The notes beneath the pieces were generated by a model. It was not told the DNA's origin. It searched no databases and saw only the letters and a list, made by a program, of their open reading frames with translations. From NCBI RefSeq assembly GCF_001659605.2, contig NC_035164.2, positions 21,680,500 through 21,744,499 on the forward strand: a DNA stretch of 64,000 nt. The letters are read 5' to 3'. Position 1 is the stretch's first letter. The number at the start of each line of letters is the position of its first letter. Origin of the DNA: Manihot esculenta (lineage: Eukaryota > Streptophyta > Magnoliopsida > Malpighiales > Euphorbiaceae). A program made the translations under genes and the position numbers. Positions 1 to 64,000 of the stretch are shown in pieces.

Positions 1-500
1 TGTTTAGACCATATGAAGATGTTCTAGCCCTAGGGCACTCCATGGGATGGTCTTCAATTCTTATCCCAGGGTCTGGGGAACCCAACTTCGACACTTGGGT
101 TGCAAACCCGTATGAAACATCTAAGCAGCGGAGAGAGAAGGAAGTTCGATCTCTTCTCGACAAGCTCCCACCTGAGACAATCATGTTGAACCCTTCAAAG
201 ATTGGTACAATGAGGCCAGTAAAGAAGAAAGAGAAGCAAAGCAAGCAAGAAATAGAAGCTGAGATGGAAGCTGCTGTTGAAGCGGTAAAGGACATTGCTT
301 TTAAGAACAAAACAAAGGGGAGGAATAAGGCGAGTAAGAAAGCAAAGAAGAAAAAGGAAGTTATTGAGAGAGTGAAGAGACCTTTCTTGGATAAAGAAAT
401 GAAAGATGATGAAAAGCTGGCTAAGAAGCAGAAAATTAGCGAGGAAAATGCATTGCCAATGGCCTTGCAGAGATTTGCCAGTAAAAAACCAACAGCTTGA
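1..500 (+). CDS. UTP7: UTP7/WDR46-like U3 snoRNP WD40 protein, C-terminal end (partial)
   Basis: The reading frame is open from base 3 to the TGA at 498-500, so this is the last exon, or part of it, of a gene whose 5' portion lies left of the window. It begins FRPYEDVLALGHSMGWSSIL, followed by a GSGEPNFD motif and an NPYETSKQRREKEVRSLLDK stretch. That is the BING4CT domain at the C-terminus of UTP7/WDR46 proteins. After it comes a Lys/Glu-rich tail of about 100 residues (KKKEKQSK, KASKKAKKKKEV) that looks nucleolar. In the family this protein is a nucleolar WD40 component of the small-subunit processome, needed for 18S rRNA maturation. The WD40 repeats are not in the window. The first ATG (42) is internal and is not the true start. 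The gene is convergent with the FAF-like gene. Identification rests on the BING4CT motif and is quite secure; orthology to a particular gene was not tested. Confidence 0.86.
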   Translation, partial: FRPYEDVLALGHSMGWSSILIPGSGEPNFDTWVANPYETSKQRREKEVRSLLDKLPPETIMLNPSKIGTMRPVKKKEKQSKQEIEAEMEAAVEAVKDIAFKNKTKGRNKASKKAKKKKEVIERVKRPFLDKEMKDDEKLAKKQKISEENALPMALQRFASKKPTA

Positions 501-660
501 TTGTGCTGAATTTTGGTGTCCATCTTCTCTCCCCCCAGTTTTGTCTTTCCCTTATTTAAATGGTAGGTAGGTAGTTAATTGTTTCAGAAATATGTCCTGA
601 AATTTTGGTTATTTCATTTTAAAAATAGTCACAAGAAAGTGTTATTATTTGCCCGACTCT

Positions 661-684
661 TCTCTCTCTCTCTCTCTCTCTCTC
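661..684. repeat. (TC)12 microsatellite
   Basis: Twelve perfect TC units just downstream of the UTP7-like stop codon, probably at or beyond the end of its 3' UTR. Confidence 0.95.
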
Positions 685-2066
685 CTCCTTCCTTGCTATT
701 AGTTATCCAATAGCCATTTAATGAAATTGTCAACCAATTTAATAGTAATTTTTATTTCAGCTAAAGATGACAGATTTTATAAATTTTACAAAAATTTAGG
801 GTTCTTTGGCAATGATACTAAAAATTAAAATGTCTCAGATTTTTTTAAAAAAAAATACATTTTTATTTAGAAAATGATGAAAAAGTTTTTAACTTGAGAC
901 TCTTAAATTTTCACATTAAATCTTATGAAAATTTTTTGTTAAAATTATTATATATTTTTTAAACAATAATTAATCAATAACTTAGAAATGCTAATCTGTT
1001 TCCATCCCAACTCCATCAAACCCGTTTACATGAACCTGCCCTATTCTGGATGTTGTCAAGAAGGGTACTGAATTCACCTAAGAAAAATATGCTATTACAT
1101 TTTACCCAAATGCATACTTGGATGATGTAGTTTAACATTTTTATTTATTTATTAGATATCTCAATTTTAATCATTATTTAATAAATATATAAATTTAAAA
1201 AATAAATATTTTTAAACACTTAGACTTAAAAATATATATATTTTTTCAAATATTTAATTTTTTTAAATACAATTTTAAAATTATGAATTTAATCAAATTG
1301 TATTTAAAAGTATTATTTTCTTAATATTTAAATGTTTATTAGGTACAATTAAAATTGAGCTGATTAATATATATATATATATATACTATTATATTTTAGT
1401 AAAAATTTATTTTTTTATTTATTTTAAATGCATAAATATTGTAGATTTTTTAAAAAATATATATATTTACACTATGATGGCTTGTTTCATCATTTTGCTT
1501 CTCACCATCTCCATTGACAGATTCTCTTTCATTATATATATATATATAATTCTTGATTTTTTATTTCTCATCTCATATTATCTCGTTTTATATTGTGAAA
1601 TTAGATAAAACTAAAAAAAAAAAAATCATAATTGTATAACACACATAAATTCAAAGTTTACTTGATAATATTTTTAATTCAAGATAGAATTGCAAAATGT
1701 TCAAAAGAATAAGGTTTTTTTTTTTTTTTGGATTCCATCTTTGTTTAATAATTACATTGGATTTTTATTTATGTAATTAATAATATAATTTGATTGATAT
1801 TGAAATATAATAATATAATTTATTTACAAATTGTTATTTGATGAAAACTTCAATAACATATTATTAATCTTTTGTAATTATATGTGATTCCTTTATTATC
1901 AAACATAATAACCTAAATATATCCGCTTCCCAAAATTACTAAGATTATTATTATTATTAATCAATATTTTAATTAGTAATATAAATTTTATAACCTAAAC
2001 TAATTTAATTTAGTGAATAAAAATATATCATAATTCGAGTTTTAATACTCTCAATCTCTAAAAAAA

Positions 2067-2071
<5 letters not shown>

Positions 2072-2128
<57 letters not shown>
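2072..2128. repeat. (TA)n microsatellite
   Basis: An uninterrupted alternating TA run of 57 bases, likely to be polymorphic in length and prone to assembly or sequencing slippage. Confidence 0.95.
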
Positions 2129-2130
<2 letters not shown>

Positions 2131-3293
2131 TAAATTTAATTAATTTAAAAAATAAAATTTATTAACAAATTTGTATATACAGAGGTTTAGTCAGAATTTC
2201 AATATGTCAAAAATAATTTACTTTTAGAAAAAGAAAAAGTTATTTTTTTTAAAATAATTTTTTTTATTGTGTACATTTTTTTAGTGCTTTTATATAAAAA
2301 AAAATATGAATAATATTTTTAAAAAAAATACTTTTGATAAAACAAATGGAGCTTAAATAATAAAAATTTAATAACAGCGTAGTGTAAAAAAAGGAAGCAT
2401 TGGTATTTAATCGGTAATAATATTACAAAATCTATAGACATTATTAAAGAAAATCTATACTATAACTGATATGAGGGATCCATTTTCTTTAAAAACTTTG
2501 TTATGTAAAAAAAAAATTCAAATGATTTTTATAAAATTATGTAAAGTTTAACATTTCTTTTAAATGGGTTATTTTTAATTAATTTTTTTTATAAATTTAT
2601 TAATTGCAAACAGGGTAAACTAGAGTATAGTATTGCATATAAATTTGCTAAAAAAATGTCAAATTTGAGATTACCTTCCATTTTCTTTAAATAAAAAATG
2701 ATTTTTTAAATAAAAGATATTTTTTTATTAATAATTCAATTTATTCCTAAAAGAATTAAACCTCTCTCTTTACTTTTCAGACACATGGTAGATAAGATAA
2801 TAATTAATAAATATATCATTGTGCTTTTTTTTAAATTTTTTTAATTAAAATAATAAAAAATATAAAATATTTTAAATTTATTAAGTTGAACTTGCTTTTG
2901 GCCTAAGCAGATGGAAAAATAAGATATGTTGTATAATAATAGGGAAATTGGAGAGACACTAATTAACCTTAAGCCAGACAAAGGACACACCAAATAAAGA
3001 GAAGATGATGATGTTGTGTAAATAACCATCAGGTTAGGCGAAGACAAGACCCATACTCAAATCCCATTGGCCCAATCAAAATAACAAAAAGCAAAGGAAA
3101 GCGCCACCACACACAAACAAACACCAATGCTCAATCATGATGCCAAGATTTTGTTCATCAACTAACTCCAAACCACCACAATCTAATTATTTATATATAT
3201 ATATATTTATAGAAAATGGAAATTATAATAACATTGATAAATCATCTTTGATCTGCTAAATCAAAGCGTATAATCTATTTCTCCCTTTTTGTT

Positions 3294-3299
3294 TTTATT
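3294..3299 (-). promoter_or_regulatory. Candidate polyadenylation signal of the FAF-like gene
   Basis: TTTATT on the + strand reads AATAAA on the - strand, about 126 bases past the FAF-like stop codon. Position and sequence suit a plant near-upstream element. AT-rich surroundings make chance matches common, so this is tentative. Confidence 0.35.
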
Positions 3300-3424
3300 T
3301 GACTACACAAATCCACCCTCTATGGAGTGGAAATGGAAAATAGGGAGACAAAAGGAAGGGGGATGGTTTTCTTTTTCTTTTCTTTTCTTTTCTTTTCATA
3401 TCAAAACAATGATGGATTAAGAAT

Positions 3425-5095
3425 TCAAGATGTGGCAATGCAGTATGGCTCCCAAAACAAAAGAGATCTCCTTGCCTCCTTGCAACCCTTTGATAAAGGA
3501 ACTAAGTATTCCCCTTTGTTCCCTCTCAATACTACCAAATCTTGCTTCTTCTCATTTGATATTATCTTCTTTGAATTGTTGTCTTTGCTTCTTATTGATT
3601 GTGGGTTTGGAGCCATGGGACTTAGACATCCTGCTGCTGCTGCTGCTGCTTTGGTGGTGGCTGTCATGGGCTTGGGCTTCCAGTAGTACTCGTAAGCATT
3701 AAAGGATGCTGCTGCTTTTGCCGTCACGGCAGCTGCTGCCCCTGCCGGCATGGGGATCATCCGAGACACCGGAGGCCGTGGCGGGAGTGACTGTGTCAAT
3801 GGAGTAATTGGGTTCATTGCCTCCTCAACACTACCCTCTTCAAATTTGGCCATTTCATTGAACTTGTTAGGCCATGTTGGATCCCTATTAGCTAAAGCCA
3901 TGGGCTTATTCATCATTAGTGCTAACCTATGGACATTTATAACACCACTAGAAAATTTTGGTGCTTGCTCCATCACAAACTTCATTTCTCCACTGCCACC
4001 ACCACCTCCTCCTCTTCCTCTTTCATTCACTATTTTTTCCAACTCTTCCTCTTCCTCTATTTCTGCTTCAGCTTCCATTCCCTCCTCCTCCTCCTCGTCA
4101 TCCTCTTCATCTCCTTCATGGATTTGTTCATCTGCAGAATTCTCAATTTCCACTTCAAAAAGTTCCATATCTTTCTCCTCTTCAGTCTTTGGTTCTTCTT
4201 CTTCATTAGGATTATTGATAAAAGTGAGCACAAGGCGATCGTGCTGGCGTTCAGCTCTGAAGTTGTTCTGTGAAGGAACAGAGACAGCTTCAAGAACTAA
4301 TCGGCCATTATCACGCCGAGTCCTCATGTGCAGTGACGCGCCATCCCGCCTGGATAGTGAAGGAAGCGGTGGAGGGAATGATTTCTGCGGCAATTTCTTG
4401 CTAGTTGCTGCAAGATTGTACTTAGATACTCTCCAATCATCAATATCCTCGTATTTTTGAGCCACCACCACCCTATTCTCTTCTTGTTCTTCTTCTTTCT
4501 CCTCCTCTGCATCACCAGTCTCTGAAGGAGGATATGAAGAGAACCCATCAGAGCCAGTCTCGGATCCGAGACTTTCAGTACAGATTTCAAGGCTTTTCTC
4601 ACTCAAACCGCTTGCTGATCTTTTAACAAGAGGGTGAATATAAGGAGGTGGAAGACTTTTGTTGTCATCTTTTGCTTTCTGGGATAGGATTGAGCTCCAT
4701 ATATCAAACTGTCCAGGCTTTTCAAGCTCTTCCTTGCTGCTCTGCTTCTGCTTTTCTTGTTGAATTGAACTCCAAATCTCAAATTGTCCTCGAGGCTCAG
4801 TCTCTTTCTCCCTTGTTCCATTGTCATACTCTTCTTCACCTTCTGATGATGAAGAGTCTGCCATGGAAACTGGGAATTCTTCAGATGATGCAATTTTTTT
4901 CAGGGGAGAGAACCCATGTTGAGAGAGCCATTTCTTGGAGGACATATCAGCTGAGAGAGTTCTCCTCAGAGAAGCTGCAGATTTGCTTCTCTCGCATTCA
5001 GAGCCAAGAATTGACACTATGCCCTTTTTCTTGCTAACCATGAACTCTTCATTGAGAGATGAAGATAAACGAAAGCTCTTGCTAAGAGATGACAT
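3425..5095 (-). CDS. FAF-domain protein (FANTASTIC FOUR-like / EAR1-like)
   Basis: A single 556-residue frame from ATG (5095) to TGA (3425). The FAF domain (DUF3049) lies at about residues 239-292: it starts FPPPLPSLSRRDGASLHMRT, continues RRDNGRLVLEAV and ends DRLVLTF. Before it, GQFEIWSSI (about 103) and GQFDIWSSI (about 128) form a short internal duplication. A strongly acidic run follows at about 296-355, then a Gly run (about 362-367) and Ala-rich stretches (about 452-463 and 483-488). FAF proteins act in shoot-meristem size control. The long Arabidopsis FAF-like member (EAR1, also annotated FAF-like chloroplastic) dampens abscisic-acid signalling by enhancing clade A PP2C phosphatases. 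Length and acidic insert favour this longer type, an inference from family architecture. No obvious transit peptide is visible. The start is the first ATG after a probable leader intron. The GGT/GCT runs make the + strand look open too, but that is a shadow. Confidence 0.88.
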   Translation of the reverse strand: MSSLSKSFRLSSSLNEEFMVSKKKGIVSILGSECERSKSAASLRRTLSADMSSKKWLSQHGFSPLKKIASSEEFPVSMADSSSSEGEEEYDNGTREKETEPRGQFEIWSSIQQEKQKQSSKEELEKPGQFDIWSSILSQKAKDDNKSLPPPYIHPLVKRSASGLSEKSLEICTESLGSETGSDGFSSYPPSETGDAEEEKEEEQEENRVVVAQKYEDIDDWRVSKYNLAATSKKLPQKSFPPPLPSLSRRDGASLHMRTRRDNGRLVLEAVSVPSQNNFRAERQHDRLVLTFINNPNEEEEPKTEEEKDMELFEVEIENSADEQIHEGDEEDDEEEEEGMEAEAEIEEEEELEKIVNERGRGGGGGGSGEMKFVMEQAPKFSSGVINVHRLALMMNKPMALANRDPTWPNKFNEMAKFEEGSVEEAMNPITPLTQSLPPRPPVSRMIPMPAGAAAAVTAKAAASFNAYEYYWKPKPMTATTKAAAAAAGCLSPMAPNPQSIRSKDNNSKKIISNEKKQDLVVLRGNKGEYLVPLSKGCKEARRSLLFWEPYCIATS

Positions 5096-5141
5096 CTCAA
5101 CAACTGATCAAAAGAGTTACAAAGCAAAGAATCTGCTTGAC

Positions 5142-5238
5142 CTGTGGAAAACCAAAAACAAAACACCCAATTAAGCCACTGAAACTATTGATAATAAGAG
5201 CATAAACACAGTGTTGATGAAGATCAAACTTCAATTAC
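5142..5238 (-). other. Probable 5'-UTR intron of the FAF-like gene
   Basis: On the - strand a donor CAAG|GTAATT (GT at 5238-5237) is followed 97 bases later by an acceptor TTCCACAG (ending 5142), 46 bases upstream of the ATG. The interval is AT-rich, as plant introns are. RNA evidence is needed; the splice sites are read from consensus only. Confidence 0.5.
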
Positions 5239-5498
5239 CTTGAACAAAATTAAAGAGATTAGCAACACAGCATCCAACAGAGGCCTGCTAAGAGACCACT
5301 ACTGGGTGCGAGTTGCAGGGAGAGAGATGAGACAAAGGTGTTTGATAATGTTCCCAAAGAAGAATGAGAAGGAGAAATGGATGTGTAGTATGTGTTATGA
5401 GTTGAGTTGAGAGATGTGGTGATGGTAATAATAGGAGTGAAAGAATGTGGGTATTTGTAGGGTGTTGGAGTGGAAAAGGGCTTTGGAACCGTGTCCAA
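5239..5498 (-). promoter_or_regulatory. Leader and core promoter region of the FAF-like gene
   Basis: Reading the - strand, a TATA-like TACAAATAC (5459-5451) precedes a pyrimidine/ACC-rich stretch with CTCAACTCAACTC and CACATCTCTC, typical of plant 5' leaders. A 79-codon open frame here (5498-5259) is low complexity and probably untranslated leader. The start site was not determined. Confidence 0.35.
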
Positions 5499-7068
5499 TG
5501 GGTCCCTCCCTACGCCACCATGAAAAGGAGCTTTGGTTTATGGTTTCTTTCCCTTATCAGAAAAGTGGGTGAATAGAGGGTCACATTAGGGAAATTATAC
5601 AGTATATTGCTGATTCCATGATAATAGTCTACATGAAATGACATTCTAATTAGCATAATTTAATTTAGTTGTCATTCCATATAGATTATTCTAGCCCAAA
5701 TCACCTGTTGGTCAAGTGGGTCAATATGTTACTCAAGATTTTTTTACGGTAACAAGCATTTTATCTTACCATAAGTATTAAAGTCAATATTATTTATTCA
5801 AATACGAAACTCCGTGGTAATAATTATTGACCAAACGATTAATATTATACTTAAAATTTTTTAAATTATAATATTTAATCTATCGTATTATAAATAATTT
5901 GATTAGAATTACGTCTTTATTAATATATTAAATTTTTTAAGTAATAATAAGTACGACGATGATAATATAGAATGATTTTACTTAGTAGAGTTATATTGGT
6001 AAATTAATAAAAGAATTATATATATAATGGTCAATTAAAAACCATAATAATGATAAAAGAATAATTAAAATTGAAATAAAAATAGCATCAATTTCTTTTC
6101 CTTTATGTCAACTTGACATTAAAATTAAAAATTAAAAATTAAAAATAATAAATTTAATAATTTCAATAACATAAACATTTTTTTTGAATTCTTTTTAAAA
6201 GTCGTTTATGCTGCAATTTGAAATACAATTTTAAAAATATAGATTTAATCATCTAAATTTAAAATTTTCCAATTTATTGTTTATAATTTTCAAATCAAAA
6301 GCAAACTGTAGAGTGACGGAGGTTAAATGAGAAACTCTTCAACAGAGTTAAGTCTCTTTATTTATTAAGAATGAAAATTCTAATTCTTTATCGATTTTAA
6401 TTCATTTTTTTTAAAAAAAATTATTTATATTAAATGTACTGATTTAATATTGAGGAAACAATTTCTAAGATTATTAAAAAAAAATATCTCAATGCATAAA
6501 AACTGAATTAAAAACAACTCTTTCTTGTTTTTTTTTTTTTAAATTCATGATATAGTTGATGAGGTTGGATAAAAACCATTATTTAGTTATTCTTTTTTAA
6601 TAAAATAATTTATTTTTTGGGTTTTAATTTTATATAAAATAGTATTTTTTTTATTAATTACTATTAAAATTTAATTTAAATTTTAAAGAATTAAATTATT
6701 CTAAACATTAAAATTATAAGAAAGAAACAGAGAGAAAGAAAGAAGGTCGATTTGATTCAAAAAAAAAAAAAAAGAAAGAAGGTCGATAATTAGTGTTGGC
6801 TTCCTCTGCCTTCACGATAGAGGAAGCCAAGTTTTGGCTTTTTGACGATAGTTTCTTTACTTTAGTTTCGTTGATTTGTGTATTTTATTTTGTTTAGGTA
6901 AATATTGGGTTTGCATATTGTAGTTTTTGTTGTGCTGTTTCGATTTGGTCTCGATTTTATTGTGGAGTTGATAAGCTTGGCTTCCTCTTGTGGTTGTTAG
7001 AGCATCGCCTCCCTTATTTCCCCGATTATCATTTAATATTAGTGAAAGTTGGTGGAATAAGTAGGAGT
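5499..7068. other. AT-rich intergenic region, no gene seen
   Basis: Upstream flank of the FAF-like gene. It carries poly-T and poly-A runs and a GAAAGAAAGAAGGTCGAT phrase repeated near 6735 and 6770. No protein or RNA gene is recognisable. Confidence 0.5.
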
Positions 7069-7504
7069 GAGCATTCGGTCGGTTCGGTTTAAAATTAAAC
7101 TAAATTGAATAAATCAAAAATTAAAATTTTAGTATTTATAAAAATCAAATCAAATCGATTTTGGTTAGAAATCGAATCAAACCGATCTGATTCGGTTTGA
7201 TTCAATTCGATTTGATCGATTTTAATTTTTAATAAATTTTTTATTTTTTACACTTTATTTTTAATATTTTAAAATTTAATTAAAATATTTTAATTTTAAT
7301 ATAATTTAATTTTTCTATATTATTGAAAATAACATATTATTATCACTAATCAGTTCGGTTTTATTTTTTTTTTATCAAAACCAAACTGAATCAAAATAAT
7401 CAATATTTTTAAAATTAAAAATCGAACCGAATCGAATTGAATAAAAAATCGAATGAAATTAATTCGATTCAATCGATTTTTTCGATTCGAACCGAATACT
7501 ACTC
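7069..7504. mobile_element. MITE-like inverted-repeat element, copy 1
   Basis: The left end GAGCATTCGGTCGGTTCGG and the inverted right end GAGTAGTATTCGGTTCGAA form an imperfect terminal inverted repeat. The interior is AT-rich with repeated CGAATCAAA and CGATTTTG words and no coding potential. A diverged second copy of the same length lies at 14,062-14,500. It resembles the small non-autonomous DNA elements often found near plant genes; the superfamily was not determined and no clear target duplication is seen. Confidence 0.6.
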
Positions 7505-10500
7505 GGACTTAACAATAAGTATCGAAAATATCAGTATACATATTGTCTTAGATTTGGTTCTTCAACAGTTATAATAGACCGACAATGTTGTTGTGCTAGC
7601 TTCTTCTCTTTTACTGATTCTCGGTGGTGAGTTTTTATGGTGAATTTTGAACTATTGAATTTTTTTCTGTTTTTATTTGTTTATCAGAAATTTATTTTTT
7701 TATTTTTGACACTAAAATTTAAAAATGTGATTCTTCTATTATATATTCTTTATCTTTATCGATATCATAAGAGATGATCGTTATTATTTTCAGTGCTATT
7801 AATATCTCAGTAGGCATGGTTAAACAGTTTTTCGGAACGTCTTTCAAATTTCTCAAGGTTTGGATTTGACTTTTTCAGCTGAGTTTTGGTGGATTTAAAT
7901 GGGATTATTTTCTTTTTCTGTTTTTTTTTTCAGCTTTGTTTTAATGAGCCGCTGTGAATCAAGTGTAAGTATGCTTAGTATTTGAGACTTTTAGGGCAAA
8001 GTATTGCATGTTAAAAAAACAATTTAAAAATGTGAAAAATAAATATTATAATGTAAAAATAAATTTTAAAAAAATATTATTTTATTAATAAAATAATATA
8101 TCAGACATTAAATTATTTTTTATTAAAAAAATAGAGACCAAAACTAAAATTTTTTTTTGTAAAAAAATAATTTTAATTAATAATAATAATTTTGAAAAAT
8201 ATTTTCAAGTATAGTTTTAGCTAAATCTAATATAATTATAATGTAAATGGTTTTTAAATTTTAATTAATTTAATTGAATATGGGCGGCAAAAACTATTGA
8301 TGAGACAAACAACCCTACCTAGCAAAGCTAAAAGAATAATCCAACCATAATAACAAATAAATAAACAATAAGAAGAAAGGAATAATGATGGATATGTAAG
8401 TGGAACCAACATAAGGCGTCACGTCTTGATTTTGGGACCTTGCAGTAGGGAATGGATGGCTTTGCCTTATTGTCTTTTCTCTCTTTCTGGCCGCTATTTA
8501 CTAATAATTTAATTATTCTCTATTAATTTAATTAATTTAAATTTGAGATTATTAATTAAAAAAATATTTTATTTTTTATTTTTATATTATATATAATTTA
8601 TAATTAAATATCATTTCCCTTTCTCACAAGGCATTTGGTTTTATGCGTATTATGGCAGAAGCTGCCAATAAGTTCACTTTGCCAAAAGTTGATGATGTTG
8701 ATTACTCTTATTTTAAACCGTATAAATTATTATTTATAATTATTTTATTATAATTAAATATTTTTAAATTTTATTTTATTTTAAAAAAATGAATCTCTAG
8801 ATTTAAATTATTTAAATTGAATGGCCATTAAATAATAATTAGTAAAACCAACATTTGCCACATACTATGGAAAGGGCTAAAAAGAAAGGATGCCTCTTGT
8901 CTCCCCATAAACCAATACCACTCAAACTCAATCACTCACATTGCTTATCTACTATTCATTCCAATTTTTATTTCCATTTTTATTTTTATATGGTTTATTT
9001 TTTTATTTTTTATTATTTTTTTATAAATAATATTGTAGAGATTAAATTGATAACGTAAGAAAATATAATGTCATTGGTTTAGATTTGCAAAGAAAAAAAC
9101 GCGAGGTGATAAGTGCTTACGGCAGCAACTCTGATTCTGAAGTCAGTGTGTTGAATAATAAAGAGAATACAATGAATTGTTTAGAGTTTTCGTAGAAGAG
9201 AATAACATACTTTTATTTATATAATTCTCCTCATTTTATATTGTATGAAAAAGAAGATAAATATAATATTTTTTTATAATTCAACGGTGATATAACCAAC
9301 TATTTGATAAAAAACATCACTATTTAATGAATTGATAATCCTACGATTATAAATATAATGAGAATATGCTGGATTGTGATTTCATGTGGTAACTCACCCT
9401 GTCAGGAAAAGGATAGGTTTTTGAGAAAGAACTGATAGTTAAGATGTTCGAATTTTCATTTTTTCGGATGGATCATATATCCGTTTCTTACTATATGTCC
9501 AGTCTCGAAATAGCATATCATGACTTATTTTGACATATTGTTATATAACATTACATAAATTTTTTTATTTAAATTATTTTAAAAGTCATTACAATAAATT
9601 TAAAAATTACCAATGAATTTACTAACTATTCAAATCTGTCGATAATCTAGTAGATTTTTATAGTGTGACAATTTAAATAAATTTGTGAATAATTATATCT
9701 TGGATACAATTTTCATATTTTGAAAATTCAATAACTATTACCACTCCACCCTTTATTATATGTTAATTGATAGAGAAAGATAATGCTTATATTAAACGCA
9801 AAATTTTCAAAAACTACTCAATTTTATTAATGAGAGATAAGAGGAGAATGAGAATTGATACGGCGCGGATTAATAACAATTTTTTTTTTTTACATATATA
9901 ATATGGCATTGACCAATTAACTTTTCAACGCTTTGACTTATGTCATGGAAACCTACAATTTCACTCATAATATTAAATTAAGTTAAAATATTTAATAAAT
10001 CATATGCATATAGTAATTAATTAAAAAAAAATTTCTGTTGCTTAATTAATTAATTAATATATCTACATGAGTAATTATAAATTTTATATATAGTGGACTA
10101 AAAAGCTTATTGTTAAAAAAAATACATTTTCAAGATTGGGTAAAATTATTATTATTTTATTTATTTTAATATAATTTAAAGCACCACACGCGTAGCCATT
10201 AACAAAAGATCATATAGAGATAGAGAATTCATAATGCAAAGCAATATTCTTCACCTTGATTCTTATATTTTCTTAAAATAAAATATTTTTTTTATTAAAA
10301 AAATCTTTGCCAATAGAAATAGATATTTATGCCGCTCATGTAAATATAAGAAAGTAAAAAAGAAAAAAATACAGCGTCACATGTCACAGGCGCTTTTGAG
10401 TATTACACCCATGCGAGACTTGGACAGATTTTAAAAATGAAATTACAATTTATCAAATTCAATCTATCGAGAAGTATTGTCAAGTTGACCTGTTTCATTC

Positions 10501-11529
10501 TGCCTTGAACTTGTTAGAGAAGGCTCCAAACCTGATCAGGATATACAGAAATGGTAATCTCACACATAACAGCCCTTCAAGCAACTATCCACTCAATTTT
10601 TATGATAACGTGTTGCATATTATCAAAAATTATGGACGTAACACAACTCGTCAACAGATTTTCTTAATTATATTAATTAATTAATATATTCTAGATTTTA
10701 AAAAATTTAATTTAGAAAAATAAAATAAATATATAGAAATATATGTTCAGTTTAATTGTATTAAAAATTATAATTCAACAATGAAATTAATTTCAAAAAA
10801 TAAAAATAAAAATAAAAATAAAAATAAAAATAATAAAAGAACATAATTCGCATATTATTAAATATTTATTAACTGGATGGATTTATTCGTAGTTGACTCA
10901 CTGGACTATAAAATGATGGGTTCGAATCAGAATTTCACTTTGATAACATAAGCTTTTCTATCCTTATGATTATTAAACTCTTTTATAATAATAATAATAA
11001 TTAAAATTACTAACTTATTATAAAAAAATAAAATTTAAAAAATAAAATTATTATAATTTAACAGAATAATTAATTTATTAATAAAATAAAATAATTATTA
11101 TTATGATGGAGGAGAAAGAGGAGCATGAAGAGACAGATACCACTTTTGCATGCAGAATAATGCAGCAAAATCCAATGAAGAAGAGAAGGTATGTGAAGTT
11201 GAGGGTGACAGATAATCACAATTAATTAATTTTAATTAATATTAATGATTTCATCATTCTATGATTATACCCTTTGTAGGTATAATATAAAGGTATTGTA
11301 TTAGGAATAGGAATAGGATGCGTCAATTTCTATAGACCTCAGCTCAGCTCAGCTGGATATCATTTACTTTGCTTTTTTATTTATTTTCCTTTCCCATTTT
11401 CTGTGCTTTAAATAACTATATTTTATTTACCTCAAATTTATAAAATCATACATATATATATATATAATTTATTTATCTTTTAACATTTATAAAAAGAAAC
11501 ATTATATTTTTTAATAAAAAATTTTAATA
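7505..11529. other. AT-rich intergenic region, no gene seen
   Basis: Long AT-rich tract with (AAAAT)n around 10,797-10,835 and scattered less AT-rich islands (about 8,395-8,500 and 11,100-11,215) that hold no convincing frame or splice-bounded exon. A possible SINE remnant at 10,885 is listed separately. Confidence 0.5.
10885..11002 (+). mobile_element. Possible tRNA-derived SINE remnant
   Basis: TAGTTGACTCACTGG (10,890-10,904) resembles a pol III A box and GGTTCGAATC (10,919-10,928) matches the B-box core. The segment ends in an ATAATAATAAT simple tail. The A-B spacing is short and no second copy is seen, so the match may be chance. Confidence 0.25.
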
Positions 11530-12335
11530 AATGTACTTATTTTTTTAAAAATAAATTATATTTTAATTTTAAAATTTTAATATAATTAATAAATTAATTT
11601 TTATATTTTTAAAATTAAATATTTAAATTTTTCTATAATTACTCCATTCAAATCAAAGTTGTTGATCTATTTTTATCATTTTTATTACCCTTTTAAAATA
11701 AATAAATTATACTTAAATTCTTAAATTTTAATATAATTAATAAAATAATTTTTATAATTTTAAAATCTTACATTCAAATTTTTCTATAATACGTCGGTCC
11801 TTATTTATTATAACTTAAATATTTTAATTTTTTATTTTTTATTTAAAAAAACAATTAAATTCTCATTAATTTTTATTTAGAATATCTCATTTAATTAATT
11901 TTTAATATTCTTTATTTTTTAATTTTCATTAATTAAAATACTTTAATATTTATAATTTCAATAAAATTATACTGTCAAAACAAGTTAACCATTATCCACA
12001 CTCTTTGAACTAATGTCTATAATAAAAGAAAAGTAATTTTTTGAGATGAATTAAATAGAGAGAAATTTAAAATTTTAGTTTTAAAATTTAAAAATTAAAA
12101 TATAATTTATATAATATTAAATTTTTAATTATATTAGAAAAAATTTAAATGTTGACGAGGTATTTTAAACTTTTAAAATATTTATCTTTTCTAATTGGTC
12201 GATTAATGGAATAGGAATTTAAATAATAATTTTAAAAATATAAGAATTGATTCATTAATTATATTAAAATTTAAAGTTTTTTTTTTGAAAATATAAAATT
12301 TAAAGATTGAAGTGTAATTTATTTATTGTTTTATT
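11530..12335. repeat. Large imperfect inverted-repeat structure
   Basis: Sequence at about 11,541-11,643 recurs as a direct copy at about 11,694-11,791 (shared AAATTTTAATATAATTAATA and AAATTTTTCTATAAT words) and as diverged inverted copies at about 12,090-12,150 and 12,190-12,335. This looks like a degraded foldback or MITE-type element. Boundaries are approximate because the whole area is AT-rich. Confidence 0.35.
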
Positions 12336-14061
12336 TAAATTTTAAATGAAATTGAAAATTTTTTATAATTCTGAAAATGAATTAATATTATTATAATTTT
12401 TTTTGAAATGGAATATTATTATAATTTAAAATTTAGTTAAAAATAATTCATATATTATTAATATCATTTTTATTTTTTTTGATTTTGTTGCCCTCTGACT
12501 AAAGTTTACATTCAAAACGTTTTAATGAATGTTATCAATTAGTTGCATTAAATTGACCATCCAAAATTTTTAACAATATCCAGACCAATAATTAATTAAT
12601 TAATTAATTAATTAATTAATTAATTATTATATAAAAATAAAGAGGTTAATTAAATAGCTGATACTCTTCGATAGTGGCAGACTGACTTTTCTTTTATTAA
12701 ATTGCTCACCATGTGCATATATTTATTTAGAATGTGCTTTATGATTTAAAATAGCTGTTATAAATTATTATTTATATAATTTAACTGTAATTATAAATTA
12801 ATATTAATAATTTAAAATTTATTATTTCTGGGTTGAATACAGAATAATAATTTTATTAACAAAATGTTGACTTATAATTAATAAAAAATAGAGGTTAATA
12901 AGTGATACCCTTTGACCTATAATAAGGAATTAGATAATTAGCCTATGGACGGTGGAGTTTGGATAGCCATGAGAATCATATCCATAATTTTTTCTTTTTA
13001 CAAATATGGGCATATGCCCTTTTAAAAAATTTAAAAATTGATAGAATTAAATAGTAATTTTTTTAATTTTTTCGTACAAATATGGATCACATATTATTCG
13101 GTATTAAAAATTTTTTGACTCGACTAATCTCAATAGCATCAAATAGACCTATTAAAAAGAGAGAACCTTTAATCTCAAATTTTAAAGATAATTCATATTT
13201 AGAATGTGAGATGAAATTGAATCATCTGAGATACTAGCAAACTATAATATTCGAGAGTTTAGTCCTGATTTAATAATTATATTCGATTCAGTTATGATGA
13301 GAATATCGTAAATTTAGCAGGAAAGAGTAAAACGTTGGCTTGCTAACTTGTAGGAAATCGTCTTATATCGGCCGATTACGATAAATTCGAATTGTATATA
13401 ATAGTTAGTATAAAATTACTAAATAATTTAGATTAATCATTTTGAATTAAGTGAAAAGTGAGTCAGAAAAGTTATTTGGAAAGTGAATTTTGCAATTTCG
13501 ATTAAGAAAATATTCGATCTGTCTTATATTTTTAGAGATATCTTTAGAATTAAGTTTGATGAAATGCTCTTTAATTATTAATTAAGTGATTGATTAGTCT
13601 AAAGGTAGTTTGTCATTGTTGTTAATTTTGTATGATTAAGTATAAAGAAAGTATGTTTTAGGATTGGGCAATTATGGGTAGGAATAGAATTTGGACTGTG
13701 CTGCTTAATTACATTTTCTATTATTTGAAAAGAATTAACTAACCTCATTCAGGAATCCAATTTGTTATAATATATATAATAAAATAAATTAAATAATTTA
13801 CAAGGATTTAATGGTAAACGTCATTAGAATATTCTAATGCACCACTAGTACCGGCAGCATCAACCGCCTCATCACCTCATTGTTTATCTCAGAACGAATA
13901 GGAAAATTTTATTATTGAATTTTTATGTTATTAATTAATATTTTAATATATTTTTAATATTTTAAAATTTTTATTAATTAATTTAATTATTAATTTTTAC
14001 TATTAAATATTATAAAAAAATTTAAAATTATTTTAAATTTTATTTGACCGAGAATAAAAAT
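12336..14061. other. AT-rich intergenic region, no gene seen
   Basis: No coding sequence recognised. A slightly more complex stretch at about 13,080-13,420 (containing AAACGTTGGCTTGCTAACTT) may be an old transposon remnant but matches nothing I can name. Confidence 0.45.
12589..12626. repeat. (TAAT)n microsatellite
   Basis: Perfect tetranucleotide run of about nine units. Confidence 0.9.
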
Positions 14062-14500
14062 GAACATTCCATTGGTTCGATTTAAAATCAAATTGAATTG
14101 GATAAATTGAAAATTAAAATTTTAATATTTATAAAAATTAAATTAAACTGATTTTGATCAGAAATTGAATCAAATCAAATTAAATCGATTTGAGTCAAGT
14201 TTAAATTTTTAATAAATTTTTTATTTTTACATTTTATTTTTAATATTTTAAAATTTAATTAAAATATTTTAAGTTTAATATGATCTAATTTCTATATTAT
14301 TGAAAATAATATATTATTATCACTAATCGATTTAGTTTAATTTTTTTAATTTTTTTTTTCTGATAAAAATTAAATCGAATAGAAATAACTAAAATTTTTA
14401 AAATTAAAAATTAAACCGAATCGAAAAGAATAAAAAATTAAACTGAATTTTTAAATTAATTCAATCGGTTGATTTTTTTAATTTGAACTGAAAACTGCTC
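14062..14500. mobile_element. MITE-like inverted-repeat element, copy 2
   Basis: Aligns end to end with the 7,069-7,504 element, including the shared core TATTATTGAAAATAA and TATTATTATCACTAATC. It is more diverged, with many CG-containing words changed to TG or CA, as expected from decay of methylated cytosines. Terminal repeats are GAACATTCCATTGGTTCGA and, inverted, GAGCAGTTTTCAGTTCAAA. Confidence 0.55.
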
Positions 14501-16548
14501 CGCCGTAATAAAAAATAACTCAATTAAAAAATTTTAAATTTCTAAAAAGTGCTAAAATTATATTTATTTGGAGATTTTTTTTATTTTGTTGCGAAGTTGA
14601 AAACACTATTAAAGTTATTTACCTTCACCTAGTTAAATTAGAAAGTTTAAATATATTTTAATTTTTTAATATTTGAGACAATAAAAAATTAATTAACAAA
14701 AAAATATTTTTTAAATGTAAATTATTTTTTAATAAATAAACAGAGAATTAGCTTTAATTAGATTTTTTTTTGAAATAGAGCTTTAATTAGATTTTAAACT
14801 TATTAATTTATCATTTTAAATATAATTACTGCATTACTAAATTGAAAATAAAGATGATAAATAGATTGAATCAAACGGTTTGGATTTTAATTATTTATGA
14901 ATGAGTTATTTTAATTATGAAATATATTTTTTTCGAAATTAAGAAATATATTAGAGCTTTCCTTTTTATTACATTTACATTGTTGATTTATTTATGTTAA
15001 GGTTATTTTTTTAAATTTATTTATTTTTAATAAAATAAATTTTATATTGATGAAGTTAATAAGTCAGATGATAAAATAAATTTTAAAAATATATTATTTA
15101 TTGGGATTATAAAAGGAGTTGAGCTGGACAGACCTTGTTTGACTCTCACCCATTTCCGCCAATTAGCGATAATAATTCAAATCTTCTAGTTAAATTATGA
15201 TTATATCTTAAAATTTTAATTTTAAATAATTAAATTAAAATTTTAAAATTTATTATACTTTTATTTTTTAAAATTTAAATATTAAAATATAAATATAAAT
15301 TTATAAAAAAATTTGATTTATTTTATCTATTAACAAAAAATTTGAAATATAAATATAAAGTTAAAAAAAAATTACATTATTTCATCTAAAAAGATCAAAA
15401 TATAATTAATTAAAAAATAATAAAAAAATTACATGAAATGACATGGCAGCATTTTAAATTTTGATCAAAATTGATTTAAATTAAAATACTATCTAAAACC
15501 TCCAAAATTTGGAAATTTCATGTAATAAATAGAAAATAATTTTAATTCCAAATTGCCATTTATATACGTGAATCAATTGCTCTAAAGAAAAAATAAAAAG
15601 TTAAATTTATCTTTAAATTATATGTAATAAATAATTCTATTTTTTAATCTAAATTTATTTATAAATTATAATTAAAATATTAAATGAGTTTAAATAAATC
15701 CTCTGAAAAATTTTAAATTTTATAGAGGTATTTAGGTAATTTATATATAGTAAAAAAATTACTATTAAATTTTTATATATTTAAAATAAAATATTTTATA
15801 CTTCATAAAATTAATTTTTTTAAATTTTTTCATCAAATAAATTTTTATCCGTCTTTAATATTATTTTTCATTTAAATTTAATTATTCATTTTATTTCTAA
15901 AAAAATTATTTTTCATCTTTAAAATTTCAACTCTACTATGTAATTTTTTTAAAAATTATTTGGTATAATTTAATTTTATACGCTATTTTTTTATTAAGAA
16001 ATAATTATCTCACTTAATTAATTTATAATCTATTTATATAATTAAAATTATTTGTTAAATTATTTAAATTTAGAAAAATAAATTTTAAATTTTTGTAAAT
16101 AAAAGTATTTTATAAGTAATGTTTTATTAATTAATGAGTTTTATGAATTATTTAAATTTAAAAATTAATTTAATTTAAAAAATATAAATTTAATGAATAT
16201 TAGATTAAATAATTTAAATTTTAAAATATTTAAATATAAATTAAGTATTATTTTTATAAATTATTTAAATTTAAAAAATGAAATAAAAATATTATTTTTG
16301 TGGTTAATGAATTAAATAATTTAATTTTAAAAAATAAATTTTATAATAAATATTATATTAAATAGTTATATTATTTTAATAGTATTATTTTTTATGAATT
16401 TTCGTATCACAATAATTGAAATAATTTTTTTATAATAAATATTATTAAAAATTAATTTTATAATAGAATGAGAAATAAACTATTCGATTCATTATTCATT
16501 TATATTAAAAAATATATTTGTAAATATTAAAAATAGATATGTTATTAA
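14501..16548. other. AT-rich intergenic region, no gene seen
   Basis: Almost entirely A/T with very low sequence complexity; nothing coding or structured could be supported. Confidence 0.5.
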
Positions 16549-16680
16549 TATATTTTAATTAATAAAAAAATAAAAAATATATTTTAATTAATAAAAAAAT
16601 AAAAAAAATATATTTTAATTAATAAAAAAATAAAAAAATATATTTTAATTAATAAAAAAATAAAAAAATATATTTTAATC
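16549..16680. repeat. ~30-bp tandem repeat, about four copies
   Basis: Repeating unit TATTTTAATTAATAAAAAAA plus TAAAAAA, starting at 16,551, 16,580, 16,611, 16,641 and 16,671. Units are 29-31 bases and nearly identical, so the array is recent. Confidence 0.85.
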
Positions 16681-17620
16681 ATAATATTTTATTAATTCTT
16701 TATAAATTTTTTAAAAATATATTTATTTTATATTTTATTTTATTTTTATTAATATTTATTCAAATCTAGTCCCTGAATAAAATTTTTTGATTTGTAGCTT
16801 AAAAATATTTAAGCTAGAGTGTAACTTATCCCAATATTTTAATAAGCGATGATTTTATTTGATATTTTAATAATGATTTAAAAATAAAATTTAATAATTT
16901 TGAGGGAAAATTTAATCTTTTAAAAACTTTATTGTTAATGTTTTAAGGACAAGACAGTCAATGTAAAAATTAACAACACTTAAGAAAATTTGAAATTCAT
17001 TTAAAATATTTATTCTATATATTTTCTTTTTAAGGAAATAAAATTTTTTTCTATAATTTTTTTAATTATTTTAAAATTATTATTCACTTTTTTCTATATT
17101 ATAATAATATATAAATTAACTATTATAATCCTATTTAATTTTATTTTATTTTTAAAAATATTTTTAGTATTTATAAAATTTAATATTTTTAAAATAAATA
17201 TAATTATAAAATTAATAATTTATATATATATATAAATAAAATGGATAAAAATCATAGAATAGAAAATATAAAATATATTACCTAAAAAAAATTACTCTAG
17301 CAAGGCTGCTAGTCTTTATTCCTCCATTTAAGCAAAATATTATTCTGTTATTTGAGAAATAATTTATTGATAATTAATTTTTATTTTTTTTGATATATCA
17401 AAAAGAAAGTATAAAAATTGTTCCTGATGTCAAGAATACAAAAGTTTACCAAATTTACAAAAGTTTATTTTTTTAATATTTAAAAATAAAATACTTTTAA
17501 TATTTTTTAATAATAATATAAAAATATTTAGAGTAAATTTAATTATTTAGCCAAAATTTTAACCACTTACCCAAATTTCAACCTATTATTTTGACACATA
17601 ACAGGCTAAATTATAGGGAA

Positions 17621-17650
17621 CTACCCTACCCTACCCTACCCTACCCTACC
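17621..17650. repeat. (CTACC)6 pentanucleotide repeat
   Basis: Six perfect CTACC units. Not the plant telomere repeat, which is CCCTAAA. Confidence 0.95.
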
Positions 17651-18047
17651 TTAAATATTTTTTTTAAAGAAAAAAAGGTACTACCCTAAGAAAATGACAC
17701 ATGTAAAGAAGAATCCCAAAGGGCTGCACAAAAAATTGACAAATAGAAAGGAGCCACATAACCAGGAAGAGAAAAATTTCCAAATTGAGACCATTTCCAT
17801 GCTTTTCTAAATAAAAAATTGTCATAAAAAGGGAGACCAGCCTTTGTGGAAAAAGGAGCATATGGTTCTTTCCACTTCCTTTCACCTTTATTTATTTATT
17901 TTTTAAAGAAAAAAAAAATAATAATAAATAAAATTTGAAAGCATAAAATGCCAAACATTACTTTCAAAGTGAGAGTGTGTGTGATTCCCACTTGCACTAA
18001 GAGACAGCCAAAGCAATGGACAATAGATATTGGATATCTAATAGGAG

Positions 18048-18078
<31 letters not shown>
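18048..18078. repeat. (CT)n microsatellite
   Basis: About fifteen uninterrupted CT units. Confidence 0.95.
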
Positions 18079-18081
<3 letters not shown>

Positions 18082-19129
18082 TTCATATTTTTTTCATTTT
18101 TGGTGCTTTAATTTTTTTATTTGGTTTACTATTTAAAGCTATTTATTCTTTCTAAAAATACAAAAACACACACGCACTTGTTCCTTTATGTATGGTATAT
18201 ACAGCCCCTAGTGTTTCCTCTTTCTAACATTTTATATTAAGAAAATATTTATTATTTTTTTATTTATAAAAAATTTAAATATTTCATAATAACATTAAAC
18301 ATTTTTCAATTAATCATAATAGCCTAAAGAAAATTATGAGCGGACACCAAGATCATAACTACATAATAAAAATTTGATTAAATAATATTTAATTCTACTA
18401 AGAAAAAAAAAGATTTGTACGCTTTAGGTCGGCTTCTCAGTTGGTCAAAATTCGCTCTCGCAATTAAAGGGTCAGACTCTATAAAAAATTACTGTTAACG
18501 GTTATAATCTAGCAGATTCTCTATACGTCTATAATTATAAACTCTCCGACCAATTAGTCGATAAGATTTCTTATAAACAAATCGACTATATCATTATCGG
18601 ATTTCTAAATAATATTATAATTAATCTCACTAATGATCCCATATCACAGAAATATATGTAATTCTCTTATACAACTACTTTCAAATTCTACAGTTTATTG
18701 ACTTGAACATGGGAGTAACTATCGTAAATATCCATCATTTTATATTCTTCTTCTTATAGATTTAGTTAATCACAACACAGTTTTAATTTCAACTGCATTG
18801 ATTATAAAAAGTAAAAAATATTTTCTATTTATTTTATATTATAATTAATTTATAATAAATTAATTTTTTATATTTATAAAAAATTTCATTAAATATTTAT
18901 GTTCAATACTATTATTGAAATCATATAAATAAGTTTCCAGAGTTAAAAAAGTTCTAAATACTGTTAAAAAGGTCATTTAAAAATATTATTTATTATTTTA
19001 TATTTTGATTAAAAGTTGAATATGTCCAATTTAATGTAAAATTGATTTCAGAATTTTTTTAATTATTGAGAAGAAATGAAAATAACATATTGATAAAAAA
19101 TATTGAATTTAATAATGATAAATAAAAAG

Positions 19130-19525
19130 AAAAATTACTATTTAGTCCCTATAGTATAGAGAAATCCATTAGTCTCCCGCTAATTAGTCTTTCGGTTTTG
19201 AAAAATGTATTAAAACGTTTCTGGCATTTTAAAAAATCTACTACTTAATCTCTCTGTCAATTTTACGGTTAATTATTTTACTACTTAGTCCCTATAGTTT
19301 TAAAAAATTTATTAGTTAGTCTCTCAAATTTTTAAAAAATTTACTAATTAGTCTCTCTATATCAGGATATTTTAAATTTTTTTACAATATTTAATGGTTA
19401 AAACTAACAAAAAGACTAACTAATAGACTTTTTAAAATGTGAGAAATATTTTAATATATTTTTTAAAACTGAAGAACCAACTAATAAATTTTTTCATACT
19501 ATAGATATTAAATAGTAATTTTTTT
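19130..19525. mobile_element. MITE-like element with AAAAATTACTATTTAGT termini
   Basis: The left end reads AAAAATTACTATTTAGTCCC and CTATAGTAT; the right end read inverted is AAAAATTACTATTTAATATC and CTATAGTATG. The interior repeats the phrase TTAGTCCCTATAGT. Length and lack of coding capacity suit a MITE. Target duplication is unclear because both flanks are A/T runs. Confidence 0.55.
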
Positions 19526-19875
19526 TAAATGAAAATAGACTTAAAATAAAAATATTTATTTCAAAAAATATTTTACTAATCCAACAATATTTTAAAGACT
19601 ACGTTATAACTCTTACATTGTAATTTGAAATTAATTTTTCTTTTTAAATTCATTTGAGTGTTTGATTATAATTGTGATTAATAAAAAATGTTGTTTTATT
19701 ATTTAAAATTTAAAGTTTTGATCGTAAATGTTAATTGCTGTAAAGCTTTCGACTTCTCATCCAATCAAACATTCTTGGTTTATCAAATATTTAAATTAAA
19801 AATTAAAATTTAATAAGTTTAGAGATACTTTATTTTTTATTGTGATTTAATTCAAACACACATATATAATTAAAA

Positions 19876-20069
19876 GATGGTTGAGATTAGTGAATGCTCA
19901 AAATTCTAAATTTTATTTTTCAACAAATGTGAGCAGTAATATTAAACAGGAAATTTGCTCTATGGCTGGGATGTTTGAGACTGAGGTTCTTGATAAATAT
20001 TTAGGAGTTCCTATGATGCAAGGGAGGGTCTCTCGACATCATTTTGACGATCTTCTATCTAGTTTTGAC
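19876..20069 (+). pseudogene. LINE (L1-type) reverse transcriptase fragment, left piece
   Basis: The frame from 19,881 reads NAQNSKFYFSTNVSSNIKQE and then KYLGVPMMQGRVSRHHFDDL. This matches the region after the RT catalytic core in plant L1-like LINEs (NxxKSxF...YLGVPLxxxR). The upstream RT and endonuclease parts are absent, as expected of 5'-truncated LINE insertions. The frame continues in phase at 30,549 once element A and one TTGAC copy are removed. A non-functional remnant. Confidence 0.8.
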
Positions 20070-21617
20070 TGACTGTGCGGTTGTCGAGACCGATAAAAAA
20101 TAACCTTTTTGGTTATCCACAATTTTACAACTGTAGATAATGGTAAAAGAATCGTATCCATAGGGAATTGATACTTACATATTCTTTTATCAATGACCAA
20201 GTAAATAAACTGAAAATAAAAATAAAAATAAAAAGGGGGATTTTGAAGTTTGATGAACTAAACTAGAATTAAGAGCAATAAAGTAAAGCAAATAATAAAT
20301 TAGTTATGAGGGTGGAAAACGGTCATCACCACCATATCCCTCCTTAAGCATAGATTAACTACGAAATGTTCGCTAATTAATCACTAATCAACAAGTTGTT
20401 AAGGAACATCCTTGGGCTTTAGATTCATACAACTGTTAATTGCATTAAGAAATAGAGAGACCTAATTCTAGCTAGCCAAACGTATGGCGATCTTGAGCTA
20501 GATTATGCAATCTCCTTAGTTTTTATACCAAGGGTTACTTATGTTTGAATAATTCAAGCAATTACGGACTTAAACCATCCAAACTAACAAATTATCACCT
20601 TGCAATCAAGAATCAATGGGCCCTATTGATCTAAACAATAAAGTAACAATAGAATTAAGTATGAAATTGCATAAATATTGATAAATAAAAGATGAACATC
20701 ATAGGTTCAGATCTCTCAATCCATTAACAAACTGAAATTTCACCTAATCTTCAACTACAAAATAAGGTTTCAGCCTCTCATGGCTGAAACTAATATCAAA
20801 ATAAAGAAAAAAAGCAAGAAGAAGCAAATAGGCCGGCTAGGCGTCTACTGGAGGTGCGGCGAGTTGCTGAAGATGATGATCTCCGAAAATCTGTCCCCTT
20901 GGCTGCTGGAAGGTTGTCTTATTTATAGCTGAATGGGGAGCCCTAGGTCATCCCTTGATTAGATGGAATTCTTCTCCAATTTGGACTTTAATTCCCTTTG
21001 CAATTGAGTTTCTTTGTATTTTGGACTCCTTGGTGGAGCGGAATTCTATTGCTGAGGTGTCTAGTGTACTGCTGAGGTGTCTTGAAGTGTTTGAGATAGG
21101 ATAGACTTCTGAAAATTTGAAATTCTGGGTTTTCTGCATTTCTGCATAATTTTGCTACAAAATCTATTTGGGCGACTGTTTAGGCAAACAACCGGCTAAA
21201 CAATCAGTCTATGCTATCTGCTTTTTCTATCTCTGCTCTGCGGGAATTGTTTGGGCAACTATTTGGACAAACAGCTGGCTAAACAACAAGTCTGGACTAC
21301 TCTTTATTCTTCTCTGTTTTTGCTGTAAACTTGGTTTGGGCAGTTGTTTGGGCAAACTGATATTGGCACACCAAAACTTGACTTCTTGGCTTTTTCTTCC
21401 ATTCACTCGAGTAGCTTCCTTGGCCATTCCTTGAGGGTAGTTTGACCAAACAACTTCGACCAAACCATCTTTTGAGCGTTTTTAGGCCATTTTTCACTAT
21501 TTTACCATTTTACAACATTTTCTACAAAATAAGATTAAAACCACAAAATTAGATAAAAAAATGTATAATTTAACATCAATAATAACATGAAAAATGGGCC
21601 TAATTTTGGTTTGATCA
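20070..21617 (-). repeat. 3' LTR of element A
   Basis: Begins TGACTGTGCGGTTGTCGAGA and ends TTGGTTTGATCA on the + strand. It is very similar to the 28,905-30,543 LTR but lacks about 105 bases present there (29,132-29,240 area), with AATAAA at both edges of the gap. On the - strand a TATA box CTATAAATAAG lies near 20,917-20,927. It contains GTTTGGGCAA-type motifs at 21,170-21,470. Confidence 0.88.
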
Positions 21618-22868
21618 TATGCCCCCACACCTAACCTTTTGCTTGTCCTCAAGCAAATAAACTTAGTCAAACAAGCTTTCCTTGCTACTTGATCCTTATT
21701 TCCGCTTAAACTCTTACACTAGACCCCTAATTTGAAGCATTGCAGTGAAGTGTGCATACACCAAGGTTACTTCCTTCTTCCCTCATTTCTTTTTACCTAC
21801 CATGGTTGAGAGTTGCTTTTCTCAAGAGATAGATTTACTTATACGTGCACATATTCTGTTTAGTTAGACTTTTCTACCTCTTGGAGTGACTTTCCCTTTA
21901 TTTGTGGTACTTTTCTTTTCTTTTTAGCTTTTTGCACTTTTATCCTTGCCTGAAAAAATCACCAACCTTTTGACGCGAAGGTGCATATTTGTGATATCCA
22001 CCCCCGGTTACTCAGTTGGTCATCTGTTCAAGTGGCTACTAGCTCTGTTCATAGTCTTTGACCATTGGAACATGTTTTTAATTTGTGTTTTGTGCTCTTT
22101 TCTATTTGTTGAATTTTTCTTTTTATTTTTCAATGATTTGGGCAAATCAAATACCAATTGCTAAAATAAGTCATATTTCCTTATTCACACATTTTTCATA
22201 TTTCATTATTCTCTCTAATGAGTAATGACATACATCTTTCACCATAACAAGCTCAAAGACTCAATTCAAAAAGAAATTCTCAAGATTGAATACAACTCAC
22301 TGCAATTGATTCAACTTAGGTTTAAAGAGTTATCACATCAATGGGGTCATGGAAAGAAAGCTCATTCAACATAGCCTATAGTATTTGAGTAAAGCATACA
22401 AAAAAAAAAAAAACTGTGGCTATATGAACATGTGTGTGTGTGAAAAGGATTCAAATATATGGGAATTTTTTTTAAGGCAAAAATTATATGAACTTAAAAA
22501 GAAATCTAAGACTAAAAAGGAATCAAAACTACCTAAAAAGAACATAAAACTACCTAAAAAGAACATTCTCAAAAAGAACATTAAAATTCAAAAAATTCAT
22601 ATACGTACCCCCACACCTATTTTATGCATTGACCTCAATGAAAATATTAAAGTAAAAGAGAAACTAAGTTACTCCCCTGGTGTGGTTGTTTGGGTAGCTG
22701 TTTGGGTAAACAGTTGGCCAAACTAGGTGCCTCTATGATCAGCTGGCAGTAGGTGTTGCACCTGCAGCTGCAGCATGTCTTCCATTGGGCAAATTGCCTC
22801 GCTTGGTTGCCTCCCAATAGTGCCCTGGTTTAAAGTCGTGGGCTGGACCTTCTCGACTTGATCAAGGC
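21618..22868 (-). other. 3' non-coding internal part of element A with polypurine tract
   Basis: Directly next to the 3' LTR the - strand reads AGGTGTGGGGGCATA, a polypurine tract, preceded by GAGGACAAGCAAAAGGTTAG, a phrase usual at the 3' end of Athila-type elements. The rest is A/T-rich and non-coding. Near 22,700-22,860 a short stretch resembles post-integrase sequence (GGCACTATTGGGAGGCAACC). Confidence 0.6.
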
Positions 22869-23466
22869 TCAAGTAATTGGGGGAGGAAAAAGGGTCCCAA
22901 CCGAATTAAGTAAGAAGTGCAGCACGCCTTTTGCTTTGGTTATCACCCATCCTATTTCTTTTATGTACTCATGAAGTAACATGATTAGTTTCTCCTCTTT
23001 CAAGTGAGGTGTGCCTCTAGCCCTTATGTTTGCATTTTTGAGGTGATTGGGCAGCACTTTGAACTCCAATTCATATTTCTCCATAGGTGGCTGCAATCTG
23101 GTACTGATTTTGGGCAAATCAAATTCTGCCTTTACAAGTGATTTGGGCAAATAAAAGTTTGCCTGTGCTGTCTGCTGAAGTGGATTGGGCAAACCAGATT
23201 CTGCCAAGTTCTGCAGTTTGGGCAAACTGCATTCTATTTGGGCTGCCTGCTGAACTAGTTTGGGCAAACTACTATCTGGCTATTTTTCCTCTGTTATCTA
23301 TTTAGGCAAACAGCTTTCTGCTTGTGTTACCTGCATAACCTGTTTGGGCAAACAACATTCTATCTTCTGAACTGAATCTATCTGTCCAGTCTGTTTGGGC
23401 AAATAGATTTCTGCCTTATTTGTCTGTTTGGACAAATAGTTTCTGCCCTGCTGTGCAGTCTACCTG
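22869..23466 (-). pseudogene. Pol linker remnant of element A with TTTGGGCAAAC array
   Basis: The - strand frame (23,267 to 22,869) reads LPKLVQQAAQIECSLPKLQN and so on, then PPMEKYELEFKVLPNHLKNA and LIMLLHEYIKEIGWVITKAK. The last part corresponds to the segment just before RT in D1 (PLPDHLK...LLKVLQKHKGAIGW). The repeated LPK arises from about nine copies of a GTTTGGGCAAAC-like motif between 23,100 and 23,460, with one more at 25,558 beyond the inserted LTR. RT and everything downstream are missing. Confidence 0.6.
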
Positions 23467-25539
23467 TGTAATACCCGGCTAGACCCCGGCGTCGGAATTC
23501 CTACTTTCCGGCGAAATCTCCATTAGAATCCAGAATTTAGGGATGTCAGAGCTATCTAAAAGGGTAAAAGAAAGGTTTTCTAACATGTTTTTGCATGATT
23601 TTAGTGTTTTGATGAAGAAAACTTGAAGTTTTGAAAAGAAAAAGAGCAAGGAGGGAAATGTAAGGTTCGGCCGCCGAACCTCACTTTCGGCCGCCGAAGG
23701 TGGCATACTTTCGTTGCCACCGAAGCCCTGTTTTCCCTTGCATCTTCGAGTTTAGACCATCAATCCTCTCGATCTGTAAGAGGTAAGCATGGATAATCAC
23801 CTTTCTTGATGTTTGAAGTATGTTTTGAAGGGTTTTAAGTGAGTTTTGCATGGTTTGCATGGATAGGGTTTATGTTGATCATAAGCCATATGTGTGTATA
23901 TGTGTTGTTTTTGGGGTTTTGAGCTAGTTCTAAGCCCCTATATGCATGAGGAAAGGTATATGCATGTGTTTGAGAGCTTTTTGGTGAGTTGTGCATGTTT
24001 TGGAGAGGTTTTAGAGGCTGGAGACCTAAGGTTGAATCGAGTTCTGCCTTCTGGGAGAACTCAGGTTCGGCCGCCGAAGCAAGGTTCGGCCGCCGAACCC
24101 CTTAAGGAGGGTGTTTTGGCCACCTAAACCCGCCCCCGAAAGTTTGGACTTTCGGCTCTGGAGTGGAGTTTCGACTGCCGAACATGCTGCCGAAGGTTGT
24201 GACTTTCGTCTCTGGAAGGACTTTCGGCTGCCAAACCCTGCCTCCGAAAGTGCCTGACTTTCGGCTCTGGAGGGACCTTCGCCTGCCGAACCTGCCGCTG
24301 AAAGTCCCCTGTCCAGCCTTCCTTTGCTTGTTTTTTCATGCATGTTCGAGATGTTTAAGGGGGTTTTTGGGGGAATGTTTAGAGTTATGATAGAGTATGT
24401 CGGTACCTCATTTGAGTCCACCTGTGTAGGTTCAGACCCGAGGAACCAAGGAGGCCCTCAGTGTTAGCTGGTTCAGAGGTATTCCAGCGTCTACTAGCGG
24501 TGAGTAAAACTGAACTAGGTTCAGACCCGAGAAACTAAGGAGGCCCTCAGTGTTAGCTGGTTCAGAGGTATTCCAGCGTCTACTAGAGGTAAGTAGAACT
24601 GAACTATATTTTAAATTAAATGAAAGGTTTTAGCATGACTCATGCATCATAAATGCCATGGATATATGAGGTTGTATTACATTAGAACTCACGAATATGT
24701 TGCATTGCATTAGATGTTATTGATATGGATGGATATTGGATGATCCTTTAGTCCTTGAGGGAAGTCCAGGGCCCATTATACGTCCTGGCATGATATATGA
24801 GAAAGTCCAGAGGCCCATGCTACGCCCTGGCACCATGTAAGAGAAAGACCAGAGGCCCATTCTATGCCACTGGCATGATGGAACGTCATGTTATGTTATT
24901 GTTATGTTATGAGAAAGACCAGGAGCCCATGTTACGCCCTGGCACTATGGCATGTGTGAGGACTATTGGTGACAAGTTCATCCTTGATATGACTTGTTTG
25001 TGATGTGATGCATATCATGGAGGCATGTTTTATTGATTTTCATAGTGCTCTACTCACTGGGCTCTAGTAGCTCACCCCTCTCCTTAACCCCCAGGTTGCA
25101 GGGCCAGAGATAGCATGTGATAGCTGCAGGAGAAAAGCTTATGTAATAGTGGTAGTGGACATGTATTGTAAATAATGTAATGTATATTGATGATAGATTT
25201 GTGCTTGGCCCTAGACTGGTAGATCCCTTTTGTACATGATATGTATATTATTATATTTGATAATGATATATGTTGAGGACCAAGCTTAATATATGAAATG
25301 ATGACCCATCTAGAGCATTTGATGAGGGCTCTAGTATGGGGTTTAATGTTTACAGAGAAATGTGCATGCTCAGGGTTAAGCTTGGTAGATGTAAAGTTTC
25401 AAATTTTTATGGAAATTGTTGATCATGTAGGGGATTTACCAGGTTTACAGAATGCATAGTAGGCTTGCTACGGGTCCCGGCGGCCTTAAGCCGACCTGGA
25501 TCCTAGCGCCGGTAGCGGTCCGGTTACCGGGTCGTTACA
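23467..25539 (+). mobile_element. Solo LTR of a Tekay-like element (B1)
   Basis: Starts TGTAATACCCGGCTAGAC and ends TTACCGGGTCGTTACA. Flanks ACCTG (23,462-23,466) and ACCTA (25,540-25,544) are a 5-bp duplication with one change. No internal sequence is present, so it arose by recombination between LTRs. It carries palindrome arrays at 23,666-23,698 and 24,066-24,310, an 89-bp tandem duplication at 24,428-24,606, a donor-like GAG|GTAAGC at 23,783, and about four diverged CCAG...CCTGGCA repeats at 24,768-24,950. Confidence 0.9.
24428..24606 (+). repeat. 89-bp tandem duplication inside solo LTR B1
   Basis: Two copies of a unit beginning AGGTTCAGACCCGAG and ending just past AGGTRAGTARAACTGAACT. 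Both duplicate a splice-donor-like site. Other Tekay LTRs in the window have this unit once. Confidence 0.85.
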
Positions 25540-25544
25540 ACCTA

Positions 25545-26179
25545 TTTGTTTGGCCTATTGTTTAGGCAAACAGATTTTATGGATTACTTTCTGGCAGATT
25601 TTCTTCAGCAACCTGTTTTTGCAATTGTGCAGCCCTATCATCAGCCCTATCATTATGAAGCTCTCTCCCACTTCTCAACGTGATGGCACTAACATTTTGC
25701 TTTAGATTAGTCTATGTTTGGGAAGGTAATTTCCTTTGAGATTCTAGCTTACTCATGGAAGTAGCCATTTGACTCATTTGCTCTTGAAGGTTTTGCACCG
25801 TATTTGCTAAACATTCTACAATCTCTTCAAGGGGCACACTAGATTCCTGAGGTGCTGCTTGGGCTGGATTTTGATATTGATTTGCCCTAGCATAACTGAA
25901 GTTCGAGTGCTCCCTCCAACCTAAATTATAGGTGTCAGAGTAGGGATCGTATCTATGCTGTCCATTAAATCCTCCATTGGCATTAACTTACTATTCTTGA
26001 TGAATTTTTTGAACCTGACCTACAATTAAACTGCAGACAACAGAAGTTAAATCAGAAATTTGTGAGGCTAAGGAAGATGTACTTACCTTATTAACTCTCC
26101 TTGAAAGTTCTCTTTGATCTCCATATTATTTTGAGGCTGCTGCCATGGTGGAGATTAGGTCTCTTATGGCCTGAGGTGT
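25545..26179 (-). pseudogene. Element A gag, C-terminal part
   Basis: On the - strand this continues gag after the solo LTR: TPQAIRDLIS, YGDQREL, then YDPYSDTYNLGWREHSNFSY and MSQMATSMSKLESQRKLPSQ. These align with D1 gag (YDPYSNTYNPVWRDH, MGQMATSINRLEAQGKLPSQ). A TAG at 25,714-25,712 interrupts before LRSGREL, the gag-protease junction motif. Other in-frame stops are present. The zinc knuckle segment seen in D1 is not preserved. Nothing resembling protease follows. Confidence 0.7.
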
Positions 26180-27737
26180 TGATAGAGCATAATTTAGACC
26201 ATATTATCATGATGCTATTGATGTTAATTTATACTTTCTCTGCCTAATTTTGTGATTTTAATCTTATTCTGCAGAAAATGGTGTAAAGAGACAATTTGGT
26301 GAAAATGCCCCTAAAACTGCCTAAAATGAAGCAAAGGAGAGCGAGCATGCCAAGTGCAACTGAAAGGAGCCAAATAAGGAAAGTAATTTGAAATTCAAAT
26401 TTCAAATCCTTAAGAGAATTCAAAATTCAAAATCAAGATTCAGCTCATTAAGGAAAGTGCTAAATAAGGAAAGTGCAGTCAACAGAGCAGTTTGAAATTC
26501 AAGATCTTCAAGAACTCTTTTTCTTATTGAAGAAGCCAAATCTCTAGAAGATGTACATTCAAATTTGAAATTCAAATTCAGCTTGTCAAAGAAGCCAAAG
26601 AAGTCACACATGCTACCTCAAGTCTTGCACATTCAAAATTCAAAATTCAAAATTCAAAAGAGAGGCTCCACCTCATCAATGCAAGATATGGGCGGCATGG
26701 GCAGCACTTGGGCAGCCAAAAATTCAACTTGGGCAGCAAGTAAGGACCTAGGGCAACACTTTCAACTATAAAAAGACACATAAGGAGCCCCCCATGCTTT
26801 TTCTACTCTCCCTTGGATACACATACGGGATTGCAAGTGGCATCATCTCTTCTTCTTCCTTTCTTTATTTTCTTGTTTTGTTTCAGCCATGAGTGGCTGA
26901 AACCTTTTATTCTAGTTGAAGATTAGGTGATACTTTGGTTGTTTTATGGATTGTGAGATCTGAACATAAGTTGTTTATCTTTTGGTTATTCAATATTTGT
27001 GCAATTTCATGCTTGATTCCATTATTGCTTTGTTATTATGATCAATGTGGCCACTTGATTCTTGATTGCAAGGTAATAAATTGGTAGTTTGAATAATTTT
27101 GAGTCCGTAATTGCTTAGATTATTCAAACATAAGAACACTTGGTGTAAAAACTAAGGAAGTTTCATAATCTAGCAATATCACCATGCGTTTGGATAGCTA
27201 GGATTAGATCTCTCTATTTCTTAATGCAATTGATAGTTGTTTTGATGCCTAAGGCCCAAGGACGTTCCTTGGCAACTTGTTGATTAGTGATTAATTAGAG
27301 GATGTTTCCTAATTGGTTTATGATTAAGGAGAGACATGGTAGTGAGAAGCGTCTTCCATCTCCATAACTAATCTATTGAATCTATTAAGGGAAACTAAGT
27401 GTTAATGATCAATCCCAACAACTGAAGTGGATCCAATTCTTCAACTAGATCTTTCTCATTATTGAAATCTCTTTACTTTTATTATTCGCTTTCTTTTATT
27501 GTTTTCAGGTTTAGATCAATTCAATCAATCTCAAAACCCTTTCTTTTTACTTTACTTGCACTTATTTTTATTTTGCTTTCAGTTTCTTTGCTTTCAGTTA
27601 ATTCTCTTGGTCTTGACAAGGAAGATAGGTAATTTTTCAATTCCCTATGGATTCGATCCTTTCACCACTATCTGCAGTAGTAATATTGTTGATAACTGAA
27701 AAGGTTATTTTTGACCGGTTTCGACAACCGCGAGTCA
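26180..27737 (+). mobile_element. Solo LTR of an Athila-like element (D3)
   Basis: TGATAGAGCATAATTTAGAC at the start, CGACAACCGCGAGTCA at the end, with a perfect GGTGT duplication at 26,175-26,179 and 27,738-27,742. It aligns along its length with the 5' LTR of D1, but where D1 has TTCGGC palindromes it has GGGCAGC/GGGCGGC words (26,688-26,738). A TATA box CTATAAAAAG lies at about 26,766-26,775. It is inserted inside gag of element A. Confidence 0.9.
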
Positions 27738-27742
27738 GGTGT

Positions 27743-28820
27743 CTTGTTCTCAATTGATCCTCCACACGCTACATCAATTAATCTCCTTTCTGAAGGTAAC
27801 AAGCCTCCATAGAAATGTTCAACAAGGGATTTATCAGAGATGTTATGTTGAGGGCAGCTTGTGCACAATCGATTGAATCTTTCCCAATATTCATATAGCT
27901 CTTCATAATCTTTTTGCTTGATGCAATTGATCTCTCTTCCGATGCCAATAACTTTTGAGGTTGGGAAGTATTTGCTCAAGAAGGCTCTCACCATCCCTTC
28001 CCATGAAGTGATGGATCTGGGTGGTAAATAGAACAACCAATCTTTGGCAAAATCATCAAGAGAAAAGGGAAAGACTCTTAATTTAACATGCTCTTCGAAA
28101 ATACCTTGAGGCCTCATTATTGAGCACACAATGTGAAATTCTTTAAGGTACTTGTGTGGATCTTCATTCTCCAAACTTCTGAATTTTGGGAGTAGGTGAA
28201 TTAATCCAGTTTTAAGCTCAAAAGGGGCTGTCAAGGGTGGGTAAGTGATGCACCATAATACTTGATCACCCACAGGTGCTGCCAATTCCCTTAGTGTCCT
28301 TTCTTATTGCATTGGTGCCCTTATTGCTTGATTATCAGGTTCGATCTCTACATAAACAGTAGGTTCAGCAGGTCTTTGGATAGGTGCAACGGGTTTCATG
28401 TTTAATTCTGTTGCAACAGCTGTTGCAATTGGTTCAACAACTATTTTGACAATTTCAACAATGTTGGTCTCTATTTCAGCAGTGTGTTGTTTAGTTAATG
28501 CAGAAGGTGTTGCTGGTTCAGCAGCAAGGTATGCAGGCTGCTCTGTTTCTATAGTGGCTGGTTCTGTTTCTACAGCAGTTTCTGAATCTATTTCGGCAGT
28601 GGCAGTTTTGACAGTTGGTGCTGTTTTCTTGGATAGGAGCTATTTCAGCACTTTTGACAGCAGGTGCAGAAGGTGATTCTGCAGCAGCATTGGTCTAAAT
28701 GTGTTGTGCAATAAATTGCATTGCAGCTTCCAAGTTGATGGCTGTTGTTGATGAAGCCAGTTTTGAGGCTTGGTTCCTCGGATTGGCTTGTCTTCATGTG
28801 CGCTCAATTTCTAGATCGTA
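27743..28820 (-). pseudogene. Element A gag, N-terminal part
   Basis: The frame 28,285-27,743 reads ITYPPLTAPFELKTGLIHLL, then HKYLKEFHIVCS and FPFSLDDFAKDWLFYLPPRS, a retrotransposon gag core closely matching D1. Upstream (28,290-28,820) the same strand keeps a degenerate Pro/Ala/Glu/Thr-rich leader, with a TAA just before the ERTLRELAAPVGD block. The codons break exactly at the GGTGT duplication, where the solo LTR entered. Capsid/nucleocapsid function is lost. Confidence 0.78.
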
Positions 28821-28881
28821 GAGTAGATTTTCTTTACGTCCAGCCCTGGTTATGAAAGAAAAATAATTTAGTTAAATCAAT

Positions 28882-28899
28882 TCCCCAGCAACGGCGCCA
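28882..28899 (-). other. Primer-binding site of element A (tRNA-Asp)
   Basis: The - strand reads TGGCGCCGTTGCTGGGGA, complementary to the 3' end of plant tRNA-Asp(GTC) with one mismatch. It lies five bases inside the 5' LTR end and so fixes the element's orientation. Confidence 0.85.
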
Positions 28900-28904
28900 A
28901 TTTT

Positions 28905-30543
28905 TGATTGTGCGATTGTCGAGACCGATCAAAAATAACCTTTTTGGTTATCCACAATTTTACAACTGTAGATAGTGGTAAAAGGATCGTATCCACAGGG
29001 AATTGATAGTTACTTATTCTTCTATTAATGACCAAGTAAATAAACTGAAAATAAAAATAAAAATGGGGGTTTTAAAGTTTGATGAACTAAACTAGAATTA
29101 AGAGCAATAAAGTAAAGCAAATAATAAAGTAAACGAAATTCAATAATAAGGAGAGTCTAGTTGAAGCATTGGATCCATTTCAGTTGTTAGGATTGATCAT
29201 TAACACTTAAGTTCTTTTATTTGGCTCAATAAATTAGTTATGGGGGTGGAAGACGCTCCTCACCACCATATCCCTCCTTAACCATAGATTAACTAGGAAA
29301 CATTCGCTAATTAATCACTAATCAATAAGTTGCCAAAGAACGTCCTTAGGGCTTTAGATACATACAACTGTTAATTGCATTAAGAAATAGAGAGACATAA
29401 TTCTAGCTAGCCAAACGTATGGCGATCTTGAGCTAGATTATGCAATCTCCTTAGTTTTTACACCAAGGGTTACTTGTGTTTGAATAATTCAAGCAATTAC
29501 GGACTTAAACTACCCAAACTAACAAATTATCACCATGCAATCAAGAATCAATGGGCTCTATTGATCCAAACAACAAAGTAACAATAGAATTAAGTATGAA
29601 ATTGCATAAATATTGATAAATAAAATATGAACATCATAGGTTCAGATGTCCCAATCCATTAACAAGCTGAAATTTCACCTAATCTTCAACTAGAAAATAA
29701 GGTTTCAGCCACTCATGGCTGAAACTAACATCAAAATAAAGAAAGAAAGCAAGAAGAAGCAAATAGGCCGGCTAGGTGGCTGCTGAAGGTGCGGCGAGCT
29801 GCTGAAGATGATGATCTCTGAAAATCTGTCCCCTTGGCTGCTGGAAGGCTGTCTTATTTATAGCTGAATGGGGAGCTCTAGGTCATCCCTTGATTAGATG
29901 GATTTCTTCTCCAATTTGGACTTTAATTCCCTTTGCAATTGAGTTTCTTTGTGTTTTGGATTCCTTGGTAGGGCAGAATTCTATTGCTGAGGTGTCTGGT
30001 GTGCTGCTGAGGTGTCTTGAAGTGTTTGAGATAGGATAGACTTTTGAAAATTTGAAATTCTGGATTTCTCGCGTTTATACATAATTCTGTTGCAAAATCT
30101 GTTTGGGTGACTGTTTGGGCAAACAGCCGGCCAAACAGTCAGTTTGTGCTGTCTACTTTTTTTTGTCTCTGCTCTGCGGGAATTGTTTGGGCAACTGTTT
30201 GGAAAACAGCTGGCCAAAGAACAAGTCTGCACTACTTTTTATCCTTCTCCGTTTCTGCTGTAAATTTGATTTGGGTAGTTTTTTGGGCAAACTGATCTTG
30301 GCACACCAAAACTTGACTTCTTGGCTTTTTCTTCCATTCACTCGAGTAGCTTCCTTGGCCATTCCTTGAGGGTAGTTTGGCGAAACAACTTCGGCCAATC
30401 CATCGTTTGAGCATTTTTAGGCCATTTTTTACCATTTTACACCATTTTCTGCAAAATAAGATTAAAACCACAAAATTAGATAGAAAATGTATAATTTAAC
30501 ATCAATAATAACATGAAAAATGGGCCTAATTTTGGTTTGATCA
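28905..30543 (-). repeat. 5' LTR of element A
   Basis: TGATTGTGCGATTGTCGAGA ... TTGGTTTGATCA on the + strand. In sense orientation its start shares TAATTTTGTGGTTTTAATC with the D1 LTR, so A and D1 LTRs are homologous. The motif region at 30,100-30,400 contains CTGTTTGGGCAAACAG (30,111-30,126) and relatives instead of TTCGGC palindromes. Confidence 0.88.
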
Positions 30544-30548
30544 TTGAC

Positions 30549-31427
30549 AATCATTTAGCTAGATGGAAAACTGAAGTTCTCTCCTTTACAGGGCGAGTTA
30601 TGTTAGCAAAATATGTTCTCTTCGCACTACCCAATCATTTGATGCAATCTGTTTACCTTTTCAAAATTGTGTGTGATGAATTTGACAAATGAGTGTGGAG
30701 GTTTATTTGGAGTGATCGAAATGGTGGTCAACGTTCTCATTTGGTTAGTTGGACTCAACTCTGCTTACCATTATATCAAAGCGATCTAGTGTTAAAATCA
30801 TGTTGGTTAATGAGTTCAGCATTCATGGCCAAATTAGGATGGAGGATTCTAAAAGAAGATCATGCTTCATGGGTTAGAGTTCTGAAAGGTAAGTACTTCA
30901 GTTCTCGATCAAATTTGAGTGCTTTTGCACCTCAGTCCTATAGTTCTTTGATTTGGAGAGGTATCCTTAGTAATTTTCCTTTATTGCAAGAAGACTTCTA
31001 TGTGATTGTGTTCAATGGAATGACTACATCTTTTTGGAAGGATAACTGGGTCAGGAAGGGTCCTTTACATGACTTTCTAATAGGCCCATTGCCTCCGTCA
31101 TATGAGTATGCTGTGGTGTCTCAATATTAGAAGGGTTATGATTGGGATTGGGACTCTATTCGACCTTATCTTTCAGAGGAGGGTTGTAAGCTAGTGGAAA
31201 GTATTTTTCTTGTGTCTGACATAAATTCCATGGACCAAGTCACATGAAAGGATACCCCTAGTGGCAAGTTTACAATTGAAACTGCGTATGAGTTATTGAT
31301 TCCAGGTCCCTCCTCTTTTACGAGTTAGCGGTGAAGCCAGGTTTGGGAGGTTCCCGTTGCCCAGCGCGTCCATTACTTTATTTGGCTCTTGCTTTATGGA
31401 AAACTTATGACTAACAGGGAAAGATGG
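30549..31427 (+). pseudogene. LINE remnant, right piece
   Basis: Resumes the LINE frame exactly after the TTGAC duplication. It reads HLARWKTEVLSFTGRVMLAK, FALPNHLMQSVYL and then, past a stop at about 30,690, VWRFIWSDRNGGQRSHLVSW and KLGWRILKEDHASWVRVLKG. This is the C-terminal part of plant LINE ORF2 (RLAGWKxxxLSxAGR, SWxxVCxP, LxWRxL). It decays after 31,130, keeps FIWLLLYGKLMTNRERW near 31,380-31,425 (zf-RVT region), and is cut by element C at 31,428. Confidence 0.8.
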
Positions 31428-32950
31428 TGTAACGACCCAGAAACCGGACCGCTACCGGAGGGTTCAGATCGACTTAAGGTCGCCGGAGCCTATAGCAACC
31501 TACTATACATCCTGTTACACCTGATAAAATCCCATACATGATCACACGATTTAATAAAAATATAAACATTTCATGAACTAAGACTCAACCTGTGCATGTA
31601 TCAAAACTGAAATCATAAAACCCATACTAGAGCCCTCATCAAATGCTCCAGTATGGTCAACATAACATGCCTCAAGCTCAGTTTAAGCATAAACTCATTT
31701 TTAAAACTTTTACATAAGGATAATGAAAACAGGAATTACAAGGACAAATACTAGGGAAAATACTCACCTCTGGCTGACGCTCGCCTAAAACTAAAGCCGT
31801 TATCTCACTACAGTCCTCTACGGTCTTCCAAGTTTGATCCTACACAAGACTCAAATGAGGGACCAAACATAACTTTTACAATAGTCTAAACAACTCCCCA
31901 AGAAACCCCTAAAAACATACCAGAACATACATAAAAATCAAGCAGAAAAAGGCTGGGCAGGGGACTTTCAGCGACAGGTTCGGCGGCCGAAGGTCCCTCA
32001 CAGATTTGAAAGTCAAAACTTTCGGGGGCAGGTTCAGCGGCCTAAACTCTTCACAGATCCGAAAGTCAAAACCTTCGGGGGCAGATTCGACGGCCTAAAG
32101 CCTGTCATAGTTCTGAAAGTTGAAACCTTCGGGGGCAGATTAGGCAGCCAAAAGCTGCCTCCACAAGCAGATTCGGCGGCTGAAATTGGGTTCTCCAGGA
32201 AGGCAGAACCCGATTCTGCCCTAGACATGCAGCCTCCTAAAAGCCTCCAAATACACATGCAAAAGCTCAGAAGTAACAACACACCCTTAACATGCCTAAG
32301 GGATAACCAGATCTAGCCTAAACCTCAACATGCATCATCAACCAAGAGAAAAACGTCCATTATTAACCCTAGGCTGAAACCTATCAACTAAAAGAAAAAC
32401 TAACATGCATGCATCAACAAACCCCCCAAAATACCTATTGGACTTGCTGCAACCTTCAGAAAGTAGAAGAAAGGTGAAAATTCCACTTACCTCTTGAAGA
32501 ACATTAAGGTGGCAATAAGCAAGGGGAGATTTGGAGATGAATAAAAGAGTTTCGAGGGTTCCAAGAGCTAGGATTCTGAAAAACCACTTAATCTTCAAAA
32601 CAACAGCAGAAAAAACATGAAAATTTTGAGGGATTTGAAAAAATTAAGCAAAAATGCCAAAGGTGGTGTATGAACTCACCTCTGCCCGAAAATGGAGAAA
32701 GAAAACTCGTATTTTCGGGCTGATGGCTATTTATAGGTGGCTGAGGGAACCGCATTCGGCGACCGAACTTGAAATACCTCAAAAACTTTTTTCTCTTTGT
32801 TTCTTTTAATAAGATTCTAAAAATTTCAAATTCATTTTATGAAAACCTTATTTTACCCTTCTAAAGATTTCAGCTTCGAGATTCCGGATTCCGATGGAGA
32901 TTCTATCGAAAAGTGGAAATTTCGATACTGGAGTTTAGTCGGATATTACA
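31428..32950 (-). repeat. 3' LTR of element C
   Basis: TGTAACGACCCAGAAACCGG ... GTCGGATATTACA on the + strand. At 1,523 bp it is shorter than the 2.1-2.6 kb LTRs of its relatives. Palindromes are mostly decayed (TTCGGCGGCCGAAGG near 31,979; others mutated), fitting an old insertion. The TTCAAGAG|GTAAG site is kept on the - strand near 32,490. Confidence 0.82.
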
Positions 32951-33225
32951 TTCTTCCTCCCTTAAGAACATTCGTCCTTGAATGTTCAACATAGCAAACA
33001 AGCAAAACATATACATCAAGAAGACACAAGAAAACATATAACACTTACTTTAAAAGAGATGGGGGTACTGCTGAAGCATCGACTCTCGGGTCTCCCAGGT
33101 GCACTCTTCTATATTGTGGTGATTCCATAAAACTTTCACCATCGTGACTTCCTTGTTCCTAAGCTTTTTGATCTGCGTTTCTATGATCTATACTGGCTGC
33201 TCAACATAAGTGAGATCTCATAGGA
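32951..33225 (-). pseudogene. Element C pol C-terminal tail and polypurine tract
   Basis: Continues from 42,375 after removal of element E: DLTYVEQPV, then KVLWNHHNIEECTWETRESM and a terminal QYPHLF with stop at 33,050-33,052. This is the chromodomain-like end of Tekay/Del integrases. Downstream, 9-bp arms GAACATTCG...GAATGTTC (32,966-32,987; one arm base changed) are followed by CTTAAGGGAGGAAGAA against the LTR. Two in-frame stops lie in the tail. Confidence 0.75.
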
Positions 33226-35693
33226 TGTAACGACCCAGAATTCCGGACCGCTACCGGCGCTAGGATCCAGATCGGCATAAGGCCGCCGGGACCCGTAGCA
33301 AGCCTACTATGCATCCTGTACAGCTGGTATAATCCCATACATGATCAAACATATCCATAAAACATTTAAAACTTTATCTTTTCCCAACTTGACCTGTGTA
33401 TGCACTATGACTGAACTCATAGAACCCCTAGGGTCAGCATACCCTATGTCAAACTCGGTCCAACACATATATCGACATGAAATAAAACTCATGTATAAAG
33501 GGATTAACCAACTCGGGCCAAGCACAATACTATAACTCTGAACATATAACATAATATCATATTACAACATAACTCGTTTACATCCTTACATAACTTTACA
33601 TTACATCATGTCCACTACTATTCTATTACATAAACATGACCATGGACGTAACCTGCTGATCTCCTGACTATCTCTGACCCTGCAAACCTGGGGTTAGGGG
33701 AGAGGGGTGAGCTAAAAAGCCCAGTGAGCAGAAACCATAAAAGAAAACAGTTCATTTTAACATATGCTATCATGGAATGCGTCACATCACAAATATATCA
33801 CCTCAAGGATGAATCTGTCACCAATAGCCCTCTACATATCAATCTCGTACCACAACAAGTCAACAATGCTTTATGCCAGGGGCAATACGGCCACGCCTGG
33901 ACTTCACATACTTTATGCCAGGGGCGATACGGCCACACCTGGACTTCTCATACTATATGCCAGGGGCGATACGGCCACGCCTGGGCTTCTCATCTCATAT
34001 CATATCATACATGCCATATCATATCAATTCATATCATGTCATAACATACTGAGGGCTAGAGGATCATCCAGTATCCATCCACATCATCATCATCGTATTA
34101 TGCAATGCATCATATTCGTGAATTCTAATGCAAACAACCTATTGCATAACATGGTATTCATGATGCATGAACATGCTGAAAACATTTGATTTAAAACATA
34201 AGGGTTAGTTCCACTCACCTCTGGCTAGCTCTGGACTAACTCTGAAGCAGCTAACACTGCTAAACACCTCGGTTCCTCGGGTCCGATCCTACACAGGTGG
34301 ACTCCAGTGAGGTGCCAAACATACTCTAAACAACTCATAAACAACTACCCAAAAACCCCCTAAAGCATCACTTAAACATGCATAGAAAACACTCATGAAA
34401 CGGCTGGACAGGGCACTTTCGGCGGCACTTTCGGCGGCCGAAGGTCCCTTCCAGAGACGAAAGTCAGGCAGGTTCGGCGGCACCTTCGGCGGCCGAACTC
34501 TCTCTCCAGAGACGAAAGTCAGGCACTTTCGGCAGCCGAACATTACCTTCGGCGGCCGAAAGTCTGCTTTCAAGCCAAAACTCAACTTTCGGGGGCAAGG
34601 TTAGGCGGCCAATCCATGCGTCCTCTGGCAGGTTCGGCGGCCGAAACCACCTTCGGCGGCCGAACCTGAGTTCATCCAGAACTCAGCCTTTGTGCATTTC
34701 AAGCCTCCCAAACCTTCCATACACCCCAAAACAAGCACCCAACTTCTCAAACACATGCATACATCCTTAACCATGCACAAGGGAGCTCAAACAAGCTTAA
34801 ACTCCCAAAAACAACATCTAAAGCATACATAGATAGTTTATGACCCACATAGGCCAAAACCATCAAAACAAACCAAACCTCACATACTCTCTCCCAATCA
34901 TGCATACTCTCTCCCATATGCTCAAGGGGCTTGAAACTAACTTAAACCCCAACACAAACATCACAAGAACATACATTGGGCATAAAACCCACATAAACCC
35001 TAACATGCATATCTACCCATACTCAACCATCAAAACCTCTTAAAACTCACTTAAAACTTCATGAAACGTAAAAGAAAGCATAGATCCACACTTACCTCTT
35101 GAAGATCGAGGGTTTGTGCGAGCTCTAACTTGGAGATGGGAGGAAACTACTCCTTGGGTCTCCAAGCTTCCAAAACTTTGATCTAAGCTTGAAAACTCTT
35201 CAAAAGAACCATGGAACTCATAAAAATATGAAGGAGATGAAGAGAAAACATGAAAATGACCAAAGGAGGACATGAACACACTTGAGCTCGAGAATGGGGA
35301 GAAATCTCGCCCATTTTCGGTCTGAGGGGCTTTTATAGGTGGCCAGCCAAACCTCCTTCGGCGGCCTAACATGCAAGCAAAACACCCCCATGTTCGGCGG
35401 CCGAACCTGGTTTGTTCAAACAAGGCTTTCAGAGGCCAAAAGCGCTCCCAAAACCAACTCATGTTCGGCGGCCGAACTTCACTTTCGGCGGCCGAACCTG
35501 GCAAAACCTCCTTGATCTTTTCTTTTCCAAAACTCAAATCTTTTTCATTTAAAACTATGAAATCAGTAAAAATCATTTTAGAAATCACATTTTACCCCTC
35601 TAGAAGACTCTGGCATCATCAAAATTCCATATTCCAACGGAGATTCCGCCGGAAGGTAGGGATTCCGATGCCGGGATCTAGCCGGGTATTACA
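33226..35693 (-). repeat. 3' LTR of element E
   Basis: TGTAACGACCCAGAATTCCG ... CTAGCCGGGTATTACA. It contains three 42-bp units (33,872-33,997; core GCCAGGGGC...GCCTGG), a palindrome array (34,417-34,665) with a 12-bp duplication CACTTTCGGCGG not in the 5' LTR, and single palindromes at 35,393, 35,464 and 35,484. Confidence 0.92.
33872..33997. repeat. 42-bp tandem repeat (x3) in the 3' LTR of E
   Basis: Units start at TATGCCAGGGG (33,872, 33,914, 33,956). CCAGG and CCTGG in each unit can pair as a hairpin. The 5' LTR has the same three units near 40,470-40,595. Confidence 0.9.
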
Positions 35694-37998
35694 TTCTTCC
35701 CCCCTTTAAGAACATTCGTCCTCGAATGTTCAAACAAACAAACAGGCAACTCAAAGCATAGCATCAAACATACATTAACAAGCAAGCAAAACCTAAAAAC
35801 CTCTCTCCTAAAAGAGAGACACGGTCATTGCTAGAGTATAAACTCTCGGTCTCCCTGGTGCACTTTTCATCTTAAGGTGATTCTAAGGGGCTTTCACCAT
35901 CGGGATTTCCTTGTTTCCACACTTTCTGACTTGTGTGTCTGTGGTCCGTACTAGCTGCTCAACATAGGTGAGATCCTCTACGGTCTCCACCTCTGGTTCC
36001 TTTAAGAACCTCACTCGGATCCGACACGAACTCATATACCGTGGAAACATGGAAAAACGAATGGATCTCTTCCATAGAAGTGGGTAAATCTAACTCGTAG
36101 GATACATTCCCAAATCCCTTGCAGGATTTCAAAGAGTCCAATGTATCTGAGAGCTAATTTACCTTTCTGCCCATAACGAATCACCCTCTCTTTTGGAGAC
36201 ACCTTCAGCAAACCTCGACTTCCTCGAGAACCTAAACACGCTTCTGCCGCGCACTCTGACAAAACTCTTCTTCTCTTCTGAAACTTTACATGCCTCTTGC
36301 GGACGACTTCATACTCTCCTGCTGACTCACAGCAGTTCTGATTCTTCTCATCTTCTGACTATGCAGCTCTTACTCCTTTTATCTGCCTCTGATTCTCCTC
36401 TCTTGACTCAAGATGTATTGCAAACTCTTTCGATCTGTAAGGATCTGTCCTCATACCTTATACAGGTACTGTCTCCACATCTTGAGTGCAAAGATTACCA
36501 TTGCCATCTCTAGATCATGTGTAGGATGATTCAACTCATGCTTCTTCAGCTACCTAGAAGCATAAGCAATCATCCTATCACTGGCGGACAGAGCCACCAC
36601 TGGTGCTGACATCAACATTTCCTTTGGCTTTTCAAAGCCCTTATCACTCTGAGTAGACCACACACCCTCTAGTTCTTCTTGATCCATCTGGCCATAGGAG
36701 CGGCAACTCTAGAGAAGTTCTAGATGAACCTCCATTAGGTAACCTGCCCAACCCAAAAAGCTCTTGATCTTAGTCATTACCATGGGCCTGGGCTGGTCGA
36801 CTACAACTTCAACTTTCTCAGGTCTACTTCACTTTTCTTTTCTCCGACACACATGACCCAAGAAGGATATGCTCCTCGACCAGAACTCACATTGGAAAAC
36901 TAGGCATCCAAGCCATGTTCTCTCAGGATTTGCAATCCTGATTTCAGATGATGGGCATACTCTTCTGCATTTCTGGAACTCACCGAGGTACCGTCAATGA
37001 AGACAATAACGGAGTGATCCAGAAACTGACTAAAACTCTACTTATGAGGTCCATGAATGATGTAGGGGCGTTCATTAACCCGAACGACATTCCTAGGAAC
37101 TCATAGTGCCCATATCTGGTTGTAAACACTGCTCTCTGTACATCTTCTTCCTTGATCTTAACTGATGGTACCTGGACTTCAGATCTATCTTGGAAAGGCA
37201 ACCAGCTCCTGCTAGCTGATTTCAACTAGATCGTCGATCCACGGTAACAACTACCTGATCTGGGTAGTGACTTTGTTCAACGACTAGTAGTCGACACAAA
37301 GTCCTAGGGATCCATCCTTCATCCTCATAACAACACTGGAACACCCCAAGGTGAAGTGCTCAGTCAGATGGGAACCCTTAACTACCAACTCTTACAACTG
37401 ATCCTTATAACTCCTTTAACTCTGTTGATACCATCCTGTGGGGAGGGATAGAGGTTGGTCCAATTCCATGCATTACTTCTATTTTAAACTCTATCTCCCT
37501 GACAGGTGATAGTCCTGGGAACTCGTCTGGGGAAACATCTAAACTCTCTAACAACGGGCACTGAGGCGGGCTCCCTGACCTGACTGCTATACTCTCTCTG
37601 AAGAGCTAGAACCCCTGACAACTTTTCCTGAACAACCTACGAGCCTATAGGGTTGATACTGAACCTCTAGGTATCCCTATTCTGTCCCCTCTAAGGACTA
37701 CCTCTGATCCATCCTGACCTCTGAACCTGACTACCTTGTCTCTGCAGACTAGGTAGTACCACTAGTAGAAGAACCAATCCAACCCTAGAATGACGTCAAA
37801 CAGTCAAATCTAGAACCGCTAGGTCAGCTGGAAGGCATCTACTCACAACACATACTCTGACTATACCGGCAGACTGACTCTGCCACAGATGGATCACACT
37901 TGGGTGCACTGACCCCAAGGGGATACTCTAACCCATAAGCTATCAACCCAACCTCACAAGGGCTCATAAGCAAACAAAGAAAAGAGAAACATCAGGGT
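35694..37998 (-). pseudogene. Degenerate pol region of element E
   Basis: Begins at the right with protease-like debris (37,700-37,990) and keeps an RT piece at 37,225-36,980 (TTRYGHYEFLGMSFGLMNAP, the strand before the catalytic aspartates). RNase H-like words follow near 36,400-36,560, then an integrase C-terminal echo at about 36,262-35,959 (KLALRYIGLFEIL, SYELDLP, FFHVSTVYEFVSDPSEVL). A 9-bp-arm perfect hairpin (35,710-35,731) and a polypurine tract (complement of TTCTTCCCCCCTTTAAG) abut the LTR. At 2.3 kb it has lost roughly half of a normal pol and is full of stops and frameshifts. Confidence 0.7.
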
Positions 37999-39552
37999 TC
38001 ATGAAACAAACACACCAGAACATACCAGAGTGAGATTACCTGATCCCATCGGGTTCGATGTGTTAGCCTCCTGCTGAGTCATGGCGAAGATCCGCGCTGG
38101 AGCTGATGGACCTTCCCCATGGGAACCTGCTGAAGAAGGGGCTGTCCCCCTGTCTCCGCCTCTACCACTGCCCTGCAACATGACTGGAGCTGATGGCTGT
38201 GCCATACTGCCTGGAGTTGTCTGATGGGACGGTGTCATAAAAGCTGCCTTAGGGCACTCTCGAGCTATGTGCCCCTCCTGGCCGCATCTGTAACATGCTG
38301 TAGTCCCAAACCGACAGACTCCCTTGTGCGGCCTACCGCACCTTGCACACTCTGCAACCTCTGTGCCTGAGCTCGAGCCACCTCCTAATCCCAGACCAGA
38401 CTTTATCCGATTCCAGAACTTGTTCTTTTTTGATCTTCTGAGACCTCTGTCTCCCTTCTTACTTTTTGTGACAACCTCGCTCAGAGGGGAGAGATTAACA
38501 TCATTTGTCCCCGGGAGTTTGGAACCCGAAGACTGTGCCATGTACTGTTTAACTGTCCCTTGGACAATGGCACTAGCCTCCATTCTCCGTGCCATATCCA
38601 CTATAACATGGAAGCTCTTCCTTTCTGCTGATTGAATCAACGAGGAATACCTGGAGTGAAGCTTCATAACATATCTCCTAGACTTCTTCAGGTTTATGTC
38701 AAGACCTTGTCCTGCAAATGGCAACAGCTCCAGGAACCTGTCTGTAAACTCATCTACACTCATCTCTTCTGTCTGCCTTAGCTGCTCAAACTCAATCATC
38801 TTCAGTTCTCTGGAACTATCTGGAAAAGCCCATCCTGCAAACTCATTGGCAAACTACTCCCAGGATAAGCTCTCCAACCTTGGGTCCACATAGTTTTTGA
38901 ACCACTCCCTTGCCTTCTTGCATTTCAATGTGAACCCTGCCATCTGAATGGCTCTACTGTCACTTGTTCCTAGCTCATCTGTTATCATCTTTACTTTACC
39001 CCCAACTGATGAACCAGGTTTGGGTATCCGAACATCAGGGACTATTGGTTCTGCTGGTGGAGGAGGAGGTGCAGCATCCCCTGGGTTAGGGTTTGCTGGA
39101 CCTGGGAAAAAGGGAGAGGATGGAAACATGGGGTACTGTGGGTAAAAGGGAGGATAGGGCATAAAGGTGGGATATGGAATATGGCTAAAGAAATCCGATG
39201 TACCTCCCATCGGATACCCTGGCCCTTGCGGGTAGGGTGGATACTGTGGTGGAACAAAGCCCGAGGCCTGAGTGCCTCCTTGGGACTCTCCCATATCCTC
39301 TACTGACATACTCATGCCCAAACTACTATCTCTTCTCTGGTTATCCTCCTCTGTTTCCATCACATCCGCTGACATACCTTCATGAACTGATTTCCTCCGA
39401 CCTGCATCAAAAGACCTTCTAGGGTCCCTTGATGTACTTTCCCTGATCGCCCTACAAGATCTTGCCCTCTACAGAGCAGGGGGATGGGCATCCATGCCCT
39501 CATTCTCTGGCAGAGCTCCAGTCAATCTCACAGATCGACGAGTTCCTCTCAT
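37999..39552 (-). pseudogene. Gag of element E, near-complete with two nonsense codons
   Basis: Starts MRGTRRSVRLTGALPENEGM at 39,552. A TAG at codon 28 and another at 38,856-38,854 (after SLSWE) break a frame that otherwise stays open to 37,999. Domains in order: a basic N-terminus; a Pro/Tyr-rich section (FVPPQYPPYPQGPGYP); a gag core (FTLKCKKAREWFKNYVDPRL, DEFTDRFLELLPFAGQ, MKLHSRYSSLIQSAE); an atypical CX2CX3HX3C knuckle (CARCGRPHKGVC) directly followed by a canonical CX2CX4HX4C knuckle (CYRCGQEGHIAREC). Ends near the start of the protease. Only point mutations disable it, in line with the young LTRs. Confidence 0.8.
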
Positions 39553-39807
39553 CTTGACTTCTGAAAGCATAACATAGCACATAAACATAAGCATCTTATG
39601 GTTCATGTGGAAACACATGAACCTGCATCACATACATAACATACATATCATAGCATTAATGCACATGCTCATCGTCATGGCATTTCACATCATCATACAA
39701 GACAGGACTCCATATCCTATCCTAGTGGACATGATCCTCCTATTGTGCTTGCCCTACTATAACCCCTATGAGCCCGACACATTATAGGTCCGACCATGTG
39801 AACCTAG

Positions 39808-39820
39808 GGCTCTGATACCA
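39808..39820 (-). other. Primer-binding site of element E (initiator tRNA-Met)
   Basis: The - strand reads TGGTATCAGAGCC, complementary to the 3' end of tRNA-iMet, three bases inside the 5' LTR. Confidence 0.9.
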
Positions 39821-39823
39821 TTC

Positions 39824-42369
39824 TGTAACGACCCGGAAATCCGGACCGCTATCGGCGCTAGGATCCAGATCGGCATAAGGCCGCCGGGACCCGTAGCAAG
39901 CCTACTATGCATCCTGTACAGCTGGTATAATCCCATACATGATCAAACATATCCATAAAACATTTAAAACTTTATCTTTTCCTAGCTTGACCTGTGTATG
40001 CACTATGACTGAACTCATAGAACCCCTAGGGTCAGCATACCCTATGTCAAACTCGGTCCAACACATATATCGATATGAAATAAAACTCATGTATAAAGGG
40101 ATTAACCAACTCGGGCCAAGCACAATACTATAACTCTGAACATATAACATAATATCATATTACAACATAACTCGTTTACATCCTTACATAAATTTACATT
40201 ACATCATGTCCACTACTATTCTATTACATAAACATGACCATACACGTAACCTGCTGATCTCCTGACTATCTCTGACCCTGCAAACCTGGGGTTAGGGGAG
40301 AGGGGTGAGCTAAAAAGCCCAGTGAGCAGAAACCATAAAAGAAAATAGTTCATTTTAACATATGCTATCATGGAATGCGTCACATCACAAATATATCACC
40401 TCAAGGATGAATCTGTCACCAATAGCCCTCTACATATCAATCTCGTACCACAACAAGTCAACAATGCTTTATGCCAGGGGCGATACGGCCACGCCTGGAC
40501 TTCACATACTTTATGCCAGGGGCGATACGGCCACACCTGGACTTCTCATACTATATGCCAGGGGCGATACGGCCACGCCTGGGCTTCTCATCTCATATCA
40601 TATCATACATGCCATATCATATCAATTCATATCATGTCATAACATACTGAGGGCTAGAGGATCATCCAGTATCCATCCACATCATCATCATCGTATTATG
40701 CAATGCATCATATTCGTGAATTCTAATGCAAACAACCTATTGCATAACATGGTATTCATGATGCATGAACATGCTTGAACATGCTGAAAACATTTGATTT
40801 AAAACATAAGGGTTAGTTCCACTCACCTCTGGCTAGCTCTGGACTAACTCTGAAGCAGCTAACACTGCTAAACACCTCGGTTCCTCGGGTCCGATCCTAC
40901 ACAGGTGGACTCCAGTGAGGTGCCAAACATACTCTAAACAACTCATAAACAACTACCCAAAAACCCCCTAAAGCATCACTTAAACATGCATAGAAAACAC
41001 TCATGAAACGGCTGGACAGGGCACTTTCGGCGGCCGAAGGTCCCTTCCAGAGACGAAAGTCAGGCAGGTTCGGCGGCACCTTCGGCGGCCGAACTCTCTC
41101 TCCAGAGACGAAAGTCAGGCACTTTCGGCGGCCGAACATTACCTTCGGCGGCCGAAAGTCTGCTTTCAAGCCAAAACTCAACTTTCGGGGGCAAGGTTAG
41201 GCGGCCAATCCATGCGTCCTCTGGCAGGTTCGGCGGCCGAAACCACCTTCGGCAGCCGAACCTGAGTTCATCCAGAACTCAGCCTTTGTGCATTTCAAGC
41301 CTCCCAAACCTTCCATACACCCCAAAACAAGCACTCAACTTCTCAAACACATGCATACATCCTTAACCATGCACAAGGGAGCTCAAACAAGCTTAAACTC
41401 CCAAAAACAACATCTAAAGCATACATAGATAGTTTATGACCCACATAGGCCAAAACCATCAAAACAAAACAAACCTCACATACTCTCTCCCAATCATGCA
41501 TACTCTCTCCCATATGATCAAGGGGCTTGAAACTAACTTAAACCCCAACACAAACATCACAAGAACATACATTGGGCATAAAACCCACGTAAACCCTAAC
41601 ATGCATATCTACCCATACTCAACCATCAAAACCTCTTAAAACTCACTTAAAACTTCATGAAACGTAAAAGAAAGCATAGATCCACACTTACCTCTTGAAG
41701 ATCGAGGGTTTGTGCGAGCTCTAACTTGGAGATGGGAGGAAACTACTCCTTGGGTCTCCAAGCTTCCAAAACTTTGATCTAAGCTTGAAAACTCTTCAAA
41801 ACAACCATGGAACTCATAAAAATATGAAGGAGATGAAGAGAAAACATGAAAATGACCAAAGGAGGACATGAACACACCTGAGCTCGAGAATGGGGAGAAA
41901 TCTCGCCCATTTTCGGTCTGAGGGGCTTTTATAGGTGGCCAGCCAAACCTCCTTCGGCGGCCTAACTTGCAAGCAAAACACCCCCATGTTCGGCGGCCGA
42001 ACTTGAGGTTCGGCGGCCGAACTTGAGGTTCGGCGGCCGAACTTGAGGTTCGGCGGCCGAACTTGAGGTTCGGCGGCCGAACCTGGTTTGTTCAAACAAG
42101 GCTTTCGGAGGCCAAAAGCGCTCCCAAAACCAACTCATGTTCGGCGGCCGAACTTCACTTTCGGCGGCCGAACCTGGCAAAACCTCCTTGGTCTTTTCTT
42201 TTCCAAAACTCAAATCTTTTTCATTTAAAACTATGAAATCAGTAAAAATCATTTTAGAAATCACATTTTACCCCTCTAGAAGACTCTGGCATCATCAAAA
42301 TTCCATATTCCAACGGAGATTCCGCCGAAAGGTAGGGATTCCGATGCCGGGATCTAACCGGGTATTACA
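39824..42369 (-). repeat. 5' LTR of element E
   Basis: TGTAACGACCCGGAAATCCG ... TAACCGGGTATTACA. It is 78 bases longer than the 3' LTR, mainly because of four extra 20-bp palindrome units at 41,989-42,081 and a 10-base duplication (TTGAACATGC) at about 40,775. TATA on the - strand: CTATAAAAGCC at about 41,937-41,927. The TTCAAGAG|GTAAG donor-like site falls at 41,691. Confidence 0.92.
41985..42085. repeat. 20-bp tandem array of the TTCGGCGGCCGAA palindrome (x5)
   Basis: The 13-base palindrome recurs at 41,989, 42,009, 42,029, 42,049 and 42,069, spaced by CTTGAGG, with identical units. The matching site in the 3' LTR (35,393) has one palindrome. Because LTRs are identical at insertion, the expansion happened during or after integration. 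Confidence 0.95.
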
Positions 42370-45104
42370 TAGGATCTCCATATCAGGTTCACTAAGAACC
42401 TTGCCCGGATCTGACACGAATTTCTGTAACATAGAAACATGAAAAATCGGATGAATCCTCTCCATAGAAGCAAGTAGATCTAACTTGTAAGATACATTCC
42501 CAATCTTTTGCAGGATTTCGAAGGGTCCGATGTACCTTGGAGCTAGTTTACCTTTCTTTTCAGAATGAGTCACCCCCTTCATAGGAGACACCTTAAGCAA
42601 TACCATATCTCCCTCTTGAAAAACAACTTTCTTTTTGTAGATGTCTACATAGCTCTTCTGCCTACTCATAGCTATTCTGATTCTCTCTCTGATGATATGC
42701 ACTACCCTGCTGGTAATCTCTGCTAATTCTGGTCCCACTAAAGCCCTTTCTCCTACTTCTTCCCAGCAGACAGGTGACCTGCACTTTCTCCCATATAAAA
42801 CTTCATAAGGAGCCATCCCAATACTAGCATGGTAACTCTTATTGTAGGCAAACTCTACCAATGGTAGATGTTGCCTCCAAGAACCACCAAAGTCTAGCAC
42901 ACACATCCTTAGCATGTCTTCTATAGTTTGGATGGTCCTCTCCGACTGTCATCAGTCTGTGGATGGAAGGCAGTGCTAAAGTCCAGCCTTGTGCCCATAG
43001 CATTTTGCAAACTCCGCTAAAATTTGGAGGTAAAATGGGGTCCCCTATATGACACTATAGAGATTGGAGCCCCATGCAACCTGATGATTTCTTTCACGTA
43101 GATCTGGCTAACTTGTCCACAGAGTAATCGCTCTTGACAGGAATAAAGTGAGCAGATTTGGTCAATCTGTCCACTATTACCCATATAGAGTCATGTCTAT
43201 TGGACGTTGTTGGTAACCCCACAACAAAATCTCTCGCGACATGTTTCCATTTTCACTCTGGAATTGGTAATGGGTTGAGCATCCCAGCTGGCTTTTGATG
43301 TTCTAACTTCACCCTCTAACATACCTCATAGGCGGACACAAACTGAGCCACTTCCCTCTTTATCGATGGCCAGTAATACACTTTTTTTAGATCCTGATAC
43401 ATCTTGGTGGCTCCAGGGTGAACACTATACCTGGCATTATGAGCCTCTCTCATAATGTCTCCTTTCAAGCTTATGTCATCTTTTATACATAATATGTTCC
43501 TGTAACAGAGAATCCCTCTGTTTTCAAATCTAAAATCACTATTGTTACCTTTCTGAACAACTCTTGCTGTCTTTACAAACTTGGGATCCTCATGCTATTT
43601 CTATGCCACTTATTCTAGAAACACGGGTGTCACCTTCATCTGCGCTACTAATGCACCTGTACCAGACAACTCTAGCTGCAAGCCTTCATTAATAAGTTTG
43701 AAAAATTCTTTCACCACTGGTCTTCTCTCTATTGAGATGTGGGATAAACTGCCAAGTGATTTTAGGCTAAGAGCATCTGCCACCATATTTGCTTTACCCG
43801 GATGATAGTGGATTTTGCAATCATAATCACTAAGCAGTTCTATCCATATCCTCTGCCTCAAGTTTAACTCTTTCTGACTCAAGATGTATTGTAAAATCTT
43901 ATGATCTGTAAAGATCTCATATTTTACCCCATACAGGTAATGCCTCCACATCTTGAGTGCAAAGATCACAGCTGCCATTTCTAGATTGTGTGTAGGATAA
44001 TCTAACTCGTGCTTCTTCAACTGTCTAGAAGCATAAGCAATTACCCTCTCATTCTGCATCAACACACAACCTAGTCCCACTCTGGATGCATCATAAAACA
44101 CTATGAAATACTCATTACTTGTAGGCAGAGCTAACACTGGTACTGACGTCAGTCTTCTCTTTAGCTCTTCAAAACTTTCCTCACACTGATCTGACCAGAC
44201 AAACTTTTGATTCTTCTTGGTCAACCTGGTTATAGGAGCAACTATTTTGGAGAAATCCTGAATGAATCTCCTATAGTAACCTGCCAAACCCAAAAAGCTT
44301 TTGATTTCTGTCACTATAGTGGGTCTGGACCAGTTAGCTATAACTTCTACTTTATTAGGGTCCACCTCGATTCCCTTTTCTGACACTATATGCCCCAAGA
44401 AAGAGATACTCCTCAACTAGAACTCACATTTAGAGAACTTAGCATATAAGCCATGTTCTCTCAAGGTCTTCAACACTCTCCTCAGATGGTGGGCATGCTC
44501 CTCTGCATTTCTAGAATACACCAAGATATCATCAATGAAAATAATAACAAAGTGATCCAGAAACTATTTGAAAACTCTGTTTATGAGATCCATGAATGCT
44601 GCAGGGGCATTGGTCAGCCCGAACACATCACTAGGAACTTATAATGCCCATATCAGGTCCTGAAAACCGTCTTAAGCACGTCTTCTTCTCTGACTCTCAA
44701 CTGATGATACTCGAATATCAAATCTATCTTGGAGAACAATCGGCTCCTGCTAGCTGGTCAAACAGATCATCAATCCTGTGTAACAGATACTTATCCTTGG
44801 TAGTGACTTTGTTCAACTGTCTATAGTTAATACAAAGTCTTAGGGATCCAGCTTTCTTTTTCACGAACAATACCGGAGCACCCCAAGGTGAGGTACTAGG
44901 TCCGATGAAACCCTTATCTACCAATTTTTGAAATTGTTCTTTTAACTATTTCAACTCGGCAGGTGCCATTCTGTAAGGGGGAATAGAAATGGGTCTGGTT
45001 CCTGGCATTACTTTAATTTCAAACTCTATTTCCCTAGTAGGTGGTAAACCTAGTAGCTCGTTTGGAAAAACGTCAAGAAACTCTCTGACCACAAGCACTG
45101 AAGC
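42370..45104 (-). pseudogene. Element C pol: RT, RNase H, integrase
   Basis: Reading right to left: RT entry ([20 protein letters not shown] and [20 protein letters not shown], 44,924-44,750); the catalytic [16 protein letters not shown] near 44,530; then 44,416-43,610 with [34 protein letters not shown] and RNase H ([18 protein letters not shown]). Integrase HHCC start HNARYSVHPG with a disturbed second half (SAYEVC then stop) lies near 43,440-43,290. The catalytic core has WVIVDRLTKSAHFIPV, and the C-terminus (42,915-42,370) has FAYNKSYHASIGMAPYEVLY and APRYIGPFEIL. About five stops or shifts disable it. Its reading frame crosses into E's LTR at 42,369 only by chance. Confidence 0.85.
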
Positions 45105-47685
45105 TGTAATACCCGGCTAGATTCCGACATCAAAATCCCTACCTTCCGGTTGAATCTCCATTGGAATCTAGAATTTCTGAAGATGCCAGAGGCTTCTAGA
45201 GGGGTAAAATGTGTTTTCTAAAATGTTTTTATTGATTTCATGGTTTTAAACGAAAAAGAATTGAGTTTTGAAAAGAAAAGACCAAGGAGGCATTTGCCAG
45301 GTTCGGCCGCCGAAAGTGAAGTTCGGCCGCCGAACATGGGAAGGTTTCGGGAGTGCTTTTGGCCTCCGAAAGCTTTGTTTGAACTAACCAAGGTTAGGTC
45401 GTTGAACCTTAAGTTCGGCCGCCGAACATGCATGAGTTTAGGGGGCACGTTAGGCTGCCGAAGGTCGTTGACCAGGCCACCTATAAAGAGCCCTCAGATC
45501 GAAAATGGGCGAGTTTTCTCCCCATTCTCGAGCTCAGGTGAGTTTTTGTACTCCTTTGGTCGTTTTCATGCTTTCTCTACCCATCCCTCAAGTTTTTCAT
45601 GAGTTCTACCCTTGTTTTGAAGCTTTGAAGCTTAAATAGGAGTTTTGGGAGCTTGGAGGCTTTTGGAGCTTGGATCCTCCACACCTCCGAGTTAGGGATC
45701 GCACCACCCCTCGATCTTCAAGAGGTAAGTGTAGATCCTTGCTTTCCTTGTGTTTTAATGAAGTTTTAAGTAAGTTTAATGATGTTTTGATAGTTGAGTA
45801 TGGGTAGATATGCATGTTTAGGTTTATATGGGTTTTATGCCCAATGTATGATATGTGATGTTTGTGTTGAGGAGTTTGTGTTAGTTTATGCTCCTTTATG
45901 CATGTAGGAGAGTGTATGCATGATTGGGAAAGAGCAAGTGAGGTTTTGAGTAGTTTTGATGGTTTTGGCTTATGTGGGTCATAAGCTATTTATGTGTGCT
46001 TTATAATGTTCTTTGTTGGAGTTTAAGCTTGTTTAAGCTCCTTTTTGCGTGGTTAAAGGTTTATGCGTGTTTGTAAAAGGTTGGGTGCTTGTTTGGGGTG
46101 TTTGGTAAGGCTTGGGAGGCTGGTGTAAAAGGTTGGGCGTTTGTTTGGGGTGTTTGGTAAGGCTTGGGAGGCTGGTATGCACGAGGGGCTGAGTTCTGAT
46201 GAACTCAGGTTCGGTCGCCGAAGGTAGTTTCGGCCGCCGAACCTGCCTATGGATGCATGGATTGGCCGCCTAACCTTGCCCCCGAAAGTTGTGTTTCGGA
46301 TCTGGAGCAGACTTTCGACCGCCGAAGGTGCCTGACTTTCGGATTTGGAGAGAGGCTTCGGCTGCCGAGCCTGCCTCTGAACCTGCATGGCTTTCGGTTC
46401 TGGAAGGGACCTTCGGCGGCCGAAAGTGCAGCCGAAAGTGCCCTGTCCAGCCCTTTCATGGTTATTTTCTATGCATATTTAAGTGATGTTTTAGGGGGAT
46501 TTTTGGAGAGTTGTTTATGAGTTGTTTGGAGTGTGTTTGGCACCTCATTCGAGTCCACCCGTGTAGGATTGGACCCGAGGGACCGAGGAGGCCATCAGTG
46601 TTAGCAGTTGCAAAGTCAGTCCAGCGTCTGCCAGAGGTGAGTAGAACTAACTTAATCTTTTATTTTACGAAATCAAATGCCTAAAGCATGTTCATGCATC
46701 ATGTTTATATGTGATAGGTTGATTGCACTAGTTACACGAATATGACGCATTGCATTATTTACTGTTGATGTGGATGGACCAAGGCGACCCCAATGGCCCA
46801 CGATCTGTCACGACAAGAGAAGTCCTGTGGAGCTCCTTTGAGGGTCGGGCACCATATTATGTAATGAAAGTCCTGTGTGAGCTCCTTTGGGGGCCGGGCA
46901 CCGATAGAGAGAGCTTTGGAGGTAATGTCCAATCCGTAATGTGAATTGTTTGTGCTGTGAAGCATTTCATGAAAGCATGTAATTAATGAACTGTTTTCAT
47001 TGTTTCTACTCACTGGGCTTTTTAGCTCACCCCTCTCCCTTAACCCTAGTGTTGCAGGTTTGAGGTCGATCGGGAAGTCTCAAGAGTTAAGGTTGTGCTT
47101 ATGTAATAGATTAGTGTTAGTGTGGACATGTAATGTAAATTGAGATAATGTATTGTAAGATAATGAATTGTAATGTAAGTAAAGTAGAGATTTGTTTATG
47201 TATTAGTGCTGTGCTTGGCCCTAAGACTTGGTTAGCCCCTTTTTAGTACATGATGTATGTAATGGTTTAATGTTGAGTTGTGTTTGAACTAAACTTGTGG
47301 CATGTGTTGTTTACCACGATAGAGTTTGATGAGGACTCTAGTGGAGGTTTTATGTTTGTGGTCTGATGCATGCACAGGTTAGGTTCTAGTTCTTTGGATG
47401 TGATCCCAGCTTGATGTATGTTATGTAATACCCAGCTAGAGTTTTTGAGGGCTCTAGTAGGGGGTTCTTTATGTTTTCAGTTATGTTGAATACATGTCAA
47501 GCTCGGTATTTACATCAGATGTTTAAGTTTTTATGTTAATGTTTTGATCATGTATGGGATTTGACCAGGTGAAAGGATGTATGTTAGGCTTGCTACGGGT
47601 CCTGGCGGCCTTAAGCCGATCTGGATCCTAGCGCCGGTAGTGGTTCGGGCCGTTACAGAGGGGTATCGGTTTCCAAGTCATTACA
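45105..47685 (+). repeat. 5' LTR of element F
   Basis: TGTAATACCCGGCTAGATTC ... TTCCAAGTCATTACA. TATA box CTATAAAGAG at 45,482-45,491. Donor-like sites CTCAG|GTGAGT (45,537), AAGAG|GTAAGT (45,725) and CAGAG|GTGAGT (about 46,637). Palindrome clusters lie before the TATA box (45,301-45,470) and about 700 bp after it (46,208-46,440). An internal TGTAATACCCAGCTAGA (47,424-47,440) copies the LTR start with one change. The 3' end has an extra GTTACAGAGGGGTATCGG before the true terminus. Confidence 0.9.
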
Positions 47686-47688
47686 AAG

Positions 47689-47701
47689 TGGTATCAGAGC
47701 C
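47689..47701 (+). other. Primer-binding site of element F (initiator tRNA-Met)
   Basis: TGGTATCAGAGCC three bases after the 5' LTR, complementary to the 3' end of tRNA-iMet. Confidence 0.9.
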
Positions 47702-48025
47702 CCAGGTTCATATGGTCGGACCGAAGGGGTGTGAGCCCTAGGTTCATATGGTCGGACCTATAGAGTGTTGTCGGGCTCATAGATGTCATAGAAGGGCAAG
47801 CACAATAGGAAAATCATGTCCACTAGGATAGGATGTAGAGTCCTGTCTTGTATGATAATGATGTGGAATGCCATGATTTTATGCATGTGCATTAATGTTA
47901 TGTATGGTATGTTATGTATGCTATGTATGTTGCAGGTTCATGTGTTTTCATATGAACCGTATGATGCTAATGCTTGTTTGTATGCTTGTTTGTATGCTTG
48001 TGTGTTGTTCTTCAGAGGAGCCAGA
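47702..48025 (+). other. Gag leader of element F
   Basis: Non-coding leader between the primer site and the gag start. GGTTCATATGGTCGGACC occurs twice (47,705 and 47,741). Related sequence lies in E (39,553-39,807). Confidence 0.6.
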
Positions 48026-48914
48026 ATGTGAGGTGCTCGTCGATCTGTGGAATCGACTGGAGTTCCATCTGAGAGGGAAGGTATGGACACCTTTCCCCCT
48101 GCTCTGCCAAGAGCGCAGTCGTGGGGAGTTAGCAGATGGGGAACATCAAGGGACCCTGGAAGGTCTTTTGATGTAAGCAGAGAAGGAATAGCTCCAAGAA
48201 GGATGTCAGCTAGTGTGAGGGAAGTGGAGTTGGAGGTTCAGAGAAGGGATATCAGTTTGGGAGTCAGAGTACCAGAAGAAGGTATGGGAGATTCTCAGGA
48301 GGATGCTTAGACTCAGGATTCCAGAATCTCAGGTTCAGGAGGAATAGATCCCTCCACTCTGAGTACAGCTGCCATAAGAGATAAAAGGTGGGGAAACACC
48401 ACTAAGAAGTGGGGCAGAGGCCTCAGAAGGTCGAAGAAGAAGTTTTGGAAGAATTTGAAGGCTAGTCTGGGTTTTGGTGGCTCAAGCTCTGGCTCGGGCA
48501 ATTCAAAATGCTTGAGGTGTGGAAGGCCACACAAAGGAGTCTGTCGGGTGGGGACTACAGCATGTTTCAGGTGCGGACAGGAGGGGCACATAGCACGAGA
48601 GTGTCCCACTGCGCCCTGGATGGCTCAATCCCAGTGGACAACTTCAGGGGGAGCGGCTCAGCCAGCAGCTCCAGCCATGGCTCAGGTTAGTGGTCGAGGT
48701 AGAGGGGGAGGGTCAGTCCCTCATTCCTCAGGTTCCCGTGGAGAAGGTCCGTCAGCCCCAGCTCGGATCTTCACCCAAGCTCAGCAGGAGGCAGACACAT
48801 CGAACACAGTGGTGCCAGGTACGCTCACTTTTGAATGTTCTGATGTGTATGTTTTTGTGAACTCTGGTGGTTCTCTTTCTTTAGTTGCTCTAGGAGCCGT
48901 CGAGAGGTTGAGTT
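48026..48914 (+). pseudogene. Gag of element F, core deleted
   Basis: The original ATG at 48,026 is followed directly by TGA (AGA in E). The next codons match E (GARRSVESTGVPSEREGMDT). After SLGVRVPEEGMGDSQEDA the capsid-like core is missing. Sequence resumes at about 48,330 and in a clear frame from 48,455 (SKCLRCGRPHKGVCRVGTTA then CFRCGQEGHIAREC). It keeps the CX2CX3HX3C plus CX2CX4HX4C pair and continues into SAPARIFTQAQQEADTSN and the start of protease. Confidence 0.75.
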
Positions 48915-48916
48915 GA

Positions 48917-50062
48917 TAGCTTCTGGGCTAGAGTGTTCTCTTTGGGTCAGTGGACCCGAGTGTGATCCATCTGTGGTAGAGTCAGTCTGCCGATCCAGTT
49001 CTGTGTCAGTTGGGAGTAGATGCCTTCCACCCGACTTTGAGGTCCTAGACTTTACTGTCTGGACGTCAATCGAGGGATGGATTGGCTTCTGCTCGTGGTG
49101 CTATCTTGGTCTGTAGAGACAAGGTAGTCAAGTTCAGAGGACAGGATGGGTCAGAGGTAGTCTTCTGAGGGAACACAGTAGGGATGCCTAGAGGTTTGAT
49201 GTCAACTTGTCAGGTTCGTAGGGTGCGTAGGAGGGGTTGTCAGAGGGTTCGAGCTCTTATTGAGAGTCTAGCAGTCAGGTCGGGGAACCAGCCTCAGTGC
49301 CAGTTGTTAGAGAGAGGTAGTAGTCAGAGTAGTGGTTAGACTTGGTAGACAAGGGGTTTTATCCGACCTAGTACCTTACCCTGGATTGTTCCAGTGTGGT
49401 GGTGGGAAAAGAAGGATGAATCCTTGAGACTTTGTAATAACTGTAAGCAGTTGACCAAGGTCACTACCAAGGGCAGGTATTCCCGTGCAGGATGGATGAT
49501 CTATTGGGACAGCTAGTAGGAGCTGTTTGTTTTCCAAGATAGATCTGAAATCGGAGTACTACCTGTGAGAGTTAGAGTTAGTTTTGGGTTAGCAGTGAGA
49601 AGAAGCCAGTTAGTAAAGATGAAGAGAAGAGGAGGATCGGAGAAGCGCAGCGGAAGCGTGTTGAGTTTCAGGTGAAGGTTGGGTATTGCTTATGGTGTCT
49701 CTTTGGGAAGGGTGATTCTTTATGGAGAAGATCCATTCGGATTTCCATGTTTCTATGTTATGGAAGTTCGTGTCAGGTCCTAGTAGGGTTCTTACAGAAC
49801 CAGAGGTGGAGATCTTGGAGGTCTCACCTATGTTGAGCAGTTAGTGCGGATCATAGACACATAAGTCAAGAAGTAGAGGAACCAGGAAATCCCGATGGTG
49901 AAAGGCTTTTGGAATCACCACTGGATGGTAGTGAGTGTTTGGGAGACCCGAAAGTTTATACTCCAGCAGTACCTGTGTCTCTCTTTTAGGAGAGAGGTTT
50001 TAGGCTTTGCTTGCTTGTTTGCTTGATTGATGCTATGTTTTGAGTTTGCCTGTTTGTTTGTG
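48917..50062 (+). pseudogene. Remnants of protease, RT and integrase of element F
   Basis: Protease words at 48,930-49,110 (ASGLECSLWVSGPECDPSVV, RCLPPDFEVLD). RT entry words at about 49,395-49,500 (VKKKDESLRLC-like with shifts). An integrase tail at about 49,720-49,830 (PFRFPCF/HVSM, RVLTEPEVEIL). Junctions between these blocks are internal deletions that remove most of RT, RNase H and integrase. Confidence 0.6.
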
Positions 50063-50100
50063 GAACATTCGGGGACGAATGTTCTTAAAGGGGGGAAGAA
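50063..50100 (+). other. Hairpin and polypurine tract of element F
   Basis: GAACATTCG and CGAATGTTC arms (50,063-50,084) around GGGA, then TTAAAGGGGGGAAGAA directly before the 3' LTR. The same arrangement borders the LTRs of C and E. Confidence 0.85.
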
Positions 50101-52648
50101 TATTACCCGGTTAGATTCCGGCATCGGAATCCCTACCTTCCGGCGGAATCTCCGTTGGAATCTGGAATTTCTGAAGATGCCAAAGGCTTCTAGAGGGGTA
50201 AAATGTGTTTTCTAAAATTTTTTTACTGATTTTATGGTTTTAAACGAAAAAGAATTGAGTTTTGAAAAGAAAAGACCAAGGAGGCATTTGCCAGGTTCGG
50301 CCGCCGAAAGTGAAGTTCGGCCGCCGAACATGGGAAGGTTTCGGGAGCGCTTTTGGCCTCTGAAAGCTTTGTTTGAACTAACCAAGGTTAGGTCGCCGAA
50401 CCTTAAGTTCGGCCGCCGAACATGCATGAGTTTAGGGGGCACGTTAGGCTGCCGAAGGTCGTTGACCAGGCCACCTATAAAGAGCCCTCAGATCGGAAAT
50501 GGGCGAGTTTTCTCCCCATTCTCGAGCTCAGGTGAGTTTTTGTACTCCTTTGGTCGTTTTCATGCTTTCTCTACCCATCCCTCAAGTTTTTCATGAGTTC
50601 TACCCTTGTTTTGAAGTTTTGAAGCTTAAATAGGAGTTTTGGGAGCTTGGAGGCTTTTAGAGCTTGGATCCTCCACACCTCCGAGTTAGGGATCGCACCA
50701 CCCCTCGATCTTCAAGAGGTAAGTGTAGATCCTTGCTTTCCTTGTGTTTTAATGAAGTTTTAAGTAAGTTTAATGATGTTTTGATGGTTGAGTATGGGTA
50801 GATATGCATGTTTAGGTTTATGTGGGTTTTATGCCTAATGTATGATATGTGATGTTTGTGTTGAGGAGTTTGTGTTAGTTTATGCTCCTTTATGCATGTG
50901 GGAGAGTGTATGCATGATTGGGAAAGAGCAAGTGAGGTTTTGAGAAGTTTTGATGGTTTTGGCTTATGTGGGTCATAAGCTATTTATGTGTGCTTTATGA
51001 TGTTCTTTGTTGGAGTTTAAGCTTGTTTAAGCTCCTTTGTGCATGGTTAAGGGTTTATGCATGTTTGTAAAAGGTTGGCTGTTTGTTTGGGGTGTTTGTT
51101 AAGGCTTGGGAGGCTGGTATGCACGAGGGGCTGAGTTCTGATGAACTCAGGTTCGGCCGCCGAAGGTAGTTTCGGCCGCCGAACCTGCCTATGGATGCAT
51201 AGATTGACCGCCTAACCTTGCCCCCGAAAGTTGTGTTTCGGATCTGGAGCAGACTTTCGGCCGCCGAAGGTGATGTTCGGCCGCCGAAGGTGCCTGACTT
51301 TTGGATCTAGCGAGAGGCTTCGGCCGCCGAACCTGCCGCCGAACCTGCATGGCTTTCAGCTCTGGAAGGGACCTTCGGCTGCCGAAAGTGCCGCCGAAAG
51401 TGCCCTGTCCAGCCCTTTCATGGTTGTTTTCTATGCATGTTTAAGTGATGTTTTAGTGGGGTTTTTGGGGAGTTGTTTATGAGTTATTTGGAGTGTGTTT
51501 GGCACCTCATTCGAGTCCACCTGTGTAGGATTGGACCCGAGGGACCGAGGAGGTCATTAGTGTTAGCAGTTGCAGAGTCAGTCCAGCGTCTGCCAGAGGT
51601 GAGTAGAACTAACTTAATCTTTTATTTTACGAAATCAAATGCCTAAAGCATGTTCATGCATCATGTTTATATGTGATAGGTTGATTGCACTAGTTACACG
51701 AATATGACGCATTGCATTATTTATTATTGATGTGGATGGACCAAGGCGACCCCAATGGCCCACGATCTATCATGACAAGAGAAGTCCTATGGAGCTCCTT
51801 TGAGGGCCGGGCACCATGTTATGTAATGAAAGTCCTGTGTGAGCTACTTTGGGGGCCGGGCACCGACAGAGGGAGCTTTGGAGGTCATGTCCAATCCGTG
51901 ATGTGAATTGTTTGTGCTGTGACGCATTTCATGAAAGCATGTAATTAATGAACTGTTTTCATTGTTTCTACTCACTGGGCTTTTTAGCTCACCCCTCTCC
52001 CCTAACCCCAGTGTTGCAGGTTTGAGGTCGATCAGGAAGTCTTAAGAGTTAAGGTTGTGCTTATGTAATAGATTAGTGTTAGTGTGGACATGTAATGTAA
52101 ACTGAGATAATGTATTATAAGATAATGAATTGTAATGTAAATAAAGTAGAGATTTGTTTATGTATTAGTGTTGTACTTGGCCCTAAGACTTGGTTAGCCC
52201 CTTTTTAGTACATGATGTATGTAATAGTTTAATGTTGAGTTGTGTTTGAACTAAACTTGTGGCATGTGTTGTTTACCACGCTAGAGTTTGATGAGGACTC
52301 TAGTGGAGGTTTTATGTTTGTGGTCTGATGCATGCACAGGTTAGGTTCTAGTTCTTTGGATGTGATCCCAACTTGATGTATGTTATGTAATACCCAGCTA
52401 GAGTTTTTGAGGGCTCTAGTAGGGGGTTCTTTATGTTTTCAGTTATGTTGCATACAGGTCAAGCTCGGTATTTACATCAGATGTTTAAGTTTTTATGTTA
52501 ATGTTTTGATCATGTATGGGATTTGACCAGGTGATAGGATGTATGTTAGGCTTGCTACGGATCCCGGCGGCCTTAAGCCGATCTGGATCCTAGCGCCGGT
52601 AGCGGTTTTGGGCCGTTACAGAGGGGTATCGGTTTTCGGGTCGTTACA
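50101..52648 (+). repeat. 3' LTR of element F
   Basis: The first bases read TATTACCCGGTTAGATTCCG, so the TGTAAT terminus has decayed here while the right end GGTCGTTACA is intact. Same landmarks as the 5' LTR, with more intact palindromes in the second cluster (51,151-51,400), including two adjacent ones at about 51,259 and 51,277. Confidence 0.9.
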
Positions 52649-53055
52649 GAAGCTGGTTCCTTAACCTGACCATTAAACTCTTTGACACGAGCAAGAAACC
52701 CCTAACAACCCCTCTTAAACAAGCTATGAGCATGTAGGGTAGATATCAAATCTCTAGGCATGCCTATTTTGTCTCCTCGAAAGACGACCTCCAATCCATC
52801 TTGTTCCCTGAACCTAACTACCTTGTCTCCGCAGTCCAAGGTAGCACCATGAGTAGAGAGCCAATCCATCCCTAGAATGACGTCAAAATCAGTCAAATCT
52901 AGAACCATAAGGTCGGCTGGAAGACACTTATCCTCAACTATAACTACACTAAATCGACAGACCGTCTCTTCCATAGATGGATCACACTTGGGCCCAATGA
53001 CCCAAAGAGGACACTCTAGCTTAGAAGCTATCAAACCCAAACTGTCTTTGGCTCT
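52649..53055 (-). pseudogene. Element C aspartic protease
   Basis: The - strand reads SRAKDSLGLIASKLECPLWV, then DFDVILGMDWLSTHGATLDC, the RVP_2-type retropepsin with its ILGMDWL signature. The N-terminal catalytic loop lies across the solo Athila LTR at 54,724 and above, where SDVYALMDLSASHSF stands in the place of the usual DTGASHSF (Gly to Ser). The frame ends in a stop near 52,702. Confidence 0.75.
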
Positions 53056-54723
53056 TGACAATGCAATTGTCGAAGCTGGTAAAAAATAACCTTCTTGGTT
53101 ATCTATAATTTACAACTGCAGATAGTGGTGAAGGATCGAATCCACAGAGAATTGATTACCTATTTATTTTTCTTAATCAAGACCAAGAGAACTAATTGAA
53201 AACACAATTGAAAGCAAGTAATTGAAAGCTGAATGAAAGTAAAGTGCAATAAAAGTAAAAAGGGGGGTTTTGAGATTGAATTGTCTAACAACTATTGAAA
53301 GCAATTTAAACAGCAAGTAATCAAAATAAAAGAGTAAATCAATATGAGAAAATTCTAGTTGAAGATATGGATCCACTTTGGTTGTTTGGGGTTGATCATT
53401 GAAACTTAGGTTATCTTGATTGATTCAATAGATTAGTTATGGGGGTGGAAAACGCTTCTCACTACCATGTCTCTCCTTATGATTAAATCAATTAGGGAAC
53501 GTCCTCTAATCAATTACTAATTAACAAATTGCCAAGGAACGTCCTTGGGCCTTAGGCATCAAAACAATTGTCAATTGCATAAAGAATGAGAGAGATCTAA
53601 CCCTAGCTACTCAAACGCATGAGATGTTGCTAGATCATGCAATTCCCTAGTTTTTACACCAAGTGTTCTTAGGTCAGAATATTTCCAGCAATTACGGACT
53701 AACAAATATCCTAACCAACAATCAATTAACTTTGCAATCAAGAATCAAGTGGCCAATTTGATCAAAACAACAAAGCAATCTTAGAATTAAGCACAATTGC
53801 ATGAATATTGAATAAACCAAAATCAAACACTTTATGTTCAGATCTCACAACCTTTTAAACAACCTTAGTTTCAACCAAACTTCAACTAGAATAAGGGTTT
53901 CAGCCACTCATGGCTGAACCAAAACAGAAAATAAAAGAAAAGAAAGCAAAGAGATGAAGAACTAAGGGAAAGAACCCTTGGAGAAGCCTTGCCAATTCCT
54001 TGGAGGAGAGGTGTATGAAATCTGCCTCTTCATGTCTTTTTGAGGCCTTTAAATAGATGTTGAGAGGCTGCCTAGGGTTTCTTGGGTGTCCATGCATTTT
54101 TGTAGAGATTGCCCAAAGTGCCCTTGAGTCTTCTATGTGTATGTGTGGAGTTGCAAGCCCTTTTTGGTCTTTTGATTGATGCCCAAGTGTGTTCAAGAAG
54201 CCTTCTTCACATTATTCATGCACTAAAGAGGAAGGTGGAGCCTTGATTTGAATTTTGAATGTGCATGACACTAAGTGGGAAACATGTGATCTTCAAGATT
54301 TGGCTTCTTGAATAAGGAGGAGATTGTTCGGGGGCACTTTCGGCCGCCTAAGATGAGTTTCGGAGGCTGGACTTTCGGCTCTGGACGCAAGGTTCGGCGG
54401 CCAAAGGTGCCGCCGAAGGTGGGTGACTTTCGCCTCTGGACTGAACTTTCGGCTTCCGAAAGTGCTTCCGAAAGTGGGTGACTTTCGGCTTCCGAAAGTG
54501 CTTCCGAAGGTGCTTCCGAAGGTGGTTGAGTTTCGGCTTCCGAAAGTGCTTCCGAAGGTGGTTGAGTTTTTGGCACTTTTTGGCATTTTTAAGAGCATTT
54601 TCTCCAAATTGTTCCTTTACACCTAATATCTGTAAAACATGATTAAAACCACAAAATTAGGTAGAATAGGTGCAAATAAACATCAATAAGATCATGATAA
54701 TATGGACTAAATATGCTCTATCA
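53056..54723 (-). mobile_element. Solo LTR of an Athila-like element (D2)
   Basis: TGACAATGCAATTGTCGAAG ... AAATATGCTCTATCA with a perfect GCTCT duplication (53,051-53,055 and 54,724-54,728). It aligns with the D1 LTR in reverse orientation. The GC-rich array (54,323-54,570) here uses mainly the variant TTCGGCTTCCGAA and CTTCCGAAAGTG units. Inserted in the protease of element C. Confidence 0.9.
54323..54570 (-). repeat. Palindrome cassette, TTCGGCTTCCGAA variant, in solo LTR D2
   Basis: Units such as GACTTTCGGCTTCCGAAAGT and GCTTCCGAAGGTGGTTGAGT repeat about every 20-50 bases with little divergence. Same position in the Athila LTR as the D1 cassette but a different palindrome centre (CTT instead of CGG or CCG). 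Confidence 0.8.
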
Positions 54724-55080
54724 GCTCTCGGAGAAACAAAAGAATGAGAGGCACTAAGGTCCATAAGAGCATACACATCAGAACACCCAATAGTGAGTTT
54801 ACCTGACACCACTGTGTTTGATGTGTTGGCCTCCTGCTGTGTCATGGTGAAGATCCGTGCTGGGGCTGATGGACCTTCCCCTTGGAAACCTGATGAAGAA
54901 GAGGTTGTCCCTCTCCCTCTACCTCGCCCTCTGCCCTGTGATGTGGCTAAATTTGCTAGCTAAGCCATGCTGCTAGAAGCTGTCTGTTGGGACTGTGTTA
55001 TCCTAGCTGCATTGGGACACTCACGTGCCATGTGTCCCTCTTGTCCACATCTATAATAAGCTATAGTCCCAAACCGACAA
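54724..55080 (-). pseudogene. Element C gag C-terminus and protease start
   Basis: The - strand reads YYRCGQEGHMARECP (first Cys of the canonical knuckle changed to Tyr), a Gly/Arg/Ser-rich stretch, then SAPARIFTMTQQEANTSNTV and SGKLTIGCSDVYALMDLSAS. Joins the 57,357-57,473 block once the GACAA-flanked LTR is removed. Confidence 0.7.
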
Positions 55081-57356
55081 TGTAATACCCGGCTAGACTC
55101 CGGTATCGGGATTCCTACCGTCCGGTGGAATCTCGGATGTCGAAAACCTCTAGAAGGGTAAAAACATGTTTTTATAAAATGTTTTCATGTATCTTAAGGT
55201 TTTAAATAAGAAAGAAAAGGAGTTTTGAATGAAAAAGTCCATGGAGGCATTTCCAGGTTCGGCCGCCGAATGTGGGATAGTTTGGGGGGGCACGTTAGGC
55301 TTCCCAATGTGGCTCATGTTCAGCCGTCGAACTTGCATGAGTTTTGGAATCACTTTCGGCTTCCGAAGGTGGCCTGGCTAGCCACCTATAAAAGGCCCCA
55401 TGGTCGAAAACGGGCGAGCTTTTTCCCCTATTTTCGGCCAACGGTGAGTCCATGCTCTACCATGGTTGGTTTTGATGATTTTCCTCAAATCTTTCAAGTT
55501 TTAACGAGTTCTAACTTGGTTTTTGAGGATTTGTGAGCTAAGATCAAGTTTTGGAGCTTGGAGACTCAAGGAGCTAGATCTCTCCCATCTCCAAGTTAGG
55601 ATCATTTCTCCTCTAGATCTTCAAGAGGTAAGCTTCGATCCTACCATTCTTGAATGTTTTAAACAAGTTTTGAAGGGTTTTTGGGATAGAAATGCATGTT
55701 TAAGTTAGTTGAATGTTGTTAGGGTTAATGTTGAGTTTTTGAGTAATGTATGATGTTTGAGTTGCTTTATGTGTTTGTGTTGGGGTTTAGGATAGTTTGG
55801 GACCCCTAAATGCTTATTTTCTTGTGTATGCATGTTGTAGAATAGCTAAATGCATGTTGGATGGTTTGGGAGGCAAATGTGCATTGTGGAGGCTGAGTTC
55901 TCCCCTTTGGAAGAACTCAGGTTCGGCAGCCGAAGGGACTTTTGGCCGTCGAACCTGCCTGTGGAGGCAAGCCTTTGGCTGTCGAACCCTGCCCCCAAAA
56001 GTGGACTTTCAGCTCTGGAAGGGAGTTTCGGCCGCCGAAGGTGCCGCCGAACATGCATGAGTTTCGTCTCTGGAAGGGACTTTCGGCTGCCGAAGGTGCC
56101 GCTGAAAGTGGCTGAGTTTCGGCTCTAGAGGGATTTTCGGCCGCCGAACCTGCCGCCGAAAGTGCCCTGTTCAGCCTTCCTTTGCATGATTTCAGTGATT
56201 TTTTTAAGGTATTTTAGGGGGTTTTTAGGGAGTATTTTAGAGTCATGTTCATGTATGTTTGGTCCCTCATTTGAGTCCACCTGTGTAGGTTCGGACCCGA
56301 GGAACCGAGGACCCCAGCAGTGAGATAGCTGCTTCAGTGTCTTGTCAGAGCTAGCCTGAGGTGAGTAGAATGACTCTTTATGTTTCAAAGTAAATAATGA
56401 AAGTTTTAGCATGATTCACGCATCATGAATGCCATGAGATATATTAGGGTACTTGCATTAGAATTCACGAATATGTTGCATTGCATATTATGTTGTTGAT
56501 GTGGATGAATGTTGGATGATCCTTTAGCCCACACTATGATATGATATGATATGAGATAGTGATGATACGGTATGAAAGACCAGTGAGGCCCATTCTACGC
56601 CCCTGGCACTATGTAAGAGAAAGACCAATGAGGCCCATTCTACGCCCCTGGCATATTGAAATATTATGTTATGTTAATGTAAGAGAAAGACCAGTGAGGC
56701 CCATTCTACGCCCCTGGCACTATTGGAATGTGTAGTGGGCTATCGGTGACAAGTTTATCCTTGATGTGATTTGTCTGTGATGTGATGCATTCCATGTTAG
56801 CATATGTTTTAAATGTTTTTATTATTCTGCTCACTGGGCTCTAGTAGCTCACCCCATTCCCTTAATCCCCCAAGTTACAGGTACGGGATAGAATCAGGAG
56901 GTCAGCAAGAATAAGAAGTCATGCTTTATGTAATAGCTAGATGTGGACATGAAAATGATGTTATGTAAAGCATAGTACAGTAATGTAATGTAATGATGTT
57001 TAATGAGGTTTAGAGTTGTGCTTGACCCTAGTATGTTGGTTAATCCCTTTGTACATGATCTATAAAATGTTTTATCAATGTTTATGTAAACCAGACTTTA
57101 TGTATGATATGTTACCCCATTGAAGCTTTTGTTGAGGGCTCCAGTGTGGGGTTTGATGTTTATGGTTATGAGTTGTGCATTCACAAGTTAAGCTTGGTGA
57201 ATGAAAGGGAAAGTTCAAAATTTTTATGTTTATATTTGATCATGTATGGGATTTAACAGGTATACAGGATGTATGTTAGGCTTGCTACGGGTCCCGGCGG
57301 CCTTAAGCCGATCTGGATCCTAGCGCCGGTAGCGGTCCGGTTTTCGGGTCGTTACA
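55081..57356 (+). mobile_element. Solo LTR of a Tekay-like element (B5)
   Basis: TGTAATACCCGGCTAGACTC ... TTTTCGGGTCGTTACA with a perfect GACAA duplication (55,076-55,080 and 57,357-57,361). TATA CTATAAAAGG at about 55,385; donor-like AAGAG|GTAAGC at 55,628. Palindrome cluster 55,920-56,165. Three repeats of GAAAGACCARTGAGGCCCAT lie between 56,575 and 56,720. Confidence 0.92.
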
Positions 57357-57473
57357 GACAAAGCCCTTTGTGCGGCTTACCACACCTCACACATCTAGAG
57401 CCATCCGAACCAGAGCTTAAACCACTACCCATTCCAGACCAGACTTCAACCTGTTTCAGAACTTGTTCCTCTT
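57357..57473 (-). pseudogene. Element C gag fragment before the zinc knuckles
   Basis: The - strand frame contains SGSDGSRCVRCGKPHKGLC, the atypical CX2CX3HX3C knuckle, preceded by NRLKSGLEWVVV-like sequence with a stop. It ends where another Tekay LTR enters; more of element C gag should lie beyond the window. Confidence 0.65.
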
Positions 57474-58184
57474 TGTAATACCAGGCTAGACTCCGGCATC
57501 GGAATTCCTACCGTCCGGCGGAATCTCGAATGTCGGAACTCTCTAGAAGGGTAAGAATATGTTTTTCTAAAATGTTTTTACATGTTTTCAAGGTTTTAAG
57601 TATGAAAGAAATTGAGTTTTGAAAGAAAAACACCATGGAGGAAAATCCAGGTTCGGCCGCCGAACCTCATGTTCGGCCGCCGAACTTGGTGGAGTTTTGG
57701 AGTCACCTTTGGCTTCCGAAGGTGGCCTGGCCAGCCACCTATAAGAAGCTCCATGTCCGAAAATGGGCGAGTTTTCTCCTCCATTTTCGGGCAAAGGTGA
57801 ATTCATGCCTTTCCATGGTTGGTTTTGAGGTTTTCCTTTAATCCTTTCAAGTTTTTAACAAGTTTTATCTTGGTTTTGAAGATTTTAAGTTCAAAATCGA
57901 AGTTGAAAAGCTTGGAGACCCCAGAGCTCAAATCCTCTCAATCTCCAAGTTTGGGTCACGCCTTCTCTCGATCTTCAAGAGGTAAGCGTCGATCCTCATC
58001 ATCTTTGATGTTTTAAACAAGTTTTATGAAGGTTTATGGGGTAGAAATGCATGTTTAAGCTAGTTGTAAAAAATGTTAGGGTTTATGTAGATTTGAGGAT
58101 AAATGTATGTAATGTGATGTTATGTTGTTGTTTGTTGGGGTTTAGGCTAGTTTTATGCCCCTATATGCTTGAGAATGAGTTTAT
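57474..58184 (+). mobile_element. Tekay-like LTR (B6), left part
   Basis: TGTAATACCAGGCTAGACTC onward, following CTCTT. It matches the first ~700 bp of B5, including two palindromes (57,652 and 57,669), a TATA-like CTATAAGAAG and the AAGAG|GTAAGC site at 57,982. It is cut by D1 at 58,185; the remainder should appear right of the window. Confidence 0.85.
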
Positions 58185-59969
58185 TGATAGAGCATATTTT
58201 AGCCCATATTTTCATGATCTTATTGATGTTTATTTGCACCTATTCTACCTAATTTTGTGGTTTTAATCATGTTTTGCAAATATTAGGTGTGAAGAAACAA
58301 TTTGAAGAAAATGCTCTTAAAAATGCCAAAAGAAGCCAAAACTAGAGAAGCAACCTTCGGAGGCAACTTTCGGAAGCCAAAAATCAGTCACCTTCAGCGG
58401 CAACCTTCGGCGGCCGAAAGAGGACTCCAGAGACGAAAGTCGACCACCTTCGGCGGCACCTTCGGCCGCCGAACCTTGTGTCCAGAGCCGAAAGTCCAGC
58501 CTCCGAAACTCACTTTAGGCAGCCGAAAATGCACTCCAATGTGTTCCTTATTCAAGAAGCCATATCCCAAGTTGCCATATTTGAGGAGCCAAACAAGGAA
58601 AGTATTTTGAGATCCAAATCTTCGAGATTCAGATTCAAATATTGAATTTCAAGATCAAGCTTATTAAGGAAGCCAAATCCAAAGATCACATGTTTCCCAC
58701 TTCGTATCATGCACATTCAAAATTCAAAAGGAGGCTCCACCTTCCTCATTAGTGCATGGGAAATCTCTTAGACTTAATGTACAGCATCTTGAGGATCTTG
58801 GACAGCTATGAAAAGACCAAAGTGCCCCCACTTGCCTTCTATCACATGTGACTCGTTTTTGCCTTCACTCATGCACAAATAAGGCACATGCAACACCAAG
58901 GACACTTTGGACAGCCTCTAAAAGTCTCCTGGACTTCCATGAAACCCTAGGCAGCCTCTGAAGACATATTTAAAGGCTTCAAGAAGACAAGAAGACAGAG
59001 ATTTTGGATCCACCTCTTCTCCAAAGTTCGGCAAGGCCTCTCCAAGGCTCCCTCTCCACCTTAGTTCTTCTTCTTCTTTCTTCTTTTCTTTTATTTTCTA
59101 TTTGGTTCAGCCATGAGTGGCTGAAAACCTCTTTCTAGTTGAAGTTTGGTTGAAACTAAGGTTGTTTAAAGGGTTGTGAGATCTGAACAGAAACTATTGT
59201 CTTTGATTTTATTCAATATTCATGCAATTGTGCTTTGATTCCAAGATTGCTTTGTTGTTTTGATCAAATTGGCCACTTGATTCTTGATTGCAAAGTTAAT
59301 TGATTATTGGATTAGGATATTTGTTAGTCCGTAATTGCTGGAAATATTCTGTCCATAGAACACTTGGTGTAAAAATCCAAGGAATTGCATGATCTATCAA
59401 CATCTCATGCGTTTGAGTAGCTAGGGTTTGGATCTTTCTTGATCTTCATGCAATTGGCAATTGTTTTGATGCCTATGGCCCAAGGACGTTCCTTGGTAAT
59501 TTGTTGATTAGTAATTGATTACAGGACGTTCCCTAATCAGTTTGTTCTTAAGGAAAGACATGGTGGTGAGAAGCATCTTCCACCCCCATAACCAACCTAT
59601 TGAATCAATTAAGATAACCATGTTTCAATGATCAACCCAAACAACCAAAGTGGATCCATATCTTCAACTAGACTTTTCTCATATTGATTTCTTGTTTTAT
59701 TTTAATTACTTGTTGTTTTAATTGCTTTCAATAGTTGTTAGACAAATCAATCTCAAAACCCCCCCTTTTTACTTTCCTTGCACTTGTTTCTATTTCTCTT
59801 TGATTACTTGCTTTCACTTGTACTTTCAATTAGTTCTATTGGTCTTGATTGAGATAAATAAATAGGTAATCAATTCTCTGTGGATACAATCCTTCACCAC
59901 TATCTGCAGTTGTAAATTGTAGGTAACCAAGAAGGTTATTTTTGACCGACTTCGACAACCGCTCCTGTA
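58185..59969 (+). repeat. 5' LTR of element D1
   Basis: TGATAGAGCATATTTTAGCC ... CGACAACCGCTCCTGTA. The 3' end reads TA where relatives end CA. The array at 58,355-58,535 contains CTTCGGCGGCCGAAAG, CCAGAGACGAAAGTC and CTTCGGCCGCCGAACC. TATA-like TATTTAAAG at about 58,968. Shares TGGTTCAGCCATGAGTGGCT with the other Athila-like LTRs. Confidence 0.88.
58355..58535 (+). repeat. GC-rich palindrome cassette in the D1 LTR
   Basis: Alternating TTCGG...CCGAA palindromes and CCAGAGMCGAAAGTC words, a layout also found in Tekay LTRs (34,417-34,600; 24,130-24,310; 56,030-56,165). Relative to LTR transcription it is inverted compared with Tekay. Absent from the homologous D3 LTR. Confidence 0.8.
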
Positions 59970-59975
59970 AAAAAT

Positions 59976-59993
59976 TGGCGCCGTTGCCGGGGA
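59976..59993 (+). other. Primer-binding site of D1 (tRNA-Asp)
   Basis: TGGCGCCGTTGCCGGGGA, an 18-base perfect complement of the 3' end of plant tRNA-Asp(GTC) with its CCA, six bases after the LTR. Confidence 0.93.
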
Positions 59994-60020
59994 GTTGATA
60001 TCACTTGTTTATTTTCTTTC

Positions 60021-62426
60021 ATGACCAGATCTAAACGCAGGAACACACTACCCTTTGATCCAGAAATTGAACGCACTCTCAGAAGACTTGGAAAGCAAGC
60101 TGTAAAGCAATCTGCCCAACATTCGGTCGCCGAACCCAACCCATCTTCGGCCGCCGAAAGTTCTTCACTCCAGCAACCGAATTCTGCACCAATGGCAGAA
60201 CTTCAAGCACCAGTTGCTGCCCATGATGGACATGCTGTCCAAGGCCAAATGGTTCAAGAAAATCCAGCAATTAGGTCCCAAGAACAAAGAGAAAGGACCA
60301 TGGGAGAATTGGCAACTCCTGTAGGTGATTATGCCCCACTTTGCATCACCTACCCACCTCTGACAGTTCCCTTTGAACTGAAGACAGGTTTGATAAACAT
60401 TCTCCCTAAGTTTAGAGGTAGAGAAAATGAAAATCCACACAAGCACTTAAAAGCATTCAATATAATCTGTTCATCTATGAAACCTCAAGGTATCTCTGAA
60501 GACCAAATTAAGTTGAGAGCCTTCCCCTTTTCATTGGATGACTTTGCTAAAGATTGGTTATTTTACTTGCCACCTGGATCTATTACTTCTTGGGATGATA
60601 TGGTCAGAACCTTTTTGAACAAATACTTCCCAACTCATAAATCAATTGGCATAATAAGAGAAATTACAAGCATAAAGCAAAAACCATCTGAGGACCTATA
60701 TGATTATTGGGAAAGGTTTGAAAGACTTTGCACAGAATGCCCTCAACATGACATGTCAGACAAGGCCCTTATACAATTCTTCTATGGAGGATTATCTCCC
60801 TCAGAGAGAAAATTCATTTATGTAACCTGTGGAGGCTCCATTGAAGACAAAACACCTAGACAAATGAGAGAATTAATCTCCACTCTTGCAGCCTCATCTA
60901 AGCAATATGGAGAAGAGAGGCAACTACAAAGGGCCAATGAGGTAAATTTTCCTACTATGTCTGAACTAACATCTGTTATAAAAAATGCTGTGGTGGATGT
61001 GGTACAACAGATTCAAGCACCCCAGCCACCTAGGCCATGTGGGATTTGTTTATGTGTGGGACACCCAACTGATCAATGTCCCACACTCCAAGAAGACCAT
61101 CATCAAGCCAACGCTATTGGGAGGTACAACAACCAGCCTAGATATGATCCATACTCCAACACCTATAATCCAGTTTGGAGAGACCATCCCAATTTTAGCT
61201 ATGGAAAGGGCAACACTGATCAGAATCACCAAGGTTACCAAAGAAGCCAAGTCCAACCAGCACCTCCAATGGACAATAACACTATGAATGAGGTAGTGAA
61301 GACCTTGCAAATGATACAACAACAGATGGGACAAATGGCCACCTCCATAAACAGATTAGAAGCTCAAGGAAAGTTGCCATCCCAGACTGAGGCAAATCCC
61401 AAACAAAATGTAAGTGTCATTACTTTGAGAAGTGGGAAAGAGTTTCAAGATGCAAGATTTGAGGAGGAAAAGCAAGTTGAACCAAAGCATGCATCATCTG
61501 AGACACCCTCTGCACAACATCCAAGGCAATCTGAAGCCTCTTCATCGCATTCTGCACCACCTCCTGCGCAAAGAGCTGACCCGAAGGTAAGTTTTCACAT
61601 CCCACCTCCTTTTCCAAAAAGATTTGAAAGAACTCAAAAAGAAAAAGAAGAAAAGGAGATCCTTGAGACCTTCAGAAAAGTGGAGATCAACATACCACTG
61701 CTAGATGCTGTCAAGCAGATTCCAAGGTACGCAAAATTTCTGAAAGAGTTGTGCACCAACAGAAGAAAGCTAGCTGAAAGAGAGAAAGTAAGTGTAGGTG
61801 AGGTAGTTACTGCTGTTATTAAAAGAGAACTCCCTACTAAGTGCAAGGACAAAGGTATGTTTGCTATCTCTTGCAAAATTAGGAATGTTGGTATCAAGAA
61901 AGCCATGTGTGATCTTGGTGCATCTATCAATGTCATGCCTCTCTCCATCTATAAATCTCTCAATGCATGTGCACTAAAAGAAACAAGAGTTGTGATACAA
62001 TTGGCTGATAGATCTGTGGTATACCCCATAGGTGTTCTAGAAGATGTGTTAGTCCAAGTAGATGAACTTGTCTTTCCTGTTGATTTTTATGTGATTGATA
62101 CTAAGGAAAATAGTTGCAATACTAATTCTGACATTCTTCTTGGACGTCCCTTCTTGAGTACTGCTAGAACTAAAATTGATGTGCATGATGGTACTCTTAC
62201 CATGGAGTTTGAAGGGGAAGTAATCAAGTACAATGTTTATGATGCTATGAAATACCCACATGACATGACCCCTGTTTATGGTCTTGATATTATTGACTGT
62301 TTGAGCCAAGATGTGTTTAATGAGAATCAAGATTGTGTTTTAAATGATGATCTTTGCAGGATTGAAAGCCAGAAACTGAAAGAAACCATCTGCAGCATTC
62401 AACAGATTGAGGTTGCGCAGACATAA
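60021..62426 (+). CDS. Gag-protease polyprotein of D1
   Basis: An 801-residue frame starting MTRSKRRNTLPFDPEIERTL. Residues about 30-60 include SVAEPNPSSAAESSSL, encoded by the TTCGGC palindromes. The gag core is at about 110-260 (FPFSLDDFAKDWLFYLPPGS, YWERFERLCTECPQHDMSDK). A CX2CX4HX4C zinc knuckle, CGICLCVGHPTDQC, lies at about 340-353. The gag-protease junction LRSGKEF is at about 473, a PPPFPKRF motif near 530, and the retropepsin begins near 610: CDLGASINVMPLSIY (Asp about 631), ILLGRPFLSTA (about 705). It stops TAA at 62,424. Gag packages genomic RNA; the protease would cleave the polyprotein. The start is the first ATG, 28 bases after the primer site. It appears intact. Confidence 0.9.
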   Translation: MTRSKRRNTLPFDPEIERTLRRLGKQAVKQSAQHSVAEPNPSSAAESSSLQQPNSAPMAELQAPVAAHDGHAVQGQMVQENPAIRSQEQRERTMGELATPVGDYAPLCITYPPLTVPFELKTGLINILPKFRGRENENPHKHLKAFNIICSSMKPQGISEDQIKLRAFPFSLDDFAKDWLFYLPPGSITSWDDMVRTFLNKYFPTHKSIGIIREITSIKQKPSEDLYDYWERFERLCTECPQHDMSDKALIQFFYGGLSPSERKFIYVTCGGSIEDKTPRQMRELISTLAASSKQYGEERQLQRANEVNFPTMSELTSVIKNAVVDVVQQIQAPQPPRPCGICLCVGHPTDQCPTLQEDHHQANAIGRYNNQPRYDPYSNTYNPVWRDHPNFSYGKGNTDQNHQGYQRSQVQPAPPMDNNTMNEVVKTLQMIQQQMGQMATSINRLEAQGKLPSQTEANPKQNVSVITLRSGKEFQDARFEEEKQVEPKHASSETPSAQHPRQSEASSSHSAPPPAQRADPKVSFHIPPPFPKRFERTQKEKEEKEILETFRKVEINIPLLDAVKQIPRYAKFLKELCTNRRKLAEREKVSVGEVVTAVIKRELPTKCKDKGMFAISCKIRNVGIKKAMCDLGASINVMPLSIYKSLNACALKETRVVIQLADRSVVYPIGVLEDVLVQVDELVFPVDFYVIDTKENSCNTNSDILLGRPFLSTARTKIDVHDGTLTMEFEGEVIKYNVYDAMKYPHDMTPVYGLDIIDCLSQDVFNENQDCVLNDDLCRIESQKLKETICSIQQIEVAQT

Positions 62427-64000
62427 GACATTCAGCCGCTGAACATAGACACCTTTCAGCCGCTGAACCCTACTGATCTTCGGAATCCGAATCCTGTTGC
62501 ACCGCTCCCGAAAGTCACTGCGCAAAAGGAAGACGAACTTCGGCCGCCAAACACCTTTCGGCCGCCGAACTTGACTGACCTGCGGAAGCCGAATCCATCG
62601 CCACAACTTACTCCGCATACCACGAATCTTCAGCCGCCGAACCCAGAATCTTTTCGGCTGCCGAATCTCTCACAGCAACCTCCATCACAAGCAAGCTCCT
62701 CTGAAACTCCTCTGCAACAACCTTCTGATCTGAAGCCTCTCCCAGATCATCTGAAATACATGTACTTGGGAGCCAATAAGACACTTCCGGTCATAGTTTC
62801 CAATGAATTGAACCAACATGAAGAAGCAAGCCTCTTAAAGGTACTACAGAAACACAAGGGAGCCATAGGATGGACCATTGATGACATAAAAGGTATCTCT
62901 CCTTCCACATGCATGCATAGAATTCACATGGAGGATGAATGCAAACCTGTCAGAGATGCTCAAAGGAGATTGAATCCACCCATGATGGAAGTGGTAAAGA
63001 AAGAAATAGTCAAACTCCTTAATGCAGGAATCATCTACCCAATCTCTAATAGCAAATGGGTGAGCCCTGTACATGTAGTTCCAAAGAAAACTGGAATTAC
63101 CATTGTTCCAAATGCTAAAGGGAAACTTGTACCCACTAGAGTTCAAAATGGATGGAGGGTATGCATGGACTATAGGAAGCTCAATGCTGCGACGAGAAAG
63201 GATCACTTCCCACTTCCTTTCATTGATCATATGCTAGAAAGGCTTGCAGGTAAAACTTACTATTGTTGTCTTGATGGATATTCAGGTTTCTACCAGATTC
63301 CAGTTGCTCCAGAAGATCAAGAGAAGACTACCTTCACTTGCCCTTTTGGCACTTTCGCCTTTAGGAGAATGCCATTTGGACTATGCAATGCACCTGCCAC
63401 TTTTCAGCGATGCATGATGAGCATATTTTCTGACTATGTGGGTAAGACAATTGAGGTATTTATGGATGACTTCACAGTTCATGGAAACTCTTTTGATGAA
63501 TGCCTTTCCAAATTAGAAAAGATCTTACAAAGATGCATTGAGACTAACCTTGTGCTTAATTATGAAAAATGTCATTTTATGGTTAATCAAGGTATGGTCT
63601 TAGGTCATGTTGTTTCAGCCAAGGGCATTGAAGTGGACAAAGCTAAGGTGGATACCATCAAAAATCTGCCCTACCCCACAAATGTTAGAGACATACGCTC
63701 ATTCCTTGGCCATGCAGGATTCTATAGAAGATTCATCAAAGACTTCTCAAAAATTACTTTGCCATTATGCAGATTGCTCCAACAAGATGTAACATTTGAT
63801 TTTGATGCAGATTGCAAAAAGGCATTTAATTTGATTAAAGAATTGCTTGTGACTGCCCCAATTATTCAAGGACCTGACTGGAACTTGCCATTTGAAATCA
63901 TGTGTGATGCAAGCAATTATGCAGTAGGAGCAGTCTTGGGGCAACGTGTGGAAAACTCACCCCATGTCATTCACTATGCCTCTCGCACACTTGATGCTGC
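62427..64000 (+). CDS. Pol of D1: linker, reverse transcriptase, start of RNase H (partial)
   Basis: The gag-protease frame simply continues after the TAA and is open to the window edge; the first ATG is at 62,760. The linker (62,427-62,720) is Pro/Asn-rich (LRPPNTFRPPNLTDLRKPNP), again encoded by the palindromic motif. RT follows: HKGAIGWTIDDIKGISPSTC, VHVVPKKTG, GWRVCMDYRKLNAATRKDHF, RMPFGLCNAPATFQRCM, catalytic EVFMDDFTVHGNSF (about 63,450), LGHVVSAKGIEVDKAKV, SFLGHAGFYRRFIKDFSK. RNase H begins near 63,890 (FEIMCDASNYAVGAVLGQR, Asp present). RT copies element RNA into DNA. With no frameshift, expression would need readthrough of the single stop, or the stop is a recent mutation. Confidence 0.88.
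62438..62665 (+). repeat. Palindrome-derived coding array in the D1 protease-RT linker
   Basis: Repeated CTTCGG...CCGAA words (CTTTCGGCCGCCGAAC at 62,558; decayed CAGCCGCTGAAC and CTTCGGAATCCGAAT) give tandem RPPN, QPPN and RLPN tetrapeptides. Same motif as in the element's LTR and gag. Confidence 0.75.

What the first reader, a model, noticed from the sequence alone, without database searches (positions are those of the whole stretch)
23666..62665. One GC-rich palindromic cassette shared by LTRs of two different Ty3/gypsy lineages
TTCGGC(C/G)GCCGAA, with companion words ACTTTCGGCTCTGGA and CCAGAGACGAAAGTC, forms arrays in Tekay-like LTRs (B1, C, both LTRs of E and F, B5, B6) and in Athila-like LTRs (D1, D2). 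I count about 40-50 exact palindromes by eye plus many near copies. The two lineages use different primer tRNAs, and outside the arrays I see no LTR similarity between them. The cassette, not just a 13-mer, is shared (alternating palindrome and CCAGAG-type words), so chance or simple convergence is unlikely. It behaves like a mobile minisatellite or an exchanged regulatory or packaging module.
Basis: seen in the sequence. Interest (0 to 1): 0.88.

Follow-up and report, generated by a model that had tools for sequence, protein, structure and literature searches.

The report
Shared palindromic DNA motif in retrotransposons
Two unrelated lineages of jumping genes in cassava carry the same short mirror-image DNA motif in their control regions, and one of them also has it inside protein-coding sequence, which suggests that one DNA-binding factor may serve both.

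Summary
The window (cassava) has 47 exact TTCGGC(C/G)GCCGAA; shuffles give 0. The genome has 273,055, the reversed control 1.

The motif is better written TTCGG-N3-CCGAA: 379,349 genome sites against 203 reversed controls, and 769 with a 2-bp spacer. Many sites have A three bases before and T three bases after.

Of 101 exact palindromes in 25 other loci, 89 lie by Tekay-type and 12 by Athila-type sequence. Five LTRs compared share nothing outside the arrays; inside, 123 bp align at 81%, inverted. A module was exchanged, probably as DNA.

New here: Athila also carries the motif in coding sequence, in two codon phases. In 14 Athila copies read, LTR and gag sites are both present (9) or both absent (5). 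Across 17 Tekay LTRs palindrome columns are 98.6% conserved among ungapped rows, flanks 75-85%, although sites decay no slower than other sequence after insertion.

Best reading: the site of one dimeric DNA-binding factor used by both lineages. The factor is unknown.

The parts
33226..42369 (-). Element E, Tekay/Del-type chromovirus: LTRs about 33226-35693 and 39824-42369, TSD TAGGA
45105..52648 (+). Element F, Tekay/Del-type chromovirus: LTRs about 45105-47685 and 50100-52648, TSD GAAGC, PBS TGGTATCAGAGCC
45302..45462 (+). Array 1 of F 5' LTR, upstream of the TATA box; last near-copy starts 32 bp before it
46210..46424 (+). Array 2 of F 5' LTR: palindromes plus CTTTCGGCTCTGGA-type words, downstream of the TATA box
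50296..50456 (+). Array 1 of F 3' LTR
51152..51386 (+). Array 2 of F 3' LTR
41953..42172 (-). Array 1 of E LTR at 39824-42369, with a 20-bp repeat of 4.8 copies
41026..41260 (-). Array 2 of the same E LTR
35357..35496 (-). Array 1 of the other E LTR
34430..34664 (-). Array 2 of the other E LTR
55258..56148 (+). Arrays 1 and 2 of Tekay-type LTR B5; array 2 is the best-scoring match of the Athila array among the nine arrays compared
57652..57684 (+). Array 1 of Tekay-type LTR piece B6
23666..24290 (+). Arrays of Tekay-type LTR B1
31979..32184 (-). Array of Tekay-type LTR piece C
53056..54723 (-). D1: solo Athila-type LTR nested in Tekay internal sequence, TSD GCTCT
54339..54544 (-). D1 array: cassette inverted relative to Tekay; upstream of TATTTAAA at LTR position 669
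58185..59973 (+). D2: 5' LTR of an Athila-type element, followed by TGGCGCCGTTGCCGGGGAG
58406..58527 (+). D2 array, inverted cassette; upstream of TATTTAAA at LTR position 783
59976..62426 (+). Athila gag-protease open frame (PF03732; Asp_protease_2 below its cut-off) up to an in-frame stop
60122..60158 (+). Two sites in the gag N-terminal coding region, read as SVAE and SAAE
62431..62665 (+). Six sites and near-copies in the protease-RT linker, read as RPPN-type peptides (another codon phase), just past the stop of this copy
26180..27731 (+). Older Athila-type LTR (old1b) matching D1/D2 on both sides of the array, with no near-copy of the site

Best explanation
The repeated unit is a dyad-symmetric DNA site, about 19 bp, A-N2-TTCGG-N3-CCGAA-N2-T (the core TTCGG-N3-CCGAA is firm, the outer A and T are frequent). 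I propose that one dimeric DNA-binding factor, host-encoded or supplied by one of the elements, binds it and helps the element to be transcribed or to escape silencing. Tekay-type elements carry two clusters per LTR: array 1 just upstream of the TATA box, array 2 within the predicted transcribed part. Athila-type elements acquired a piece of Tekay-type array 2 in inverted orientation in their LTR, upstream of a TATA-like box, or the transfer went the other way. The Athila copies with the LTR array also carry sites in gag and in the protease-RT linker. Shown: motif, rigid spacing, lineages, homology and inversion of the cassette, conservation, two codon phases, joint presence or absence in the copies checked. 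Inferred: protein binding, the regulatory role, selection as the cause of conservation, the direction of transfer.
For: Rigid dyad: 209 sites with a 3-bp spacer in the window plus 25 loci, and 1 site in all for spacers 0-2 and 4-12; genome 379,349 (control 203) against 769 with a 2-bp spacer (control 183). -3 is A in 64/69, 66/88, 27/30, 13/13 and 14/28 distinct sites of Tekay array 1, Tekay array 2, Athila LTR, gag and linker; among half-sites outside full dyads, A in 261 of 447. Bases at -1/+1 and -2/+2 do not pair beyond shuffles. Array 1 lies upstream of TATA: 31-32 bp from the start of the last near-palindrome to TATA in 12 of the 15 LTRs with a TATA box, 67 bp in 3 (distances read by hand). 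Palindrome columns 98.6% majority against 75-85% in flanks, while LTR pairs show 11/286 differences inside near-palindromes and 108/4700 outside, so low mutation is not the reason. Athila coding sites: 32 of 34 RPPN are CGGCCGCCGAAC and 13 of 13 SAAE are TCGGCCGCCGAA: same DNA, two codon phases. LTR array and gag sites agree in 14 of 14 Athila copies where both were read. Against B5 array 2 the inverted cassette scores 154-168, shuffled maximum 43; with 13-mers masked, 52-54 inverted and 22-25 direct; inverted beats direct in 17 of 18 comparisons.
Against: No binding protein, expression or methylation data exist here. The outer A/T pair is weak in the linker (both in 4 of 28). Copies in an array are not independent, and tandem duplication alone spreads identical sites; if gaps are counted, palindrome columns are 80.7% against 76.9% and 73.7% in flanks. 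Symmetric double changes are no more frequent than expected (4 seen, 4.1 expected). In one of 18 cassette comparisons (D1 with array 1 of E) direct scores higher, 94 against 87. The centre is C in the element sense in 112 of 113 Tekay and 9 of 9 Athila internal sites, which duplication explains but which also fits a strand-specific RNA role. Joint presence in Athila may be plain linkage in one lineage. RNA folds of the sites are more stable than shuffles (z -2.3 to -5.5).
Confidence: 0.57

Rival explanations
1. RNA-level module: the site forms a short hairpin (5-8 bp stem, 3-nt loop) in genomic RNA and serves dimerisation, packaging or translation control.
For: Array 2, gag and linker sites lie in predicted sense RNA; folds are more stable than shuffles (z -2.3 to -5.5); the centre is C in sense in 112 of 113 Tekay sites.
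Against: Flanks -1/+1 and -2/+2 do not covary as stem extensions (z -1.4 and -1.6) while -3/+3 are mostly A and T; the spacer is 3 in 209 of 210 cases, where hairpins would tolerate 4-6; array 1 lies upstream of TATA; the Athila LTR cassette is inverted and its exact sites have a mixed centre, 3 C and 3 G.
Confidence: 0.15
2. Neutral minisatellite: a tandem repeat that expands by slippage and moved once between families by recombination, with no function.
For: Site number per Tekay array 1 varies (0-7 exact), with a 20-bp repeat of 4.8 copies at 100% in E; sites decay after insertion.
Against: Conservation across subfamilies above flanks; the same site with unlike neighbours in five places; sites in coding DNA in two codon phases and nearly one synonymous spelling; no free array in 250 kb outside the two lineages.
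Confidence: 0.16
3. The site is a host silencing or recombination signal rather than something that helps the element.
For: Palindromic CpG-rich arrays could attract methylation; tandem repeats can be RdDM targets (passages of PMC10398659).
Against: Elements would be expected to lose such sites; instead 19 Athila LTRs 95-98% identical to D1 keep sites or near-copies.
Confidence: 0.09
4. The two LTR families are homologous throughout and simply inherited the arrays.
For: Only that both are Ty3/gypsy LTRs with arrays near the 5' end.
Against: With arrays masked, one 27-bp match at E=0.77 among five LTRs compared; the cassette is inverted; related Athila LTRs have no sites.
Confidence: 0.02

Closest known systems
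VANC target arrays of VANDAL transposons in Arabidopsis (PMC5735166, passages read; PMC10398659, passages read)
   Same: A short motif in tandem arrays, expanding and contracting, enriched in one TE group and rare elsewhere; arrays at several places along the element.
   Different: VANDALs are DNA transposons that encode their own binding protein; motifs lie mainly in non-coding regions and differ between families. Here two LTR-retrotransposon lineages share one motif, it is a rigid dyad, it also occurs in coding sequence, and no protein is known.
Heat-responsive elements in COPIA LTRs (ONSEN, COPIA37, TERESTRA, ROMANIAT5; PMC5059998, passages read)
   Same: Transcription-factor sites in LTRs, in ONSEN grown by duplication, present in several families.
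   Different: The passages describe most HREs as species-specific and often non-homologous; here a stretch of more than 100 bp is homologous between lineages and inverted.
Tnt1 and Tto1 U3 repeats (recalled, no call)
   Same: Short repeated enhancer boxes upstream of the TATA box of plant retrotransposons.
   Different: One family each, not shared across Ty3/gypsy lineages as far as I recall.
LTR swapping between retrotransposon families (seen only as a term in a search listing)
   Same: Non-coding LTR parts move between elements.
   Different: Here only the array moved, inverted, between lineages with different primer sites.
GCC box of ERF factors, core GCCGCC (recalled)
   Same: The commonest centre gives GCCGCC within the site.
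   Different: The centre is variable (AAG in 33 of 47 Athila LTR sites) while TTCGG/CCGAA arms are fixed, so GCCGCC is not the constant part.

Membership tests
Tekay/Del-type chromovirus (elements E, F and kin) | Primer site for initiator Met tRNA (TGGTATCAGAGC) | tested here: met
   Read after the F 5' LTR and, reversed, at the inner edge of an E LTR; match to tRNA-iMet is recalled
Tekay/Del-type chromovirus (elements E, F and kin) | Ty3-type pol with chromovirus-type integrase C-terminus | tested here: inconclusive
   RT_RNaseH and SH3_Tf2-1 in the sequence between E and F; RVT_1, rve (below cut-off) and SH3_Tf2-1 in a relative (L011); no chromodomain hit and no RT tree made
Athila | Primer site TGGCGCCGTTGCCGGGGA (tRNA-Asp) | tested here: met
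   Read after D2; tRNA identity recalled
Athila | Athila-type gag and RT in a tree | not tested
   PF03732 and a sub-threshold protease match; 1,040 homologous proteins, 120 listed, the named ones from plants; no lineage tree
VANC-type anti-silencing target array | Dense short motif restricted to the target elements | tested here: met
   148 sites in 25 loci, 147 by masked flanks in the two lineages; genome 379,349 against 203
VANC-type anti-silencing target array | Element-encoded protein that binds the motif and removes methylation | not testable with these tools
   No binding or methylation data
VANC-type anti-silencing target array | Motif mainly in non-coding regions | tested here: not met
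   True of the Tekay sites seen; in Athila the motif is also in gag and linker coding sequence
GCC box / ERF site | Constant GCCGCC core | tested here: not met
   Centre triplet varies, arms constant
Free minisatellite | Arrays also outside the two element lineages | tested here: not met
   0 of 101 exact palindromes and 1 of 148 N3 sites, a single one, in 25 loci

The most novel reading that the evidence does not exclude
A shared address: two unrelated retrotransposon lineages in cassava converge on one dimeric DNA-binding factor through the same dyad. Athila acquired the address from Tekay-type LTRs or the reverse, and Athila then wrote further copies into its own coding sequence in two codon phases, so that promoter, gag and pol linker all display it. 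The factor would set which families amplify, possibly as an anti-silencing platform, and about 380,000 sites would make the genome a very large sink for it.
Probability: 0.35. Interest if true: 0.9.

Novelty: new variant of a known kind. Interest (0 to 1): 0.8.

Why it matters
How retrotransposon families acquire control modules, and whether unrelated families exploit one host factor, is seldom open to direct test. Here the site is defined to the base, has a strict spacing, exists in about 380,000 copies, comes with site-free relatives as natural controls, and sits in coding DNA in two phases, which argues that nucleic acid, not protein, is selected. One pull-down or one-hybrid screen with this dyad could name the factor.

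Tried and rejected
First conservation test picked copies by the arrays themselves and mixed arrays 1 and 2; replaced by a test anchored on flanks. Compensatory symmetric changes: 4 seen, 4.1 expected, so no support. RNA folding is more stable than shuffles, but any palindrome array would be. Rfam: 0 matches at gathering threshold in 23000-64000. Viral contigs: 0 matches for a tandem pair. Free minisatellite and whole-LTR descent were rejected. Papers: no paper in the library holds either 13-mer; searches for palindromes with Tekay and Athila, shared minisatellites, cassava with Athila and with tandem repeats, regulatory modules of lineages and LTR exchange listed nothing that I recognised, from titles and abstract starts, as this module; most subscription papers are not in that library. 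Passages of PMC6911290 say LTR elements weakly prefer palindromes as insertion sites; not pursued. Negative controls among sampled loci: a gypsy element with RVT_3 (L012), a copia element and another gypsy element (L017), and gypsy pieces (L029) lie in loci with 0 palindromes. L053, one of 20 Athila LTR pieces, has no sites but abuts a neighbouring LTR and is uninformative. Other species could not be searched, so the age and spread of the module are unknown.
Full report
WHAT IS THERE. The window has 47 exact TTCGGC(C/G)GCCGAA between 23666 and 62569 and none before; 100 shuffles give 0. The host is cassava: the closest proteins are Manihot esculenta MANES v8 entries, and two of their contig lengths equal those of the genome held (37,136,911 for C12 and 30,819,343 for C6). 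The whole genome (640 Mb) has 273,055 exact copies; the letters-reversed control has 1.

ELEMENTS. E and F are full insertions with LTRs of about 2.5 kb and 5-bp target duplications. F is followed by TGGTATCAGAGCC, and the Tekay-type internal sequence between E and F encodes RT_RNaseH and a Tf2-1-type SH3 domain; I file them as Tekay/Del-type chromoviruses, without an RT tree and without a chromodomain hit. D1 is a solo LTR nested in Tekay-type internal sequence (TSD GCTCT); D2 is a 5' LTR followed by TGGCGCCGTTGCCGGGGAG and a gag-protease frame with PF03732; I file them as Athila-type, with the tRNA-Asp match recalled.

WHERE THE MOTIF LIVES. In 25 loci of 10 kb, 20 at chosen round positions and 5 from random draws, there are 101 exact palindromes. 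Assigned by flanks within 300 bp, with sites masked in the library, 89 lie by Tekay-type (83 labelled LTR, 6 labelled internal because the best flank was internal) and 12 by Athila-type sequence (7 LTR, 5 internal), none elsewhere. Of 148 TTCGG-N3-CCGAA sites, 134 lie by Tekay-type, 13 by Athila-type and one elsewhere (L033:5306, in what I read as a dynamin-like exon). Only 36.8% of the 250 kb lies within 300 bp of such flanks, so this is not assignment by default. An earlier assignment of the first 20 loci without masking put one of 73 palindromes (L013:3185) in window sequence outside my labelled intervals. Loci with a copia element, a gypsy element bearing RVT_3 and other gypsy pieces had no palindrome.

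THE SITE IS A RIGID DYAD. Arms TTCGG and CCGAA are separated by exactly 3 bp in 209 cases in window plus 25 loci; spacers 0-2 and 4-12 give 1 in all. Genome-wide: 379,349 with 3 bp (control 203), 769 with 2 bp (control 183); the 4-bp count did not complete. The centre varies: CCG 148, CAG 32, CCC 15, others 14 (either strand), and in 20 Athila LTR pieces AAG is commonest, 33 of 47. Three bases outside, A (left) and T (right) are common: both in 62/69 Tekay array 1, 51/88 Tekay array 2, 22/30 Athila LTR, 10/13 gag, but only 4/28 linker sites (distinct 29-mers; sites within 8 bp of a piece's end left out). The inner flanks -1/+1 and -2/+2 do not pair more than shuffled. I read this as a dimer site of about 19 bp with weaker outer contacts.

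PROMOTER POSITION. In 17 Tekay-type LTRs found by their flanks, array 1 holds 0-7 exact palindromes. In 15 with a TATA box, the start of the last near-copy before it is 31-32 bp upstream in 12 and 67 bp in 3; 2 LTRs had no TATA box in the piece (distances by hand). Array 2 lies about 510-930 bp downstream of TATA in F1, E2 and B5, so it is probably transcribed. In Athila D1 and D2 the array is upstream of TATTTAAA at LTR positions 669 and 783.

CONSERVATION. Over those 17 LTRs, the exact palindrome columns of F average 98.6% majority among non-gap rows, array spacers 80.0%, 5' flank 84.5%, 3' flank 75.1%; CG columns 98.4% inside and 82.5% outside. Counting gaps the figures are 80.7, 53.6, 76.9 and 73.7%, because site number varies (occupancy 0.82 in palindromes). 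Against a simple low-mutation reading, the two LTRs of E and of F, identical at insertion, differ at 11 of 286 positions in near-palindromes and 108 of 4,700 outside. So sites decay after insertion at no lower rate, yet stay constant across subfamilies: that is what selection on replicating copies would do. Tandem duplication and homogenisation may contribute.

TRANSFER. With arrays masked, D1 and D2 share with F1, E2 and B5 one 27-bp match, E=0.77. Unmasked, D1 234-356 aligns to B5 1044-922 at 81% over 123 bp, E=1.6e-27, inverted. Against B5 array 2 the inverted scores are 154-168, shuffled maximum 43; with 13-mers masked, inverted 52-54, direct 22-25; over nine Tekay arrays and two Athila arrays, inverted beats direct in 17 of 18 comparisons, the exception being D1 with array 1 of E (94 direct, 87 inverted). 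CCAGAG-type words point one way in the three Tekay and the other way in the two Athila reference LTRs. Of 20 Athila LTR pieces fetched out of 41 hits, 19 have sites or near-copies (9 have exact palindromes), 18 have TCCAGAG words in the Athila orientation and none the reverse word; the one without sites abuts another LTR and says nothing. Among later pieces one (L055) has a word in each direction. Three older Athila LTRs in the window match D1/D2 at both ends but hold no near-palindrome; for old1b, blastn leaves out D2 198-399, though a global alignment lays unrelated AT-rich letters there, so it is not a clean empty site. An inverted piece is more easily explained by DNA-level copying than by template switching between sense RNAs; direction is unknown.

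CODING SITES. The Athila element after D2 has sites in the gag N-terminal region and in the protease-RT linker. In gag the DNA is read as SAAE, in the linker as RPPN: two codon phases. Over 22 coding pieces (2 of the window, 20 fetched, array-plus and array-minus), 34 RPPN peptides use CGGCCGCCGAAC 32 times and CGGCCGCCAAAC twice, and 13 SAAE use TCGGCCGCCGAA 13 times, although each has 192 possible spellings (the 192 is arithmetic). Spacings between linker sites are multiples of three (24, 84, 18, 72, 24; read). Close cassava relatives P0001, P0002 and P0003 lack the gag stretch, and P0001 and P0004 lack the linker repeats.

JOINT PRESENCE. I fetched pieces of 6 of 40 gag hits and of 10 of 55 hits of P0003. 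LTR array and gag sites are both present in the window element, C18:20667354, C5:10459278, C16:10598090, C17:34877427, C5:20543685, C11:6808579, C9:4919748 and C14:16097485 (9 elements); the linker sites are present in the 7 of these where it was read. Both are absent in C1:17899418, C12:19920855, C9:295939, C7:14673582 and the P0003 element C12:19572864 (5 elements, the gag of the last from the protein); the linker lacks them in the 2 of these where it was read. The first pieces of C12:19920855, C9 and C7 reached only some 210-240 bp into the LTR, short of most of the array region; the next stretch was read afterwards and has no site or near-copy either, nor does that of C1; these stretches match neither D1, D2 nor old1b at E 0.001. 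Three more LTRs of P0003-type copies have none, gag not fetched. L028 has gag and linker sites, but its LTR is rearranged and was not counted. The gag body of the first four array-minus copies is 95-96% identical to the window's while their LTR 5' ends are 70-76% like D1 and D2, a sign of recombination. Elements share descent, so 14 of 14 is not 14 independent events.

MECHANISM. I think most likely (0.57) that the dyad is bound by one dimeric factor that promotes transcription or protects from silencing. VANC target arrays are the closest working model (passages of PMC5735166 and PMC10398659); heat elements of COPIA LTRs the closest regulatory one (passages of PMC5059998). It differs from both by being shared between lineages as homologous inverted DNA and by sitting in coding sequence. 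RNA-level roles remain open at about 0.15.

LIMITS. No other plant genome could be searched, no binding or expression data exist here, lineage names rest on primer sites and domains, and the sample of loci is small (250 kb).

Noticed in passing
window 3425-5107 (-): Open frame of 560 aa with a Fantastic Four (FAF) meristem regulator domain, E=6.5e-18; the only host-gene domain among the ten frames scanned.
   Followed up: no
window 14001-17000: Very AT-rich stretch, GC 15.0%, 13.5% and 9.0% per kb, with many short tandem repeats.
   Followed up: no
C1:17899418, C12:19920855, C9:295939, C7:14673582 (L058-L065, L067, L068, L090-L093): Array-minus Athila copies are 95-96% identical to the window's array-plus copy in the gag body while their LTR 5' ends are only 70-76% alike: likely recombination between Athila subfamilies.
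   Followed up: partly
L033:5306: A lone TTCGG-N3-CCGAA site in what reads as a dynamin-like exon, the only one of 148 outside the two lineages.
   Followed up: partly
window 33869-33993, 40467-40591, 24427-24606: Other tandem repeats in Tekay-type LTRs (42-bp unit in E LTRs, 89-bp unit in B1), not compared with the dyad.
   Followed up: no
window 62431, 62455, 62479 and L028:2180: Athila linker sites with changed but still symmetric arms, such as TTCAGCCGCTGAA, TTCGGAATCCGAA and TTCGGTGACCGAA; all 4 symmetric double changes in that sample are in Athila internal sequence.
   Followed up: partly
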